From Liolophura sinensis (lineage: Eukaryota > Mollusca > Polyplacophora > Chitonida > Chitonidae): a stretch of DNA of 64,000 bases. Below are positions 1-64,000 of this stretch, in pieces. How positions within the stretch are numbered: the first letter of the stretch is position 1; each line of letters begins with the position of its first letter. The notes under the pieces were generated by a model that saw only the letters and a list, made by a program, of their open reading frames with translations, was not told the origin of the DNA and searched no databases. The position numbers and the translations under genes were made by a program. Location: positions 73,771,005 to 73,835,004 of the forward strand of contig NC_088300.1 of assembly GCF_032854445.1 (NCBI RefSeq). Direction: 5' to 3'.

Positions 1-275
1 GTTTCTTCCACCTGTAATATAATGACCGCCATCGTCTGGGCGCTTCCGTTTCCTACACCCGTATTATAATGAACACCATCGTCTGGGTACTTCGGTTTCC
101 TCCACCCGTAATATAATGAACACCATCGTCTGGGCACTTCTGTTTCCTCCACCCGTAATATAATGACTGCCATCGTCTGGGCATTTCCGTTTCTTCCCCT
201 GTAATATATTGCTCCTCATTGTTTGAAGTGAAAAGTTCTTAAGTATGGCGTTAAACAATGAAACACGTAGAAATT
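1..275 (+). repeat. 47-bp tandem array derived from a SINE tail
   Basis: Four copies of a 47-bp unit start at 1, 48, 95 and 142, with a fifth, diverging copy from 189. The unit resembles the part of the local SINE that reads GTTTCCTCCCACCATAATG, and the last copy runs into a recognisable SINE tail (AGTGAAAAGTTCTTAAGTATGGCGTTAAAC). The array therefore seems to be an internal amplification of a SINE 3' half. Short open frames on the minus strand here are by-products of the repeat. Confidence 0.7.
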
Positions 276-3200
276 CAAATTTATATTAAACTTATATGCT
301 GAGAAATGGTATGACAAAACTTTTGCCGAGGGTAATTTAATACAGAACAGTTTGAGATATTGTGAACAAAGAACCGTAGCTGTGTAAAATTCAGGAATAT
401 GTTCATTCTTGAATACGTAATTGGCGCACATAGAATTACTTGAATTCCACTAGTGCCTGTACTTCGCATTTGATAAAGTTCGCCAGTAAGTTTTCTCTAC
501 CTATAAGACTGACAACCATGCAGTATATGAGTGAAACATTCTTGATTTCTTTGTTATACAACATTGAAATAAAGAAATTAATTTATTGATTAATGTTTTG
601 TTGGTCGCCTTACTTTTTGTTTTAGAGTTTTTTGATATAAAACAATAATCTGAATCAAATACCGGTGAGCAGACTTGATGCCAGAAATAATAAAGAGTTT
701 GTGTCGATCTTATCTTGTGTGCATTTCTTGTTAGGTGTAAAATAATAACTGTGTTAGAAAATATAGAGATTTATAAGTAAAGCTCAAAAGAATTCTGTTT
801 CTTAATCATAACTTATAAGAAACTTTGTATTTGCATAGCTCTCGAACATTTGCCGGCGCATTATTGCGCGGATGTGTATAAACTTGTATTCATTATGGTA
901 CATGGAAATAAATTTCTTCTGTTCCACGTTGCCTGATATTACCTGGCAGTATCCAACGTTCATTAAGGTGAATCAAAGTTTCACACCTGTGCGGTGATAA
1001 ATCTGTACGATGTCAGGGTGGACGCCTGTAAGAGTGTTGTGGAGAACGACTGACAAGATTCCTTTCAATCTGCCGATATCGTTCACAGAGAAGGTGTTAA
1101 ATTTCCCAGCACGCCCTGGTGTAAGTCTTTGAAGTGAGGGATCCTCTTAGAATAGCCTGGTTGACGAGTGATAACATACTATCTCCCTCTGTCACAATAT
1201 TACCACCCTCATATTTTATATATGGCTAGAATCTAACATTCACCTACCTAAATTAGGTTAGCAAAATGCCTTAAAAATCCACGTGTGTAATGAGCGCAGC
1301 TGCCTCTTTGAGGCAAAGTTTATCACCCATTTGTTTGCAAGTCATTGGCAAAGCCAGATAAAGTATTGCCGTGCTACATGCCTTTAGACTTAAACACAGG
1401 ATATGAAACTAATTTTAAACGAACCATATTAATAGCATTCCCTGTTCTATTGGCTATACTGACACAGATTATCGGTGGAATTGATAAGCTGGTCAGTGGT
1501 CGCCCCTTAGGACAAGGGTGTGGTGGAAAGCTGCTGTACGCTACCGACTGCTGGACAACACACCGAGTGACCCTGTGAATAAAACAAAATCCAGAGAAAT
1601 ATAATAATTAACAAATTATAATCTTGGAGATTATTACAGTCATCATAATATTTTGTATTTTTATTGCTTATTCTGAGAGCTGATGGGGAACAGTTATAGA
1701 TTTTTGCGATGATAAGTTGATTCAAATAATGGATGTGGCCTATGGACATTTTCTGCCTACATAACCCGGTTCCGAGTTCAGTCTTTCCTGCAATGTTTGT
1801 GAACTATCTGTTTCTTTTCTGAGCACATCAAATATACCGAAAGAGTGACGTAATACAGAAAAGAACGAAGACTACACCGTTTGGAAATAACTGTTTTAGG
1901 CGGGCAATGTTCCCCATTCTTTGCAAAACAATTAATGGAAATCACATAATCTAAAAAAAATGCAGTTTTATTTTTGAAATCAATTCCAGGAAAACGACCA
2001 CTTGAACCACGTTGTGTTTGTCAACACTAAACCTCACGTTGACATAATTTACAAATAAGATAAGATTTCATTCATTATTTCGCACAGCCCGTAGACAGAG
2101 TAGAGCATCAGGCAAACTCTCTTCACTTCGTCCTGAGAAAGGGAGCTAACTAACCACCATAGTTTCTTAGCGTTGTCAAAGAAGCGATGTAGTTATGCTG
2201 TGGTCTTTATCAAGAGTTTGTCCTAGATATATCGATGGTCATAGATATATCGATCACCTTGTGCTTCAGCTCCAAAAGCCCACTCCATATATGATCATAA
2301 AACAAAGCAAAACTAGGATTTCATAATTCAAATTTCAAAAAAAAAAATCATAATTATATTATTTAATGGTCCGCGATTCTTTGAAACTGTGTTACGTGAG
2401 AGTTTTGTTTTACTGAACGCAAGTTGAATATGACAGATTTTTAGAGAATCTTTAATGTTTACCGTATAAAGTTCAGTAAATAGTTTGGAGCAGCGAGCCC
2501 AGTAAACATCAGAATAAACAAGCTCTCGATGTCTGACCTGGATTTTCAGGTCCGACAAAGTTTGATTGATTTATACAGTTGTTGGACTTGACCTCTCCAT
2601 ACCATATATCACCCACATGGCCTGGTTATTAAAGAAGTTCCGCAACTCCCTAGCAGCTTTCTGGCTATTGGCTATACCGTCACTTTCCATTCATTGATCA
2701 AGAAATTTGCGTCCAATTGCTCCCGATACATTTTATGCCATCTGAATGAACATTACACGCGTCATCGTACATGTACCTATTTTGCACGAAGGTTTAGTGA
2801 TTGCTTTGCAAAATATTGAGGCTATCAGTGACACATGGGCGGTATATTTGTCTTTATTGAGCTAATGGTCATTCGGTAGATGACGTATACATGGTGTTTA
2901 ACTGACACCGTTGTTCTCCACGCATGTGACATCACACATCGGCTCCGTGGAGCGCATGGGTATTATTATTATATGCATTTAGAGGAGTATTAGCTAATGT
3001 GCACGTGTGGGCGCTTTATTGACATTCACAGTTCGATTTCACGGCATAAAACTAGAGGTCTGAGTGGCAAACCGTACCGATGACTGAGATAGCCATTGCC
3101 ATTTGTCGGTTGTACTTTTCTGATATTGATACCATGTGACTTGCCCGGGGGGTCAAGCAGCTTGGTTCAAGTGTTAACCGAGAAGTGAAGTCCTTTGATC

Positions 3201-3770
3201 TTGCCGCTCCATAAATCATCCTTCTTAACGTGCAAGTCCCCATGCAGATAGCTTAGTTTGTACATGTAGATAGACACTTAGCCCGCAAAGCTGACCAGCT
3301 CTGGTACTACACAAAGTGAGCCAAAAACTCACATATACATGCTGTCTCAAACATTAGTGCCCGAATTTACATATTTCTCATAGTTGCCTTGCGATCAATG
3401 AATGGAAAGTCAGTATCAACTTACGAATGATTCTTTGTCAAAATACGGTGCTGAGAACTTTTGTTCCAAATATGGTCCAAACCGAGTTTAAATGTAAGTT
3501 ATTGTTTACAAGACACCCTTCTTCTCGATGCCAGCGAAAGAAAACCAATATATCTACAGGAAATCAAGGAAAAACATTCTGACGCTGTCCAAACACGAAC
3601 ATTCTTCAACCTGTCAAAAATCATCTTTGCTGTTGACTGATTAGTTCTTTGTTGACAACAATTCAAACTAACTTTATACCAAACAGTAGACACCATGAGA
3701 CTTATTAAACTACCAACATCTGAAAATCAGAATTGTGTGTTGATTTATATACATGACTGGATTTTAACCC
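276..3770. other. no gene recognised
   Basis: AT-rich unique-looking sequence. The few open frames are short (under 81 codons) and match no family I know. A short direct repeat of about 20 bp (AGATATATCGATGGTCAT type) lies near 2227-2256. Non-coding exons or regulatory elements cannot be excluded. Confidence 0.5.
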
Positions 3771-3785
3771 GAGGCTTGGGACTCT

Positions 3786-3910
3786 TATCAGCTTCCATGT
3801 TTATTACATTATCAGCTTCCATATTTATTACATTAGCCTCTCCAATGTTTATTACATTAGCAGCTTCCAGGTTTATTACATTAGTAGCTTCCAGGTTTAT
3901 GACACTAGCA
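3786..3910 (+). repeat. 24-bp tandem repeat
   Basis: About five copies of a 24-27 bp unit containing GCTTCCAGGTTTATTACATT. The short open frame across it reads as a repeated Ser/Phe/Ile/Thr peptide and is not considered a gene. Confidence 0.7.
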
Positions 3911-3914
3911 TGGT

Positions 3915-6425
3915 GATTTTACGAGAAGTTACAATTATAACATCACTGGGATACCTATATTAATATTCAGCCTGAAAACCTGAATTGGATATCGACTGTC
4001 TTCTCTGCATCATTGAACACTGCTTCTTTTTTTACATGTTATCAGCTTTATTTATATATTCGTTTCTGAACTGGCTATTTTTTCTTGCTATTATCGGCTT
4101 GGAACGCCCCTTCAAACTTGACACTTAGATTTAACGTTGTCCTCATGCAAGCTTATTCACTGATATGGCGGCGGCCATGTTAATGGACGCAAAAACTGGG
4201 TAGAATTTAGAGTTAACAGCCTATTCTGTAGGTATCTTTTCTAAATCTCAATATGGATCCTAAACCATTCATGATAATCTTGCATACTCTTAATTTGCCG
4301 GTTGAAATGAGTGCAATCCGTGTTGCACACATAATGTCGAAACATGCTCCCGCTGAATAAAAACAACACACACATGTTCCTTTGCCTTGAGCTAACCGGT
4401 TAAACTGTCGAAATGTTTTTACAGAGATTAAACGTCATAGCCATTGTTATCCGCCCAGATACAGAGCCAGGCTCTGACAGGCACGTTCTACACTTCAGTG
4501 TCAGGTCGAAATTAACAGTGACACCTCTTTATATAAGTATATTTTGTTTCTTTTGGCCAAAGCGTTTTGTTGACTCCAAATTATGACAAACGTCTTTTTA
4601 TAACACATGAATAAATCATTTAACAGAATTGGCTTATATTTGCGCAATGTATAAAAATAAGAAGAGAAAAAAAATGACGTTTTTTCTACTCATACTCGTA
4701 CCGTGTATCGTGTGTTCATTTTTTAGTCGGTTGGTCTCATAATGCTTTGACCCAGACGATATACAAAAAGACAAAAGAAACAAATTTGACATTTTTTGTG
4801 CTTTATGAGTTACAAGTTTTTACGATGAAGTCTCCTACAATGACATATTGCAGCTTGCTCTACGTCGCCAGCGTTTCAATTCATTATATTTAACCTGTGC
4901 CAGTGATGGATTTCATTCGTGTGCATATTCTGTTGGTATTTGATCTCTCTTAGCATTTATCTCCAAGGAAGTGTTATTCCAAGCCCCGTATCACCCAGTA
5001 GCAACAGTTTCTGTTCCCTCCATAAATCTCAATTTGATTCCTTTAAGCTTGACTTTCCCTTTGACCGTATTGAAGAAAACTGCCACAAAGTCACAGTTCA
5101 TTGAACTGTTAGCTCCTGGGTTACTTTTGAAAGATGGATTACACTTGGACTAGTAACAACTGATAAAATCATAATTATATTAACGGGGACAATAATTGTC
5201 CACGCTAGTAAAACCTGAATTACGTGCAGCTTGAACTATAAAAACGGATATAGCTATCGCCCTGTTGTTTATTTGTTTAATTGTTGTTTAATATTGTCGA
5301 ATATCCGCTCACATTGTTGACAGAATGAACTAATTAACAACAAGAGATGGGATAAAAAAAACATGACTAAAACATTAGACAGGGAAGATGTATACATATG
5401 TAATGTTGTAACCCGATGCCCGTACTCTTATGGTTGTGTCTCTTGCTGACAACATTAGACATGAACACGCTGTCGTGACTTCCAAACTGGTTTGACATGA
5501 CAGGTACGGTGCATATGATAAACATTTTCTTCTAGCCGTCTGTGGGAAGATAGGGTCGTGGATAGACGGCGTTACAAAGTATGCCAGCAACACCTGCTAA
5601 AATTCCTCTTGGGTGTAACTTAGATTATTTTGAAGAGGAATTTAATAAGGAAGATACCTGAACCTGCATGCTAGGCCACTGTGTATACATGAAACAACCA
5701 TTATAATAAAGAGTTAAGATGATTGTGAGCAAACTTTCACAACTTTGAAAACATCTACAAACCCCTACCTACAGTAGCTGATTTCGTACTGTGTCAAGAG
5801 AAAGAAACTTTCTCTCTTGCATATAGGCTTTGTACTGTAATTTATAAAATACAAAACATTTTTTGAGTCAGAATTTTTAATTATTTGAACATTTAAGACC
5901 TTATTCTAAATGCACATTAGTTTCAGGTGTTGGGCGTGGGGTAATATGCAGCTTTAAATAAGTATGCCAAATGTACCTCTACTGTAAGGCATGATTAAGC
6001 TGGGTGGGGAAGCAGTCCATGGATATCATTAAATATTCCGCTTTATAAAATTTGGCACTGCAGCTGTATTTCCTGTCCACAATGAAGTGTTATGAATGAG
6101 CAACACAGCCATTCCGATTTCATACCCATCGGATTCAATTGTGTACCGGGATACACTTCGAAATGGTATATTGTGTGGCTCTTTATTTTATGTGGCCTTG
6201 TCCGAAATGTGTCTGCCGATCCCTGGTGACAATGAGAAGGAGTGTCTTCATCTGTGGTCTTCCTCGAAGTATTGTCCCGGGCAGACGAGTGGGTTCTCCG
6301 TGGTAGGTGATGCGCGGAATCGGGCAGGACACAGCACGAATTCAAAACTTATCAAGACTTCAGCTATGTGTAGAATCTATACACGGGAGTCATTTACCAC
6401 AGCCTTATATTCGACTCATTGACAA
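3915..6425. other. no gene recognised
   Basis: No conserved exon, RNA gene or clear repeat was recognised. Two overlapping open frames at 6043-6422 (about 100 codons, opposite strands) have no family signature and no splice context. Confidence 0.45.
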
Positions 6426-6429
6426 CATT

Positions 6430-6795
6430 AAATTCGGCCCATTTGACACCGTTAATTTCGGCTCATTCACAGCCAAGATTTGGCTCTTTCACAGCCTAGT
6501 TTCAGCTCATTCAAATTTGAGATTCGGCTCATTTACAGCCGGGATTCGGCTCATTCACAACCGTTAAGTCGGCTCATTGACATCTGAGATTCGGCTCATT
6601 TACAGCCGGGATTCGACTCATTCACAACCGTTAAGTCGGCTCATTGACATCTGAGATTCGGCTCATTTACAGCCGGGATTCGACTCATTCACAACCGTTA
6701 AGTCGGCTCATTGACATCTGAGATTCGGCTCATTTCCAGCCGGGATTCGGCTCATTCACAACCATTAAGTCGGCTTATTGACATCTGAGATTCTG
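6430..6795 (+). repeat. 67-bp tandem repeat rich in CGGCTCATT
   Basis: A unit of about 67 bp is repeated roughly four times from about 6500. It contains three sub-repeats of the form ATTCGGCTCATTyACA, so the array has two periods: about 22 bp nested in about 67 bp. The first part (6430-6560) is more degenerate. No coding role is evident. Confidence 0.75.
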
Positions 6796-6799
6796 CCCA

Positions 6800-7965
6800 T
6801 TCAAGTACATGTCTTCTGTGCGTCTTGAATCTCAACTGAAACTTCTCTACTCCTAATAAAAATATGAATAGCAATGGCGGCCTGGAGCAATCAGAGAAGA
6901 TGAATGAGTTTAGACTGAGCCGATGTGTATACCGATTTAAATATTCATCTCATCAGGTTGGCGGTGTCGGTCTCACAAAACAACAGTAAACATTGTGTGC
7001 TTAGCTCAACGGTTTGTTGATTATGTGAGACCACGCGAACACAACCCATTAGTTACAAAATTGTGCTCATTCCCCATTTGCTAAAAAACATGAATGGGCG
7101 TGAAGGTGTGAGCAATCTTTGCGGGACATTTTGAAAAAAGATGACATCTTCTTACATTCAATCAGTTTTCCTTTTCGCCCAGGTTTATAGGCTGTCGCTG
7201 GAAGGGTTTCGTGATTTCGTGATTGCGTGGTAAACGTGCTCGTTTGGTTGACGGTAGAATATAAGTATGTGGTCTGAGACTTGCAAACTGATAAGAAACA
7301 CGCTTCTGGCCTACGTTTATATAACATTCTAGTACAGGATTTTCCCCCTAGATTGTCACCTACATTAGTTATCATCAAGACTAAACTGATTGAGAGTGAA
7401 AAATGTCGTTGCCTTTGGAATTCGAGCTGATTCACCAAAGACTGGAAGACAACTGCTGTCAACAGTCAACCAAGCGTGACAGAGATGTCAGTTTTCGGTG
7501 GTAACGGATTGTGGGTAATGACCATAACAGATGATAGATCGCTGTAATACATGGCTTCATGGCAATTTATTATTCAAAATTTATTTTCTCACTAAAATAA
7601 CTTTCTCACTAACAGGTTATACGCGTAAGATTTTAGCTGGGTGTCTCTCGAAAAATGAAATAATTCGCAGTAATAAAAGGTTGTTTATAATGCAAAGGAT
7701 GGCGGCTTTTTCATGCAGCTATTTGGAAAAGAGGGCGAGTAAAGCCCGAAACTGTTGAAATATTGGGATAAATCAAGATAGGTAAACTCTCAAATAGATC
7801 ATGATCACAAATATCCATGAATGATCAGACATGAAATCATAGACAGTTATAGTTATAGTTATGCTGCGCGTATGAAATTTGTTATCTTATTACACTGGGA
7901 ACCGGACTACTTTTGCCATGTAGGATTTTTTAGGCAGTGTTTAATTTATTTAAATTCATCAGTTT
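6800..7965. other. no gene recognised
   Basis: Includes a 131-codon open frame on the minus strand (7067-7462) with no recognisable domain, signal or splice context. I regard it as chance. Confidence 0.4.
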
Positions 7966-7974
7966 TATACTGAT

Positions 7975-8120
7975 TTATTTATTTATTTCTTTGATTGGTG
8001 TTTTACGCCGTACTCAAGAATATTTCACTTATACGACGGCGACCAGCATTATGGTGGGTGGAAACCGGGCACAGCCCGGGGGAAACCCACGACCATCCGC
8101 AGGTTGCTGGCAGACCTAAT
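7975..8120 (-). mobile_element. SINE family 1, 5'-truncated, minus orientation
   Basis: Reads on the plus strand as the reverse complement of the SINE: an ATTT-rich tail, TTGATTGGTGTTTTACGCCG, AATATTTCACTTATACGACGG, then CAGCATTATGGTGGG and CCGCAGGTTGCTGGCAGACC. The tRNA-like head is missing. A likely target duplication TACTGAT flanks it at 7968-7974 and 8121-8127. Confidence 0.85.
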
Positions 8121-8129
8121 TACTGATAA

Positions 8130-11100
8130 AATAAACACATGTATGCAAAGAGTAAAATATACATGCGATGATCATCTCTTAAGATATATTTTCACGGCCA
8201 ATGAATCATTATATTTATGTATATTAAACCTTTACGTAATTCACTGACACGTCATATATCATAAAGTTGCTGTCTATACACCATGTAGGCAGCGTGCACG
8301 TAAGACATTCTTATCTTATCTACTCTGTCATGATCACCGAACTAGACTGCAGGCATTGGTACGAAAGGCTATATTATAACGTGAGATCTGTAGGGTTAGC
8401 AAGTGCTTGTCGATTTGCGGCCAGACAATTGTCGACCATCATATCTATGAGGACCATCATCATTAGAGCTTGTAGAAAAATCCCATTATAATATATGACC
8501 AATCTCCCAAAAGATCAACCAACTCACCCAGGGGTAAATTCGTTGGAAACTTATTTGTGTTTTGGGTTTCCTTTTGTGTTGTGAAAAAAAAACACGATGT
8601 GGTCATTTTTACGCCTGAATTACTGCATCCGGAGAAACTGTTTACGCCGAATCTATTCTGAGAGTCTGTCTGCGGATAAAGTTAAGATCACATCGCAACA
8701 ACAACGAAGCAAATATTTTCGCCTGATTGATCCTCAGATATTTTATAGAATATATCAGCAGGGGCGCTTCCTTACAATATGTGGATATCACGTCCTCCAT
8801 TGTTAAAGCTGTCTAAAATCTGAGAAGAAATACTTTAACAATGATGCCCCTGTTTATCAGATCTGACCAACACTAACAAGGGCGTGCACTTTGACTTCAA
8901 ACCAGTTAACGTGCACTAACAGTATATATTAGCGGGTTAGTGGGAATCTGTCAAACTGGCTCGTTTCGATCTTACATTTCAATCTATCGCTGTTCATTTG
9001 AGCGGTAAACTTGCTCAGACATTCTGTTCTTATTCATACACAATAGCGGCGACATTATAGCGACATTGTGGTAGCGACACTGTCTGGAAAGAAAAACGTG
9101 TTCGTACATGACTAATCCGGAATACATTCTCCGGAGACAAAACTTTGTAACGTTGTGTTTTATGTTGAGTTTCTATTCTAATTCGGATGATACATACGAA
9201 ATATAGACGTCATGTACTGAATGTAAAAACCTGAGTCACTATGGAAAAGAAAGTAAACAGACAATAATTGGCAAAGTATCAATGTTATGTCAGCAAACTA
9301 GAAATGGCACTGGTAATACCGGTAAGGTATGTCAGTGGGCAAGTCTGGCTATGTTGATTTACGCAATATAATTCGGTATGTATAACAGGAAGGATAGTCA
9401 TTTGATGGCGACATAACATGGCTAGGACCACAAAGGTATCTCCCTAAACGATGTGCCCAAATCGATTAGGGATGATAAAGAAAGAAGAAAAGATTTGTTC
9501 TTTTCAGCCAGTTGTGTATTTTTACGACACAGTGCTTATACAGTTTATTAAGTAAAACAACACCTAATTTCAATAATCAAGAAGAAACAAATGAAAAGTT
9601 TATTCCAGGGAAGGTAAATGAATGAAGTTATGTCATGTAACGCTTGGATTTTCCCGGCATTGGTTTGATTACACAATAGAAGAAGTAGGCCCATCAACAC
9701 TTTGTTCTCCTTTTGCATGCACACATGTACTGCATCACTGTTGTTATAAAATCCTAGATCCCGGCAATAAGACGGCTGAGTACTTTTATTGCTTGCACCA
9801 GTACATAAGTCTAGCCGTCGGACAATGTTGTCATTCAGTTATGCTTCAGAGATCAATACTCAGGAAACTCTACAGATATTTCCAATATCGCTCCCCTCCA
9901 TTATTCTTCTTCGTCTTCCATCTCCGCAGAGCCATGCAAGCCGAAGTATACAAAATTGCCATGATTCATGATGTAAATATAAGATGGAGAACACGTGCCT
10001 TTTTCTGATACTCCCCCATCTTGGAACGGCCAAGCTACCACGCTTTATAATATTGTGACTATTTTGTAGTATGTGTAAGTGCACTTTAAAGCATCAGGCA
10101 CCAGTTATCACGCTTTAGCAATATTGTGATTCCAGTCAGCTTCATCAGCTATCACGCTTTATAATATCATGACTACATTGTATTGTGTACAAGGGCACTT
10201 CAAAACATCAGGCATCAGCACCAGCAATATTATGACTTCAGGCTTTGACAACATAGTGTCAAATTTTAATCCATCATGTGAAAGTATAGCTCAAACTGAT
10301 ATCAGATTTAAGGATCAATTGTGCTCAGACTGGCACACGATTTCTCCTATACAGTGGACCGTACGGGAAAACATAAAACGGGTATGGCGACAGAAGAACT
10401 GTAAGGTAAGCGGCAGCAAGATGAAATCTGTCATAAAATGAAGGCTAAGTGTGGAGATTAGTGAATTGTGTCGCTCTAGTGTGGGGTGTCCCAATGTCTC
10501 CAAACTGTTACTTCAGCCTAGCCGGAAACCATCCAGGAGGCCCCGGTCTGACATGTTCAAGTAGCAGGTCAAGATGGCGCTCGATAACACTGTCCCCCAC
10601 CGAGGCCAACTGACAGCAGATTCAAGGATCAGTAACTTGCAAGTTCAGGTGTGGGGAAATTGTACCTGGGCATATTGAATGAAGGTGAAAATTACTCGAC
10701 GGTTGTCTTAATGTCAACTTCGCCGCCTGTCCACCCGCTTCTATACCGGTATGTGTCTGGCTTCTTGGGTAGGTTTGGTAGTCCTATCGTAGGCCTATGG
10801 CTGTACGGTTTGTACGAGGCACACACTGCATATACTGGCCGTGTGAATGAATAAATCATACGACACAATATATTGTTTTCATTGTGTTTTCATTCCAAGA
10901 ATGGAAAAATAAAATGTAAGCCTAAAACCATGCTCAACAGTGAAACATGCTATTCTTTTAGCAAGAAACATGTTCATGTGCTGGGAAAGAAGCTTACAAT
11001 GTAGAGCTAATAAATTCCACTGCTAATTAAGGATAACCGGATTGAGATTAAATGCGCATAGTAAAAGTTCAAAATTTATTTCATTCTATTTCTTCCTCGT

Positions 11101-11425
11101 TTCGGTACACTGTCATCTAGCTAAGAGACAATGGCCTGTGCGTTTGTTAATTGTAAATACGATTCTTCTTTTGACTGGTCAATCATTAGGAATGATTTGG
11201 CCAGGGTCGCATTATTTCTGCAGTTATTCATCTGAGAAAGCTATATAACAAAAACTATAATGGAAAGCAGGAAATAATGCTTGAAAGTTAAGCTACATTT
11301 TTCGAGACAAGGGAAACAACTAGCTTTTACCGTGTCTTTTCAGAAGAGATTAGAGTGCCCTCCCCTGAAAAGCAGTTATTCGCCCAGGCGTTTTCAAAGG
11401 GCACCAAGTAGCACAAAGAGGTGAT
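8130..11425. other. no gene recognised; degenerate duplication at 10.03-10.24 kb
   Basis: No exon of a known family was recognised. At about 10031-10240 a block with ATCACGCTTTATAATAT and a following CATCAGGCA segment recurs two to three times in degenerate form. The 128-codon frame at 9622-10008 has no family signature. Confidence 0.45.
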
Positions 11426-11429
11426 TAAG

Positions 11430-12690
11430 GAGCTGGCCAGGAATATATCACAGCTTGCTTGAGGCACGGGACAGGAAGATGATAGCCTGCATGAGCTACG
11501 GGACGGGAAGATGATAGCCTGCATGAGTTACGGGACAGGAATATCACAGCCTGCATGAGCTACAGGAAAGGAATATCACGAGCTGCATGAGGTACGAGAC
11601 AGGAAGATCACAGCCTGCAAGTGGTAGGGGAAAGAAATATCACAACCTGCCTGAGGTACGGGAAAGGAATGTCATAGCCTTATGAGGTACGGGACAGGAA
11701 GATTACAGGCAAGATGACGTACGGAACAGGAATGTCACGGCCTGCATGATATACGGGACAGGAATATCACAGCCTGCATGAGGTACGGGAAAGGTATATC
11801 ACAGCCTGCGTGAGGTACGGGACAGGAAGATTACAGGCTGCTTGAGGTACGCAACAAGAATGTCACAGCCTGCATGGGGAACGCGACAGGAAGATCACAG
11901 GCTGCTTGAGATACGTGAAAGGAATATCACAGCCTGCATGTGGTACGAGACAGGAAGATTAATTACAGGCTGCATGAGGTACGGAACAAGAATGTCACAG
12001 TCTGCATGAGGTACGGGACAGGAAAATCACAGACTGCATGAGGTACGGGACAGGAATATCACAGCCTGCATGAGGTACGGGAAAGGTATATCACAGGCTG
12101 CATGAGGTACGGGACAGGAAGATTACAGGCTGCTTGAGGTGTGGAACAAGAATGTCACGGCCTGCATGATGTACGGGACAGGAAGATCGCAGGCTGCTTG
12201 AGGTACGGGACAGGAATATCACAGCCTGCCTAAGGCACGGGACAGGAATATCACAGCCTGCATGAGGTACGGGGCAAGAATGTCGCAGCCTGCAAGAGGT
12301 ACGGGACAGAAATGTCACAACCTGATGAGCCACGCGACAGGAAGATCACAGGTTGCATGAAATACGGGACAGGAATATCACAGCCTGCATGAGGTACGGG
12401 ACAGGAATATCACAGCCTGCATGAAATACGGGGCAGGAATGTCACAGCCTGCATGATGTACGGGACAGGAATGTTACAGCCTGGTGAGCTACGGGGCAGG
12501 AATACCATAGCCTGCATGAGGTACGGGACAGGAATGTCACAGCCTGCATGATGCACGGGACAGGAATATCACAGTCTCCATGAGGTACGGGACAGGAATA
12601 TCACAGAAGGAAATGAGGTACGGGACAGGAATGTCACAGCCTCCATGAGGTACGGGACAGGAATATCAGACTGAATGAGGTGTTGAAGGG
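11430..12690 (+). repeat. 32-bp minisatellite, about 40 degenerate copies
   Basis: The unit is about 32 bp and contains GAGGTACGGGACAGGAA followed by TATCACAGCCTGCAT. Copies differ by substitutions (AATATC, AATGTC, AAGATC) and small indels. From about 12690 to 13240 and 13415 to 13640 the same theme continues in strongly decayed form (GAGGTGCTGGATAGCAAGA). Open frames across it are repeat by-products. Confidence 0.88.
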
Positions 12691-13246
12691 CAACACAGCA
12701 GTCTTTATGAGGTTCTGGATATCAAGATTACAACGTGTATGAGCTGCTGAATGGTATAATTAAAACCTCTTTGAGGTGCTGGATAGCAAGATCAAGATTT
12801 GAATGAGGTGCTGAAAAGTAGAGCAAAAATTTGTACAGTCTTTGGTACGAGATTTGCATATGAGCTGCCTGATTCAAGATTACGGTCTGTAAGAGCTGTT
12901 GAGGTGTTGGCTAACAAGACCACTGCATCAGGTGCTGGATAGCGAGACCACGGTCTACATGAGGTGTTGGAGAGCAAGATCTTGGTCTGTGTGAGGTGTT
13001 GACCAAGAAATGGGTGACAGAATGTATGAGATGCCGACAGTAGCGTTTCAGCCTGGATGATGTGCTGGACATTTAAGAGACATGCTTGTGGTGCTAAAAA
13101 ATGACGATACTACAGCCCGTTGGCCTACTAAATAGTAGAATCACAAGCTGGATAAGATGATGTACAATACCATTACAGACCATAGGAGGAGCTAGATAGC
13201 AGTCGGACGCCTAGTGTCGTCTAGTGTTCCGTACCTCATGATAAGA

Positions 13247-13405
13247 TTTATTTATTTATTTGATTGGTGTTTTACACCCTACTCAAGAATATTTCACTTA
13301 TACGACGGCGGCCAGCATTACGGTGGGATGAAACTGGGCAGAGCCCGGGGGAAACCCCAAGACCATCCGCAGGTTGCTGTAAGACCTTCCCACTTACGGC
13401 CGCAT
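13247..13405 (-). mobile_element. SINE family 1, truncated, inserted in a decayed minisatellite
   Basis: Minus-oriented SINE 3' part: ATTT-rich tail, GATTGGTGTTTTACACC, ATTTCACTTATACGACGGC, CAGCATTACGGTGGG, and CCGCAGGTTGCTG, ending near the ACGGCCG region. A 9-bp direct repeat ATGATAAGA (13238-13246 and 13406-13414) fits a target-site duplication. Confidence 0.88.
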
Positions 13406-13649
13406 ATGATAAGAGGCTGAAGGAAGTGCTGGATAGCATGGACGGCCTGCGTGACCAAATAAATAGCAGGATAACAGCCCGTATGAGGTGCTGGAGGGGT
13501 GCAGAACGATTCACTTGAGGTGCAGGAAATGACGATAATAGCCAGTATGTAGGTACGGGAAAGGGCAATCACATAGCCTGTATAGGGTGATAGGAGGTGC
13601 TGAGGGGCTGGATCGCCTGTATAAAAAAAAATGGGTAGTAACATGACAG

Positions 13650-14480
13650 CTGGTATAGTAAGGGGACAGTCTTAGTATCGTATTAGTAATGCTCAAGGTA
13701 AATATTGTGGAATATTAGGTAAATGGGCACAACCATGCATTTGATTACTAGCCGTGTTAGTTATTTTACGACGTTGCCAGGGTGAGGCTATAATACATGT
13801 TCCTTACATCGCATGCGTCACTCTCCACATTCGTATCACACCACTGTCGCCATTAGCAATTCTGTACACAAATCTTGGACAACGTTGAGGTCAATGGGGT
13901 TGAGCCAGGAAATAATGTCATGAAACGTAAAAACTTTGTATCAACCTTTGTTTCTAATTATACATTATACACAAGCGTTCTCTTCATCTGAGCCTTGCAC
14001 AACATGATTTTAACCAATACCTGAAACAATTTTATCGATGAATGCTGATTACTTAGTTTCATGAAAGGACACCAGCGTTAAGGTAAAGCCTGAGCAAGCC
14101 TATGTGCATCGGGCAGAACCCGAAGATCAAGCTTGTCTAGTGGCTGGAGTGATGTAAAGCGGCACATGCGCTGTAAAGAGTGTGGCTATCGTATTGGTAA
14201 CACAGCGTCGTGTATAGCATTATCAACAAGCAGTTGTCGAGGTCTGGTTTCCAGGTCTATACTGCTTATCGCCACTTATGTTGATCTCTAACTGCATGCA
14301 GTCTTCAAGAGATTTTCCTCCATAACGATATCCACTGTTTATCTATTGAATCTTTAAACTACTTACAGGTTTAGTACGAAAAACTTTGTTCTCCTTTCCT
14401 CGGCAATATGTAAAGACCGAGCATTTAACAAATGGAATATATATAGGTACTTTCAACTAATGTGACGATTTAATTGCCTT
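13650..14480. other. no gene recognised
   Basis: Unique-looking sequence without a supported exon, RNA gene or repeat. Confidence 0.4.
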
Positions 14481-14483
14481 TTC

Positions 14484-14660
14484 TGGGGCCTCCGTGGCCG
14501 AGGTGGTTATGCAGGGCCGTGGCACAACGGCACAGAAGCCTCTCACCAAAGTGGTTGCTCTTAGGGTCCAGTTCAAGCTGGTCTCCTCTCCTGCGGATTC
14601 GTGGTTTCTCCCGGGCTCTGCCCGGTTTCCTTCATAATGCTGACCACCGTCGTATACAAT
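14484..14660 (+). mobile_element. SINE family 1, plus orientation, diverged
   Basis: Starts with GGGGCCTCCGTGGCCGAGG, then CCTCTCACCAAAGTGGTTGCT, a B-box-like GGTCCAGTTCAAGC, GGCTCTGCCCGGTTTCC, and ATAATGCTGACCACCGTCG. The typical tail is lost and replaced by ACAATAAAAAAATTA. Confidence 0.8.
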
Positions 14661-14703
14661 AAAAAAATTAATCTGCTAATTTGAACAGAAAGCCTGTTGC
14701 CAT

Positions 14704-14848
14704 AGTGATGCCAGAATGTGTTGTATTAGTACCCTGTACCCTGTTAATGTAACACAATCTTTTGGATGAATTAACAGAATGCGCGCGTTATACTAGAGTA
14801 TTTAACAGGACATTCTGCTGCAATAGCAGAATACATTCTAGCATCACT
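14704..14848. mobile_element. MITE-like element with 16-bp inverted ends
   Basis: The left end AGTGATGCCAGAATGT and the reverse complement of the right end (AGTGATGCTAGAATGT) differ at one position. The element is 145 bp with no coding capacity, as expected for a non-autonomous DNA transposon. No superfamily is assigned. Confidence 0.55.
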
Positions 14849-14888
14849 CAGACAACATACTTTCTGTTAAAACTAACAGATTAAATCT

Positions 14889-14945
14889 TTGGGTGAAAGT
14901 GAAATATTCTTGAGTGCGGCGTTTAAACACCATTTAAATAAACAG
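14889..14945 (+). mobile_element. SINE family 1 tail fragment
   Basis: Contains AGTGAAATATTCTTGAGTGC followed by GGCGTTTAAACACC and AAATAAAC, matching the 3' end of the local SINE. Confidence 0.65.
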
Positions 14946-15164
14946 ATAGACAACTGCGTCCTTATTGTACGTAGTCTTTCTCATCATGTTATTGTGACCT
15001 ATCTATTTTGGGACAGTGTGTTCTATCTGCCGCTCCATACATCACCAATACGTAAGTGGGTCACGTCATAACATACATATGTGTGCCCTGTATAATCGCC
15101 GATAAGGCTTGCCTTTATAACGTACATGAAGCGCTGTCTCACAGATCACTCTGTCCTGGCCAGG

Positions 15165-18100
15165 ATGTCGACTTCGGGAACGAATCTACGCTTACACAAT
15201 GGTGTAGAGATGCCTCTTGTTGGATTTGGTACATTTCAAGGATCGTATGAGGTTTGAAAGTTTTGCATGGGATGAACGGTTAATGTTAGAATGAGAGCAG
15301 CTTAGCTTGTCTGTAATGTATGACCCGATGTGTATTGCCCATGATACGAGCACGTACTGCATAGCTTTCCACAAACCCATGGTTCTATGTCCAAATCTGT
15401 TGTACGGAAGCCCTTTCCCACACCTGTCTCAGTTACTTCTCTTGGTAACTGGCCGGAGGGGAAGCCAGCATGCACACAGGTCTATTGTCTTGAGAATTAA
15501 AAGTATCTCCCCTTCCTGGTGACTACTTAATGACGCTTGAAAGCAAAGGAACATAAGTATCTGGTGTTTTATAACGAGACTATTAATTTGATATTTAAAT
15601 TTGAGAAGAATTAAATGTGAGATTTATGTTTTAAGTTTACGACAGATCAATCATATCTTCAAGTTTATAAATATAAGGTATGTCCCTGTCGTTGAGGTAC
15701 ATACACTGGTTCCTTGTCGTAAATGACCCACTTGTACCTCGTCTGTGACGGTGGTATATCATATTACGTTCCCTGTTATCCCCGTGTTATCTCTCTTGCA
15801 TCCCCGTGTTGACAGTGTGACCAGAATGTCGTGGTCAAGGCTACTAAAGAAGCTATAGATGCCGGTTATCGCCATATAGACACTGCCCAAGTGTACAACA
15901 CAGAAACTGGGGTGGGACAAGCCATTAGGGAGAAGATAGACGAGGGCAAGGTGACACGGGCTGAGCTGTTTGTCACTACCAAGGTGAGACAGAGATGATG
16001 GTGTTGCATCGTTGTAGTAGTAATAGTAGGGGCAACAGTAGTAGTGCTTGCAGTAATGGAAATAACATTAGTATTAGCAGCGGTACGTAGTAGCACTAGT
16101 AGAAACTGTAGCCTTAGCGGCAAAAGTTGTAATAATACTATTAGCAGTAGTTGTAACAGTAGTAGTGACATTACTATTCAGGACCATTAGTAGTAGTAGG
16201 AGCAGTAGTACTTGTAGTAGTAGCACCGACAGCTGTATCGTTTGTAATAGTAGCAGTAGTAGTTATAACGGTAGCAGGAGCAGTAGTACTTGTAGTAGTA
16301 GCACCGACAGCTGTATCGTCTGTAATAGTAGCAGTAGTAGTTATAACGGTAGCAGGAGGAGTAATACTTGTAGTAGTAGCACCGACAGCGGTATCGTTTG
16401 TAATAGTAGTAGTAGTAGTTATAAGAGTAGTAGGAGCAGTAGTACTTGTAGTAGTAGCACCAACAGTTGTATCGTTTGTAATAGTAGCAGTAGTAGTTAT
16501 AATGGTAGCAGGAGCAGTAATACTTCTAGTAGTAGCACCATGAGCTGTATCGTTTGTAATGGTAGCAGTGGTAGTTATAATAGTAGTAGGAGCAGTAATA
16601 CTTGTAGTAGTAGCACCATGAGCTGTATCGTTTGTAATAGTAGCAGTGGTAGTTATAAGGGTAGTAGGAGCAGTAGTACTTGTAGTAGTAGCACCAACAG
16701 TTGTATCGTTTGTAATAGTAGCAGTGGTAGTTATAATGGTAGTAGGAGCAGTAATACTTCTAGTAGTAGCACCATGAGCTGTATCGTTTGTAATGGTAGC
16801 AGTGGTAGTTATAATAGTAGTAGGAGCAGTAATACTTGTAGTAGTAGCACCAACAGCTGTATCGTTTGTAATAGTAGCAGTAGTAGTTATAAAGGTAGTA
16901 GGAGCAGTAGTACTTCTAGTAGTAGCACCATAAGCTGTATCGTTTGTAATAGTAGCAGTGGTAGTTATAATGGTAGTAGGAGCAGTAGTACTTCTAGTAC
17001 TGAGCTGTCGTTTGTAATAGTAGCAATAGTAATTATAATGGTTGTAGCAGCAGTAGAAGTAGTAATTATTCCGGGTATGACAGCAGTAGTACTAGTAGAA
17101 GTACTAGTAGCAATAGTAGTAGAAGTTGCCGTTGTAGTCATAGTTGTTGTAGCACTATGGCTGTGTCGCTTGTAGAAGCAGTAGAAGTAGAAGCAGTAGA
17201 AGTAGAAGCAGTAGAAGTCGAAGCAGTGGCAGTCTTGGGCAAAGTAGTAGCCGTAGTAACTACTTTAGTTGTGATAGTAGATTTAGTTGTTTAAGAAATT
17301 TGAAAACAAAAAAACTGTCCACATGAACCTGCAATAGTGACACTTTCATGTTTTCTCTTAACCAATCATTTAGCTATACCACTTTCTCGCTGCTTCTTTC
17401 CAGCTATGGAGTCACGCCCACAGACGTTGTGACGTTATACCCGCCCTAAAGAAGAGTCTGCAGACGATGGGCCTAGATTACGTGGACCTGTTCCTCGTAC
17501 ACTGGCCAGTAGCTCTCAAGGTATGATCTGAACGAGGAGGTTATCGTGCTGAAATCCTGTTATAATCTTGTTACTGGATTATTGGTCTGGATATAATCAT
17601 ATATTAGCTGAAATTAAAATAACTTGTATTTAAAACCAGCCTAAGTGAAAACATCTTTTTAGAATTAAAGTAGTTGTATATGTAAATGAAGCTATCACTG
17701 TAGATGGTTCGGTACCCAATTTCAGCTATGTGAAGTCATTTGGCTCTTCTTTACCGTGATGGCACCATGTATATTTCCACTTTAAACTTTATCTCAGGCG
17801 TCCTTGGATATTTTTTTCCCGCGAGATGAAAACGGGGAGCTTATTTTTGCTGACAAGGATATTGACTATGTTGAGACTTGGCAGGTATGTTGGTATTCAT
17901 ACGCACTTGATCAAGACTTGGCAAGTACACTAGTGTTCATACGTACTTGATCAAGACTTGACAGGTACGCTGGTATTCATACGCACTTGATCAAGACTTG
18001 GCAAGTACACTAGTGTTCATACGTACTTGATCAAGACTTCACAGGTACGCTGGTATTCATACGAACTTGATCAAGACTTTGTAGGTACGCCGGTATTCAT

Positions 18101-21100
18101 ACGCACTTGATCAAGACTTGGCAGGTACTCTGGGGTTCATACGCACTTGATCAAGACTTGCCAGGTGCGCTGGTATCCATACGCACTTGATCAAGACTTG
18201 GCAGGTACGCTGGTGTTCATACGCGCTTGATCAAGACCTGGCAGGTGCGCTGGTATTCATACGCACTTTTGATCAAAAGATCCCGTCACTACTATTATGT
18301 TGGGGGTTTCCATGGCGGGGGGGTGGGGGTGGGAGTGAGGGGTGAGCCCGCCAGCACGGCGCAATGACCCATGCGGTCGCTGTGAGTTCAAGCCCAGCTC
18401 ATGGTGGCTTCCTCTACGGTCATGCGTGGGAAGGTCAGCCAGCCAACTGGATGGTCGTGGTTTTCCCCCGGGCTCTAGCCGGTTTTCTCCCACCATAATG
18501 CTGGCCGCCGCCGTATAAGTGAAATATTCTTAATTGATTACGGCGTAAAACACTAATCAAATAAATAAAAAAAACTGTTGTGTTCACATAATCATGAACA
18601 CCTTCTGAATGCTCCTAGGGTATGGAAGACGCTTTGGAGGCCGGATTGACAAGGGCTATTGGTATTTCAAACTTCAATGAACGACAAATAGCGAGGGTCT
18701 TGAAAAACTGCAAGGTGAAGCCCATGAACCAACAGGTACGTGACCAGAAGCAGAGTAAACAGGTGCTCATACAGTTTGGGTCCACGCTGCCTGATCAATC
18801 TAAACAATAATATTAGAGATCACTAATGGCTTCTGGCTTCCAATCCCGTTATGATGAAAGGCGAATCGACAGTAAGGCTAACATGAGGGGTGAAATGTCT
18901 CTGAGTAAAACACCACGGAACAACAATTAAATTTCAAAGAATAGATTTTCTTGCGTTATGTTTTCAATTTTTTAAACTATTTTGGCGTCTGTGATAGAAG
19001 GTTTGAATGAATGATGATATACTGAAGACCTTATAAATTGTTAGATTTGTTTTTTTATTATTATTATTATTTACCTCGTTGTTGTCTGTTACCTGAAGGA
19101 AAATTGTCTGTGTCCCTTCCGCAGATAGAAAGCAATCCTTATTTCAACAATAATCAGCTGATACAGTTCTGTCAAAGTCATGGTATTACAGTAACTGCAT
19201 TCTCACCACTGGGCAAGCCAGGACGAACGTGGCAGTGAGTACAATAAAGCTTTTCAGGAATGTTCATTTATTTATTTATTTGATTGTTAGTTGACCCCAT
19301 ACTCGAGAAGTTCAGGAATACCAGTGTATATATATTCAGTTTCTTATGTAAGACCGCACTTTGTTGAAGGTGATATATATACGTTATTAAATTACAACTG
19401 TATAAAGACTTGTACTTTGTATTCTAATTGCTACCCTGGATGTCTTACAAGCTCCAGTCTTATAATTTCAAGCATATTTGTATACAAACCAAAGAATAAC
19501 CTGTTTGTAAGATCGTGTAATATCCTCGTTGGCATTTGAACCCGCTTTGTTGTCTGTCAGTTATTACTAGCATATTGTCCCATTGACGAGTGAACTGAAT
19601 ACGCCATGTGCTAAACGTTGAACTTGTCATTACGTGTATTTATGGTAAATGTCACTCGATCTATGTTAGAACATGGTTGACATATTTAATATATGTATAT
19701 GGACGTGAGGGAAACATGCCCTTTACTACAGAAAAGTTGTGCTTGTGCATTTTTCTTCTAATTGCTGGTTTAACATCAGATACAAATGTACTAGAAGAAT
19801 CCACCAAGGTGGACGATCGACTTTGCCTTTCTCATCAGAGCCAAGATGATAATAGGCTACCCTTACCGATAAGCTGTTATAACGCCTTTATCCTATTAAG
19901 TCAAATATTACCAAGTCTTATCATACTAAGTCAAACGTTACCAAGCCTTATCATACTAAGTCAAATGTTAAAAAGTCCTATCATACTTAGTCAAATGTTA
20001 CGAAGTCCAACATTCCAAATGTTAAGCTTCGTGTTTGGTTTCATCTGCATTTGATAGGAACAACCCTGATGACCCTTATGTGGCCACAGATAAGGTGTTG
20101 ATCTCGATAGGTGAAAAATATGGGAAAACTCCTCAACAGGTAACAGGTTGCACTACACCATTATACACGCAATACTAAAAATCTGTAATCTACGAATATG
20201 TCAGTCTATATCTAACTTGGAAAGAGCGATAACATAATATAGAAATGCATTCACTATGGCGCTGTCCTATAGTCTGCATGTTCAAATGTCACCAGGGTCA
20301 AAGTAAGCTCTACTATACACAGGAAATTGTGAGCTAATTTGCGGCCCAATTAGTAGTTTATAACTTTTTTTTTAATTTTTCAATAAGGCAAATCAATATT
20401 CATGATAACAATGCATGATACGGTGACTGCGCAAATGACGCTGATAAATATTTGGAATTTTTGTTAGATTTGTGTTCACAGCTGAGCCTGTTATATTTTC
20501 TCAAAGGCTCTTTTCACCTATTATCATTATCTTCAGCGAATATGCGTGTTTTGGGTTTGATTATCAGCCATCCCTTTTTGACGTTGATAAAATTAAGATT
20601 AAGGAACCTTTTCTTAAACGTGAGCTGACTGAGTGTAACAGAAGCAAACCTTCATTGGTGTGCAACAGACACCTAACTATTCTCGAACATAAATCAAGTT
20701 GATAGAAATGGAGTCTTCTGTTTTACAGATCGCTCTAAAATTCCAAGTTCAGAGAGGTGTGGCAATTATTCCTAAGTCTAACACACCGTCCAGGATCAGG
20801 GGCAACCGAGAGGTAATACAAGGCTCAGGGCAAAAGTGATTCCGAAAAAGAACTATAATCTTGACCACTTCCTTTTCTGGATACAGTTCTGTAGGCACAA
20901 CGATCGTCTTCATTATTGATAACTTTGCAAGCTCTAAGCACAAGATGCACAAGCACTAAGGACATGCTTAACTTGATGCATGAAAACAACATTGAGTGTC
21001 AAAACTGCGCCATTGTCTGGTAAACTGTTCTTCCAACTTGATGACACGTTTTCACAGTTCAAAACCCCCGTAGGGTTTTTTGCAAACTAATTCTTTTAGA

Positions 21101-21906
21101 CTGGCTTGAGACTGTTGCGTGGAAGTTGAAAAGAGTCCACAGAATGAACCAGCACATATTAAGCATATTTGGACAAATAGTCATGTCCTAAACCAGCCAC
21201 CTCTCAACAAAATCTGTTATACTTTACGGCTGAAAATCTAAACACCATCTCATTTGCAGCTGTTCGATTTCACATTGACTGAAGAGGAGATGAAACAGAT
21301 AGAAGGCCTGGATCGAAACTTCCGAATTTTATGGATAAATTTGTGAGTAAATTTCTGTATTTTCTTGAGCAGATTTCTATTATAAATTTGTACATAGAAA
21401 GTTTTCCAGAAATATATTAATCAAGCATTATTTCAATATCACCATAACGCTGGCCGCCCTAGTATAAGTGAAATTGTCTTTAGTGGGGCGTAAAACACCA
21501 ATGAAGTAAATAAATAAATAAATAAATGTTTAATTATCTTGATGTTTTGCGATAGAGACTAATCAAGAATATTTCAGATTTATGGGAGAAAACTCCTCAA
21601 CCTAGTCATATCTGCTAAATTATGTAATAAACAAAATTTTTGCTTTCAGATTTAATTTTGGGACTAAATGCTATAACTCAAAGAGATTACCATAGGCACA
21701 TGTACCAAATATGTATAAAAACAGAACAAAATAAGGACTGCTAGGTTGACAGTTTAAAACAAAAATGATGTAAAAAAAATGTATTATTTGCCTATGTACG
21801 TAACAACTGACAACTTCGTTTTCAACCATTTTTATTGGGATCATTGTTTCTTGTTTTTCTCGATTTCAGCTTCCGTCCAAGTCGAGAGTACCCTTTTACA
21901 AGTTGA
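15165..21906 (+). CDS. aldo-keto reductase, AKR1 family (10 exons, complete)
   Basis: An NADPH-dependent cytosolic oxidoreductase by family; substrate unknown. Exons: 15165-15251, 15825-15983, 17404-17520, 17798-17884, 18619-18735, 19125-19234, 20058-20139, 20729-20812, 21260-21342, 21870-21906. All introns are GT-AG and phases agree, giving 320 aa plus TGA, the usual AKR1 length. The N-terminus has NGVEMPLVGFGTF. The catalytic tetrad Asp48 (HIDTAQVY), Tyr53, Lys82 (VTTK) and His115 (FLVHWP) has exactly the aldose reductase spacing. GISNF, NPYF and the cofactor loop IPKS (267-270) are present, and it ends with a YPF-containing tail. The start is the ATG followed by the first conserved beta-strand. 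Repeats fill introns 2, 4 and 6. The resemblance is to aldose reductase, NADP-alcohol dehydrogenase and 1,5-anhydrofructose reductase-like proteins; I cannot choose among them. Confidence 0.94.
16180..17010 (+). repeat. 78-bp minisatellite of AGT-type triplets in AKR intron 2
   Basis: About ten units of 78 bp, each built from (AGT/AGC)n triplets with GTATCGTTTGTAATAG once per unit. Because 78 is divisible by 3, a 336-codon Ser-rich frame (16165-17175) stays open across it. Triplet-rich sequence continues to about 17290. It lies wholly between AKR exons 2 and 3, so the frame is not believed to be a gene. Confidence 0.88.
17877..18268 (+). repeat. 40-bp array carrying repeated copies of the AKR exon 4 splice donor
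   Basis: Exon 4 ends GAGACTTGGCAG followed by gtatgttgg. The next about nine units of 40 bp each repeat AAGACTTGGCAG-GTACGCTGG or a variant, followed by TATTCATACGCACTTGATC. The repeated module is thus the exon-intron boundary itself. Using the second donor would add a TGA stop after eight codons (the CACTTGATC in the unit). Confidence 0.9.
18340..18572 (+). mobile_element. SINE family 1, plus orientation, in AKR intron 4
   Basis: Contains CAATGACCCATGCGGTCGCT, GTGAGTTCAAGCCC (B-box-like), TTCCCCCGGGCTCTAGCCGG, CACCATAATGCTGGCCGCCG, TATAAGTGAAATATTCTTAA and the tail CAAATAAATAAA. The head is diverged after a G-rich run. Confidence 0.85.
19266..19315 (-). mobile_element. SINE family 1 tail fragment, minus orientation
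   Basis: TTTATTTATTTATTTGATTG followed by a diverged GTTTTACGCCGTACTCAAGAA equivalent. It is short and degraded, and lies in AKR intron 6. Confidence 0.5.
19892..20010 (+). repeat. 30-bp tandem repeat in AKR intron 6
   Basis: Four copies of a 30-bp unit containing TATCATACTAAGTCAAATG and TTACCAAGTC, ending about 50 bp before exon 7. It does not include the splice acceptor. Confidence 0.8.
21438..21527 (+). mobile_element. SINE family 1 3' fragment
   Basis: CACCATAACGCTGGCCGCCC, TATAAGTGAAATTGTC, GGGGCGTAAAACACCAATG and an (AAAT)n tail; in the last AKR intron. Confidence 0.75.
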
Positions 21907-22179
21907 CGTTTAAGTGATGTCGTGAATGTCAATCTAGTCCCATATTTTATGGCCAATATGCTGCTCCATATTATATCCAAACTAGAGTATATATGTTTAT
22001 ATTTACATGTCAGTATCAAAAAGCACGTGACACGTAAGAAACTGTGATTCATTTGACTGATAATTGATTTTAAAATCTAATGATAATCCTATGAAATGGT
22101 TGAATCGTTATTAGATAGTACAGGAAGAAACTTCTCTAGTGTTATTTGTCACAAGACCAAAAAATATATAGATATATAA

Positions 22180-22212
22180 AGTGAAGAGATATATGGCATA
22201 TATCTGTTCACT
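22180..22212. repeat. near-perfect 33-bp inverted repeat (hairpin)
   Basis: AGTGAAGAGATATATG and CATATATCTGTTCACT pair as reverse complements apart from one mismatch pair near the outer third, with almost no loop. It lies about 275 bp after the AKR stop and could fold in its 3' UTR. It could equally be the remnant of a small inverted-repeat element. Confidence 0.6.
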
Positions 22213-22495
22213 ATAGCATTAGTCATGAACTGGTGAAGTAAATGTATCCACGAACATTGGGTTTGTCAGACATAGAAGTCGATGTAGAGGCGTACTAATG
22301 GGAATGAAGATCGTGTAACTAAAACGTGATCACTTCAAAAAATACCGAATGTTCGGTCTAACTGACGCACCAAGGCAAGGATAGATTTACAACTTGGCGC
22401 AAAGTCGCAAAGGTTGTAATTGCGTAAGATCATAAAATTTGCATTGTAAAATGAGAACAATATACTCAGTAAAGATAATCTTCCTTCTCAAGATG

Positions 22496-22501
22496 AATAA
22501 A
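22496..22501 (+). promoter_or_regulatory. candidate polyadenylation signal of the AKR gene
   Basis: AATAAA about 590 bp downstream of the AKR stop codon, followed by a TG-rich stretch (GTTCTGATTTCTGTCTGTC) of the kind found downstream of cleavage sites. No transcript evidence is available here. Confidence 0.4.
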
Positions 22502-22744
22502 TATAAAGCACAACTATTCCGTAGAGAATTGTATTGTTTATTGTTCTGATTTCTGTCTGTCTGTTCTGATTTCTGTTTCTTGCAAACATAGTTCAGGTAA
22601 ACGCTGTCGCCATATACCTGTCCAGTCCTCTTGCTTTTTATCTGGATATATTTTTGAACAAGTGGGCCCAGAAGACACCGTCATATTCAGTGTCGACTGA
22701 GACAATGATAACTATCAGCATATACTGCACGAGGTAAACTTCCC

Positions 22745-23010
22745 AGTATAACACCACATAGCCGAGTAGCGGTAAAGCGTGGGCTCTATTCGAACGCACG
22801 ACCTCCTTCGGAAGGTCTATGGTGAAGCGCGTTTGATCTACCCTTTGAAATAGGCTCGTGGATTGCGGGAGTTTTGTGAAAACTATAGATAACTCTTTTG
22901 CCAAGCTTTGGCGGCATGTACTCGCCCTGCCACAAGACACAGTATATGCACACACACCTAATGCCTCCTCGTCGTGATATGACTGAAAAATTAAGAACGT
23001 TACATCCTTT
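22745..23010 (+). mobile_element. second tRNA-derived SINE family
   Basis: The head resembles an RNA polymerase III promoter: TAGCCGAGTAGCGGTAAAGC as A box and CTATTCGAAC as B box. The 3' part reads CACACCTAATGCCTCCTCGT then GATATGACTGAAAAATTAAG. A second diverged copy of this 3' part lies at about 32770-32960. It differs from SINE family 1 in head and tail. Confidence 0.7.
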
Positions 23011-23049
23011 TACCAAGTTCAGGTGTACGCACACAGCGACACTGAAGAC

Positions 23050-24060
23050 ATCTATGTCTTAATTCTGTACACAGACCGTGTTTCAAACTCACGTAGCGTC
23101 ATACGCCCACACAGCTACGATGCCGACGTTATGCCTTCAGCCCACAGACCCCGTTTACAAAACTCACGTAGCGTCATACGCCCACACAGCTACTATACCG
23201 ACGGTATGCCTTCAGTTCGCAGACCCCTTTTACAAAACTCACGTAGCGTCATACATCCCCACACAGCTATCATATCCACGTTATTCCTTCAGTTCACAGA
23301 CCCCTTTCACGAAACTCACGCAGCGTCATACCCCCCGCACAGCTACCATACCAACGTTATGCCTTCATTCCACAGACCCCTTCTACAAAACTCACGGAGC
23401 GTCATGCGCCCACACAGCTACCGCATACCCACGTTATGCCCTCACTCCACAGACCCCTTTATAGCCCTCTTTATACATAGCTGTCATACAAAGGTTATAT
23501 CTCCACTAGAGAGGTCAGTTTTTCAAAGCTTAACCTACGTAGTTTTACGTGCACATGCAACATATCTACCGTGACAAAGCTGTCTTCAGCACAGAGATCG
23601 GTTTTACAACACTTAAGTAGCGTAACGTGCACATATAGCTGCCGTAATGACGTTATGCCTTCATTACAGAGGTCGTATTTGCAAAGCGTGTGCACATACA
23701 ACTGTCTTCAGTACAGAGATCGGTTTAACAAAGTTTACGTCGCGTGTACAAATATAGATGCCATAAGAACGTGCCATAAGAACGGTTTTGATACACAAGT
23801 CGGTTGTTTTACAAAATTTACGTCGCGTGTGTACATATAGATGCCATAACGAAGTTATGCTTTCAGTACACAGGTCGGTTTCACAAAGCTTATATGTCGC
23901 GTGTGCACATATAGATGCCATAAGGACGTTATGGACAGAAGTCGGTTGTTTTACAAAACTTACGTATCGTGTGTACATGTACATATAGCCGCAATAGTGA
24001 CCTCGTGCCAACAGTAGAGAGGTCGGTTGTAGAAAATTTACGTAGCGTGTGCACATGTAT
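23050..24060. repeat. minisatellite of about 70-75 bp, two subfamilies
   Basis: From 23080 to 23470 five to six units of about 75 bp share ACTCACGTAGCGTCATACGC, CCACACAGCTAC and GTTATGCCTTCA. From 23470 to 24060 more diverged units share TTTACGTCGCGTGTGCACAT, ATAGATGCCATAA and GTACAGAGGTCGGTT. Several overlapping frames of 80-183 codons on both strands arise from the repeat. No gene is supported. Confidence 0.8.
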
Positions 24061-24108
24061 ATAATATAGGGCCTATCGATTCCGTAACGACGTTATGGCT
24101 GCAGCATA

Positions 24109-24328
24109 GGCCCCGGGGTGATGAAGTGATCTTAGACTTAATTCAAAATTTCAAATGACTTTAAAATTGTTATTTCTTAAGCTACAAGGGCAAAATATTG
24201 CTTGATAACCTAAATTCTGGGTAAATTATTGTAAAACAAATTTCAGCTAAAATTAGGAAAAGGAACATACCAAGATTATTGATTAAAATTTTGACTTAAG
24301 TGTAAGATCGCTTCGTGATCCTGGGGCC
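24109..24328. mobile_element. MITE with about 33-bp inverted ends
   Basis: Left end GGCCCCGGGGTGATGAAGTG continuing ATCTTAGACTTAA; the reverse complement of the right end is GGCCCCAGGATCACGAAGCG continuing ATCTTACACTTAA. The interior (AAAATATTGCTTGATAA, AACAAATTTCAGCTAAAAT) recurs in a second copy at 36071-36265. About 220 bp, non-coding, consistent with a non-autonomous DNA transposon. Confidence 0.75.
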
Positions 24329-24329
24329 A

Positions 24330-25308
24330 GAGGTAGCGAAGTTTTACAAAGTTTACGTAGCATTACGTGAGCGTTACGTGGGCATTGTAACATTACTGAA
24401 CCATGCGTCCTTGCAGCATATGTCATGCTACCTGATTGAAAAGGTATGCAGGCACAGCTTGTGTTTGTGTCTGTAAGCCTGAACCAGCCGGTACCGGTCA
24501 GTATAGCCCGTGTAGCCAACATTTAGGCTATCTATTTGATCTAATATTTGTTTTTCCGCTTGTTTAACCGTGAAAGACTTTCACAAAATTTCGCACCCAT
24601 TTCGGATGTTGCCGGGTGTAGCAAAGATATCAGACGTAACGATCGACATGGAGTTAGTTCTGATATCATGTATCGCTGAAGAAATTATATAAATGAGCAT
24701 GTTGCGGTACCGGTACTATAGCTTTCCCTAACAAGCTACTTTGTCAGATAGCCTATATGGGTCGGGGTAAGTAGGACAGCAGAAATCAACCGCTATTCAC
24801 AAACGTCCTCCTCGGATCAGCGAGATCTGGCGGATTCGAACTTGCAACTTCATTGATTGGGTGGCGATTGACAGCGTGACGAGAACAGTGGTTTGTAGGT
24901 AAACCCTTACTGACTCAGGGAGATTGATGTTGTATCTTTAAATAGCCATTTAAATTTGTTTTTCTTATCATTATCTATTTTCCTTACTATTCCCATATAT
25001 GGCCTACGACATAACAAAAAAATGGGTCACCATAGTTTAAAGTGATGTTACAGGCCTACCGGTACCGGAGATTTTGTGAAAAGTCGGTATTTGCTAAACA
25101 ATCAAAATGTCTGTACCAGTATTTTACCAAGAACAGCTCACAATTACTGCATTTCAGTAAATACCACACTCCCATCAGTAGGCCTACTATTAAATATTGT
25201 GAGAATGATTGGAAAAAGTTATAGGCTAATATGCGACCATCTTTATAAATTTTGGGAACTTTATTACCTCTTTTGAACGATGACACGTACACTGATATTT
25301 TGTTAAAA
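24330..25308. other. no gene recognised
   Basis: Begins with a single decayed echo of the preceding 75-bp repeat (TTTTACAAAGTTTACGTAGC). After that I see only short chance frames. Confidence 0.4.
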
Positions 25309-25573
25309 GGGGCCTTCCGTGGCTCAGTTGGTTAGGTCGCAAGCGCAGCATAATGGCCCAGGAGACTCTCACCAATGCGGTCGCTGTGAGATCAAGTCCA
25401 GGTCATGCTGGCTTCCTCTCCTGCCGTACGCGGGAAGGTCTACAGCAACCTCCGGAACTCTACCCGGTTTCCTCCCACCTTAATGCTGGCCGCCGTCATA
25501 TAAGTGAAATATTCTTGGGTAGGGCGTAAAACACCAATCAAATAAATCAATCAATCAATCAATCAAAAAAAAA
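25309..25573 (+). mobile_element. SINE family 1, full length, 5' of TOP3B
   Basis: Full-length copy: GGGGCCTTCCGTGGCTCAGT (A box TGGCTCAGTTGG), GCAGCATAATGGCCCAGGAG, CTCACCAATGCGGTCGCTGT, B-box-like GAGATCAAGTCC, GGTTTCCTCCCACCTTAATG, CTGGCCGCCGTCATATAAGT, GAAATATTCTT, GTAAAACACCAATC and an (AATC)n tail. It ends about 245 bp before the TOP3B start codon and may lie in or near its promoter. Confidence 0.92.
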
Positions 25574-25819
25574 GAAGAGAAAAAATAAAAAATCTCCGCT
25601 TGCTTAAACTCCTACCAGTGTTTGTTTGAGTAACGCGGGTCTTTCCGAGATAACGCGGGATTAAAGATGGATGCGTCCTTGGGTTGACAAGTGCCGGGTA
25701 GAGCTCCATCAAACGTTGCTTCAAACTTGGGTTTGGAACAATAACAAACAACCGAAGTGACATGTGGCTTGTTAGGCTGTGCTAGAACTTTCTACGGCAA
25801 AAGGACAGTCAGATTCGTC

Positions 25820-28800
25820 ATGAAGACGGTTCTAATGGTGGCAGAGAAGCCTTCGTTGGCCCAGGCGTTGGCAAAAATTTTGTCTAATGGAAACCAAATT
25901 TCTCGGAAAGGCTCGAATGGAGCTTGCTCTGTTCATGAATATAACGGCAAGTTCCAAGGAGAGACTGTCAGGTTTAAAATGACTTCAGTCTGTGGTCATA
26001 TCATGGGCCTGGACTTCGTGGGGAAGTACAACAACTGGGATCGAGTTGACCCGGTAAGAAGCACAGAATGTCCAAATTTCGTGATCACATATCTTGTGGT
26101 GTTAAATACACGTTTTTAGAAATTAGTTTTCAGAAGTAATAAGAGAGGATAAAATTGGCCTAACCGCTAAAGCTGAGGCTGCTGTTCATTGTTTGTCTAA
26201 AGTTTAAAATACTTCAGCTAGGACATCACAACTGTCATATTTGAAGGCTAGGCACATTCTGATCACCTTTTCAGAAAGAATTTCTTTTATATGGTAAAAT
26301 GGGATTCAGGCTAGTCTCACCTAGGTTAAACTCGTTTTCACCTCCAGTACTCTAGCCACGTGAACAAAGAGTGTGTTGATTGGCTCAGAGTACCTCTAGC
26401 ATAACGGCAAAACTATGAATTCTTCAACGTGTATGACTGTAAGGGATCAGCTTTCCTGCTACTAGCTATGAATATTACTGCGGATGGTTGTGCTTGTTTG
26501 CCGAGCTCTGCCTGTTTTCCACTCACCATAATGCTGGCCGTTTTGATTCATATAAATAAATAGATAAATAAAGGAATAATTGCCTTTAGCTCAGTTGGGA
26601 GGGGAACCCTGTAGAGCTGCTGTGGCTAGGTCTCATGACATAGGCAGTGTATGGTAGTGTGGCTTTCTTAAGCTTAAAAATTACTTGTATGATGGTGTTA
26701 ACTTTAAATGGGTACAAACAAGTCAGAGGCACTTTTCATTGTGCTCATTTTAATTTAAATATAAAGTTTGAAACTTCCAATACATGTTTTGCTTTATATA
26801 AAACCTACATATATATATATTTTTTTGTTTGATTAGTTACTAAAATATATTTTTACATTGTACTTAATCTTAAGCTTTACACACCATGACGTCTGATGTT
26901 TGTATGTTTCAGGCTGAGCTGTTCTCCGCACCAACTCAGAAGAAAGAGGCCACTCCAAATCTTCATATGCCCAATTTCCTTCAGAAAGAGGTTTGAAGTT
27001 TCTTTTACTAATTTGGCAAAATTGCTTTTCTCTCATAAGTATTAATTACCAGATTTAATGTACATCATTGAAACTCACCATGAGTATTTGAATGAATGAT
27101 TGATTTATTGATATTTTTATTTATAGCGAGTTAATGACAAAATGTTAACAGATGTAATCTCATTCAACAATAACTAATCTGCCTCGAGGTCTTCTCTTTC
27201 ATTCATCCACTGACTCAACCTTTCAAATTTGTTTAAATTATTTTACTTCTGCACCAGATGTTGACAGGATTCTTTGTAGAAATTCGCTGTTAAGTTAATT
27301 TGTTGTCTTCACTGTTTCAGGCTCGAGGAGCTGATTACTTGGTGCTGTGGTTGGATTGTGATAAGGAAGGAGAAAACATCTGTTTTGAAGTGATTGATTG
27401 TGTCATGCCTTCTATGAACAGGAATAATGGACAGGTATAAGAAGATTATGTAAGAATTCTTAAGTTAAGAGTATCAATTTTTTTATTAATATTATTTTTG
27501 TGATTTATTTATTTATTCAGTTGGTGTTTTATGCTGTACTCTCAAACATTTTGCTGATTTGTAGATGGCCACATTATCAGACCAGGAGAACCCAGTACCA
27601 ACCACAAGCTTCTGGAATATTTTCTCATCTACATAACTATTATTGTATTATATTAGTTGTTCAAACCTTTACAGGCTATGTTTCTCTGGACAGTTGTAAT
27701 ATGACACCTTACAAAATTCATAATCTAATTTCTCCCAGTTTCACATGTTCTTACAGATACATGTATCACGCTTAATTCTTTACATCCTGTCTGATTGTCT
27801 GAAATGCAGGCAGTGGTTTCTTTATTCATGTTGTAAAACAAATTAAACAATAGGACTGACCTTGGCAGTTTTCTGAGATACAACATAAATGCACAAATAC
27901 TAGGGCCAGTTTCACAGAGATATCATACATGTAGGATATCACAATTATAGGACAATGGTACGGCCATAGTAACTTACAATATATCACACGACAAATGTAC
28001 CAAAAATAAATGTCGTACACCTCTGTTAAAGTGGCCCCTGAATAACTGTGTGGGTGTGATTTGTAGGCAATTTTTCGGGCCAAATTCAGTGCCATAACAG
28101 AGACAGATGTCAAGCGAGCCATGTCAACCCTAATCTCTCCTAACAAAAATGAAGCCATGTCAGTGGATGCTCGACAGGAGCTTGACCTCAGGATTGGATG
28201 TGCCTTTACCAGATATCAAACAAAGTTTTTTCAGGTAATTCTTTTTTATAAACATTTTATGTGGCCTTTTAGGCTGATTGTGAAGCAAAATTCAGTCTCT
28301 AGATTGATGAAGCCTGTCCAGTTAGCCAGATGGTGATACCCGAGAGAATAAAGTTTTAGTTAAAATGTTCATCTTGTGCTCAAATAATGGACACGTCCTG
28401 CGTATGTATATTGATTTACACTAACATGTATCACCCCAAAAAATTAAATATTGTTATGGCTGTTGCTATTCTATTGGTAACTGGATGCTGTGCTAATCAT
28501 CATTAAATTTGGCAGAACACCTTGTCTTTGTCAGGCTTGATGCAACAGTATGTTATTCATGTCAGTCATGAATTACTGTAAGCTGTGATTAGTATCATAT
28601 GTGATACTTATGATCACCACCCCAGAAACCATTCATGTCAGTCATGAATTACTGTAAGCAGTGATTGGTATCACATGTGATACTTGTGATCACCTCCACA
28701 GAAACCATTCATGTCAGTCATGAATTACTGTAAGCTGTGATTAGTATCATATGTGATACTTGTGATCACCACCCCAGAAACCATTCATGTCAGTCATGAA

Positions 28801-31800
28801 TTACTGTAAGCAGTGATTGGTATCACATGTGATACTTGTGATCACCTCCACAGAAACCATTCGTGTCAGTCATGAATTACTGTAAGCGGTGATTGGTATC
28901 ACATGTGATACTTGTGATCACCTCCACAGAAACCATTTGTGTCAGTCATGAATTACTGTAAGTGGTGATTGGTATCACATGTGATACTTGTGATCACCTC
29001 CACAGAAACCATTCGTGTCAGTCATGAATTACTGTAAGTGGTGATTGGTATCATATGTGATACTTGTGATCACCCCCACAGAAACCATTCGTGTCAGTCA
29101 TGAATTACTGTAAGCAGTGATTGGTATCACATGTGATACTTGTGATCACCTCCACAGAAACCATTTGTGTCAGTCATGAATTACTGTAAGTTGTGATTGG
29201 TATCACATGTGATACTTGTGATCACCTCCACAGAAACCATTCGTGTCAGTCATGAATTACTGTAAGCAGTGATTGGTATCATATGTGATACTTGTGATCA
29301 CCTCCACAGAAACCATTTGTGTCAGTCATGAATTACTGTAAGCGGTGATTAGTATCATATGTGATACTTGTGATCACCACACCGGAAACCATTCGTGTCA
29401 GTCATGAATTACTGTAAGTGGTGATTGGTATCACATGTGATACTTGTGATCACCTCCACAGAAACCATTCGTGTCAGTCATGAATTACTGTAAGTGGTGA
29501 TTGGTATCACATGTGATACTTGTGATCACCTCCACAGAAACCATTCATGTCAGTCATGAATTACTGTAAGTGGTGATTGGTATCACATGTGATACTTGTG
29601 ATCACCTCCACAGAAACCATTCGTGTCAGTCATGAATTACTGTAAGCGGTGATTGGTATCATATGTGATACTTGTAATCACCTCCCCAGAAACCATTCAA
29701 TACTTTAAATGTGTCAGGCTTTAATCAATGAAATTTGTGTTTTGGAAAGCATTGCTGATGTGTTATTTTGGTTGTGTTATCAGGGTAAGTATGGGGATCT
29801 GGACAGCACACTGATTTCTTACGGCCCATGTCAAACCCCCACCCTGGGTTTCTGTGTGGAGAGGCATGACAAGATCCAGTCCTTCAAACCTGAGGCCTAC
29901 TGGGTTATACAAGTTCAGGTCAGTAGATTGACATCTCATCTGTCCCTGCTTATAAAGTAACTGAGCTTTAATACTTACATGTACATTGTACTAGGGTAAA
30001 TTCCTTGCTGCTGCAATCGGGATTGAGCATATTCAGAGCAGCATATGTATTAATTTATACTGGTTTCTACAAGGTACAATATTCTTTTGAACTGAATCAG
30101 AAGTGTACTCCCATACCATATTGGCTCAGAGACGAAGAGTATAGATTTTGGTTTCAGTTGATTACTTTAAATTGAAAAATTATTGAGTATGACACAACAA
30201 TAATCAAATAAATCAATATTTGCTGTAAAAGGTTGCTATAGACATTTTGTTATAAGGAAACATTGCCCAGGTTTTGCATATATTTAGCACTACATTCTCA
30301 TTTTTAGTTGGTCAAATTAGAGTATTGATAATGATTTATTTGTCTGAACAGCTGGTATTGAACTCTCTAAAAGTAAAAGTATCATGTAACTACATGTAAC
30401 GGTCTACTTTCCTTCAACTGCCACATGTTGTCTGTACTGCCAGATCTCCCACCCCAGTGGTAAGGCCCTGATGCTTGACTGGGAACGTGTCAGAGTCTTT
30501 GATAAGGAAGTAGCTCAGTTGTTTGTTAACCTTATCAAAGCCAATGAGAGTGCTAGGTAAGACTGTTTCATTTTTACGTTAACTTTCTTATCTTAGTTTG
30601 TGGTTTTCTTGTGCACTAGACATTCCTGTGCTGAAAGCCTCACGATGCACTCTGTTAATGCTGAATTTATTTATATATTTATTTGATTGGTGTTTTACGC
30701 CATACTCAAGAATATTTCACTTATACGACGGCGGCCAGCATTATGGTGGGAGGAAACCGGGCAGAGCCCGGGGGAAACCCACAACCATCCGCAGGTTGAT
30801 GCCAGACCTTCCCACGTAAAGCCGGAGAGGAAGCCAGCTGGACTTGAACTCACAGCGACCGCATTGGTGCGATGTTAATGTTGGATACATGGATTGCTGT
30901 CTATAGAACTCACATGTCCAGCCCATACTAACTTCAGTAGTTTTATGGGTGGGAGAATTTAGAGCACCAGGGGTATACCGCCAACCTATGGCAAATTACA
31001 TGTATGTGGTACATTGTGCAAATTTGTTCACCATGTTGGTGGATGGGAAGTGATTATCAACAGGTGTGGTAACTTTGCATGAACGGCCAAGTGGGCAGCT
31101 ACAACACTTAATGTCACTTAGGTCCCGGTGAGAGTTGTTTTTTGTTTTTGAGGGGATGAAATGTTGCACAGTTGTTTATGCTGAAGTCAGATGCTGGTGG
31201 ATGATGTCGAAGCAGAGGAAATCCACCAAACATGGAGGGAATACAACATCTGTCATATCATACAACAGCAACATTTGGAAAATAGATATTAACAATGTTG
31301 AGTTTTACTCCTGTGTTGTTAAGGGTGATGAACATCCTACAGAAGGAGAAGACTAAGCCTCGGCCACTGGCCCTGAACACAGTGGAGATGTTACGAGTGG
31401 GCAGTTCTGGACTTGGTCAGTGGACTAAAAAACTGTGTTACTTAACCATTTCTACACATTGCAAACTTTAGCAATGTACATGTAGTTAGTATAATCATTC
31501 TAAATGAGTTTTGAACCATGGGAAATGAACTAACTTTGTGTAATGTTTGTGTCTGTGTGGTTAAAATATACATGTACTTAAAAAAGATTTTTATATTGTT
31601 ATTGAATCAAATATCCGTATTCTATTACATTGTTTTTAAAAATTATTAATGCTGAGATCCATAATTATTGACATTACTTTCTCTGACACATGAGGTATTC
31701 ATCGTGTAGGTATCCTGCTTCAGACTAGTCTAATATAACTACAGACATGTATACGAATGCTGGATGTATCAGAGTGACACTGAGTGAGTGCTGTGTTTTG

Positions 31801-34800
31801 TTGTCCCCCTGTAGGTATGGGCCCCCAACACACCATGCAGATAGCTGAGAGGCTTTATACCCAGGGTTACATCAGCTACCCCAGGACAGAGACCACCAGC
31901 TACCCAGAAAACTTCGACCTCAAGTTAGCCCTAACTTCCTTTCATGTTTGCCACATTTATTTTATATCGGTTTATCTGCTATACATAGAAAGTACCTTGC
32001 TTCAGTCAGACTGTGGTCTGGAAACAATTCATCGTGTTAAAGCAGATTTTAATATTTGTCCATTTTATGTAAAAATCTTGCAGGGTGTTTGTCTAAAATT
32101 ACTTGCTTGGCATTGTTATGGTAACATGTGGACGATGTATGGTATTTGAGGTCACAAGAGTCACCTGCCTGGCTTAGCAGTACGTTCCATGATTACACAA
32201 GATGTAATTTGTACTAATTGTGTTCATATACATGGAATACAAAGTACATTTGATAAAGGTGTACCATCACACTGCTCAGGAAAATAGGAGAATCACGGCC
32301 ATCTGAATTGTTTTAAATATTGAACGGAAATGTGGTATGGTTAGTATTACCAAAGCATGAATTATTTCAGGTTTTTGGTCAATGTTTGTTATGATGCTAC
32401 TGTATTGAAAACAGTTGTTTACAATTTCAGAGGGACATTAAAACAACAGGCATCAAGTCGTGTGTGGGGAGAAGAGGTCAGAGAACTGCTAAGCCAAGGC
32501 ATCCAGAAACCAAAGTGAGTCTGGGCAAAGTATGAGTTTTTTCAACATTTGTCAACATGTACTTGCAGTTGTTTACACACCAGTGTATAGGTCATTATAA
32601 TGTGAAGGCTTTTTAAACTTTTCATCACTTTACTTCCATGTGAGGAATAGGTAGAAAAAAGTCGTACTGTATCATGTGACCTGTCAAAAATGTGAGACAA
32701 CTATTATTGATTGCATTTCCTATAACATGGGTGTCTTCAAAAAGTTATTTTGAGTAGATGAACGATGGAGAAAACTTGAGAAGCTGAATGTTGGTGTACA
32801 TGAGAAGTTTCTAAAGGATAGAAAGATGGTGACTGAGTGTGGTGTCGTGTCTGATGTCTTTGGCTTGATACTTCACAAAAGGACACCTTATATGTACACC
32901 CACCTAATGACTCCTGGCCGTCATGTGACTGAAAAGTTGCTAAGTACATGTACATCATAAAACCCTGAGCATTCAGTTATTCATTCTTATTGTTTTGTCT
33001 TGGGTAACTAAGGAAAGGTCATGATGCTGGAGACCATCCTCCTATCACCCCAATGAGAGCAGCCACAGAGGATGACCTAGGGCATGATGGCTGGAGACTG
33101 TATGATTACATTACAAGGCATTTTATCGGCACAGTAAGTCAGTCATTATCTATAGTAAATATTACGTAACATTACAGTACCTCTGTGATGGTAAATTATT
33201 ACCACAGACAACAACAAAATGAGAAGTGTTAGAGAAAGCTCCCTACTCAGTATTAGAAGCACCATCATCAGTGTGGGTAACATGCTGTTGCTCAGGTACA
33301 TAGTACTGTAGGGTGGAACACCAAATGATTGCACATGTGTTTATAAGTTACAATCTCTTTATACTTACAGATTTGAAATTAGATGAACATCTAAGTATAT
33401 GGTGTTCATATGTGATTAGTCCGAGTGAACATTTCTTGGGTAGCTAATCAACAGTAAATAGAAACAAATAAATAAATATGGGATTAAATCTGTTATTTTC
33501 TCATAGTCATGCAATGTAATGGTTTTTTGATTCATCAAGGCTTCATTACAAATCTTAATAATTTTATAAAATCACTGTTGTATACATATGTACATGTACA
33601 ATGATAGCTACTTGTGTTTACAGCTGTCCCCAGACTGTCGTTACATGCAGACAAAGATCACATTTGAGATAGGTAAAGAGAAATTTAGCCTCTCAGGTAA
33701 CCGCCTTCTAGACCCTGGGTTCACATCCGTCATGCCGTGGCAGGCCCTGACCAGTGATGAGGAACTACCCACCTTTGAAAGGGGACAATTACTCGGCATC
33801 AGTGAGGTAACCAGAGTGTGCCAATCATTTCAGTAGATCTGCCTTCCCTTTTTGATATCTATTTATTTTGTTATGTCTTTAATTGGTGTTTCACCTTATT
33901 TAAGCTGTTGGGGACTAAATTGATTGTAGCTAGTTACTGTGTATGTGTATAGGTTTTCATTTTTTGTTTTCAAGGTAGCCATATTCAGTAGTTTTGAACT
34001 TTGTTCCTTTTTACAGGTGAAGATGGTGGAGCGTCAGACATGCCCACCTGACTACCTGACAGAGAGTGAGTTGATTACACTGATGGAGAAGCATGGGATA
34101 GGTACAGATGCTAGCATACCTGTCCACATCAACAATATCTGTGAGAGGAACTATGTCAACATCATTGCCGGGCGTAAACTCAAGCCTACCACACTGGGCA
34201 TTGTCCTGGTTCATGGCTATCAGAAGGTAAAACCTTTCTTACACCTCAGTCTGATAAAGCTTTAAAGTTATCAGTGTTAAAAAGCCATATCTGTTCAAAA
34301 TGGTTTGCATACACCTTTAAAAGGTAGAACCACATTAGCTGTGTACCCTTCTGCAATCTTCATGTGACAGAAGTTGGCAGTTCAGTATAAGGAAACCTCT
34401 ATTTGCTAGTCTTCAAAGATTTTGTCTTTGAAAACAGTTTATTGTGATTTTTTTCTAATTTTGTCATGATAAACCTGCTTGCATGTCACAAGTTACACCT
34501 GTACATATGTTATGTGCTTTAAATGGCAGCCCATTTACGTATGTGGCATGTTATACATGTACCTGTTTTCTGATACATGGTGTGTCATCCCTGTCAGATT
34601 GAATGACTCAGATTTGGTTCGGTCCACCACCAGATCAACCGTGATAACTTATACCTGTATTTGTGTGTCTTTCTGTCAGATTGACTCAGATTTGGTTCGG
34701 TCCACCATGAGTTCAGCCATGGTAACTTATACCTGTGTTTGTGTGTCTTTCCTGTCAGATTGACTCAGATTTGGTTCTGTCCACCATGAGGTCAGCTGTG

Positions 34801-37800
34801 GAGCAGCAGCTGAATCTCATTGCCATGGGCAAAGCAAACTTTCATGCTGTACTCCAACATGCCGTGGACATTTTCACCAGGAAGTTCAAGTATTTTGTGG
34901 AGAACATTATGGCGATGGATGAGTTGTTTGAGGTGTCGTTCTCGCCACTGGCTGACAGCGGCAAGCCACTCTCAAGGTATGTATCGGCTTCTTAGTGATC
35001 TCATCTACACATCTCCATTTGGACTACTTAAGTATCTGTAACGTACTAGTGGGACTCCGTGGCCTAGATGCCATGGTGGTTCACTCCATCTTCTTCCATG
35101 TGTAAAACTAACCTTTGTGGCATTGTGAAATATTCTGCGGTCAACTCAATCATTAGGATCAGTATATTTTTAAAAGAAAGGAAATAACATTCTGAGTTTG
35201 TTCTTATCAAGAAGCTTTCTGTTCAGCAGATGTCCCCCACAACAGGGTGTCTGGGATCAGCTAATTCAACCCATAATGTCATAGTACGATAGTCAGTTTG
35301 TGGAACAAGCAGGTTTAGAGTGTGTGTGGGAGACCTCTATGGCTCAGTTGGTTAGCGCGCTAGCGCAGCGTAATGACCCAGGAGCCTCTCACCAATGCAG
35401 TCACTGTGTGTTCAAGTCTATCTCATGCTGGCTTCCTCTCCTGGCCATATGTGGAAAGGTTTGCCAGCAACCTGCGGATGATCATGGGTTTCCCCCGGGC
35501 TGTGCCCAGTTTCCTCCCACCATAATGTTGGGTGCCGTGGTGTAAGTGAAATATTCTTGAGTACGTCATAAAAAACCAGTCAAATAAATAAATAGAGTGT
35601 GTATGTTGTTCAAATCTTGCAAAGGTGTAAAGTGAAAGTTTTGATTAGTTAGTAACCTGAGCTCCTGACCTTTGACCTGACAGGTGTGGCAAGTGTCGAC
35701 GTTACATGAAGTTTGTCCAGGCTAAGCCATGTCGCTTACACTGCTCCTCATGTGACGAGACATACACCCTGCCCCAGAATGGCAACATCAAACTGTACAA
35801 AGAACTCAAGTGTCCCTTAGACGAATTTGAACTGGTGCTGTGGACAACAGGCCTGAAAGGAAAGGTAACTCTCACATAGAATGATGTTTCCAATGTTCTT
35901 ATTACATGTATTGTACAGTTATGTCAGTCGTTAGTTCATCTAGATAGACTCAGATGTGCTACTTCAAAATTCTGCCATTGTTATTCACTGAGAATTTGCT
36001 GTATATTCCAAAACTTGTGGCACTCAGCTCACGTTCAAATGCCACTCCAGTGCCATTTGTGATGAATCTTGGCCCCTGGATTACGAAGCAGTTTCAAATG
36101 AGTTAAAAACTCTTATTTGTGATGTAATTTGTGATGTAATAAGGTTAAAATATTGCTTGATAATTAAATTTTTTAGGGAGTTAATGTAAAACAAATATCA
36201 GCTAAAATAACGGAAAGGAACATTCCAATTTTGCCTTAAGTCTAAGATTGCTTCATGATCCCAGGTGTTGAAGATTAACTTCTTGATTCACTAGCCGCAC
36301 CTTCTCGTTAGAAACCCCCCAGTTGACATATTAACTGCAAAAACTGATTGATACCCTACAACTTGCTGTTAACTGCCATTTTGAACCTCATTACGTGTAC
36401 ATTTCTTTCCTAGAGTTACGCTTTGTGTCCCTACTGCTACAATCATCCTCCGTTCAAAGACATGCGTAAGGGGATGGGGTGTAATGAGTGTACTCACCCT
36501 ACCTGTCAACACAGCGTCTGCCAGAATGGCGTCTCAGAGTGCGTGGAGTGTGACAGGGGTATCCTCGTACTCGACCAGTCATCTGCTCCCAAGTGGCGTA
36601 TGGCTTGTAATAAGTAAGTTTTTCATTCGGAGTCAGTGTAGCCTGACAAGTTCTTGATATTTATAATAGTAAGCTTATTGAGAGTTTGTTGAGTGCTCTT
36701 GTTGAAGTATAAAAGTGTTTCAGTGTTTCAGACATTTTCAAAAGATACATAAAAAAGACGAGTAGCAATACCAAAATGTGCTTGATTGCCTTCATTGATG
36801 AAATAAGATGAATTCTTTCAGGCAAATCAGGATGTCGTAGATGTGAGATACTTGGTAATTTACAGAGCCATCTATGGTAATTAAAAAGGTGTTTTAGATT
36901 ATGAGTTTGTTTAAACATATTGTCATCACAATATGGCTACACTCTTTCCTGAAGTGGCATTAAACAATCATCATTCATTCATACATTTTTTTAGATTATC
37001 AGGCTTTTTTCACTATGAAAGGACCACATTAGTGTGTCTGTGGAAACACTGCTGACAAACTGTACATCATCAGAAGCACCTAAGATTATATTATTACATA
37101 CATATGAGAGTCACAATGATATATATGAGGTGCACACCTAGACACCTGTTAATCAGATGGTGCGAGTCCAAACCCAAACCGGGGGAAGGAGTTTGACAAC
37201 TCTTCCGGCTCTCACTGTTTATGGGGTGTTGGTGACAATATGTGGTCACCAACACTCTTGTGGCTGTCTGATGTTTGTTGAAGACCACCAGCCTTCCATC
37301 ATTATAAGGTGCATATCTTTATATCACGCATGGAAAAGTTCACTGGTAATGTGCCAGAGGCTGTTGATTTACATTTAACATCCCAGTTTCCCACACTTCC
37401 TTAACTAACCGCCATTGTATAAGAGAAGAAAGTCTTGAGTATGGCATTATAACATCAATCAAAGGAGTGCCGTAAGTGATACATACATGTAGCAAGGTGC
37501 AAGCTGGAGTTTCCTCATACAAAACCATGTACATGTATCTTTACTTCCACTCCCACAGGTGTAATGTTGTTGTGAACTTTTTTGAGAATGCCCACAAAGT
37601 AGCTGTGTCGGAAGAGAGCTGTGAAGATTGTGGGGCCAGTCTAATGGACGTCGACTTCAACAAGGTAAATAAATTGTAACTCATTCAGGACAATGTCATA
37701 CCACATTTATAAGGATTTTGGGCTGTTTGAAAATGTGTCACCTTTAGGAATGTCACAGTTTCATAACTTTTGTAGACGGTTTCAGTGGCCCTCCCTAACA

Positions 37801-40800
37801 CGCCCTCACGACGAAGTAATCATTCGTAATTGAAGGCAGTTATAGGCTAAAAATTCAATCCTATCTGTCGTCTATCAATACAATTCTCAAGTTTCTAGGT
37901 ACTGTAATTCTTTAACCTTTTCGCAAGTTTGCAGGGTGTTTATTGTATGTACATGTAGTCATGTTGTGATATAACAGACAATAATACACTATCAGTTCTC
38001 ACCTTCAGACTATCACTGAGGTGTTGTATGTACATGTAGTCATGGTGTGATATAACAGACAATAATACACTATCAGTTCTCACCTTCAGACTATCACTGA
38101 GGTGTTGTATGTACATGTAGTCATGTTGCGATATAACAGTCAATAATACACTATCAATTCTCACCTTCAGACTATCACTGAGGTGTTGTATGTACATGTA
38201 GTCATGTTGCGATATAACAGACAATAATACACTATCAGTTCTCACCTTCAGACTATCACTGAGGTGTTGTATGTACATGTAGTCATGTTGCGATATAACA
38301 GACAATAATACACTATCAGTTCTCACCTTCAGACTATCACTGAGGTGTTGTATGTACATGTAGTCATGTTGTGATATAACAGACAATAATACACTATCAG
38401 TTCTCACCTTCAGACTATCACTGAGGTGTTGAATGTACATGTAGTCATGGTGTGATATAACAGACAATAATACACTATCAATTCTCACCTTCAGACTATC
38501 ACTGAGGTGTTGTATGTACATGTAGTCATGGTGTGATATAACAGTCAATAATACACTATCAATTCTCACCTTCAGACCATCACTGAGGTGTTGTATGTAC
38601 ATGTAGTCATGATGTGATATAACAGTCAATAATACACTATCAGTTCTCACCTTCAGACTATCACTGAGGTGTTGTATGTACATGTAGTCATGTTGCGATA
38701 TAACAGACAATAATACACTATCAGTTCTCACCTTCAGACTATCACTGAGGTGTTGTATGTACATGTAGTCATGTTGCGATATAACAGACAATAATACACT
38801 ATCAATTCTCACCTTCAGACTATCACTGAGGTGTTGTATGTACATGTAGTCATGTTGTGATATAACAGACAATAATACACTATCAATTCTCACCTTCAGA
38901 CTATCACTGAGGTGTTGTATGTACATGTAGTCATGTTGCGATATAACAGACAATAATACACTATCAGTTCTCACCTTCAGACTATCACTGAGGTGTTGTA
39001 TGTACATGTAGTCATGTTGCGATATAACAGACAATAATACACTATCAGTTCTCACCTTCAGACTATCACTGAGGTGTTGTATGTACATGTAGTCATGGTG
39101 TGATATAACAGACAATAATACACTATCAGTTCTCACCTTCAGACTATCACTGAGGTGTTGAATGTACATGTAGTCATGGTGTGATATAACAGACAATAAT
39201 ACACTATCAGTTCTCACCTTCAGACTATCACTGAGGTGTTGAATGTACATGTAGTCATGGTGTGATATAACAGTCAATAATACACTATCAGTTCTCACCT
39301 TCAGACTATCACTGAGGTGTTGTATGTACATGTAGTCATGGTGTGATATAACAGACAATAATACACTATCAGTTCTCACCTTCAGACTATCACTGAGGTG
39401 TTGTATGTACATGTAGTCATGTTGCGATATAACAGACAATAATACACTATCAGTTCTCACCTTCAGACTATCACTGAGGTGTTGTATGTACATGTAGTCA
39501 TGTTGCGATATAACAGACAATAATACACTATCAATTCTCACCTTCAGACTATCACTGAGGTGTTGTATGTACATGTAGTCATGTTGTGATATAACAGACA
39601 ATAATACACTATCAATTCTCACCTTCAGACTATCACTGAGGTGTTGTATGTACATGTAGTCATGTTGCGATATAACAGACAATAATACACTATCAGTTCT
39701 CACCTTCAGACTATCACTGAGGTGTTGTATGTACATGTAGTCATGTTGCGATATAACAGACAATAATACACTATCAGTTCTCACCTTCAGACTATCACTG
39801 AGGTGTTGTATGTACATGTAGTCATGGTGTGATATAACAGACAATAATACACTATCAGTTCTCACCTTCAGACTATCACTGAGGTGTTGAATGTACATGT
39901 AGTCATGGTGTGATATAACAGACAATAATACACTATCAGTTCTCACCTTCAGACTATCACTGAGGTGTTGAATGTACATGTAGTCATGGTGTGATATAAC
40001 AGTCAATAATACACTATCAATTCTCACCTTCAGACTATCACTGAGGTGTTGTATGTACATGTAGTCATGGTGTGATATAACAGACAATAATACACTATCA
40101 GTTCTCACCTTCAGACTATCACTGAGGTGTTGTATGTACATGTAGTCATGTTGTGATATAACAGACAATAATACACTATCAATTCTCACCTTCAGACTAT
40201 CACTGAGGTGTTGTATGTACATGTAGTCATGTTGCGATATAACAGACAATAATACACTATCAGTTCTCACCTTCAGGCTATCACTGAGGTGTTGTATGTA
40301 CATGTAGTCATGTTGCGATATAACAGACAATAATACACTATCAATTCTCACCTTCAGACTATCACTGAGGTATTGTATGTACATGTAGTCATGTTGCGAT
40401 ATAACAGACAATAATACACTATCAGTTCTCACCTTCAGACTATCACTGAGGTGTTGTATGTACATGTAGTCATGTTGCGATATAACAGACAATAATACAC
40501 TATCAGTTCTCACCTTCAGACTATCACTGAGGTGTTGTATGTACATGTAGTCATGTTGCGATATAACAGACAATAATACACTATCAGTTCTCACCTTCAG
40601 ACTATCACTGAGGTGTTGTATGTACATGTAGTCATGGTGTGATATAACAGACAATAATACACTATCAATTCTCACCTTCAGACTATCACTGAGGTGTTGT
40701 ATGTACATGTAGTCATGGTGTGATATAACAGACAATAATACACTATCAGTTCTCACCTTCAGACTATCACTGAGGTGTTGTATGTACATGTAGTCATGTT

Positions 40801-41615
40801 GTGATATAACAGACAATAATACACTATCAATTCTCACCTTCAGACTATCACTGAGGTGTTGTATGTACATGTAGTCATGTTGCGATATAACAGACAATAA
40901 TACACTATCAGTTCTCACCTTCAGGCTATCACTGAGGTGTTGTATGTACATGTAGTCATGTTGCGATATAACAGACAATAATACACTATCAATTCTCACC
41001 TTCAGACTATCACTGAGGTATTGTATGTACATGTAGTCATGTTGCGATATAACAGACAATAATACACTATCAGTTCTCACCTTCAGACTATCACTGAGGT
41101 GTTGTATGTACATGTAGTCATGGTGCGATATAACAGACAATAATACACTATCAGTTCTCACCTTCAGACTATCACTGAGGTGTTGTATGTACATGTAGTC
41201 ATGTTGCGATATAACAGACAATAATACACTATCAGTTCTCACCTTCAGACTATCACTGAGGTGTTGTATGTACATGTAGTCATGGTGTGATATAACAGAC
41301 AATAATACACTATCAGTTCTCACCTTCACACTATCACTGAGGTGTTGTATGTACATGTAGTCATGTTGCGATATAACAGACAATAATACACTCAGTTCTT
41401 ACCTTCAGACCAAGTCACCTCTAGAAGATGGTGCCACTGAGCACTCAGGATGTGTTTTCTGCGATCCTGTCTTCAAACCACTTGTGGAAAAAAACCACGC
41501 CATGACAAGGTTCATCCACCACCGTCCTTCAGGTGGGAGAGGAGGGCGTGGTGGCAAGAGGAGGGGGCGTGGCCGAGGGAGGGGAAGAGGAAGAGGTCGT
41601 GGACGGTCGCAGTAA
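25820..41615 (+). CDS. TOP3B: DNA topoisomerase 3-beta (17 exons, complete)
   Basis: Type IA topoisomerase that passes single strands of DNA, and in animals RNA, in complex with TDRD3. Exons: 25820-26053, 26913-26990, 27321-27434, 28067-28234, 29784-29918, 30444-30556, 31324-31415, 31815-31923, 32431-32514, 33013-33133, 33624-33806, 34017-34226, 34759-34976, 35684-35864, 36414-36613, 37559-37664, 41409-41615. All are GT-AG with matching phases and give 850 aa, close to the human protein. The N-terminus [12 protein letters not shown] and [10 protein letters not shown] (Asp116, Asp118, Glu120) form the Toprim domain. The active-site Tyr333 sits in [10 protein letters not shown]. The TOP3B-type segment [14 protein letters not shown] is intact. 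Exons 14-17 encode Cys-pair zinc fingers and an RG-rich tail, features that separate TOP3B from TOP3A by overall match. No break was seen. Intron 16 is filled by an 81-bp array. Confidence 0.97.
26470..26575 (+). mobile_element. SINE family 1 fragment in TOP3B intron 1
   Basis: TGCGGATGGTTGTGCTTG, CGAGCTCTGCCTGTTTTCC, CACCATAATGCTGGCCG, then an AAATAAATAG tail. The middle is shortened. Confidence 0.6.
27501..27625 (-). mobile_element. degraded SINE family 1, minus orientation, TOP3B intron 3
   Basis: TTTATTTATTTATTCAGTTG, GTGTTTTATGCTGTACTC and AGATGGCCACATTAT can be aligned to the reverse complement of the SINE, with many differences. Confidence 0.5.
27903..28037. mobile_element. MITE-like element with 17-bp inverted ends, TOP3B intron 3
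   Basis: Left end GGGCCAGTTTCACAGAG; the reverse complement of the right end is GGGCCACTTTAACAGAG (two mismatches). About 135 bp, non-coding, ending about 30 bp before TOP3B exon 4, so it may overlap the branch-point region. Confidence 0.55.
28557..29697 (+). repeat. 76-bp minisatellite, 15 copies, TOP3B intron 4
   Basis: A highly regular 76-bp unit containing GTGTCAGTCATGAATTACTG, TAAGTGGTGATTG and the perfect 16-bp palindrome GTATCACATGTGATAC (GTATCATATGTGATAC in some units), then TGATCACCTCCACAG. Each unit has an acceptor-like CACCTCCACAG and, about 28 nt later, a donor-like CTGTAAGT. The array ends about 85 bp before exon 5. Confidence 0.93.
30661..30873 (-). mobile_element. SINE family 1, minus orientation, TOP3B intron 6
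   Basis: Well-preserved reverse-complement copy: tail, TTGATTGGTGTTTTACGCCA, TTTCACTTATACGACGGCGG, CAGCATTATGGTGGGAGG, AACCGGGCAGAGCCCGGGGG, CCGCAGGTTGATG, CTTGAACTCACAGCGACCGC. The first part of the tRNA-like head is missing. A target duplication GTTAATG flanks it at 30654-30660 and 30874-30880. Confidence 0.9.
32770..32960 (+). mobile_element. SINE family 2 3' part, TOP3B intron 9
   Basis: GTACACCCACCTAATGACTC, CTGGCCGTCATGTGACTG, AAAAGTTGCTAAGTAC and AAAACCCTGAGCATTCAG match the 3' region of the copy at 22745-23010. Confidence 0.6.
33858..33905 (-). mobile_element. short SINE family 1 tail fragment
   Basis: TATTTATTTTGTTATG then TTTAATTGGTGTTTCACC. Heavily degraded; TOP3B intron 11. Confidence 0.4.
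34595..34800 (+). repeat. three tandem copies of the TOP3B exon 13 acceptor and exon start
   Basis: The real exon 13 begins at 34759 after CCTGTCAG with ATTGACTCAGATTTGGTTC, TGTCCACCATGAGGTCAGC. Two upstream copies of the same acceptor and first about 40 exon bases begin at 34598 (with a 4-bp insertion) and 34680, at periods of 82 and 79 bp. Splicing to the 34680 copy would run into a TGA just after the true acceptor, so only the 34759 acceptor keeps the frame. Confidence 0.9.
35049..35150 (+). mobile_element. degraded SINE family 1 remnant
   Basis: GGGACTCCGTGGCC at the start and TGTGAAATATTCTGCGGTC near the end recall the SINE head and tail, with the middle shortened. TOP3B intron 13. Confidence 0.35.
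35327..35592 (+). mobile_element. SINE family 1, full length, TOP3B intron 13
   Basis: TATGGCTCAGTTGGTTAGCG (A box), CGCAGCGTAATGACCCAGGA, CTCACCAATGCAGTCACTGT, GTTCAAGTC (B box), GGTTTCCCCCGGGCTGTGCC, TTTCCTCCCACCATAATG, AAGTGAAATATTCTTGAGTA and a CAAATAAATAAA tail. A 10-bp target duplication TAGAGTGTGT lies at 35316-35325 and 35593-35602. Confidence 0.93.
36071..36265. mobile_element. MITE, second copy, TOP3B intron 14
   Basis: Related to 24109-24328: left end GGCCCCTGGATTACGAAGCA, interior AAAATATTGCTTGATAAT and AACAAATATCAGCTAAAATA, right end TTAAGTCTAAGATTGCTTCA then TGATCCCAGG. Confidence 0.7.
37378..37463 (+). mobile_element. SINE family 1 tail fragment, TOP3B intron 15
   Basis: CATCCCAGTTTCCCACAC, CCGCCATTGTATAAGAGA, GTCTTGAGTATGGCATTATA and CATCAATCAAA align with the SINE 3' half. 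It ends about 95 bp before exon 16. Confidence 0.5.
37933..41408. repeat. 81-bp minisatellite, about 43 copies, fills TOP3B intron 16
   Basis: Each 81-bp unit contains TTGTATGTACATGTAGTCAT, GATATAACAGACAATAATAC, ACTATCAGTTCTCACCTTCAG and ACTATCACTGAGGTG. The last, incomplete unit ends in GTTCTTACCTTCAG, which is the true acceptor of TOP3B exon 17 at 41409. All other units carry the near-identical TTCTCACCTTCAG. Five sites vary among units and define higher-order blocks of 8 and 9 units (648 and 729 bp). Since 81 is divisible by 3, the minus strand stays open for 1147 codons. Confidence 0.96.
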
Positions 41616-43280
41616 TACTCTACCGTATACTTCACTACTTGGTACAGATGCCAGGTGCTTTACTGTCAGTTTTAGGGGGAGAAGTCACTGTTTCATGCCA
41701 CGAACACAGCAAGAACCTTGAATTGTTTTGACAACCCCATATCCATATATACGTGTGTGTTTATTGTGGAAGGCAGGATGTCTTTGTACGCAGTGGACAT
41801 GGATGCAAAACCACTGAACAAAATGGCAAACTTTAAATGTACACAGTTGGATGGTTTGTTTTCCATGTGAGAAATCCTTGCCAGATATCAGGATCCATAT
41901 CAATCTACAAAACGGTTTTCTTACCCAGGCTGGGCTGTAATACCTTGCGCAAAATGAAAAACTACATGTAAAACCAGGCAGTCATTCATTCGAAGATATC
42001 AGGCCTGTCCATTCACGTGTTTGTGTTTCACCATATCACTTATGTTCCCTTCCATCAAACACAACGGAAACTCCTGGCAAGAATATTAAATGGCATCCCA
42101 TTGAATCTCATAATAATAACTCGTACATTTATCTATAAAAATGAAGACTCCTGGATTTTACATTTTCTGTAATTTGAACAAGTACATGTGTAGTACAAGT
42201 ATCAGATTACAGGTTGAATTTATGGCATTATTAACACTTAAGAATTATAGCTATGAAATTGATTGTGATGAATTTTATAATGATTTGATTGTTAATGGCT
42301 TGAGACACACATAACATAGAAATCTATTTTTAGGTGTACATGTATTCATGAATTATACATGTAATTATGAGTCTTTTTGATGATACATGTATATGTACAA
42401 TACTTCCTAGCTCTCCATTGTACCTTCATATACATAGCTGACATACATAACATGACATATACATAAAATGCTACACATCATGATGTTGTGAAGATTTAAC
42501 ACAGTTGTACCCCAAAGAAACAAAGCCCACAGCAGAGTTTCTATCTTGTGCACTCTGATTGACTCCTGTGATGATGTATTTATAAACACTGTTATCCCTC
42601 GTATGTTCAGGACAGATATTAGTAGCTTTGATAGCCAAAAATTACATTTTTTTTTTTCGGAAAAGTAAACACATGAATATGTTGTTCATTAGATTGACTA
42701 ATGACGCGAGATAGAAAAACTTTGTAGTTTTGTTATAATTGAATGTGTATTGGCTAAAAAGAGCAGACCAGATGTCCCTGAATTTAATATAGGGTAAACA
42801 CTATTCAGCTGTCATTGGTGGCATATCCCTCATTCTTTGCCTGCATAACTAAATTACATGTAGACATACCAGTAGGTAAAGTTTTATGATGGATTTTAAT
42901 GAAAATAACAAAACGAAACGACAAAATGCACAAATGATTTACATTTATGTCTGAATTTTAGTAAGTATGTGTATTCAAATACACTGTTCTTCTTATTATG
43001 CCAGACAAATACATAGATGTATTATATATTACATGTAGGTGTCTTTGATTTTTTTCCAACCCCAAATGCACTGCCTGGTTTCTGCAGTTAGGATAGAAAA
43101 AGAATTGTGGATTAAAATGAAGAATGAAATTTTTTTTTCTAGTTCAGACATATTTATGTATATATATTATATGCACACGCATATACCTTAGCTCAGTAGA
43201 ATAGGTCGGTGAGGACTGAGTTATAATACATGTTATATATACTGGTATATATAAATGTGGCGTTCCCTGTTTTCATTGTT
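41616..43280 (+). other. TOP3B 3' UTR and flank, no further gene recognised
   Basis: AT-rich sequence after the TOP3B stop with several TACATGTA-like palindromes. A weak polyadenylation signal ATTAAA lies at about 42085. I saw no canonical AATAAA, so the transcript end is not fixed. Short frames look like chance. Confidence 0.45.
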
Positions 43281-46200
43281 CTCTGTCACAGTCCTGATCA
43301 TGGAGGGATGTACTTTTGCTGCTCTGTCACAGTTCTGATCATGGAGGTATGTACTTGTGCTGCTCTGTCACAGTTCTGATCGTGGAACGATGTACTTGTG
43401 CTGCTCTGTCACAGTTCTGATCGTGGAGCGATGTACTTGTGCTGCTCTGTCACAGTTCTGGTCGTGGAGCGATGTACTTGTGCTGCTCTGTCACAGTTCT
43501 GATCGTGGAGGGATGTACTTGTGCTGCTCAGTCACAGTTCTGGTCGTTGAGCGATGTACTTGTGCTGTTCAGTCACAGTTCTGGTCGTGGAGTGATGTAC
43601 TTGTGCTGCTCAGTCACAGTTCTGGTCATGGAGCGATGTACTTGTGCTGCTCTGTCGCAGCTCTGGTCATGGAGTGATGTACTTGTGCTGCTCAGTCGCA
43701 GTTCTGGTCATGGAGCGATGTACTTGTGCTGCTCTGTCACAGTTCTGGTCATGGAGTGATGTACTTGTGCTGCTCAGTCACAGTTCTGGTCATGGAGCGA
43801 TGTACTTGTGCTGCTCTGTCACAGTTCTGGTCATGGAGTGATGTACTTGTGCTGCTCAGTCACAGTTCTGGTCATGGAGTGATGTACTTGTGCTGCTCTG
43901 TCACAGTTCTGGTCATAGAGTGATGTACTTGTGCTGCTCAGTCACAGTTCTGGTCATGGAGTGATGTACTTGTGCTGCTCAGTCACAGTTCTGATCATGG
44001 AGCAATGTACTTGTGCTGCTCTGTCACAGTTCTGGTCATGGAGTGATGTACTTGTGCTGCTCAGTCACAGTTCTGGTCATGGAGTGATGTACTTGTGCTG
44101 CTCAGTCACAGTTCTGGTCATGGAGTGATGTACTTGTGCTGCTCAGTGTGTTGGACTGGGTGTACATGTGCTGCTAAGGAGCGATGTACTTGTGCTGCTC
44201 TGTCACAGTTCTGATCATGGAGTGATGTACTTGTGCTGCTCTGTCACAGTTCTGGTCATTTAGTGATGTACTTGTGCTGCTCAGTCACAGCTCTGGTCGT
44301 GGAGCGATGTACTTGTGCTGCTCTGTCACAGTTCTGATCGTGGAGTGATGTACTTGTGCTGCTCTGTCACAGTTCTGGTCATGGAGTGATGTACTTGTGC
44401 TGCTCAGTTACAGTTCTGGTCATGGAGCGATGTACTTGTGCTGCTCAGTCACAGTTCTGATCATGGAGTGATGTACTTGTGCTGCTCTGTCACAGTTCTG
44501 GTCATGGAGTGATGTACTTGTGCTGCTCTGTCACAGTTCTGGTCATGGAGTGATGTACTTGTGCTGCTCAGTCACAGTTCTGATCATGGAGTGATGTACT
44601 TGTGCTGCTCTGTCACAGTTCTGGTCATGGAGCGATGTACTTGTGCTGCTCAGTCACAGTTCTGGTCATGGAGTGATGTACTTGTGCTGCTCAGTCACAG
44701 TTCTGATCATGGAGTGATGTACTTGTGCTGCTCTGTCACAGTTTTGATCGTGGAGGGATGTACTTGTGCTGCTCAGTCACAGTTCTGGTCGTTGAGCGAT
44801 GTACTTGTGCTGTTCAGTCACAGTTCTGGTCGTGGAGTGATGTACTTGTGCTGCTCAGTCACAGTTCTGGTCATGGAGCGATGTACTTGTGCTGCTCTGT
44901 CGCAGCTCTGGTCATGGAGTGATGTACTTGTGCTGCTCAGTCGCAGTTCTGGTCATGGAGCGATGTACTTGTGCTGCTCTGTCACAGTTCTGGTCATGGA
45001 GTGATGTACTTGTGCTGCTCAGTCACAGTTCTGGTCATGGAGCGATGTACTTGTGCTGCTCTGTCACAGTTCTGGTCATGGAGTGATGTACTTGTGCTGC
45101 TCAGTCACAGTTCTGGTCATGGAGTGATGTACTTGTGCTGATCTGTCACAGTTCTGGTCATAGAGTGATGTACTTGTGCTGCTCAGTCACAGTTCTGGTC
45201 ATGGAGTGATGTACTTGTGCTGCTCAGTCACAGTTCTGATCATGGAGCGATGTACTTGTGCTGCTCTGTCACAGTTCTGGTCATGGAGTGATGTACTTGT
45301 GCTGCTCAGTCACAGTTCTGGTCATGGAGTGATGTACTTGTGCTGCTCAGTCACAGTTCTGGTCATGGAGTGATGTACTTGTGCTGCTCAGTGTGTTGGA
45401 CTGGGTGTACATGTGCTGCTAAGGAGCGATGTACTTGTGCTGCTCTGTCACAGTTCTGATCATGGAGTGATGTACTTGTGCTGCTCAGTCACAGTTCTGG
45501 TCATTTAGTGATGTACTTGTGCTGCTCAGTCACAGCTCTGGTCGTGGAGCGATGTACTTGTGCTGCTCTGTCACAGTTCTGATCGTGGAGTGATGTACTT
45601 GTGCTGCTCTGTCACAGTTCTGGTCATGGAGTGATGTACTTGTGCTGCTCAGTTACAGTTCTGGTCATGGAGCGATGTACTTGTGCTGCTCAGTCACAGT
45701 TCTGATCATGGAGTGATGTACTTGTGCTGCTCTGTCACAGTTCTGGTCATGGAGTGATGTACTTGTGCTGCTCTGTCACAGTTCTGGTCATGGAGTGATG
45801 TACTTGTGCTGCTCAGTCACAGTTCTGATCATGGAGTGATGTACTTGTGCTGCTCTGTCACAGTTCTGGTCATGGAGCGATGTACTTGTGCTGCTCAGTC
45901 ACAGTTCTGGTCATGGAGTGATGTACTTGTGCTGCTCAGTCACAGTTCTGATCATGGAGTGATGTACTTGTGCTGCTCTGTCACAGTTCTGATCGTGGAA
46001 CGATGTACTTGTGCTGCTCTGTCACAGTTCTGATCGTGGAGCGATGTACTTGTGCTGCTCTGTCACAGTTCTGGTCGTGGAGCGATGTACTTGTGCTGCT
46101 CTGTCACAGTTCTGATCGTGGAGGGATGTACTTGTGCTGCTCAGTCACAGTTCTGGTCGTTGAGCGATGTACTTGTGCTGTTCAGTCACAGTTCTGGTCG

Positions 46201-49200
46201 TGGAGTGATGTACTTGTGCTGCTCAGTCACAGTTCTGGTCATGGAGCGATGTACTTGTGCTGCTCTGTCGCAGCTCTGGTCATGGAGTGATGTACTTGTG
46301 CTGCTCAGTCGCAGTTCTGGTCATGGAGCGATGTACTTGTGCTGCTCTGTCACAGTTCTGGTCATGGAGTGATGTACTTGTGCTGCTCAGTCACAGTTCT
46401 GGTCATGGAGCGATGTACTTGTGCTGCTCTGTCACAGTTCTGGTCATGGAGTGATGTACTTGTGCTGCTCAGTCACAGTTCTGGTCATGGAGTGATGTAC
46501 TTGTGCTGCTCTGTCACAGTTCTGGTCATAGAGTGATGTACTTGTGCTGCTCAGTCACAGTTCTGATCATGGAGTGATGTACTTGTGCTGCTCAGTCACA
46601 GTTCTGATCATGGAGCAATGTACTTGTGCTGCTCTGTCACAGTTCTGGTCATGGAGTGATGTACTTGTGCTGCTCAGTCACAGTTCTGGTCATGGAGTGA
46701 TGTACTTGTGCTGCTCAGTCACAGTTCTGGTCATGGAGTGATGTACTTGTGCTGCTCAGTGTGTTGGACTGGGTGTACATGTGCTGCTAAGGAGCGATGT
46801 ACTTGTGCTGCTCTGTCACAGTTCTGATCATGGAGTGATGTACTTGTGCTGCTCTGTCACAGTTCTGGTCATTTAGTGATGTACTTGTGCTGCTCAGTCA
46901 CAGCTCTGGTCGTGGAGCGATGTACTTGTGCTGCTCTGTCACAGTTCTGATCGTGGAGTGATGTACTTGTGCTGCTCTGTCACAGTTCTGGTCATGGAGT
47001 GATGTACTTGTGCTGCTCAGTTACAGTTCTGGTCATGGAGCGATGTACTTGTGCTGCTCAGTCACAGTTCTGATCATGGAGTGATGTACTTGTGCTGCTC
47101 TGTCACAGTTCTGGTCATGGAGTGATGTACTTGTGCTGCTCTGTCACAGTTCTGGTCATGGAGTGATGTACTTGTGCTGCTCAGTCACAGTTCTGATCAT
47201 GGAGTGATGTACTTGTGCTGCTCTGTCACAGTTCTGGTCATGGAGCGATGTACTTGTGCTGCTCAGTCACAGTTCTGGTCATGGAGTGATGTACTTGTGC
47301 TGCTCAGTCACAGTTCTGATCATGGAGTGATGTACTTGTGCTGCTCTGTCACAGTTTTGATCGTGGAGGGATGTACTTGTGCTGCTCAGTCACAGTTCTG
47401 GTCGTTGAGCGATGTACTTGTGCTGTTCAGTCACAGTTCTGGTCGTGGAGTGATGTACTTGTGCTGCTCAGTCACAGTTCTGGTCATGGAGCGATGTACT
47501 TGTGCTGCTCTGTCGCAGCTCTGGTCATGGAGTGATGTACTTGTGCTGCTCAGTCGCAGTTCTGGTCATGGAGCGATGTACTTGTGCTGCTCTGTCACAG
47601 TTCTGGTCATGGAGTGATGTACTTGTGCTGCTCAGTCACAGTTCTGGTCATGGAGCGATGTACTTGTGCTGCTCTGTCACAGTTCTGGTCATGGAGCGAT
47701 GTACTTGTGCTGCTCTGTCGCAGCTCTGGTCATGGAGTGATGTACTTGTGCTGCTCAGTCGCAGTTCTGGTCATGGAGCGATGTACTTGTGCTGCTCTGT
47801 CACAGTTCTGGTCATGGAGTGATGTACTTGTGCTGCTCAGTCACAGTTCTGGTCATGGAGCGATGTACTTGTGCTGCTCTGTCACAGTTCTGGTCATGGA
47901 GTGATGTACTTGTGCTGCTCAGTCACAGTTCTGGTCATGGAGTGATGTACTTGTGCTGATCTGTCACAGTTCTGGTCATAGAGTGATGTACTTGTGCTGC
48001 TCAGTCACAGTTCTGGTCATGGAGTGATGTACTTGTGCTGCTCAGTCACAGTTCTGATCATGGAGCGATGTACTTGTGCTGCTCTGTCACAGTTCTGGTC
48101 ATGGAGTGATGTACTTGTGCTGCTCAGTCACAGTTCTGGTCATGGAGTGATGTACTTGTGCTGCTCAGTCACAGTTCTGGTCATGGAGTGATGTACTTGT
48201 GCTGCTCAGTGTGTTGGACTGGGTGTACATGTGCTGCTAAGGAGCGATGTACTTGTGCTGCTCTGTCACAGTTCTGATCATGGAGTGATGTACTTGTGCT
48301 GCTCAGTCACAGTTCTGGTCATTTAGTGATGTACTTGTGCTGCTCAGTCACAGCTCTGGTCGTGGAGCGATGTACTTGTGCTGCTCTGTCACAGTTCTGA
48401 TCGTGGAGTGATGTACTTGTGCTGCTCTGTCACAGTTCTGGTCATGGAGTGATGTACTTGTGCTGCTCAGTTACAGTTCTGGTCATGGAGCGATGTACTT
48501 GTGCTGCTCAGTCACAGTTCTGATCATGGAGTGATGTACTTGTGCTGCTCTGTCACAGTTCTGGTCATGGAGTGATGTACTTGTGCTGCTCTGTCACAGT
48601 TCTGGTCATGGAGTGATGTACTTGTGCTGCTCAGTCACAGTTCTGATCATGGAGTGATGTACTTGTGCTGCTCTGTCACAGTTCTGGTCATGGAGCGATG
48701 TACTTGTGCTGCTCAGTCACAGTTCTGGTCATGGAGTGATGTACTTGTGCTGCTCAGTCACAGTTCTGATCATGGAGTGATGTACTTGTGCTGCTCTGTC
48801 ACAGTTCTGGTCATGGAGTGATGTACTGCTCAGTCACAGTTCTGGTCATGGAGTGATGTACTTGTGCTGCTCAGTCACAGTTCTGGTCATGGAGTGATGT
48901 ACTTGTGCTGCTCAGTCACAGTTCTGATCGTGGAGCAGTGTACTTGTGCTGCTCTGTCACAGTTCTGGTCATGGAGCGATGTACTTGTGCTGCTCAGTCA
49001 CAGTTCTGATCATGGAGTGATGTACTTGTGCTGCTCTGTCACAGTTATGATCATGGAGCGATGTACTTGTGCTGCTCAGTCACAGTTCTGATCGTGGAGC
49101 AGTGTACTTGTGCTGCTGTCACAGTTCTGATCATGGAGCATTGTACTTGTGCTGCTCTGTCACAGTTCTGATCATGGAGCAATGTACTTGTGCTGCTCTG

Positions 49201-50535
49201 TCACAGTTCTGATCATGGAGTGATGTACTTGTGCTGCTCTGTCACAGTTCTGATCATGAAGCAATGTACTTGTGCTGCTCTGTCACAGTTCTGATCATGG
49301 AGCAGTGTACTTGTGCTGCTCAGTCACAGTTCTGATCATGGAGTGATGTACTTGTGCTGCTCTGTCACAGTTCTGATCGTGTGGCAGTGTACTTGTGCTG
49401 CTCTGTCACAGTTCTGATCATGGAGCATTGTACTTGTGCTGCTCTGTCACAGTTCTGATCATGGAGCATTGTACTTGTGCTGCTCAGTCACAGTTCTGAT
49501 CATGGAGTGATGTACTTGTGCTGCTCTGTCACAGTTCTGATCATGGAGTGATGTACTTGTGCTGGTCAGTCACAGTTCTGATCATGGAGCAATGTACTTG
49601 TGCTGCTCAGTCACAGTTCTGGTCATGGAGTGATGTACTTGTGCTGCTCAGTCACAGTTCTGATCATGGAGTGATGTACTTGTGCTGCTCAGTCACAGTT
49701 CTGGTCATGGAGTGATGTACTGCTCAGTCACAGTTCTGGTCATGGAGCGATGTACTTGTGCTGCTCAGTCACAGTTCTGATCATGGAGTGATGTACTTGT
49801 GCTGCTCAGTCACAGTTCTGGTCATGGAGTGATGTACTGCTCAGTCACAGTTCTGTCATGGAGTGATGTACTTGTGCTGCTCAGTCACAGTTCTGATCAT
49901 GGAGTGATGTACTTGTGCTGCTCAGTCACAGTTCTGATCATGGAGTGATGTACTTGTGCTGCTCAGTCACAGTTCTGATCATGGAGCAGTGTACTTGTGC
50001 TGCTCAGTCACAGTTCTGATCGTGGAGGGATGTACTTGTGCTGCTCTGTCACAGTTCTGGTCGTGGAGCGATGTACTTGTGCTACTCTGTCACAGTTCTG
50101 ATCGTGGAGCAGTGTACTTGTGCTGCTCTGAAACAGTTCTGATCATGGAGCAGTGTACTTGTGCTGCTCTGTCACAGTTCTGATCGTGGAGCAGTGTACT
50201 TGTGCTGCTCTGAAACAGTTCTGATCATGGAGCAGTGTACTTGTGCTGCTCTGTCACAGTTCTGATCATGGAGCGATGTACTTGTGCTGCTTTGTCACAG
50301 TTCTGATCATGGAGTGATGTACTTGTGCTGCTCTGTCACAGTTCTGATCATGGAGCAGTGTACTTGTGCTGCTCTGTCACAGTTCTGGTCGTGGAGCGAT
50401 GTACTTGTGCTGCTCTGTCACAGTTCTGATCATGGAGCGATGTAGTTGTGCTGCTCTGTCACAGTTCTGATGTACTTGTGCTGCTCTGTCACAGTTCTGA
50501 TCATGGAGTGATGTAGTTGTGCTGCTCAGTCACAG
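43281..50535 (+). repeat. 41-bp minisatellite, about 175 copies, with higher-order structure
   Basis: The unit is GTCACAGTTCTGGTCATGGA followed by GTGATGTACTTGTGCTGCTCA. Variants are gg/ga in TCTGGTC, cat/cgt, and CTCA/CTCT. A distinctive spacer beginning GTGTGTTGGACTGGGTGTAC occurs at 44146, 45391, 46759 and 48209, that is at spacings of 1245, 1368 and 1450 bp, which differ by exactly 3 and 2 units of 41 bp. Blocks 2613 bp apart (for example 43357-43677 and 45970-46290) encode identical frames. It lies between the 3' ends of two convergent genes. Many overlapping frames of 65-147 codons are by-products. Confidence 0.97.
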
Positions 50536-50539
50536 TCTA

Positions 50540-51280
50540 TAAATGGGTCAGTTTATTCACTGCTGCATGAACAGCCCAATCACTGCAGTCCACCAGTACT
50601 GACCAATAATGTCATTTTGCTTGAATGAAAGAAAACTTTCTTTGAGATAACCTCCTGTTGGGAAGTGGTTTCTGCTTATCTCTGCCTGGTTTCCTTCACA
50701 CCAGCCTGCAATACCAGTGAAATATTCTTGGTTACTGTATAAAATGCCTATTATTACATAAATAATAACAAATCATGTGAACCATGAAAGTGATTCAGGG
50801 AACCATTTTTTTTTTCATCATAGAGTACATCATTAGAAGTCTAGATGTTCACATCACAAAACACGCATAATGACAGAAATTAACAACTGCACATTAATAG
50901 TACCATGATTCTATGTTATCCTCATCTAATTTTGGCATTCTCTCAGTTCTGAAGACTCCAAGCAACTGGACTCGCCAATCATTGTCAGACCTAAACACCA
51001 AGTCATTATTGACTTCTTTCGTGGCTATAAAACCATCGCTTCCTCCTAAAATTAACAAGAATACACAGAAAAATGTATACCAATGTCAATGTGCAATATA
51101 TTAATTAAAAATATCTAATACACTAGATTTTCCCCAAAAGGTATACTTTCTTCTTTTGGCTCACTTAAATTCATAATTTTATAGATTAGAAAAAGAAAAA
51201 GTAAAAATTACATTGTAAAGCACTGTATGCCTTTACATTGGAAAAGCATTTACAGTGTATAAGTGTTAATGTTCTCTAAC
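50540..51280. other. no gene recognised; SINE remnant at 50658-50768
   Basis: Contains a degraded plus-oriented SINE family 1 3' part: CTCTGCCTGGTTTCCTTCAC, AGTGAAATATTCTTGGTTAC and ACATAAATAATAAC. The rest is unassigned and may include 3' flank of the aminopeptidase gene. Confidence 0.5.
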
Positions 51281-51282
51281 AT

Positions 51283-51497
51283 TTTGCTATGCTATAGCTG
51301 CCAACAGTGCACCACATTTTGCTACGGTATAACTGCCAACAGTGCACCACATTTTGCTATGCTATAGCTGCCAACAGTGCACCACATTTTGCTATGCTAT
51401 AGCTGCCAACAGTGCACCACATTTTGCAACGGTATAACTGCCAACAGTGCACCACATTTTGCTATGCTATAACTGCCAAAAGTGCACCACATTTTGC
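51283..51497. repeat. 35-bp tandem repeat, about 6 copies
   Basis: Unit ATTTTGCTATGCTATAGCTG followed by CCAACAGTGCACCAC, with variants GCTACGGTATAAC. It lies 214 bp or more beyond the aminopeptidase stop codon on that gene's downstream side. Confidence 0.88.
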
Positions 51498-51709
51498 CTT
51501 GGATACTTTTTATTACATGCATTAATATACACTATAAATTTTAACAGGCTCTACACAGTTTTCAAATACAACAGATAAATTCAAAATTAAATTGTTCTTG
51601 AGTCATATGCAGATTACAGAAGTTAAAAATGCGGAAAGTCCTTGGCTGAAAACACAGTAAATTGTTGAAAAGTAAACGTATCAATTTCTATAAACCAAGT
51701 GATCTGGGC

Positions 51710-51715
51710 TTTATT
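51710..51715 (-). promoter_or_regulatory. AATAAA overlapping the aminopeptidase stop codon
   Basis: On the minus strand the coding sequence ends CAA CAA AAA TAA AGC, so the hexamer AATAAA spans the stop codon TAA. Whether it is used for polyadenylation is unknown. Use would give a 3' UTR of only a few tens of bases. Confidence 0.35.
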
Positions 51716-54700
51716 TTTGTTGCAGACGGTTCAAAACAAAATGTGTTGCTAAGGCAACAATAGGGGCTCCTGTGGGGATTCCTGGGAAGGGTCCTGAGGA
51801 TCCAGCTATGTCCATGTGAGAATATGGCAGAGGTTTCTCAGAGTCTATCCCGTGCTGTAATGAGACAAAATCACAAACATGTGAGAATATGGCAGAGGTT
51901 TCTCAGAGTCTGTCCCATGCTGTAATGAGACAAAATCACAAACATGTGAGAATATGGCAGAGGTTTCTCAGAGTCTATCAGGTGCTGTAATGAGACAAAA
52001 TCACAAACATGTGAGAATATGGCAGAGGTTTCTCAGAGTCTGTCCCATGCTGTAATGAGACAAAATCACAAACATGTGAGAATATGGCAGAGGTTTCTCA
52101 GAGTCTATCTGGTGCTGTAATGAGACAAAATCACAAACATGTGAGAATATGGCAGAGGTTTCTCAGAGTCTATCCCGTGCTGTAATGAGACAAAATCACA
52201 AACATGTGAGAATATGGCAGAGGTTTCTCAGAGTCTGTCCTGTGTTGTAATGAGACAAAATCACAAACATGCGAGAAAATGGCATAGGCTTCTCAAAGTC
52301 TATCCCATGTTGTAATGGGACAAATTTACAAACGTGAGAATGTAGCGGGGATGTCTCAGTCTATTGAACCCGTGGTGTAATGAAACAAATGTGGAATCAA
52401 GTAGTCTCTGAAAAATGTGCCTCATTTCTGTCTACACCATTGCTATGGGGAACCAGGCCCTGGTAATAATACCTAAACCTTTTTGCATATTACGAAATGA
52501 CCATATGTTTGTGTTAAACATGCATGTCAAGAAATGACCATATGTTTGTGTTAAACATGCATGTCAAGAAATGACCAGATGTTGGTATTATACACGCATG
52601 TCAAGAAATAACCAAATGTTGGTATTATATACCCATGTTAAGGAATGATCAAATGTTAGTATTATTTATGGAGGTGTATCACTAACCATGGTCAAGATGG
52701 CCAGATTTGTAAGTAAAGCTTTTGTGTATAGATTATATGGTTCCAGCTTAAAACAACACCCACATCTAGGTCGAGTCCAATAGAAAACAAAGTAAACCCA
52801 TTTTGTTTTTATCTAGTGTGGTCTAGCCCACACAAATCTGAATCGGATGGCTGGCTTGCGCTGAGACTGGCCATATCATGGTCTTGGCTTTGGTGAATTA
52901 TGTTCCCAGTTTCCTTTACACGTTATACCCCAACCAAAAAACACCTGATAACTGCTACTATCAATTATACCCCAACCAAAAAACACCTGATAACTGCTAC
53001 TATCAATTATACCCCAACCAAAAAACACCTGATAACTGCTACTATCAATTATACCCCAACCAAAGAACACCTGATAACTGCTACTATCAATTATACCCCA
53101 ACCAAAGAACACCTGATAACTGCTACTATCAATTATACCCCAACCAAAGAACACTTTCTTGTTAAACTAGAAAACACTTGATAACTGCTACTATCAATTA
53201 TACCCCAACCAAAGAACACTTTCTTGTTAAACTAGAAACACCTGATAACTGCTACTATCAATTATACCCCAACCAAAGAACACTTTCTTGTTAAACTAGA
53301 AACACCTGATAACTGCTACTATTAATTATACCCCAACCAAAGAACACCTGATAACTGCTACTATCAATTATACCCCAACCAAAGAACATCTGATAACTGC
53401 TACTATCAATTATACCCCAACCAAAGAACACTTTCTTGTTAAACTAGAAAACACTTGATAACTGCTACTATCAATTATACCCCAACCAAAGAACACTTTC
53501 TTGTTAAACTAGAAAACACCTGATAACTGCTACTATCAATTATACCCCAACCAAAGAACACTTTCTTGTTAAACTAGAAACACCTGATAACTGCTACTAT
53601 CAATTATACTCCAACCAAAGAACACTTTCTTGCTAAACTAGAAACACCTGATAACTGCTACTATCAATTATACCCCAACCAAAGAACACTTTCTTGTTAA
53701 ACTAGAAAACACCTGATAACTGCTACTATCAATTATACCCCAACCAAAGAACACTTTCTTGTTAAACTAGAAAACACCTGATAACTGCTACTATCAATTA
53801 TACCCCAACCAAAGAACACTTTCTTGTTAAACTAGAAAGCACCTGATAACTGCTACTATCAATTATACCCCAACCAAAGAACACTTTCTTGTTAAACTAG
53901 AAAACACCTGATAACTGCTACTATCATGTGAGCAGTGACGACCTATGACAATGCAGTTCACTGACTGACCTTGTCCAACCCAGAGGCCATAATCATGAAA
54001 GCTGATGGTGACTGATGACCTCTATTTGTCCTTGAAGATGGTTCATTGTTAGATGACAGTAAGTCTTCATACTCTGACTTCCCACGATGGAAATCATAAT
54101 CCTGCCAAGGTAAATAATAAGTAAATGTAAGAAGATATCATCTGACAAATTTCTATATTGATAACATTGTCCAATGATTTAACTTTATTGACGTACAAGT
54201 ACATGTACATACAGTGTATCTGTAGAACGCTGGATTCCTGTAAGATCAAAGCCTGTCATACAAGAGCAATCTTCCAAATGAATATTTAGAAACTTTTTAG
54301 AATTTATCAATTCACTATTTTAAAAAAATGCACATTTTTTCACAATAAAAAACAACAGCAATTGTGCAGCATGAAGGCTGAGAGGTGGTAGAACTAACTG
54401 TAGTATCCAACAAAAACATTCTTTTCTAATTCTGCTAATTCTTTTCCCTCCATGCAATAAGTCAGTAGCTTGAACAGTGGTAGTGCACAGTACCAGGCAG
54501 CCATATTGAGCTCAAAAGTGACATACTGAACAGGCAGCAAAATTCAACAAAGGAAGGACACTGTTACTGCTGACTGGATTTTTGCTCTGAATACAGCAGT
54601 ATGGTGATATCAGGCTGTATTACAAGCTTACAAACTAGATGTACCTGTGTATGTACTCACCAGACATGCATGATATGATGATTGAGAAGTAAATATAGGA

Positions 54701-57700
54701 TAATAATTTAATTGGTGACATGTACGTTATCACATCTAGTCTCTGATTTACAGCCCAGAGCACTGAATACTATTGAAGATGTCTAACATTTAAGCAGCTG
54801 CCAACTTAATGAATGCCAATAAGCTTGGTGGGTGTTTGTAGTGTTCCCTGAACTGTTAACAATGCTCAGACTTTAGAAAAGCCATCAAATATTTCACGTA
54901 CATTCTGTGGCCTAAATTGGGTATGGTACATGTATATGATGTATATTGATGTCACAGTCCTTTTCTCTAATTTCGTATAAGTCTGAAAATGTTTCTTACG
55001 TCTCTCCTGATGGTGGAGATCTCAAATGGGTCACCCATTATGTCACCAGCAGCCTGCACTTTCTGTGCAGTGTTCAACTTCCTTGCTGGGCCATTATCCA
55101 TAATGATCTAAAACATCAGACATGTAAGCAAATTTTGTGAAATATTAATTTTAAACACCGTATAAACATGTACATCTTAAATAATATAGTCTTAAATCGT
55201 GTCTATCTTATTTCACAGACCAGAGCAAAAGTGGAATGTTGTTCGCTAATACCAGTGTACTACCATGAAGTTAACCACTGTTTTCTGTGGCGATTAAATA
55301 CCACAAAGAAAAATAATGCTACAAGGAAATCAACAAAGAACAATCAAATGGACAAGGCAAGCAGCTGTAAACTTTTCACTTGATTGATTTAATTATTTGA
55401 TTGGAGTTTTGTGCTGAACATTTCACGTACTGGCAGACCTTCCCATGTACTGGGGACCGAAGAGGAACCTATCATGACCTAGACTTGAACTGACTTGAGA
55501 GCACATTGTTGAGAGGCTCCTGGCCACAGTGCTGCGCTATCATGCTAACCACTAGGCAAGAAGCTCCCCCCCCCCATAGTACATGACAGTAATCCTAACA
55601 TAGTAGAATACAGAAGATTCAGAACTTACGGAATAGTTTGGTCCCATACTCTTAATGGCGTGCCCAGTCAGTGTTGCTATGGTGAATAACTGTGGGTTGA
55701 CTGCCTCAAGAGCCTAAAAAGTAAAATCAGTAACAGTCCACATGTACATGTACAATATTCATCATGTACATGTAGAATTTTCATCGTGTACGTGTACAAT
55801 ATCCAACATGTACAATACTCAACATGTATGTGTACAATATTCATCATGTACGTGTACAATATTCAACATGTACAATACTCAACATGTATGTGTACAATAT
55901 TCATCATGTACGTGTACAATATCCAACATGTACAATACTCAACATGTATGTGTACAATATTCATCATGTACGTGTACAATATTCAACATGCAGGTGTACA
56001 ATATTCAACATGTAGGTGTACAACATTCAACATGTATGCGTACAACATTCAACATGTGCATTATTCAACATGGACTGAAATAGGAGCTTGAGGACACTGA
56101 TAATGAGAAAAACAAGCATTCACCTTGTTGATTAATAGCAAAACAATACTGTAAATTTCTCACAAGGACATAACATCCACCTGTATGTAGGAATCTTACG
56201 TCAAAAAAGCTGATGTTACAATATTCAATCAAGAAGACAACACCAATGTGCTAAAATTAAATTGTATGGTTATCTCCTTTTAATCTACAAATAGGCCAGC
56301 TTCAGAAATAAATAATTTAACTCTTTTCAAATTACTGACAGCACCACATGTACGACCATCAAAGTTTAAAATTCGATCAAATACTGTGCCCATGTCATTA
56401 AAATTGGGGACATCTCATCCCATGAAGATATTAATATTTGAATGTCAGGGGAGATAATCACCTTCAATTCTGGAACAAAGACACTTGGCTGTATGTTTTG
56501 TTTCTTTTAATTCAGAGTATTTTTGGCACATCATTATGAAGCTCTTTCTGATCTTCTTTTACACATGTTTAAATAAATACTAATTTAACTGGTTTAATTT
56601 CAATAAAAAAACTGAAGAATTAAAATTTGCTCCATATTACCATGCCTGCGTATAAAATGTGCCGAAACACAGATATGTTTTTGTGCATAGAGTTACTTCC
56701 CCTTACCCTCTCTTTCATCCTGCAAAGAACATCTGTCATGACCATTCGGCCCTCAGCGTCAGTATTACCCACGCGGATCCTGACCCCAGCCCGTGAGGTG
56801 ATGATCTCATCAGACACATAACCCTCTGCAAACATGGCAAAGGATTACATGTCAAGAATAGGGTAAAACAGAATAACAGTACCCAACTAAATGCAGCAAG
56901 GAAACGGAATTCATCAAGAAAAACAAGAACAGAATCTCAGACGTATTATTCACCGTGCAAAAACAGAAATCATCTTCACGGCTGTGTGTTCAATCAGACA
57001 TACATGTAGTTATGTACAACTAGACTGCCAAGATATGTTAAAGAATGGGTGGGACATATGGTTGTATGTTTCACAAAGTGAAATAACGTACAGGTACATG
57101 TAACTGCATGTTCTGTTCAGTCACCTGGCCCAACACTGTTCACTCACCTGGCCCTACGCTGGCCCTACACTCTTCACTCACCTGGCCCTACACTCTTCAC
57201 TCACCTGGCCTCACACTGTTCACTCACCTGGCCTCACACTGTTCACTCACTTGGCCGCACAATGTTCATTCACCTGGCCCTACACTCTTCACTCGCCTGG
57301 CCCTACACTCTTCACTCGCCTGGCCCTACACTCTTCATTCACCTGGCCCTACACTCTTCACTCACCTGGCCCTACAGTGGTTACTCACCTGGGCCTACAT
57401 TCTTCACTCACCTGGCCCTACACTGTTCCTCACCATGGCTAATCCTCCTACGACCTTCAGGCCTTTAGGTTTAGCCAAGGACAGCATCTGTAACAAGATA
57501 CATGTACATATTACCAAACAAAAACAGCTCATGGTTGCCAGAGATCTTTCAAAATAAGAATTCCTGACTTCTGATGAACTCATAAGATCAACACTCATGA
57601 CTTAATTGAACAAACTGGTAAAAACTGTAAACATGTTTGAGTGTTAACATGATTATTTTGATTGCATATTGGTACACACAACACACACACACACACACAC

Positions 57701-60700
57701 AATGTCCCTACACTATACATTTATTATCGTTTTCAATAACGTAAGACATTTAACCAGTTATGGGTAGGGTTGAACATGATATGTCATACTCAATTTTAGT
57801 AGAACACACAACTCTTCATGACAATTTACGAGAAGGAAATCTATTCATGACAGTGCAGGTTTTTTCATGACTATGATAAACTTGTTGCTCAATTCAGACT
57901 ACAAGACCCTACCTATGAGGTCTTGCTTTATTTGATTTTGATTTGATTTGATTGGTGGTTTTACGCTGTACTGAAGAATATTTCACTTATACAATGGCAG
58001 CTGTATGGTGGGAGGAACCTGGCAGAGTCTGGGGGATCTGACGTCCATCCACAGATTGCTGACAAATCTTCCCACACATCTCACATTAAAATCAAACACA
58101 CTGTCTTCAGCTTACCCTCTGGAGATTTCTCAGGTACACAGTAAAACTTCCAACACACTGGGCTGTATGGTATCAACAAAGTAGCAGACAGTTTCAAACT
58201 TTGCAGTGTTGCTCAGCAGCTGCATGCCAATTGTTGCATAATGCTGTATTTCTCACAACAGAACAATGCTGTATGGCTCACAACAGAACAATGCTGTATG
58301 GCTCACAACAGAACAATGCTGAGCAGATGCCACAAAGTACCATGAGATTCATGTGCTCAACCTCAAGATCCTGTATGTCACTGATAACTCACCTTGAAGA
58401 AGCCAGCCACAGCAGCTGCCCCACACTTGTCCCTGTGCATGCCAGCCATGATCCCCCCTGCCTTGATATCCAGACCCCCTGTATCATAGGTGATCCCCTG
58501 GAATACATGATACACATGTAGTGTTTTAGCAGACTCTTATCTTCACCATACTTTATATCTATGCAACCCAAGAGGTATATTTTTATATTCCACGTTGCAA
58601 CAAAACTTGTCCATTTGCACATGAAAAGATTACACAAAGCTCAAATGAAACAACCTGTTTCTTTGAAGCAATACTCTCAGCAAGGCACACAATGTGACAT
58701 TAAGCCAGAAGATACCAACTCCTTTTGACTTAATGTCTTGGCATTTGATATAAGCACTGATTTAGGGTAGGATAATTGCAGCCCCCTTAAACACTCACTT
58801 TTACTAGTTAAAATTTCGTATCTTAACAACTCCTACATTACAACGGATAACTGGAATCCCTGGAGCCACAAACCAGGTAAACTGTCAAGATTTTAGGTTC
58901 TGTCTTTAATAAGCCAAACACTACTTCATGGAATCACCCTCAGTTGCTGGTTTAACACCAACAGTGTTGCAAGTTCCAAACCATCACAAATGTAAAAATT
59001 TGAAAAACTGCAAATATATACAATGTACCAAGTAAATACAGCCATAACACGAAGACAGCTAAGCTATCTCCAGCCAGGACTTCCAGGGATTACCCTAGCT
59101 GTTAACACAATACTGACAACTCACTTTGCCCACGAAGAAGAGAGTGGTGTCTATCGGACCTTCTCCTTCATATTCCAGGAAGATGACCCTAGCTCGATGA
59201 CGCTCCACAACTGTTGAAAAAAATTAGCAGTGGGTAGTTCCACTTGTCAAGTGCTACAATGCATCCATACTACAAAAATACGTGGGCACATGACAAAATT
59301 TAATACATGACTATTAACTCCGTTCTGGCTGTGATTTGCATCAAATCGGAACACATTATAATGTAAATGATACTCACTGTGACAGGGAGTATACTGGCTC
59401 TGGCAGAAGGCATGTTGGCTGTGTATTGCAGACATAAGGGCTGAGGCTGGCATTTACTGGGCAGAGAACTGTGATGTTTGCCATTGCCTGGGGACATATT
59501 GGCTTTGACTGTGGTTGGGGACATTCTGTATTGTCTGGCTGACAGTGGTTGAGGACATACTATATTCGATGGGGTTGACAGTGGTTGGGGGGATATACTG
59601 GCTGTGACTGGAGCGGTTGGGAACAAATTGGCTGTGACTGAAGGTGGTTGGGAACAAATTGGCTGTGGCTGAAGGTGGTTGGGAACAAATTGGCTGTGGC
59701 TGAAGGTGGTTGATGACATACTGCCTGTGACTCAAAGTCGTTGGGGAGATATTGACTGTGACAGAATGTGATTGAGGATATACTGGCTGTGACAGCATGT
59801 GGTTGGGGACACACTGGCTGAGACTATTTGTGGTGAGGTTAAACAGAGTGTCACATTCGTGTGCACATGCACAACACTTCTCTCAAGGAATGCTACAAGC
59901 TAAAATCCAAAGGCATAGGCTAAATAGCTATGTGTAGAAATGAACTTATCCAGTGCAATGCATTTTATCCTTCACACAGAGACGCAATATCAACCTCCAA
60001 CTCCCCCTTAGCCCTACCCATAATACCACATGTGTACCCCTGCCTGTGATGTCATACTCACCACTGGCTGCCCTGTTCACAGCGGCCAAAACAGGAAACT
60101 CCTTTTCTATTGTTGCCAGGTCTGAAATTACCTCTACCTGTGAACAGAAAATGACACATGAATTTATCAGGGGTGTTTCATGTCTATTTTACACATACAT
60201 GTATGTCAAATACAGTGCTGTCAAGAAATCTACATTAGGATCAGCGAGTTCAGTAACAACAGGGTTAGGCATCTTCCCAAGAGCTCAGTCTATTTTTATT
60301 CATTAATAAATCCAAATTCGATCATTGCTAACATAAATAGGGAAATTAATCTACCCAGGTAAGACGCTGGATAAACAATCAATGATTGCAGCAGTTCATA
60401 TTTTAATACCTTTACTGCAGTATCCTTGAAGATATTCTGGATATACGCTGCAACATTGGGTGCGGCCATTTTTTCGGGATCAGATCCTCCGATGTCTCTG
60501 GCAGCAACCCTGAAGTAATACAGGATGTTATTTCATGATCATCTCAGATCAGGTTAACAAATGGAAAGTCATAAATATACGTACAATTACATGGGACATT
60601 AAATTGGGTTCACAACAACACATATACTGAATGTAAAGTCTCTTCATAAAATTGCGTTCAATGTTTAATTGCTGGTGCCAACCAGATTCTAAAAAATGCA

Positions 60701-62018
60701 CCTTCCTGCTTCCAGTGCTGTTGCCACGGCAATTCCATTTTTTACACGAGCCTCATCATTACACCAAATACCGAGTTTCTCAGCTTTTGATGCTTTCTCA
60801 GGAAGATCATCACGGATTTCTATTGGCTGAAATAAAAATCATTTCGCCATGAATTTTGTACAATTATTTCATATTTAGAATTTAAAGAAAGAATACAATA
60901 TCTAGCACATTTCGTTCACTAGTCCTGATGTTATATAAATTTCAAATTTTCAGAAATAAACATACTGGTACACAGATTTAAGATGTAAAAATATTTGGTA
61001 CAGTAATACAAAAATCACAAGCTGTGTTCATTTTCATATCTTAAAGTCCCTTCATATGTCATACTTAAACCTAAATTTTAGATAGAACCAACACAGGCCA
61101 ATTTTCGAAACAACAACTATTGTTATAATTACAGTGATAGCACAAGTGTGCCAACATCATACAATGCATTACATGGAAGTACAAACCAGACAGAATTTCA
61201 AAACAAGGTTGTCAGCTGTCATGACTGTGTCCTTACCACATAGAGAGCATGCAAAGCTCCCAGAGTTGCCACACTTCCTGCGAACTGGAAACTCTCATCA
61301 ATAGGACGAACCAACAGGGGCTTCTTACATCCGGCCTGCAGGGCCCTGAGGATTAAACAGTAGCCATCAGTAACATACATCAACAAATACTCATCCATCA
61401 CATCCAGCCTGAGGTGTGCTGGCTGGGATCATCTTTTACTACTGCACAGGTTAATTAAACAGCTTGAGAAAACTTAGCGAAGATAGAGATAAATAAACAT
61501 ACTTATCACCCAACAAAATTTATTTTTCCCTTTATTTTTTATTGTTACCTCTTAATTCCTTTCTGAGCTGCATCTCCAAAACGCCTTACATCATCAAAAT
61601 CTCTGTTCAGGGGTCCAGTGGGTGCATATATCTGAAGCACATCCATAACAGAGTTTAACTAGAAGCAAAAATGGTCAAAAACTTGCTGAAAATAACTTCA
61701 AGTATTTCAGTCAGCGTTCGAGAACATTGTTACTACATGAGTACAGTCTATCCACCTCATGCAACATCATTTACACAAGAATTTCATTTGCATTAGGATA
61801 CAGCAAAAATTAAATCACAACCAGCTTTCTGTACTCAGGTGAAACATTACAAAACTTGAAACAAGGCTTTGTCAAAGACATACAGTTTCTTCTGTGATAT
61901 GCTAGAGCTGGGGTGTGTGGGTGAGTGAAGAAAAGCTAATCCTTGACCTCACCAATCGCTTTGAGGGTACAGCATCAGTCTTCACAATAACCACTTCCCT
62001 GTTGAAAGCACTATCCAC
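51711..62018 (-). CDS. M17 leucyl aminopeptidase family protein (14 exons, 5' end missing)
   Basis: A two-metal cytosolic exopeptidase by family; nearest in my recall to the invertebrate putative aminopeptidases of the C. elegans W07G4.4 type. Exons in gene order: 62018-61953, 61631-61549, 61345-61237, 60826-60702, 60509-60410, 60137-60062, 59210-59125, 58497-58393, 57487-57412, 56825-56707, 55713-55630, 55107-55000, 54101-53970, 51854-51711. All are GT-AG with matching phases and give 470 aa. The M17 residues are all present with bovine-like spacing: Lys215 (FVGK), Asp220 and Lys227 (TYDTGGLDIK), Asp238 (MHRDKCGAA), and Asp298, Glu300, Arg302 (NTDAEGR). The C-terminus has DIAGSSGPF. The first visible exon, with KRLIYAPTGPL at its junction, is not the N-terminus; about 40-60 residues are missing. 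Many introns carry tandem arrays. Confidence 0.94.
51790..52380 (-). repeat. 65-bp array repeating the last-exon splice acceptor and exon start
   Basis: On the minus strand each unit reads TTGTCTCATTACAG then CACGGGATAGACTCTGAGAA, ACCTCTGCCATATTCTCACATG. The copy next to the last coding exon (acceptor at 51855) is the real one. Six near-identical units lie upstream at 65-bp steps (51920, 51985, 52050 and so on) and two decayed ones reach about 52380. The duplicated module is an acceptor plus the first 45 or so coding bases. 65 is not divisible by 3, so the copies cannot add in frame. Confidence 0.93.
52492..52650. repeat. 37-bp tandem repeat, about 4 copies
   Basis: Unit GAAATGACCATATGTTTGTG followed by TTAAACATGCATGTCAA, increasingly diverged to the right; in the last aminopeptidase intron. 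Confidence 0.8.
52926..53925. repeat. composite 42/65-bp minisatellite in the last aminopeptidase intron
   Basis: The core 42-bp unit TTATACCCCAACCAAAGAAC continuing ACCTGATAACTGCTACTATCAA appears about six times alone. In most later units it carries a 22-23 bp insertion CTTTCTTGTTAAACTAGAAA. Short and long units are interspersed. Frames on both strands (about 92-95 codons) are by-products of the 42-bp period. Confidence 0.93.
55380..55567 (-). mobile_element. SINE family 1, minus orientation, aminopeptidase intron
   Basis: ATTATTTGATTGGAGTTTTG, a shortened middle with CTGGCAGACCTTCCCATG, then AGACTTGAACTGACTTGAGA, GAGAGGCTCCTGGCCACAG and CTGCGCTATCATGCTAACC, which is the tRNA-like head. It ends about 60 bp before the exon at 55630. 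Confidence 0.8.
55740..56070. repeat. 60-bp tandem repeat built on TGTACAATATTCA
   Basis: A 60-bp unit of three 20-bp sub-units (ATGTACAATACTCAACATGT, ATGTGTACAATATTCATC, ATGTACGTGTACAATATCCA) repeated about four times, then sub-units alone. It sits just upstream (minus strand) of the exon 55713-55630 but does not contain its acceptor. Confidence 0.88.
57115..57433 (-). repeat. 23-bp array repeating an aminopeptidase splice donor
   Basis: On the minus strand the exon 57487-57412 ends AACAGTGTAGGGCCAG and is followed by gtgagtg. Twelve further 23-bp copies of GTGTAGGGCCAG-GTGAGTGA follow in the intron, so a near-consensus 5' splice site occurs 13 times. The first donor joins correctly to the next exon (CCA G|AG GGT). 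Reading past it gives CCA GGT GAG TGA, an immediate stop. Confidence 0.92.
57682..57702. repeat. (CA)n microsatellite
   Basis: About ten CA dinucleotides (ACACACACACACACACAC); aminopeptidase intron. Confidence 0.9.
57930..58085 (-). mobile_element. SINE family 1, minus orientation, diverged
   Basis: TTTGATTTGATTGGTGGTTT, TACGCTGTACTGAAGAATAT, TTCACTTATACAATGGCAG, GTATGGTGGGAGGAACCTGG, CCATCCACAGATTGCTGAC and TCTTCCCACACA. The head is missing. It lies in an aminopeptidase intron. Confidence 0.82.
58245..58325. repeat. 25-bp tandem repeat, about 3 copies
   Basis: Unit ACAATGCTGTATGGCTCACA followed by ACAGA; aminopeptidase intron, about 65 bp from the exon starting at 58393. Confidence 0.8.
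59390..59830. repeat. 31-bp minisatellite in an aminopeptidase intron
   Basis: Unit about 31 bp, GGTGGTTGGGAACAAATTGG followed by CTGTGACTGAA, clearest at 59580-59720 and more diverged on both sides. It gives three overlapping minus-strand frames of 84-139 codons, all considered by-products. Confidence 0.85.
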
Positions 62019-62139
62019 CTAAAGAAAGAAAATAAACAAATGTGCCATTTGAGAATTTGTTTCCTTACTTTTCAGTTCTGTTACCTTACCCAGTCATGCA
62101 GTTTATTTCTTCCACTGGTATTTTATTCCACTTATTCTG

Positions 62140-62990
62140 AAACGTACCAGGATATGATTTTTGTGATATCAAACATGATTTTTCAGTATGGGGAAGCTGT
62201 TTAATGACAGAATTACATGACAGAACGTTTTACACATGTAGGCATCAAATTATGGAACTGCCTCCCAATCAACGTAAAATAAGCCTCTTCTCTATCAAGC
62301 CTTCAATCACACACTTAAAACACACAGCTATCTTCAGACAACAACTGAAATGTACATGTATGCTTTCACTGTATCAACCAGCTAGATGATACCCTCTTAT
62401 CTCTCTTAACTTTACTTGTTTAGAATCTAAATGTTAAAGCCCTAAAATGTTCTTTATTATTATTATTTATTTTTCTTTTATTCTGAGATGTACTATTATA
62501 GAAAACCTTTTTGTAAGGTTAGGTACCTGTAACACTCTTGCACACATGCACATTGTTCAAACCAAACAGATGAGGGGAAAGGGCCCATCACCCACTCACT
62601 TTGTTTGTTCTCATTGTTCACACATGTACATGTGTGTGTGTGTGGGGGGGGGGGGGGGGGGGGGGTTAAAGCCAGCAATGGGACAGGAAGGGGTCAATAA
62701 TCGGCCGCCTCTAACTACCCTATTTCTCCTCCTGATTGTGTCGGTTCTGGGAACAGCACTATTGGTTTTGTTGCTGCTTTTCGTATGTATGAATGTATGT
62801 ACTTTCACTTTTCCACCTACACAATGCCTTATCTTGTTTTATGTATAATGATGTATTTTTTGATTGGACTCTGAAGTACATTATTCCTATATATTGTTTT
62901 CTCTGTGAAAGCCCTGGAGAAGAACAGTTTCACTGTAAATTGACTGAGCTACCTTTGATGAATAGAGATATCATTATCATATGGTAGTTT
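62140..62990 (+). pseudogene. decayed LINE fragment: end of reverse transcriptase and 3' UTR
   Basis: One frame near 62240-62330 reads GIKLWNCLPINVK followed after a stop by SSLSSLQSHT, which resembles the C-terminal tail of many non-LTR reverse transcriptases (LWN.LP..IK, then a Phe-Lys helix). The segment ends with TTTGATGAATAGAGATATCA and TTATCAT, like a LINE 3' end. Stops and frameshifts show it is dead. Assignment is by motif only. Confidence 0.45.
62630..62665 (+). repeat. (GT)n followed by a 22-base G run
   Basis: ATGTGTGTGTGTGT is followed by 22 uninterrupted G residues at 62644-62665, a strong G-quadruplex former. The flanking frames encode runs of Gly or Pro and are artefacts. Confidence 0.85.
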
Positions 62991-63905
62991 ACAGTTGGAA
63001 TTAACCGGGCAGAGCCGGAGGAAATAACAGAGCCATTTTTGCTTTACATCCTGCACACATGTACAATTTTAACTGCGTAAAACCTAGACCTCAGGGGGAT
63101 ATAACCATTGTTCCTCAAACTGATGGCCCATACACCAATGAAATAAATAAATAAATAAATAAATAACGGCTAGCTCTATAATCAAATCCAAGGGGTTCAG
63201 GAGAAAAATCCACAAAGACTTTTGGTCTCATTAATATTATCACATCACTATTAGGCTTGCCATGGACGTAGAAGAGAAGAGATTCCACCCCCATAGGCTA
63301 CTGACCGAACCCAAAAACGAAGGAACAAAACCACCACGACTTCCAGGATTACCAGGTAGCCTGCATACTTAGCTAAACACATCTCCATACCTACAAAATC
63401 ATGTAGGCCAACATGTAAACCCTTGGTCTCTGCTCAGTGGCAACAGCCTCTGGCATAAATACATAATATTTTGCATAAGAAACTTTATCGATCACCTGAA
63501 GAAGAAATCCACATTGCCCGCTAATCAGCATTTATGGAGGCATAACGAAAACAAAAGTCAAAGCAAAACCTTGTAAATCGCACCAAAAATATAGACATAC
63601 TGGTATATAAAAACCCTAATCTGGATATAGCTGGACAGTATTGTAAATTTGCAATACAATAGCACACTAACAGATGTGAGGAGAGTTTCTATTTGACCTT
63701 CTTGGGAACTGGACTGTGTTCCTGGTGTTGGCTTAAAAAAGAAATGCGTGAATGTTGATAATTTGCTCTTGATGTGTTGTAAATATAATGAGTCCAAAAT
63801 TTAGACAGCTTTCACAAGTCGGTGCTGCTAGTGGCATTTTGGTTAAATGTGATTCTTTTTCGCCAGTGAAATTCACATCTCTTCACCGTCAGGTATTAAC
63901 TGTGT
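62991..63905. other. no gene recognised; possible SINE tail at about 63135-63170
   Basis: ACACCAATGAAATAAATAAATAAA near 63132-63170 resembles a SINE family 1 tail, with GGGCAGAGCCGGAGG upstream at about 63008. The rest is unassigned. If the aminopeptidase gene extends to the right, this is intron. Confidence 0.4.
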
Positions 63906-63908
63906 TAC

Positions 63909-63950
63909 CTTGACACACTCTGCAGTCTCCAATAGGTTTCTTTGAATAAG
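63909..63950 (-). CDS. possible upstream aminopeptidase exon (14 aa)
   Basis: On the minus strand a 42-bp open segment reading LIQRNLLETAECVK lies between a TAG (as acceptor) and GTAACA (as donor). Both phases are 0, as needed to join the exon starting at 62018 (VDSAFN). The acceptor lacks a good pyrimidine tract, and this stretch is not a family signature, so this is only a candidate. The start codon would then lie beyond the window. Confidence 0.28.
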
Positions 63951-64000
63951 CTACGACAGTACTTCACCCTGTCTGTCTGTCCGTCAGTCGGTAAATCTTT

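Follow-up and report, generated by a model that had tools for sequence, protein, structure and literature searches.

Tandem arrays spanning exon-intron boundaries in mollusc genes resemble the mirages of amphioxus

Why do tandem repeats at this locus carry the splice junctions of their host genes within the repeated unit? In the window, the whole 64-kb stretch of DNA analysed, five arrays lie at exon edges of three genes (AKR, TOP3B and M17 aminopeptidase), and TRF recovered all five where a sequence-only reading had placed them. We assigned exact junctions in the three genes; the models have GT at 37/37 donors, AG at 37/37 acceptors, open frames and near-full-length domain matches (the spliced AKR protein matches PF00248 over positions 3-290/291). 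With these models, the real junction falls inside the repeat unit in four arrays, as had been claimed for all five, but the array at TOP3B exon 17 only abuts its junction.

The AKR array (17874-18268, + strand, 10 units of 40 bp) runs out of exon 4 (17798..17884, + strand; donor CAG|GTATGT at 17884), and each unit contains the last 11 bp of the exon and the donor; GT is present in all 9 decoy donors, that is, in every copy other than the real site. At the acceptor of TOP3B exon 13 (34759..34976, + strand), three copies of 78-79 bp (34604-34796, + strand, with the first copy beginning just upstream) each contain AG and about 38-43 bp of exonic sequence, and the join of exons 12 and 13 gives a gap-free alignment to human TOP3B (9cah). 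The aminopeptidase, on the minus strand, has two arrays. The first (57113-57439, - strand) comprises about 13 units of 23 bp, each with 13 exonic bp and a donor, at the exon 57412..57487 (- strand, donor CAG|GTGAGT), which is the eighth called exon, earlier numbered 10, and whose join to the next exon aligns without gaps to the protein of PDB 5ntf; its matched decoys read GT in 10/12 cases and GC in 2/12. The second (51813-52341, - strand, 8–9 units of 65 bp) lies at the acceptor of the last exon (51711..51854, - strand), with a unit made of 23 bp of intron end and 42 bp of the last exon, and AG is retained in 5/8 matched decoys. In the four straddling arrays, the coding part of the unit measures 11 to about 42 bp. 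The fifth array (37943-41410, + strand, 43 units of 81 bp) occupies most of the last intron of TOP3B and abuts the acceptor of exon 17, the last exon (41409..41615, + strand). Its unit includes the intron end and AG, and only ‘AC’ (2 bp) is common to the units and the exon. AG ends 42/43 matched copies, real site included; the sole non-AG copy ends AC and neighbours the real site.

Are five such arrays in 64 kb striking, as the sequence-only reading held? The window was picked for looking striking, and by itself it is only mildly surprising: among 13 arrays with a period of at least 20 bp within the three gene spans, 4 straddle a junction against 1.3 expected when the founding unit is placed uniformly (P(≥4) = 0.03), and the expectation rises to 1.8 (P = 0.09) once arrays are collapsed to one unit. 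All three genes of the window are affected, as stated before; in an independent sample, 8/19 loci have a spanning array.

This sample comprised 19 chaperonin and myosin loci with 68 intronic arrays, of which 10/68 span a junction against 4.5 (4.52) expected by random placement, a null unmatched for base composition or mobile elements (P = 0.012). The claim that junctions are tandemly amplified above a uniform expectation is therefore borne out, though unevenly: 7 myosin arrays span a junction against 2.5 expected (P = 0.011), and 3 chaperonin arrays against 2.0 (P = 0.32). When window and sample are pooled, the count is 14/81 against 6.3 (P = 0.003), among 22 loci in all. Affected junctions make up about 3% of those sampled (10 of about 300, two counted per called exon), and tandem arrays make up 18% of the sampled gene loci.

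Some arrays were excluded from the count: those with a period below 20 bp, outside the first-to-last called exon, or at least 80% exonic. One array at 1870-1908 of m7 (18 bp x 2.2) crosses a donor and was left out for its short period. The myosin array m5 11866-11999 is included in the 68, and the expectation with it is 4.52. Spanning status was judged by reading the sequence, and exon calls were adjusted by eye where a CCT3 exon was over-extended into an array, where a CCT3 decoy was called an exon, and where one myosin exon was over-extended. The CCT3 array 957-2127 was excluded, since the true donor precedes it by 12 bp. Some called exons of low score may be spurious; exons that escaped detection are missing from observed and expected counts alike. 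The list of myosin loci is partial (65/213 candidates scored), and two chaperonin loci had zero qualifying arrays.

What places the arrays at junctions? Spanning arrays are frequent here because arrays fill so much of the sampled loci and exons lie close together. About half of the spanning count is dense arrays amid dense exons; even so, the observed number is about double the random expectation, which speaks against a founding purely by chance. Tandem duplications may arise preferentially at exon boundaries and found arrays there more often than elsewhere, with transcription-linked strand breaks, R-loops or the raised GC content of exon ends as conceivable causes. We regard this as possible but doubtful. 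The excess of about 2.2-fold in the sample, mainly from myosins, speaks for it, as do the arrays that abut a splice site and include fewer than 5 exonic bp (at TOP3B exon 17, at a CCT3 acceptor and at a CCT6 donor; 3 against 0.9 expected, P = 0.06), and the lean towards donors, which make up 10 of the 14 spanning arrays, acceptors being 4 (two-sided p = 0.18). However, the chaperonins are near expectation, the null takes no account of composition or mobile elements, the named causes are suggestions, and the junction can lie anywhere in the unit.

This last point emerges from the shape of the arrays. Across the 14, unit size is 23-124 bp, each array has 2-50 decoys, and the coding sequence copied reaches about 112-115 bp. 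Exonic sequence makes up between 0.21 and 0.93 of the unit, and a uniform distribution is not rejected, with low power at n = 14, whether shares are taken by reading the sequence (KS p = 0.22) or from automatic extents (KS p = 0.20). The two differ in five arrays (exonic bp, read versus automatic: aminopeptidase donor 13 vs 17, CCT3 a 25 vs 52, m2 15 vs 11, m7a 15 vs 7, m7b 17 vs 22). The junction has no favoured place within the unit. Slippage starting at exon edges, one of the explanations offered earlier, finds no support here because an edge start predicts shares near 0 or 1.

Similar structures are known outside molluscs. In amphioxus, tandem repeats spanning exon-intron boundaries, first described by Canestro 2002 as cited in two later papers, are called ‘mirages’ (PMC3087553, PMC3902484). 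Mirages are reported to be unstable in length (PMC3087553, PMC3902484) and without effect on regular splicing (PMC3087553), and in the BflGb6 mirage the inner units are homogenised while the boundary units are exempt (PMC3087553). At donors as well as acceptors, their units run across the true exon edge and carry AG/GT in many but not all copies, as they do here, and unit sizes overlap (10-160 bp in amphioxus, 23-124 bp here). Exonic and intronic sequence of the real boundary are found together in the unit of 4/5 window arrays and of 10 sample arrays, at both 5' and 3' boundaries (10 donors, 4 acceptors), but not in that of the TOP3B exon 17 array. The amphioxus precedent removes most of the novelty. 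What differs is the mollusc host, the 14 spanning arrays in 22 loci and the up to 50 matched decoys; we consider the host to differ but the kind of structure to be the same. Two other systems come close. In the Rogers model, tandem duplication of genomic AG|GT leads to intron gain, as for potato RdRp (PMC4974935); such a duplication copies splice signals and exon sequence, as here, but creates a new intron, whereas the present arrays sit in introns and their extra copies would go out with them. Intron 3 of an abalone TSSK1-like gene holds a length-variable minisatellite with a 27-bp unit, likewise within a mollusc gene intron, for which, unlike the spanning arrays here, the portion seen states no exon-edge overlap (PMC6905558). 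A limited survey of partly accessible literature found no comparable junction-spanning arrays in molluscs.

The host is a mollusc and so lies outside the cephalochordates, the group in which mirages were described. Eight matches to the haemocyanin domain PF14830, which we take to be a mollusc domain, stand side by side in the genome. COX1 is directly flanked by frames that, judged by eye, are nad2 and cox2, with no space for tRNA genes, an order that we took as a pointer to the host group. The idea of a trematode host was considered and dropped. ARAGORN in bacterial mode, little informative for mitochondrial tRNA genes, found none, and a genome search gave no match for 5.8S.

Are the decoys maintained? 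The splice dinucleotide is retained in 159/169 matched decoys, and some units lack it. Counted by position, decoy GT/AG changed at 10/338 positions against 246/3042 surrounding ones (p = 0.0003), and decoy dinucleotides changed in 9/167 cases against 78/496 for the identical dinucleotide elsewhere in the unit (p = 0.0003). We set this position-level retention aside because copies within an array are non-independent, indels affect far positions, and retention by array gives p = 0.08 (Wilcoxon, 11 arrays). With the array as counting unit, there is neither purging nor clear retention of decoy GT/AG. The decoy exon copies diverge by 4.0/4.7/5.1% at the three codon positions (p = 0.30), so no coding constraint is seen. 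Together, these results leave the earlier suggestion that arrays tune splicing efficiency without support.

Would use of a decoy be harmful? The sequence-only reading held that a distal copy meets an early stop, and 23/26 intact window decoys do stop within the inserted piece, but the three nearest cause a frameshift with no stop in that piece; in the four spanning window arrays, 0/26 intact decoys are in-frame and open. Over window and sample, 153/159 intact decoys would give a stop or a frameshift on use; six CCT3 decoys remain in-frame and open, in steps of 22 codons. Selection might favour spare sites that tune splicing or make decay-fated transcripts. The preponderance of stops and frameshifts and the position-level retention would fit this, but the per-array result, the open CCT3 decoys and the wide variation in unit size and decoy number make it improbable.

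With a simple matrix, 111/208 decoys equal or beat the real splice site; in 14/15 arrays no decoy outscores the edge copy, and in one myosin array some decoys do. Since the letters of the site alone fail to separate the real site from many decoys, the exon-proximal copy would most likely be chosen by position, through exon definition, as the nearest partner across the exon.

We therefore consider the arrays to be, probably, local minisatellites whose founding unit chanced to overlap an exon-intron boundary, that is, mirages, which would be tolerated because the spliceosome settles on the copy nearest the exon body; that the observed counts are no more than about double those of random placement supports the minisatellite origin. 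A short tandem duplication would arise in gene DNA irrespective of the splice site. If wholly coding, it would tend to be removed by selection; if it straddled a boundary, it could survive because the copy adjacent to the exon body would still yield a correct mRNA and the extra ones would fall in the intron, where the array may grow and turn over. The earlier idea that selection keeps arrays removable from either boundary copy comes near this reading as tolerance, but not as positive selection.

Molluscs are known to carry mobile elements that contain internal tandem repeats, and parts of such an element might have landed at exon edges. Spanning units, however, carry the exon sequence of the host gene itself, and a genome search with two units, the spanning aminopeptidase last-exon unit and the abutting TOP3B exon 17 unit (very common words skipped), matched only their own loci; we rejected this origin as scarcely credible. 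Wrong extension of repeats during assembly is very unlikely: copy number is hard to assemble in repeats, and tandem mitochondrial copies on contig C99 may be artefactual, but substitutions distinguish the units, and one logic recurs in 14 arrays of varied unit size.

Mirages have so far come from a handful of amphioxus genes. Their presence in another phylum, at a frequency of a few per hundred sampled junctions, suggests that they are not peculiar to cephalochordates and not rare in places rich in minisatellites. Gene predictors should be warned that decoy copies may be called exons, as one profile did. More tentatively, exon boundaries could be preferred birth sites of minisatellites in one or more mollusc lineages, with several per cent of junctions genome-wide shadowed by intact decoys, a natural test of spliceosome choice and raw material for new exons (such as the CCT3 22-codon steps). 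Look-alike splice sites leave the cell to choose among many copies, a known but little studied phenomenon, and at the mRNA level it is presumably the edge copy that is used. Each array is a ready-made experiment, with up to 50 near-identical splice-site copies beside the real one; many decoys score equally by a simple matrix, so the choice must depend on more than the sequence of the site, most likely on position.

The window (C6:73771005-73835004 in a 609-Mb genome) contains an aldo-keto reductase gene and TOP3B on the forward strand and an M17 aminopeptidase gene on the reverse strand. Exons were set by open frames and splice signals, which yielded 39 exons (the aminopeptidase first exons and the reductase 3′ end lie outside this set) with intact frames, GT at 37/37 donors and AG at 37/37 acceptors. 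The spliced proteins match their domains at near full length (PF00248, 3-290/291; PF01131, 2-410/411, and PF23546, 1-40/40; PF00883, 3-287/310), and gapless alignments cover the TOP3B exon 12|13 join (against human TOP3B, a solved structure) and the aminopeptidase exon 8|9 join (against solved structure 5ntf).

The sequence-only reading had claimed that five arrays in these genes have a real splice junction as one of their units. TRF recovered all five and, with the exact gene models, four were found to span the junction: the reductase exon 4 donor array (40-bp unit, 11 bp exonic), the TOP3B exon 13 acceptor array (78-79 bp unit, about 40 bp exonic), an aminopeptidase donor array (23-bp unit, 13 bp exonic) and the aminopeptidase last-exon acceptor array (65-bp unit, 42 bp exonic). 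The 81-bp unit at TOP3B exon 17 holds the intron end and its AG and has only two bases in common with the exon, so this array abuts it. The AG end is kept in 42 of its 43 matched copies, real site counted; the sole exception, at 41330, has AC instead and adjoins the real acceptor. Elsewhere in the window, a 41/82-bp unit repeated over 7.3 kb (43281-50536, about 178 copies of 41 bp) occupies most of the TOP3B-aminopeptidase gap, and a dispersed repeat with a recurring translated peptide, at a guess perhaps a SINE-type element, lies near 8.0k, 13.2k, 14.5k, 18.3k, 30.6k and 35.4k on both strands.

Two samples were picked without regard to arrays. The chaperonin (PF00118) sample comprises all 9 loci with several exon matches (47 of 50 matches; the remaining 3, located in two long open frames, were excluded), and the myosin (PF00063) sample 10 of about 20 clusters, hand-picked for most matches per 10 kb; the clusters rest on 81 matches, which came from the 65 candidates scored out of 213. 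Exon calling with match-derived profiles, followed by refinement of the calls, gave 72 chaperonin and 79 myosin exons before hand corrections. Arrays of period at least 9 bp made up 45,034 of the 245,200 bp of sampled loci (18%). When each candidate edge was read in sequence, 10 arrays proved to span a junction, with at least one in 8/19 loci: one in CCT5 (109-bp unit, about 93 bp exonic), two in CCT3 (120-bp unit, at least 25 bp exonic; 66-bp unit, 44 bp exonic), and seven distributed over six myosin loci (units of 31, 32, 124, 82, 25, 31 and 95 bp). Two further arrays abut a splice site, one a CCT3 acceptor and the other the CCT6 donor. One exon of the CCT3 locus L007 lies between two arrays, a 41-bp unit reaching its acceptor and a 27-bp unit (about 43 copies) starting 12 bp past its donor.

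Are junctions hit more often than random placement predicts? Our null placed the founding unit anywhere in the gene span save wholly within an exon and counted as spanning any unit that reached at least 5 bp past a called junction in both directions; it covers placement and exon positions without base-composition matching, and the window itself had been chosen for its look. With arrays collapsed to one unit, 10/68 spanned in the sample against 4.52 expected (P=0.012) and 14/81 in window and sample pooled against 6.33 (P=0.003); uncollapsed spans lowered the expectation to 3.54 and 4.87, respectively. An excess over random placement was borne out by the sample as a whole and by the myosins (7/45 against 2.53, P=0.011; one array fewer than in the 68-array total), and fell short of significance in the chaperonins (3/22 against 1.99, P=0.32) and the window (4/13 against 1.82, P=0.09). 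Abutting arrays numbered 3/81 against 0.87 expected (P=0.06). Thus, spanning arrays exceed expectation about twofold, unevenly by sample, and the base rate is already high.

What is the mechanism of array formation? Duplication starting at exon edges, as the sequence-only reading had proposed, would leave the junction at the unit end. The exonic share of the unit ranged from 0.21 to 0.93 (mean 0.56), with no significant departure from uniform in a weak test (KS p=0.22, or p=0.20 with automatic extents; n=14). If decoy exon copies were translated, variation should concentrate at third codon positions; among copies of at least 75% identity, changes relative to the edge copy (the unit at the real exon edge) showed no codon-position bias (52/1294, 62/1329 and 67/1319 at positions 1, 2 and 3; p=0.30). 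Harmful, purged decoys would be expected to lose GT/AG, which was present in 159/169 matched decoys. By position, the decoy dinucleotides were even retained better than other sites (10/338 changed against 246/3042, and 9/167 against 78/496 in a second count); with the array as unit, retention gave p=0.08 over 11 arrays with at least 5 decoys. Most of the mechanisms put forward in the sequence-only reading are thus far unsupported.

Site strength was scored with a weight matrix built from the window's own sites, so that the window edge sites are within its training set. No decoy outscored the edge copy in 14/15 arrays, TOP3B exon 17 included, the exception being a single myosin array; yet 111/208 decoys tied with or beat their edge copy, 46 of them in that myosin array. 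The nearest decoy scored under the array median in five arrays other than TOP3B exon 17 (AKR, the reductase; CCT3 a; and the myosin arrays m2, m7a and m7b) and not in the others. If used, 146 of 159 intact decoys are predicted to run into a stop codon within the added segment, 7 to shift the frame and 6 to stay open in frame, the last all within one CCT3 array. At 7283-8137 of L007, counted on the turned (reverse) strand, the array's 66-bp units equal 22 codons, and 6/10 decoy donors would lengthen the exon in frame and stop-free, adding multiples of 22 residues to CCT3.

The host genome carries, on contig C8, eight neighbouring matches to PF14830, a haemocyanin domain that we take to be molluscan and that was absent from 14 control genomes, all prokaryotes. 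COX1 is open under code 5; the flanking frames were identified by eye as nad2 and cox2, then atp6. nad2, COX1 and cox2 adjoin directly, with no space for tRNA genes between, an arrangement that presumably suits molluscs and not amphioxus. Seven COX1 matches, one of them shorter, recur about every 15.5 kb on contig C99 (8348, 23885, 39496, 54929, 70450, 85975, 101504), reflecting either concatenated mitochondrial copies or a misassembly; one further match lies on C632.

Junction-spanning arrays are known as mirages in amphioxus (PMC3087553), to which a second paper adds PGBD5, with mention of troponin C (PMC3902484). An abalone TSSK1-like gene has an intronic minisatellite for which no overlap with exons is described (PMC6905558). 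Outside amphioxus we found no report in the literature searched, mostly non-subscription journals and seen as listings.

Spanning arrays probably arise by ordinary minisatellite amplification, blind to junction position, and would be tolerated since the copy nearest the exon remains usable. Such indifferent growth with tolerance fits these results, leaving only the twofold excess, and possibly the abutting arrays, unaccounted for. By the simple matrix, site strength fails to settle the choice in roughly half of the cases compared, and we infer that splice sites are probably chosen by position. Spanning arrays are real and frequent in this chiton and extend a structure of known type to another phylum.
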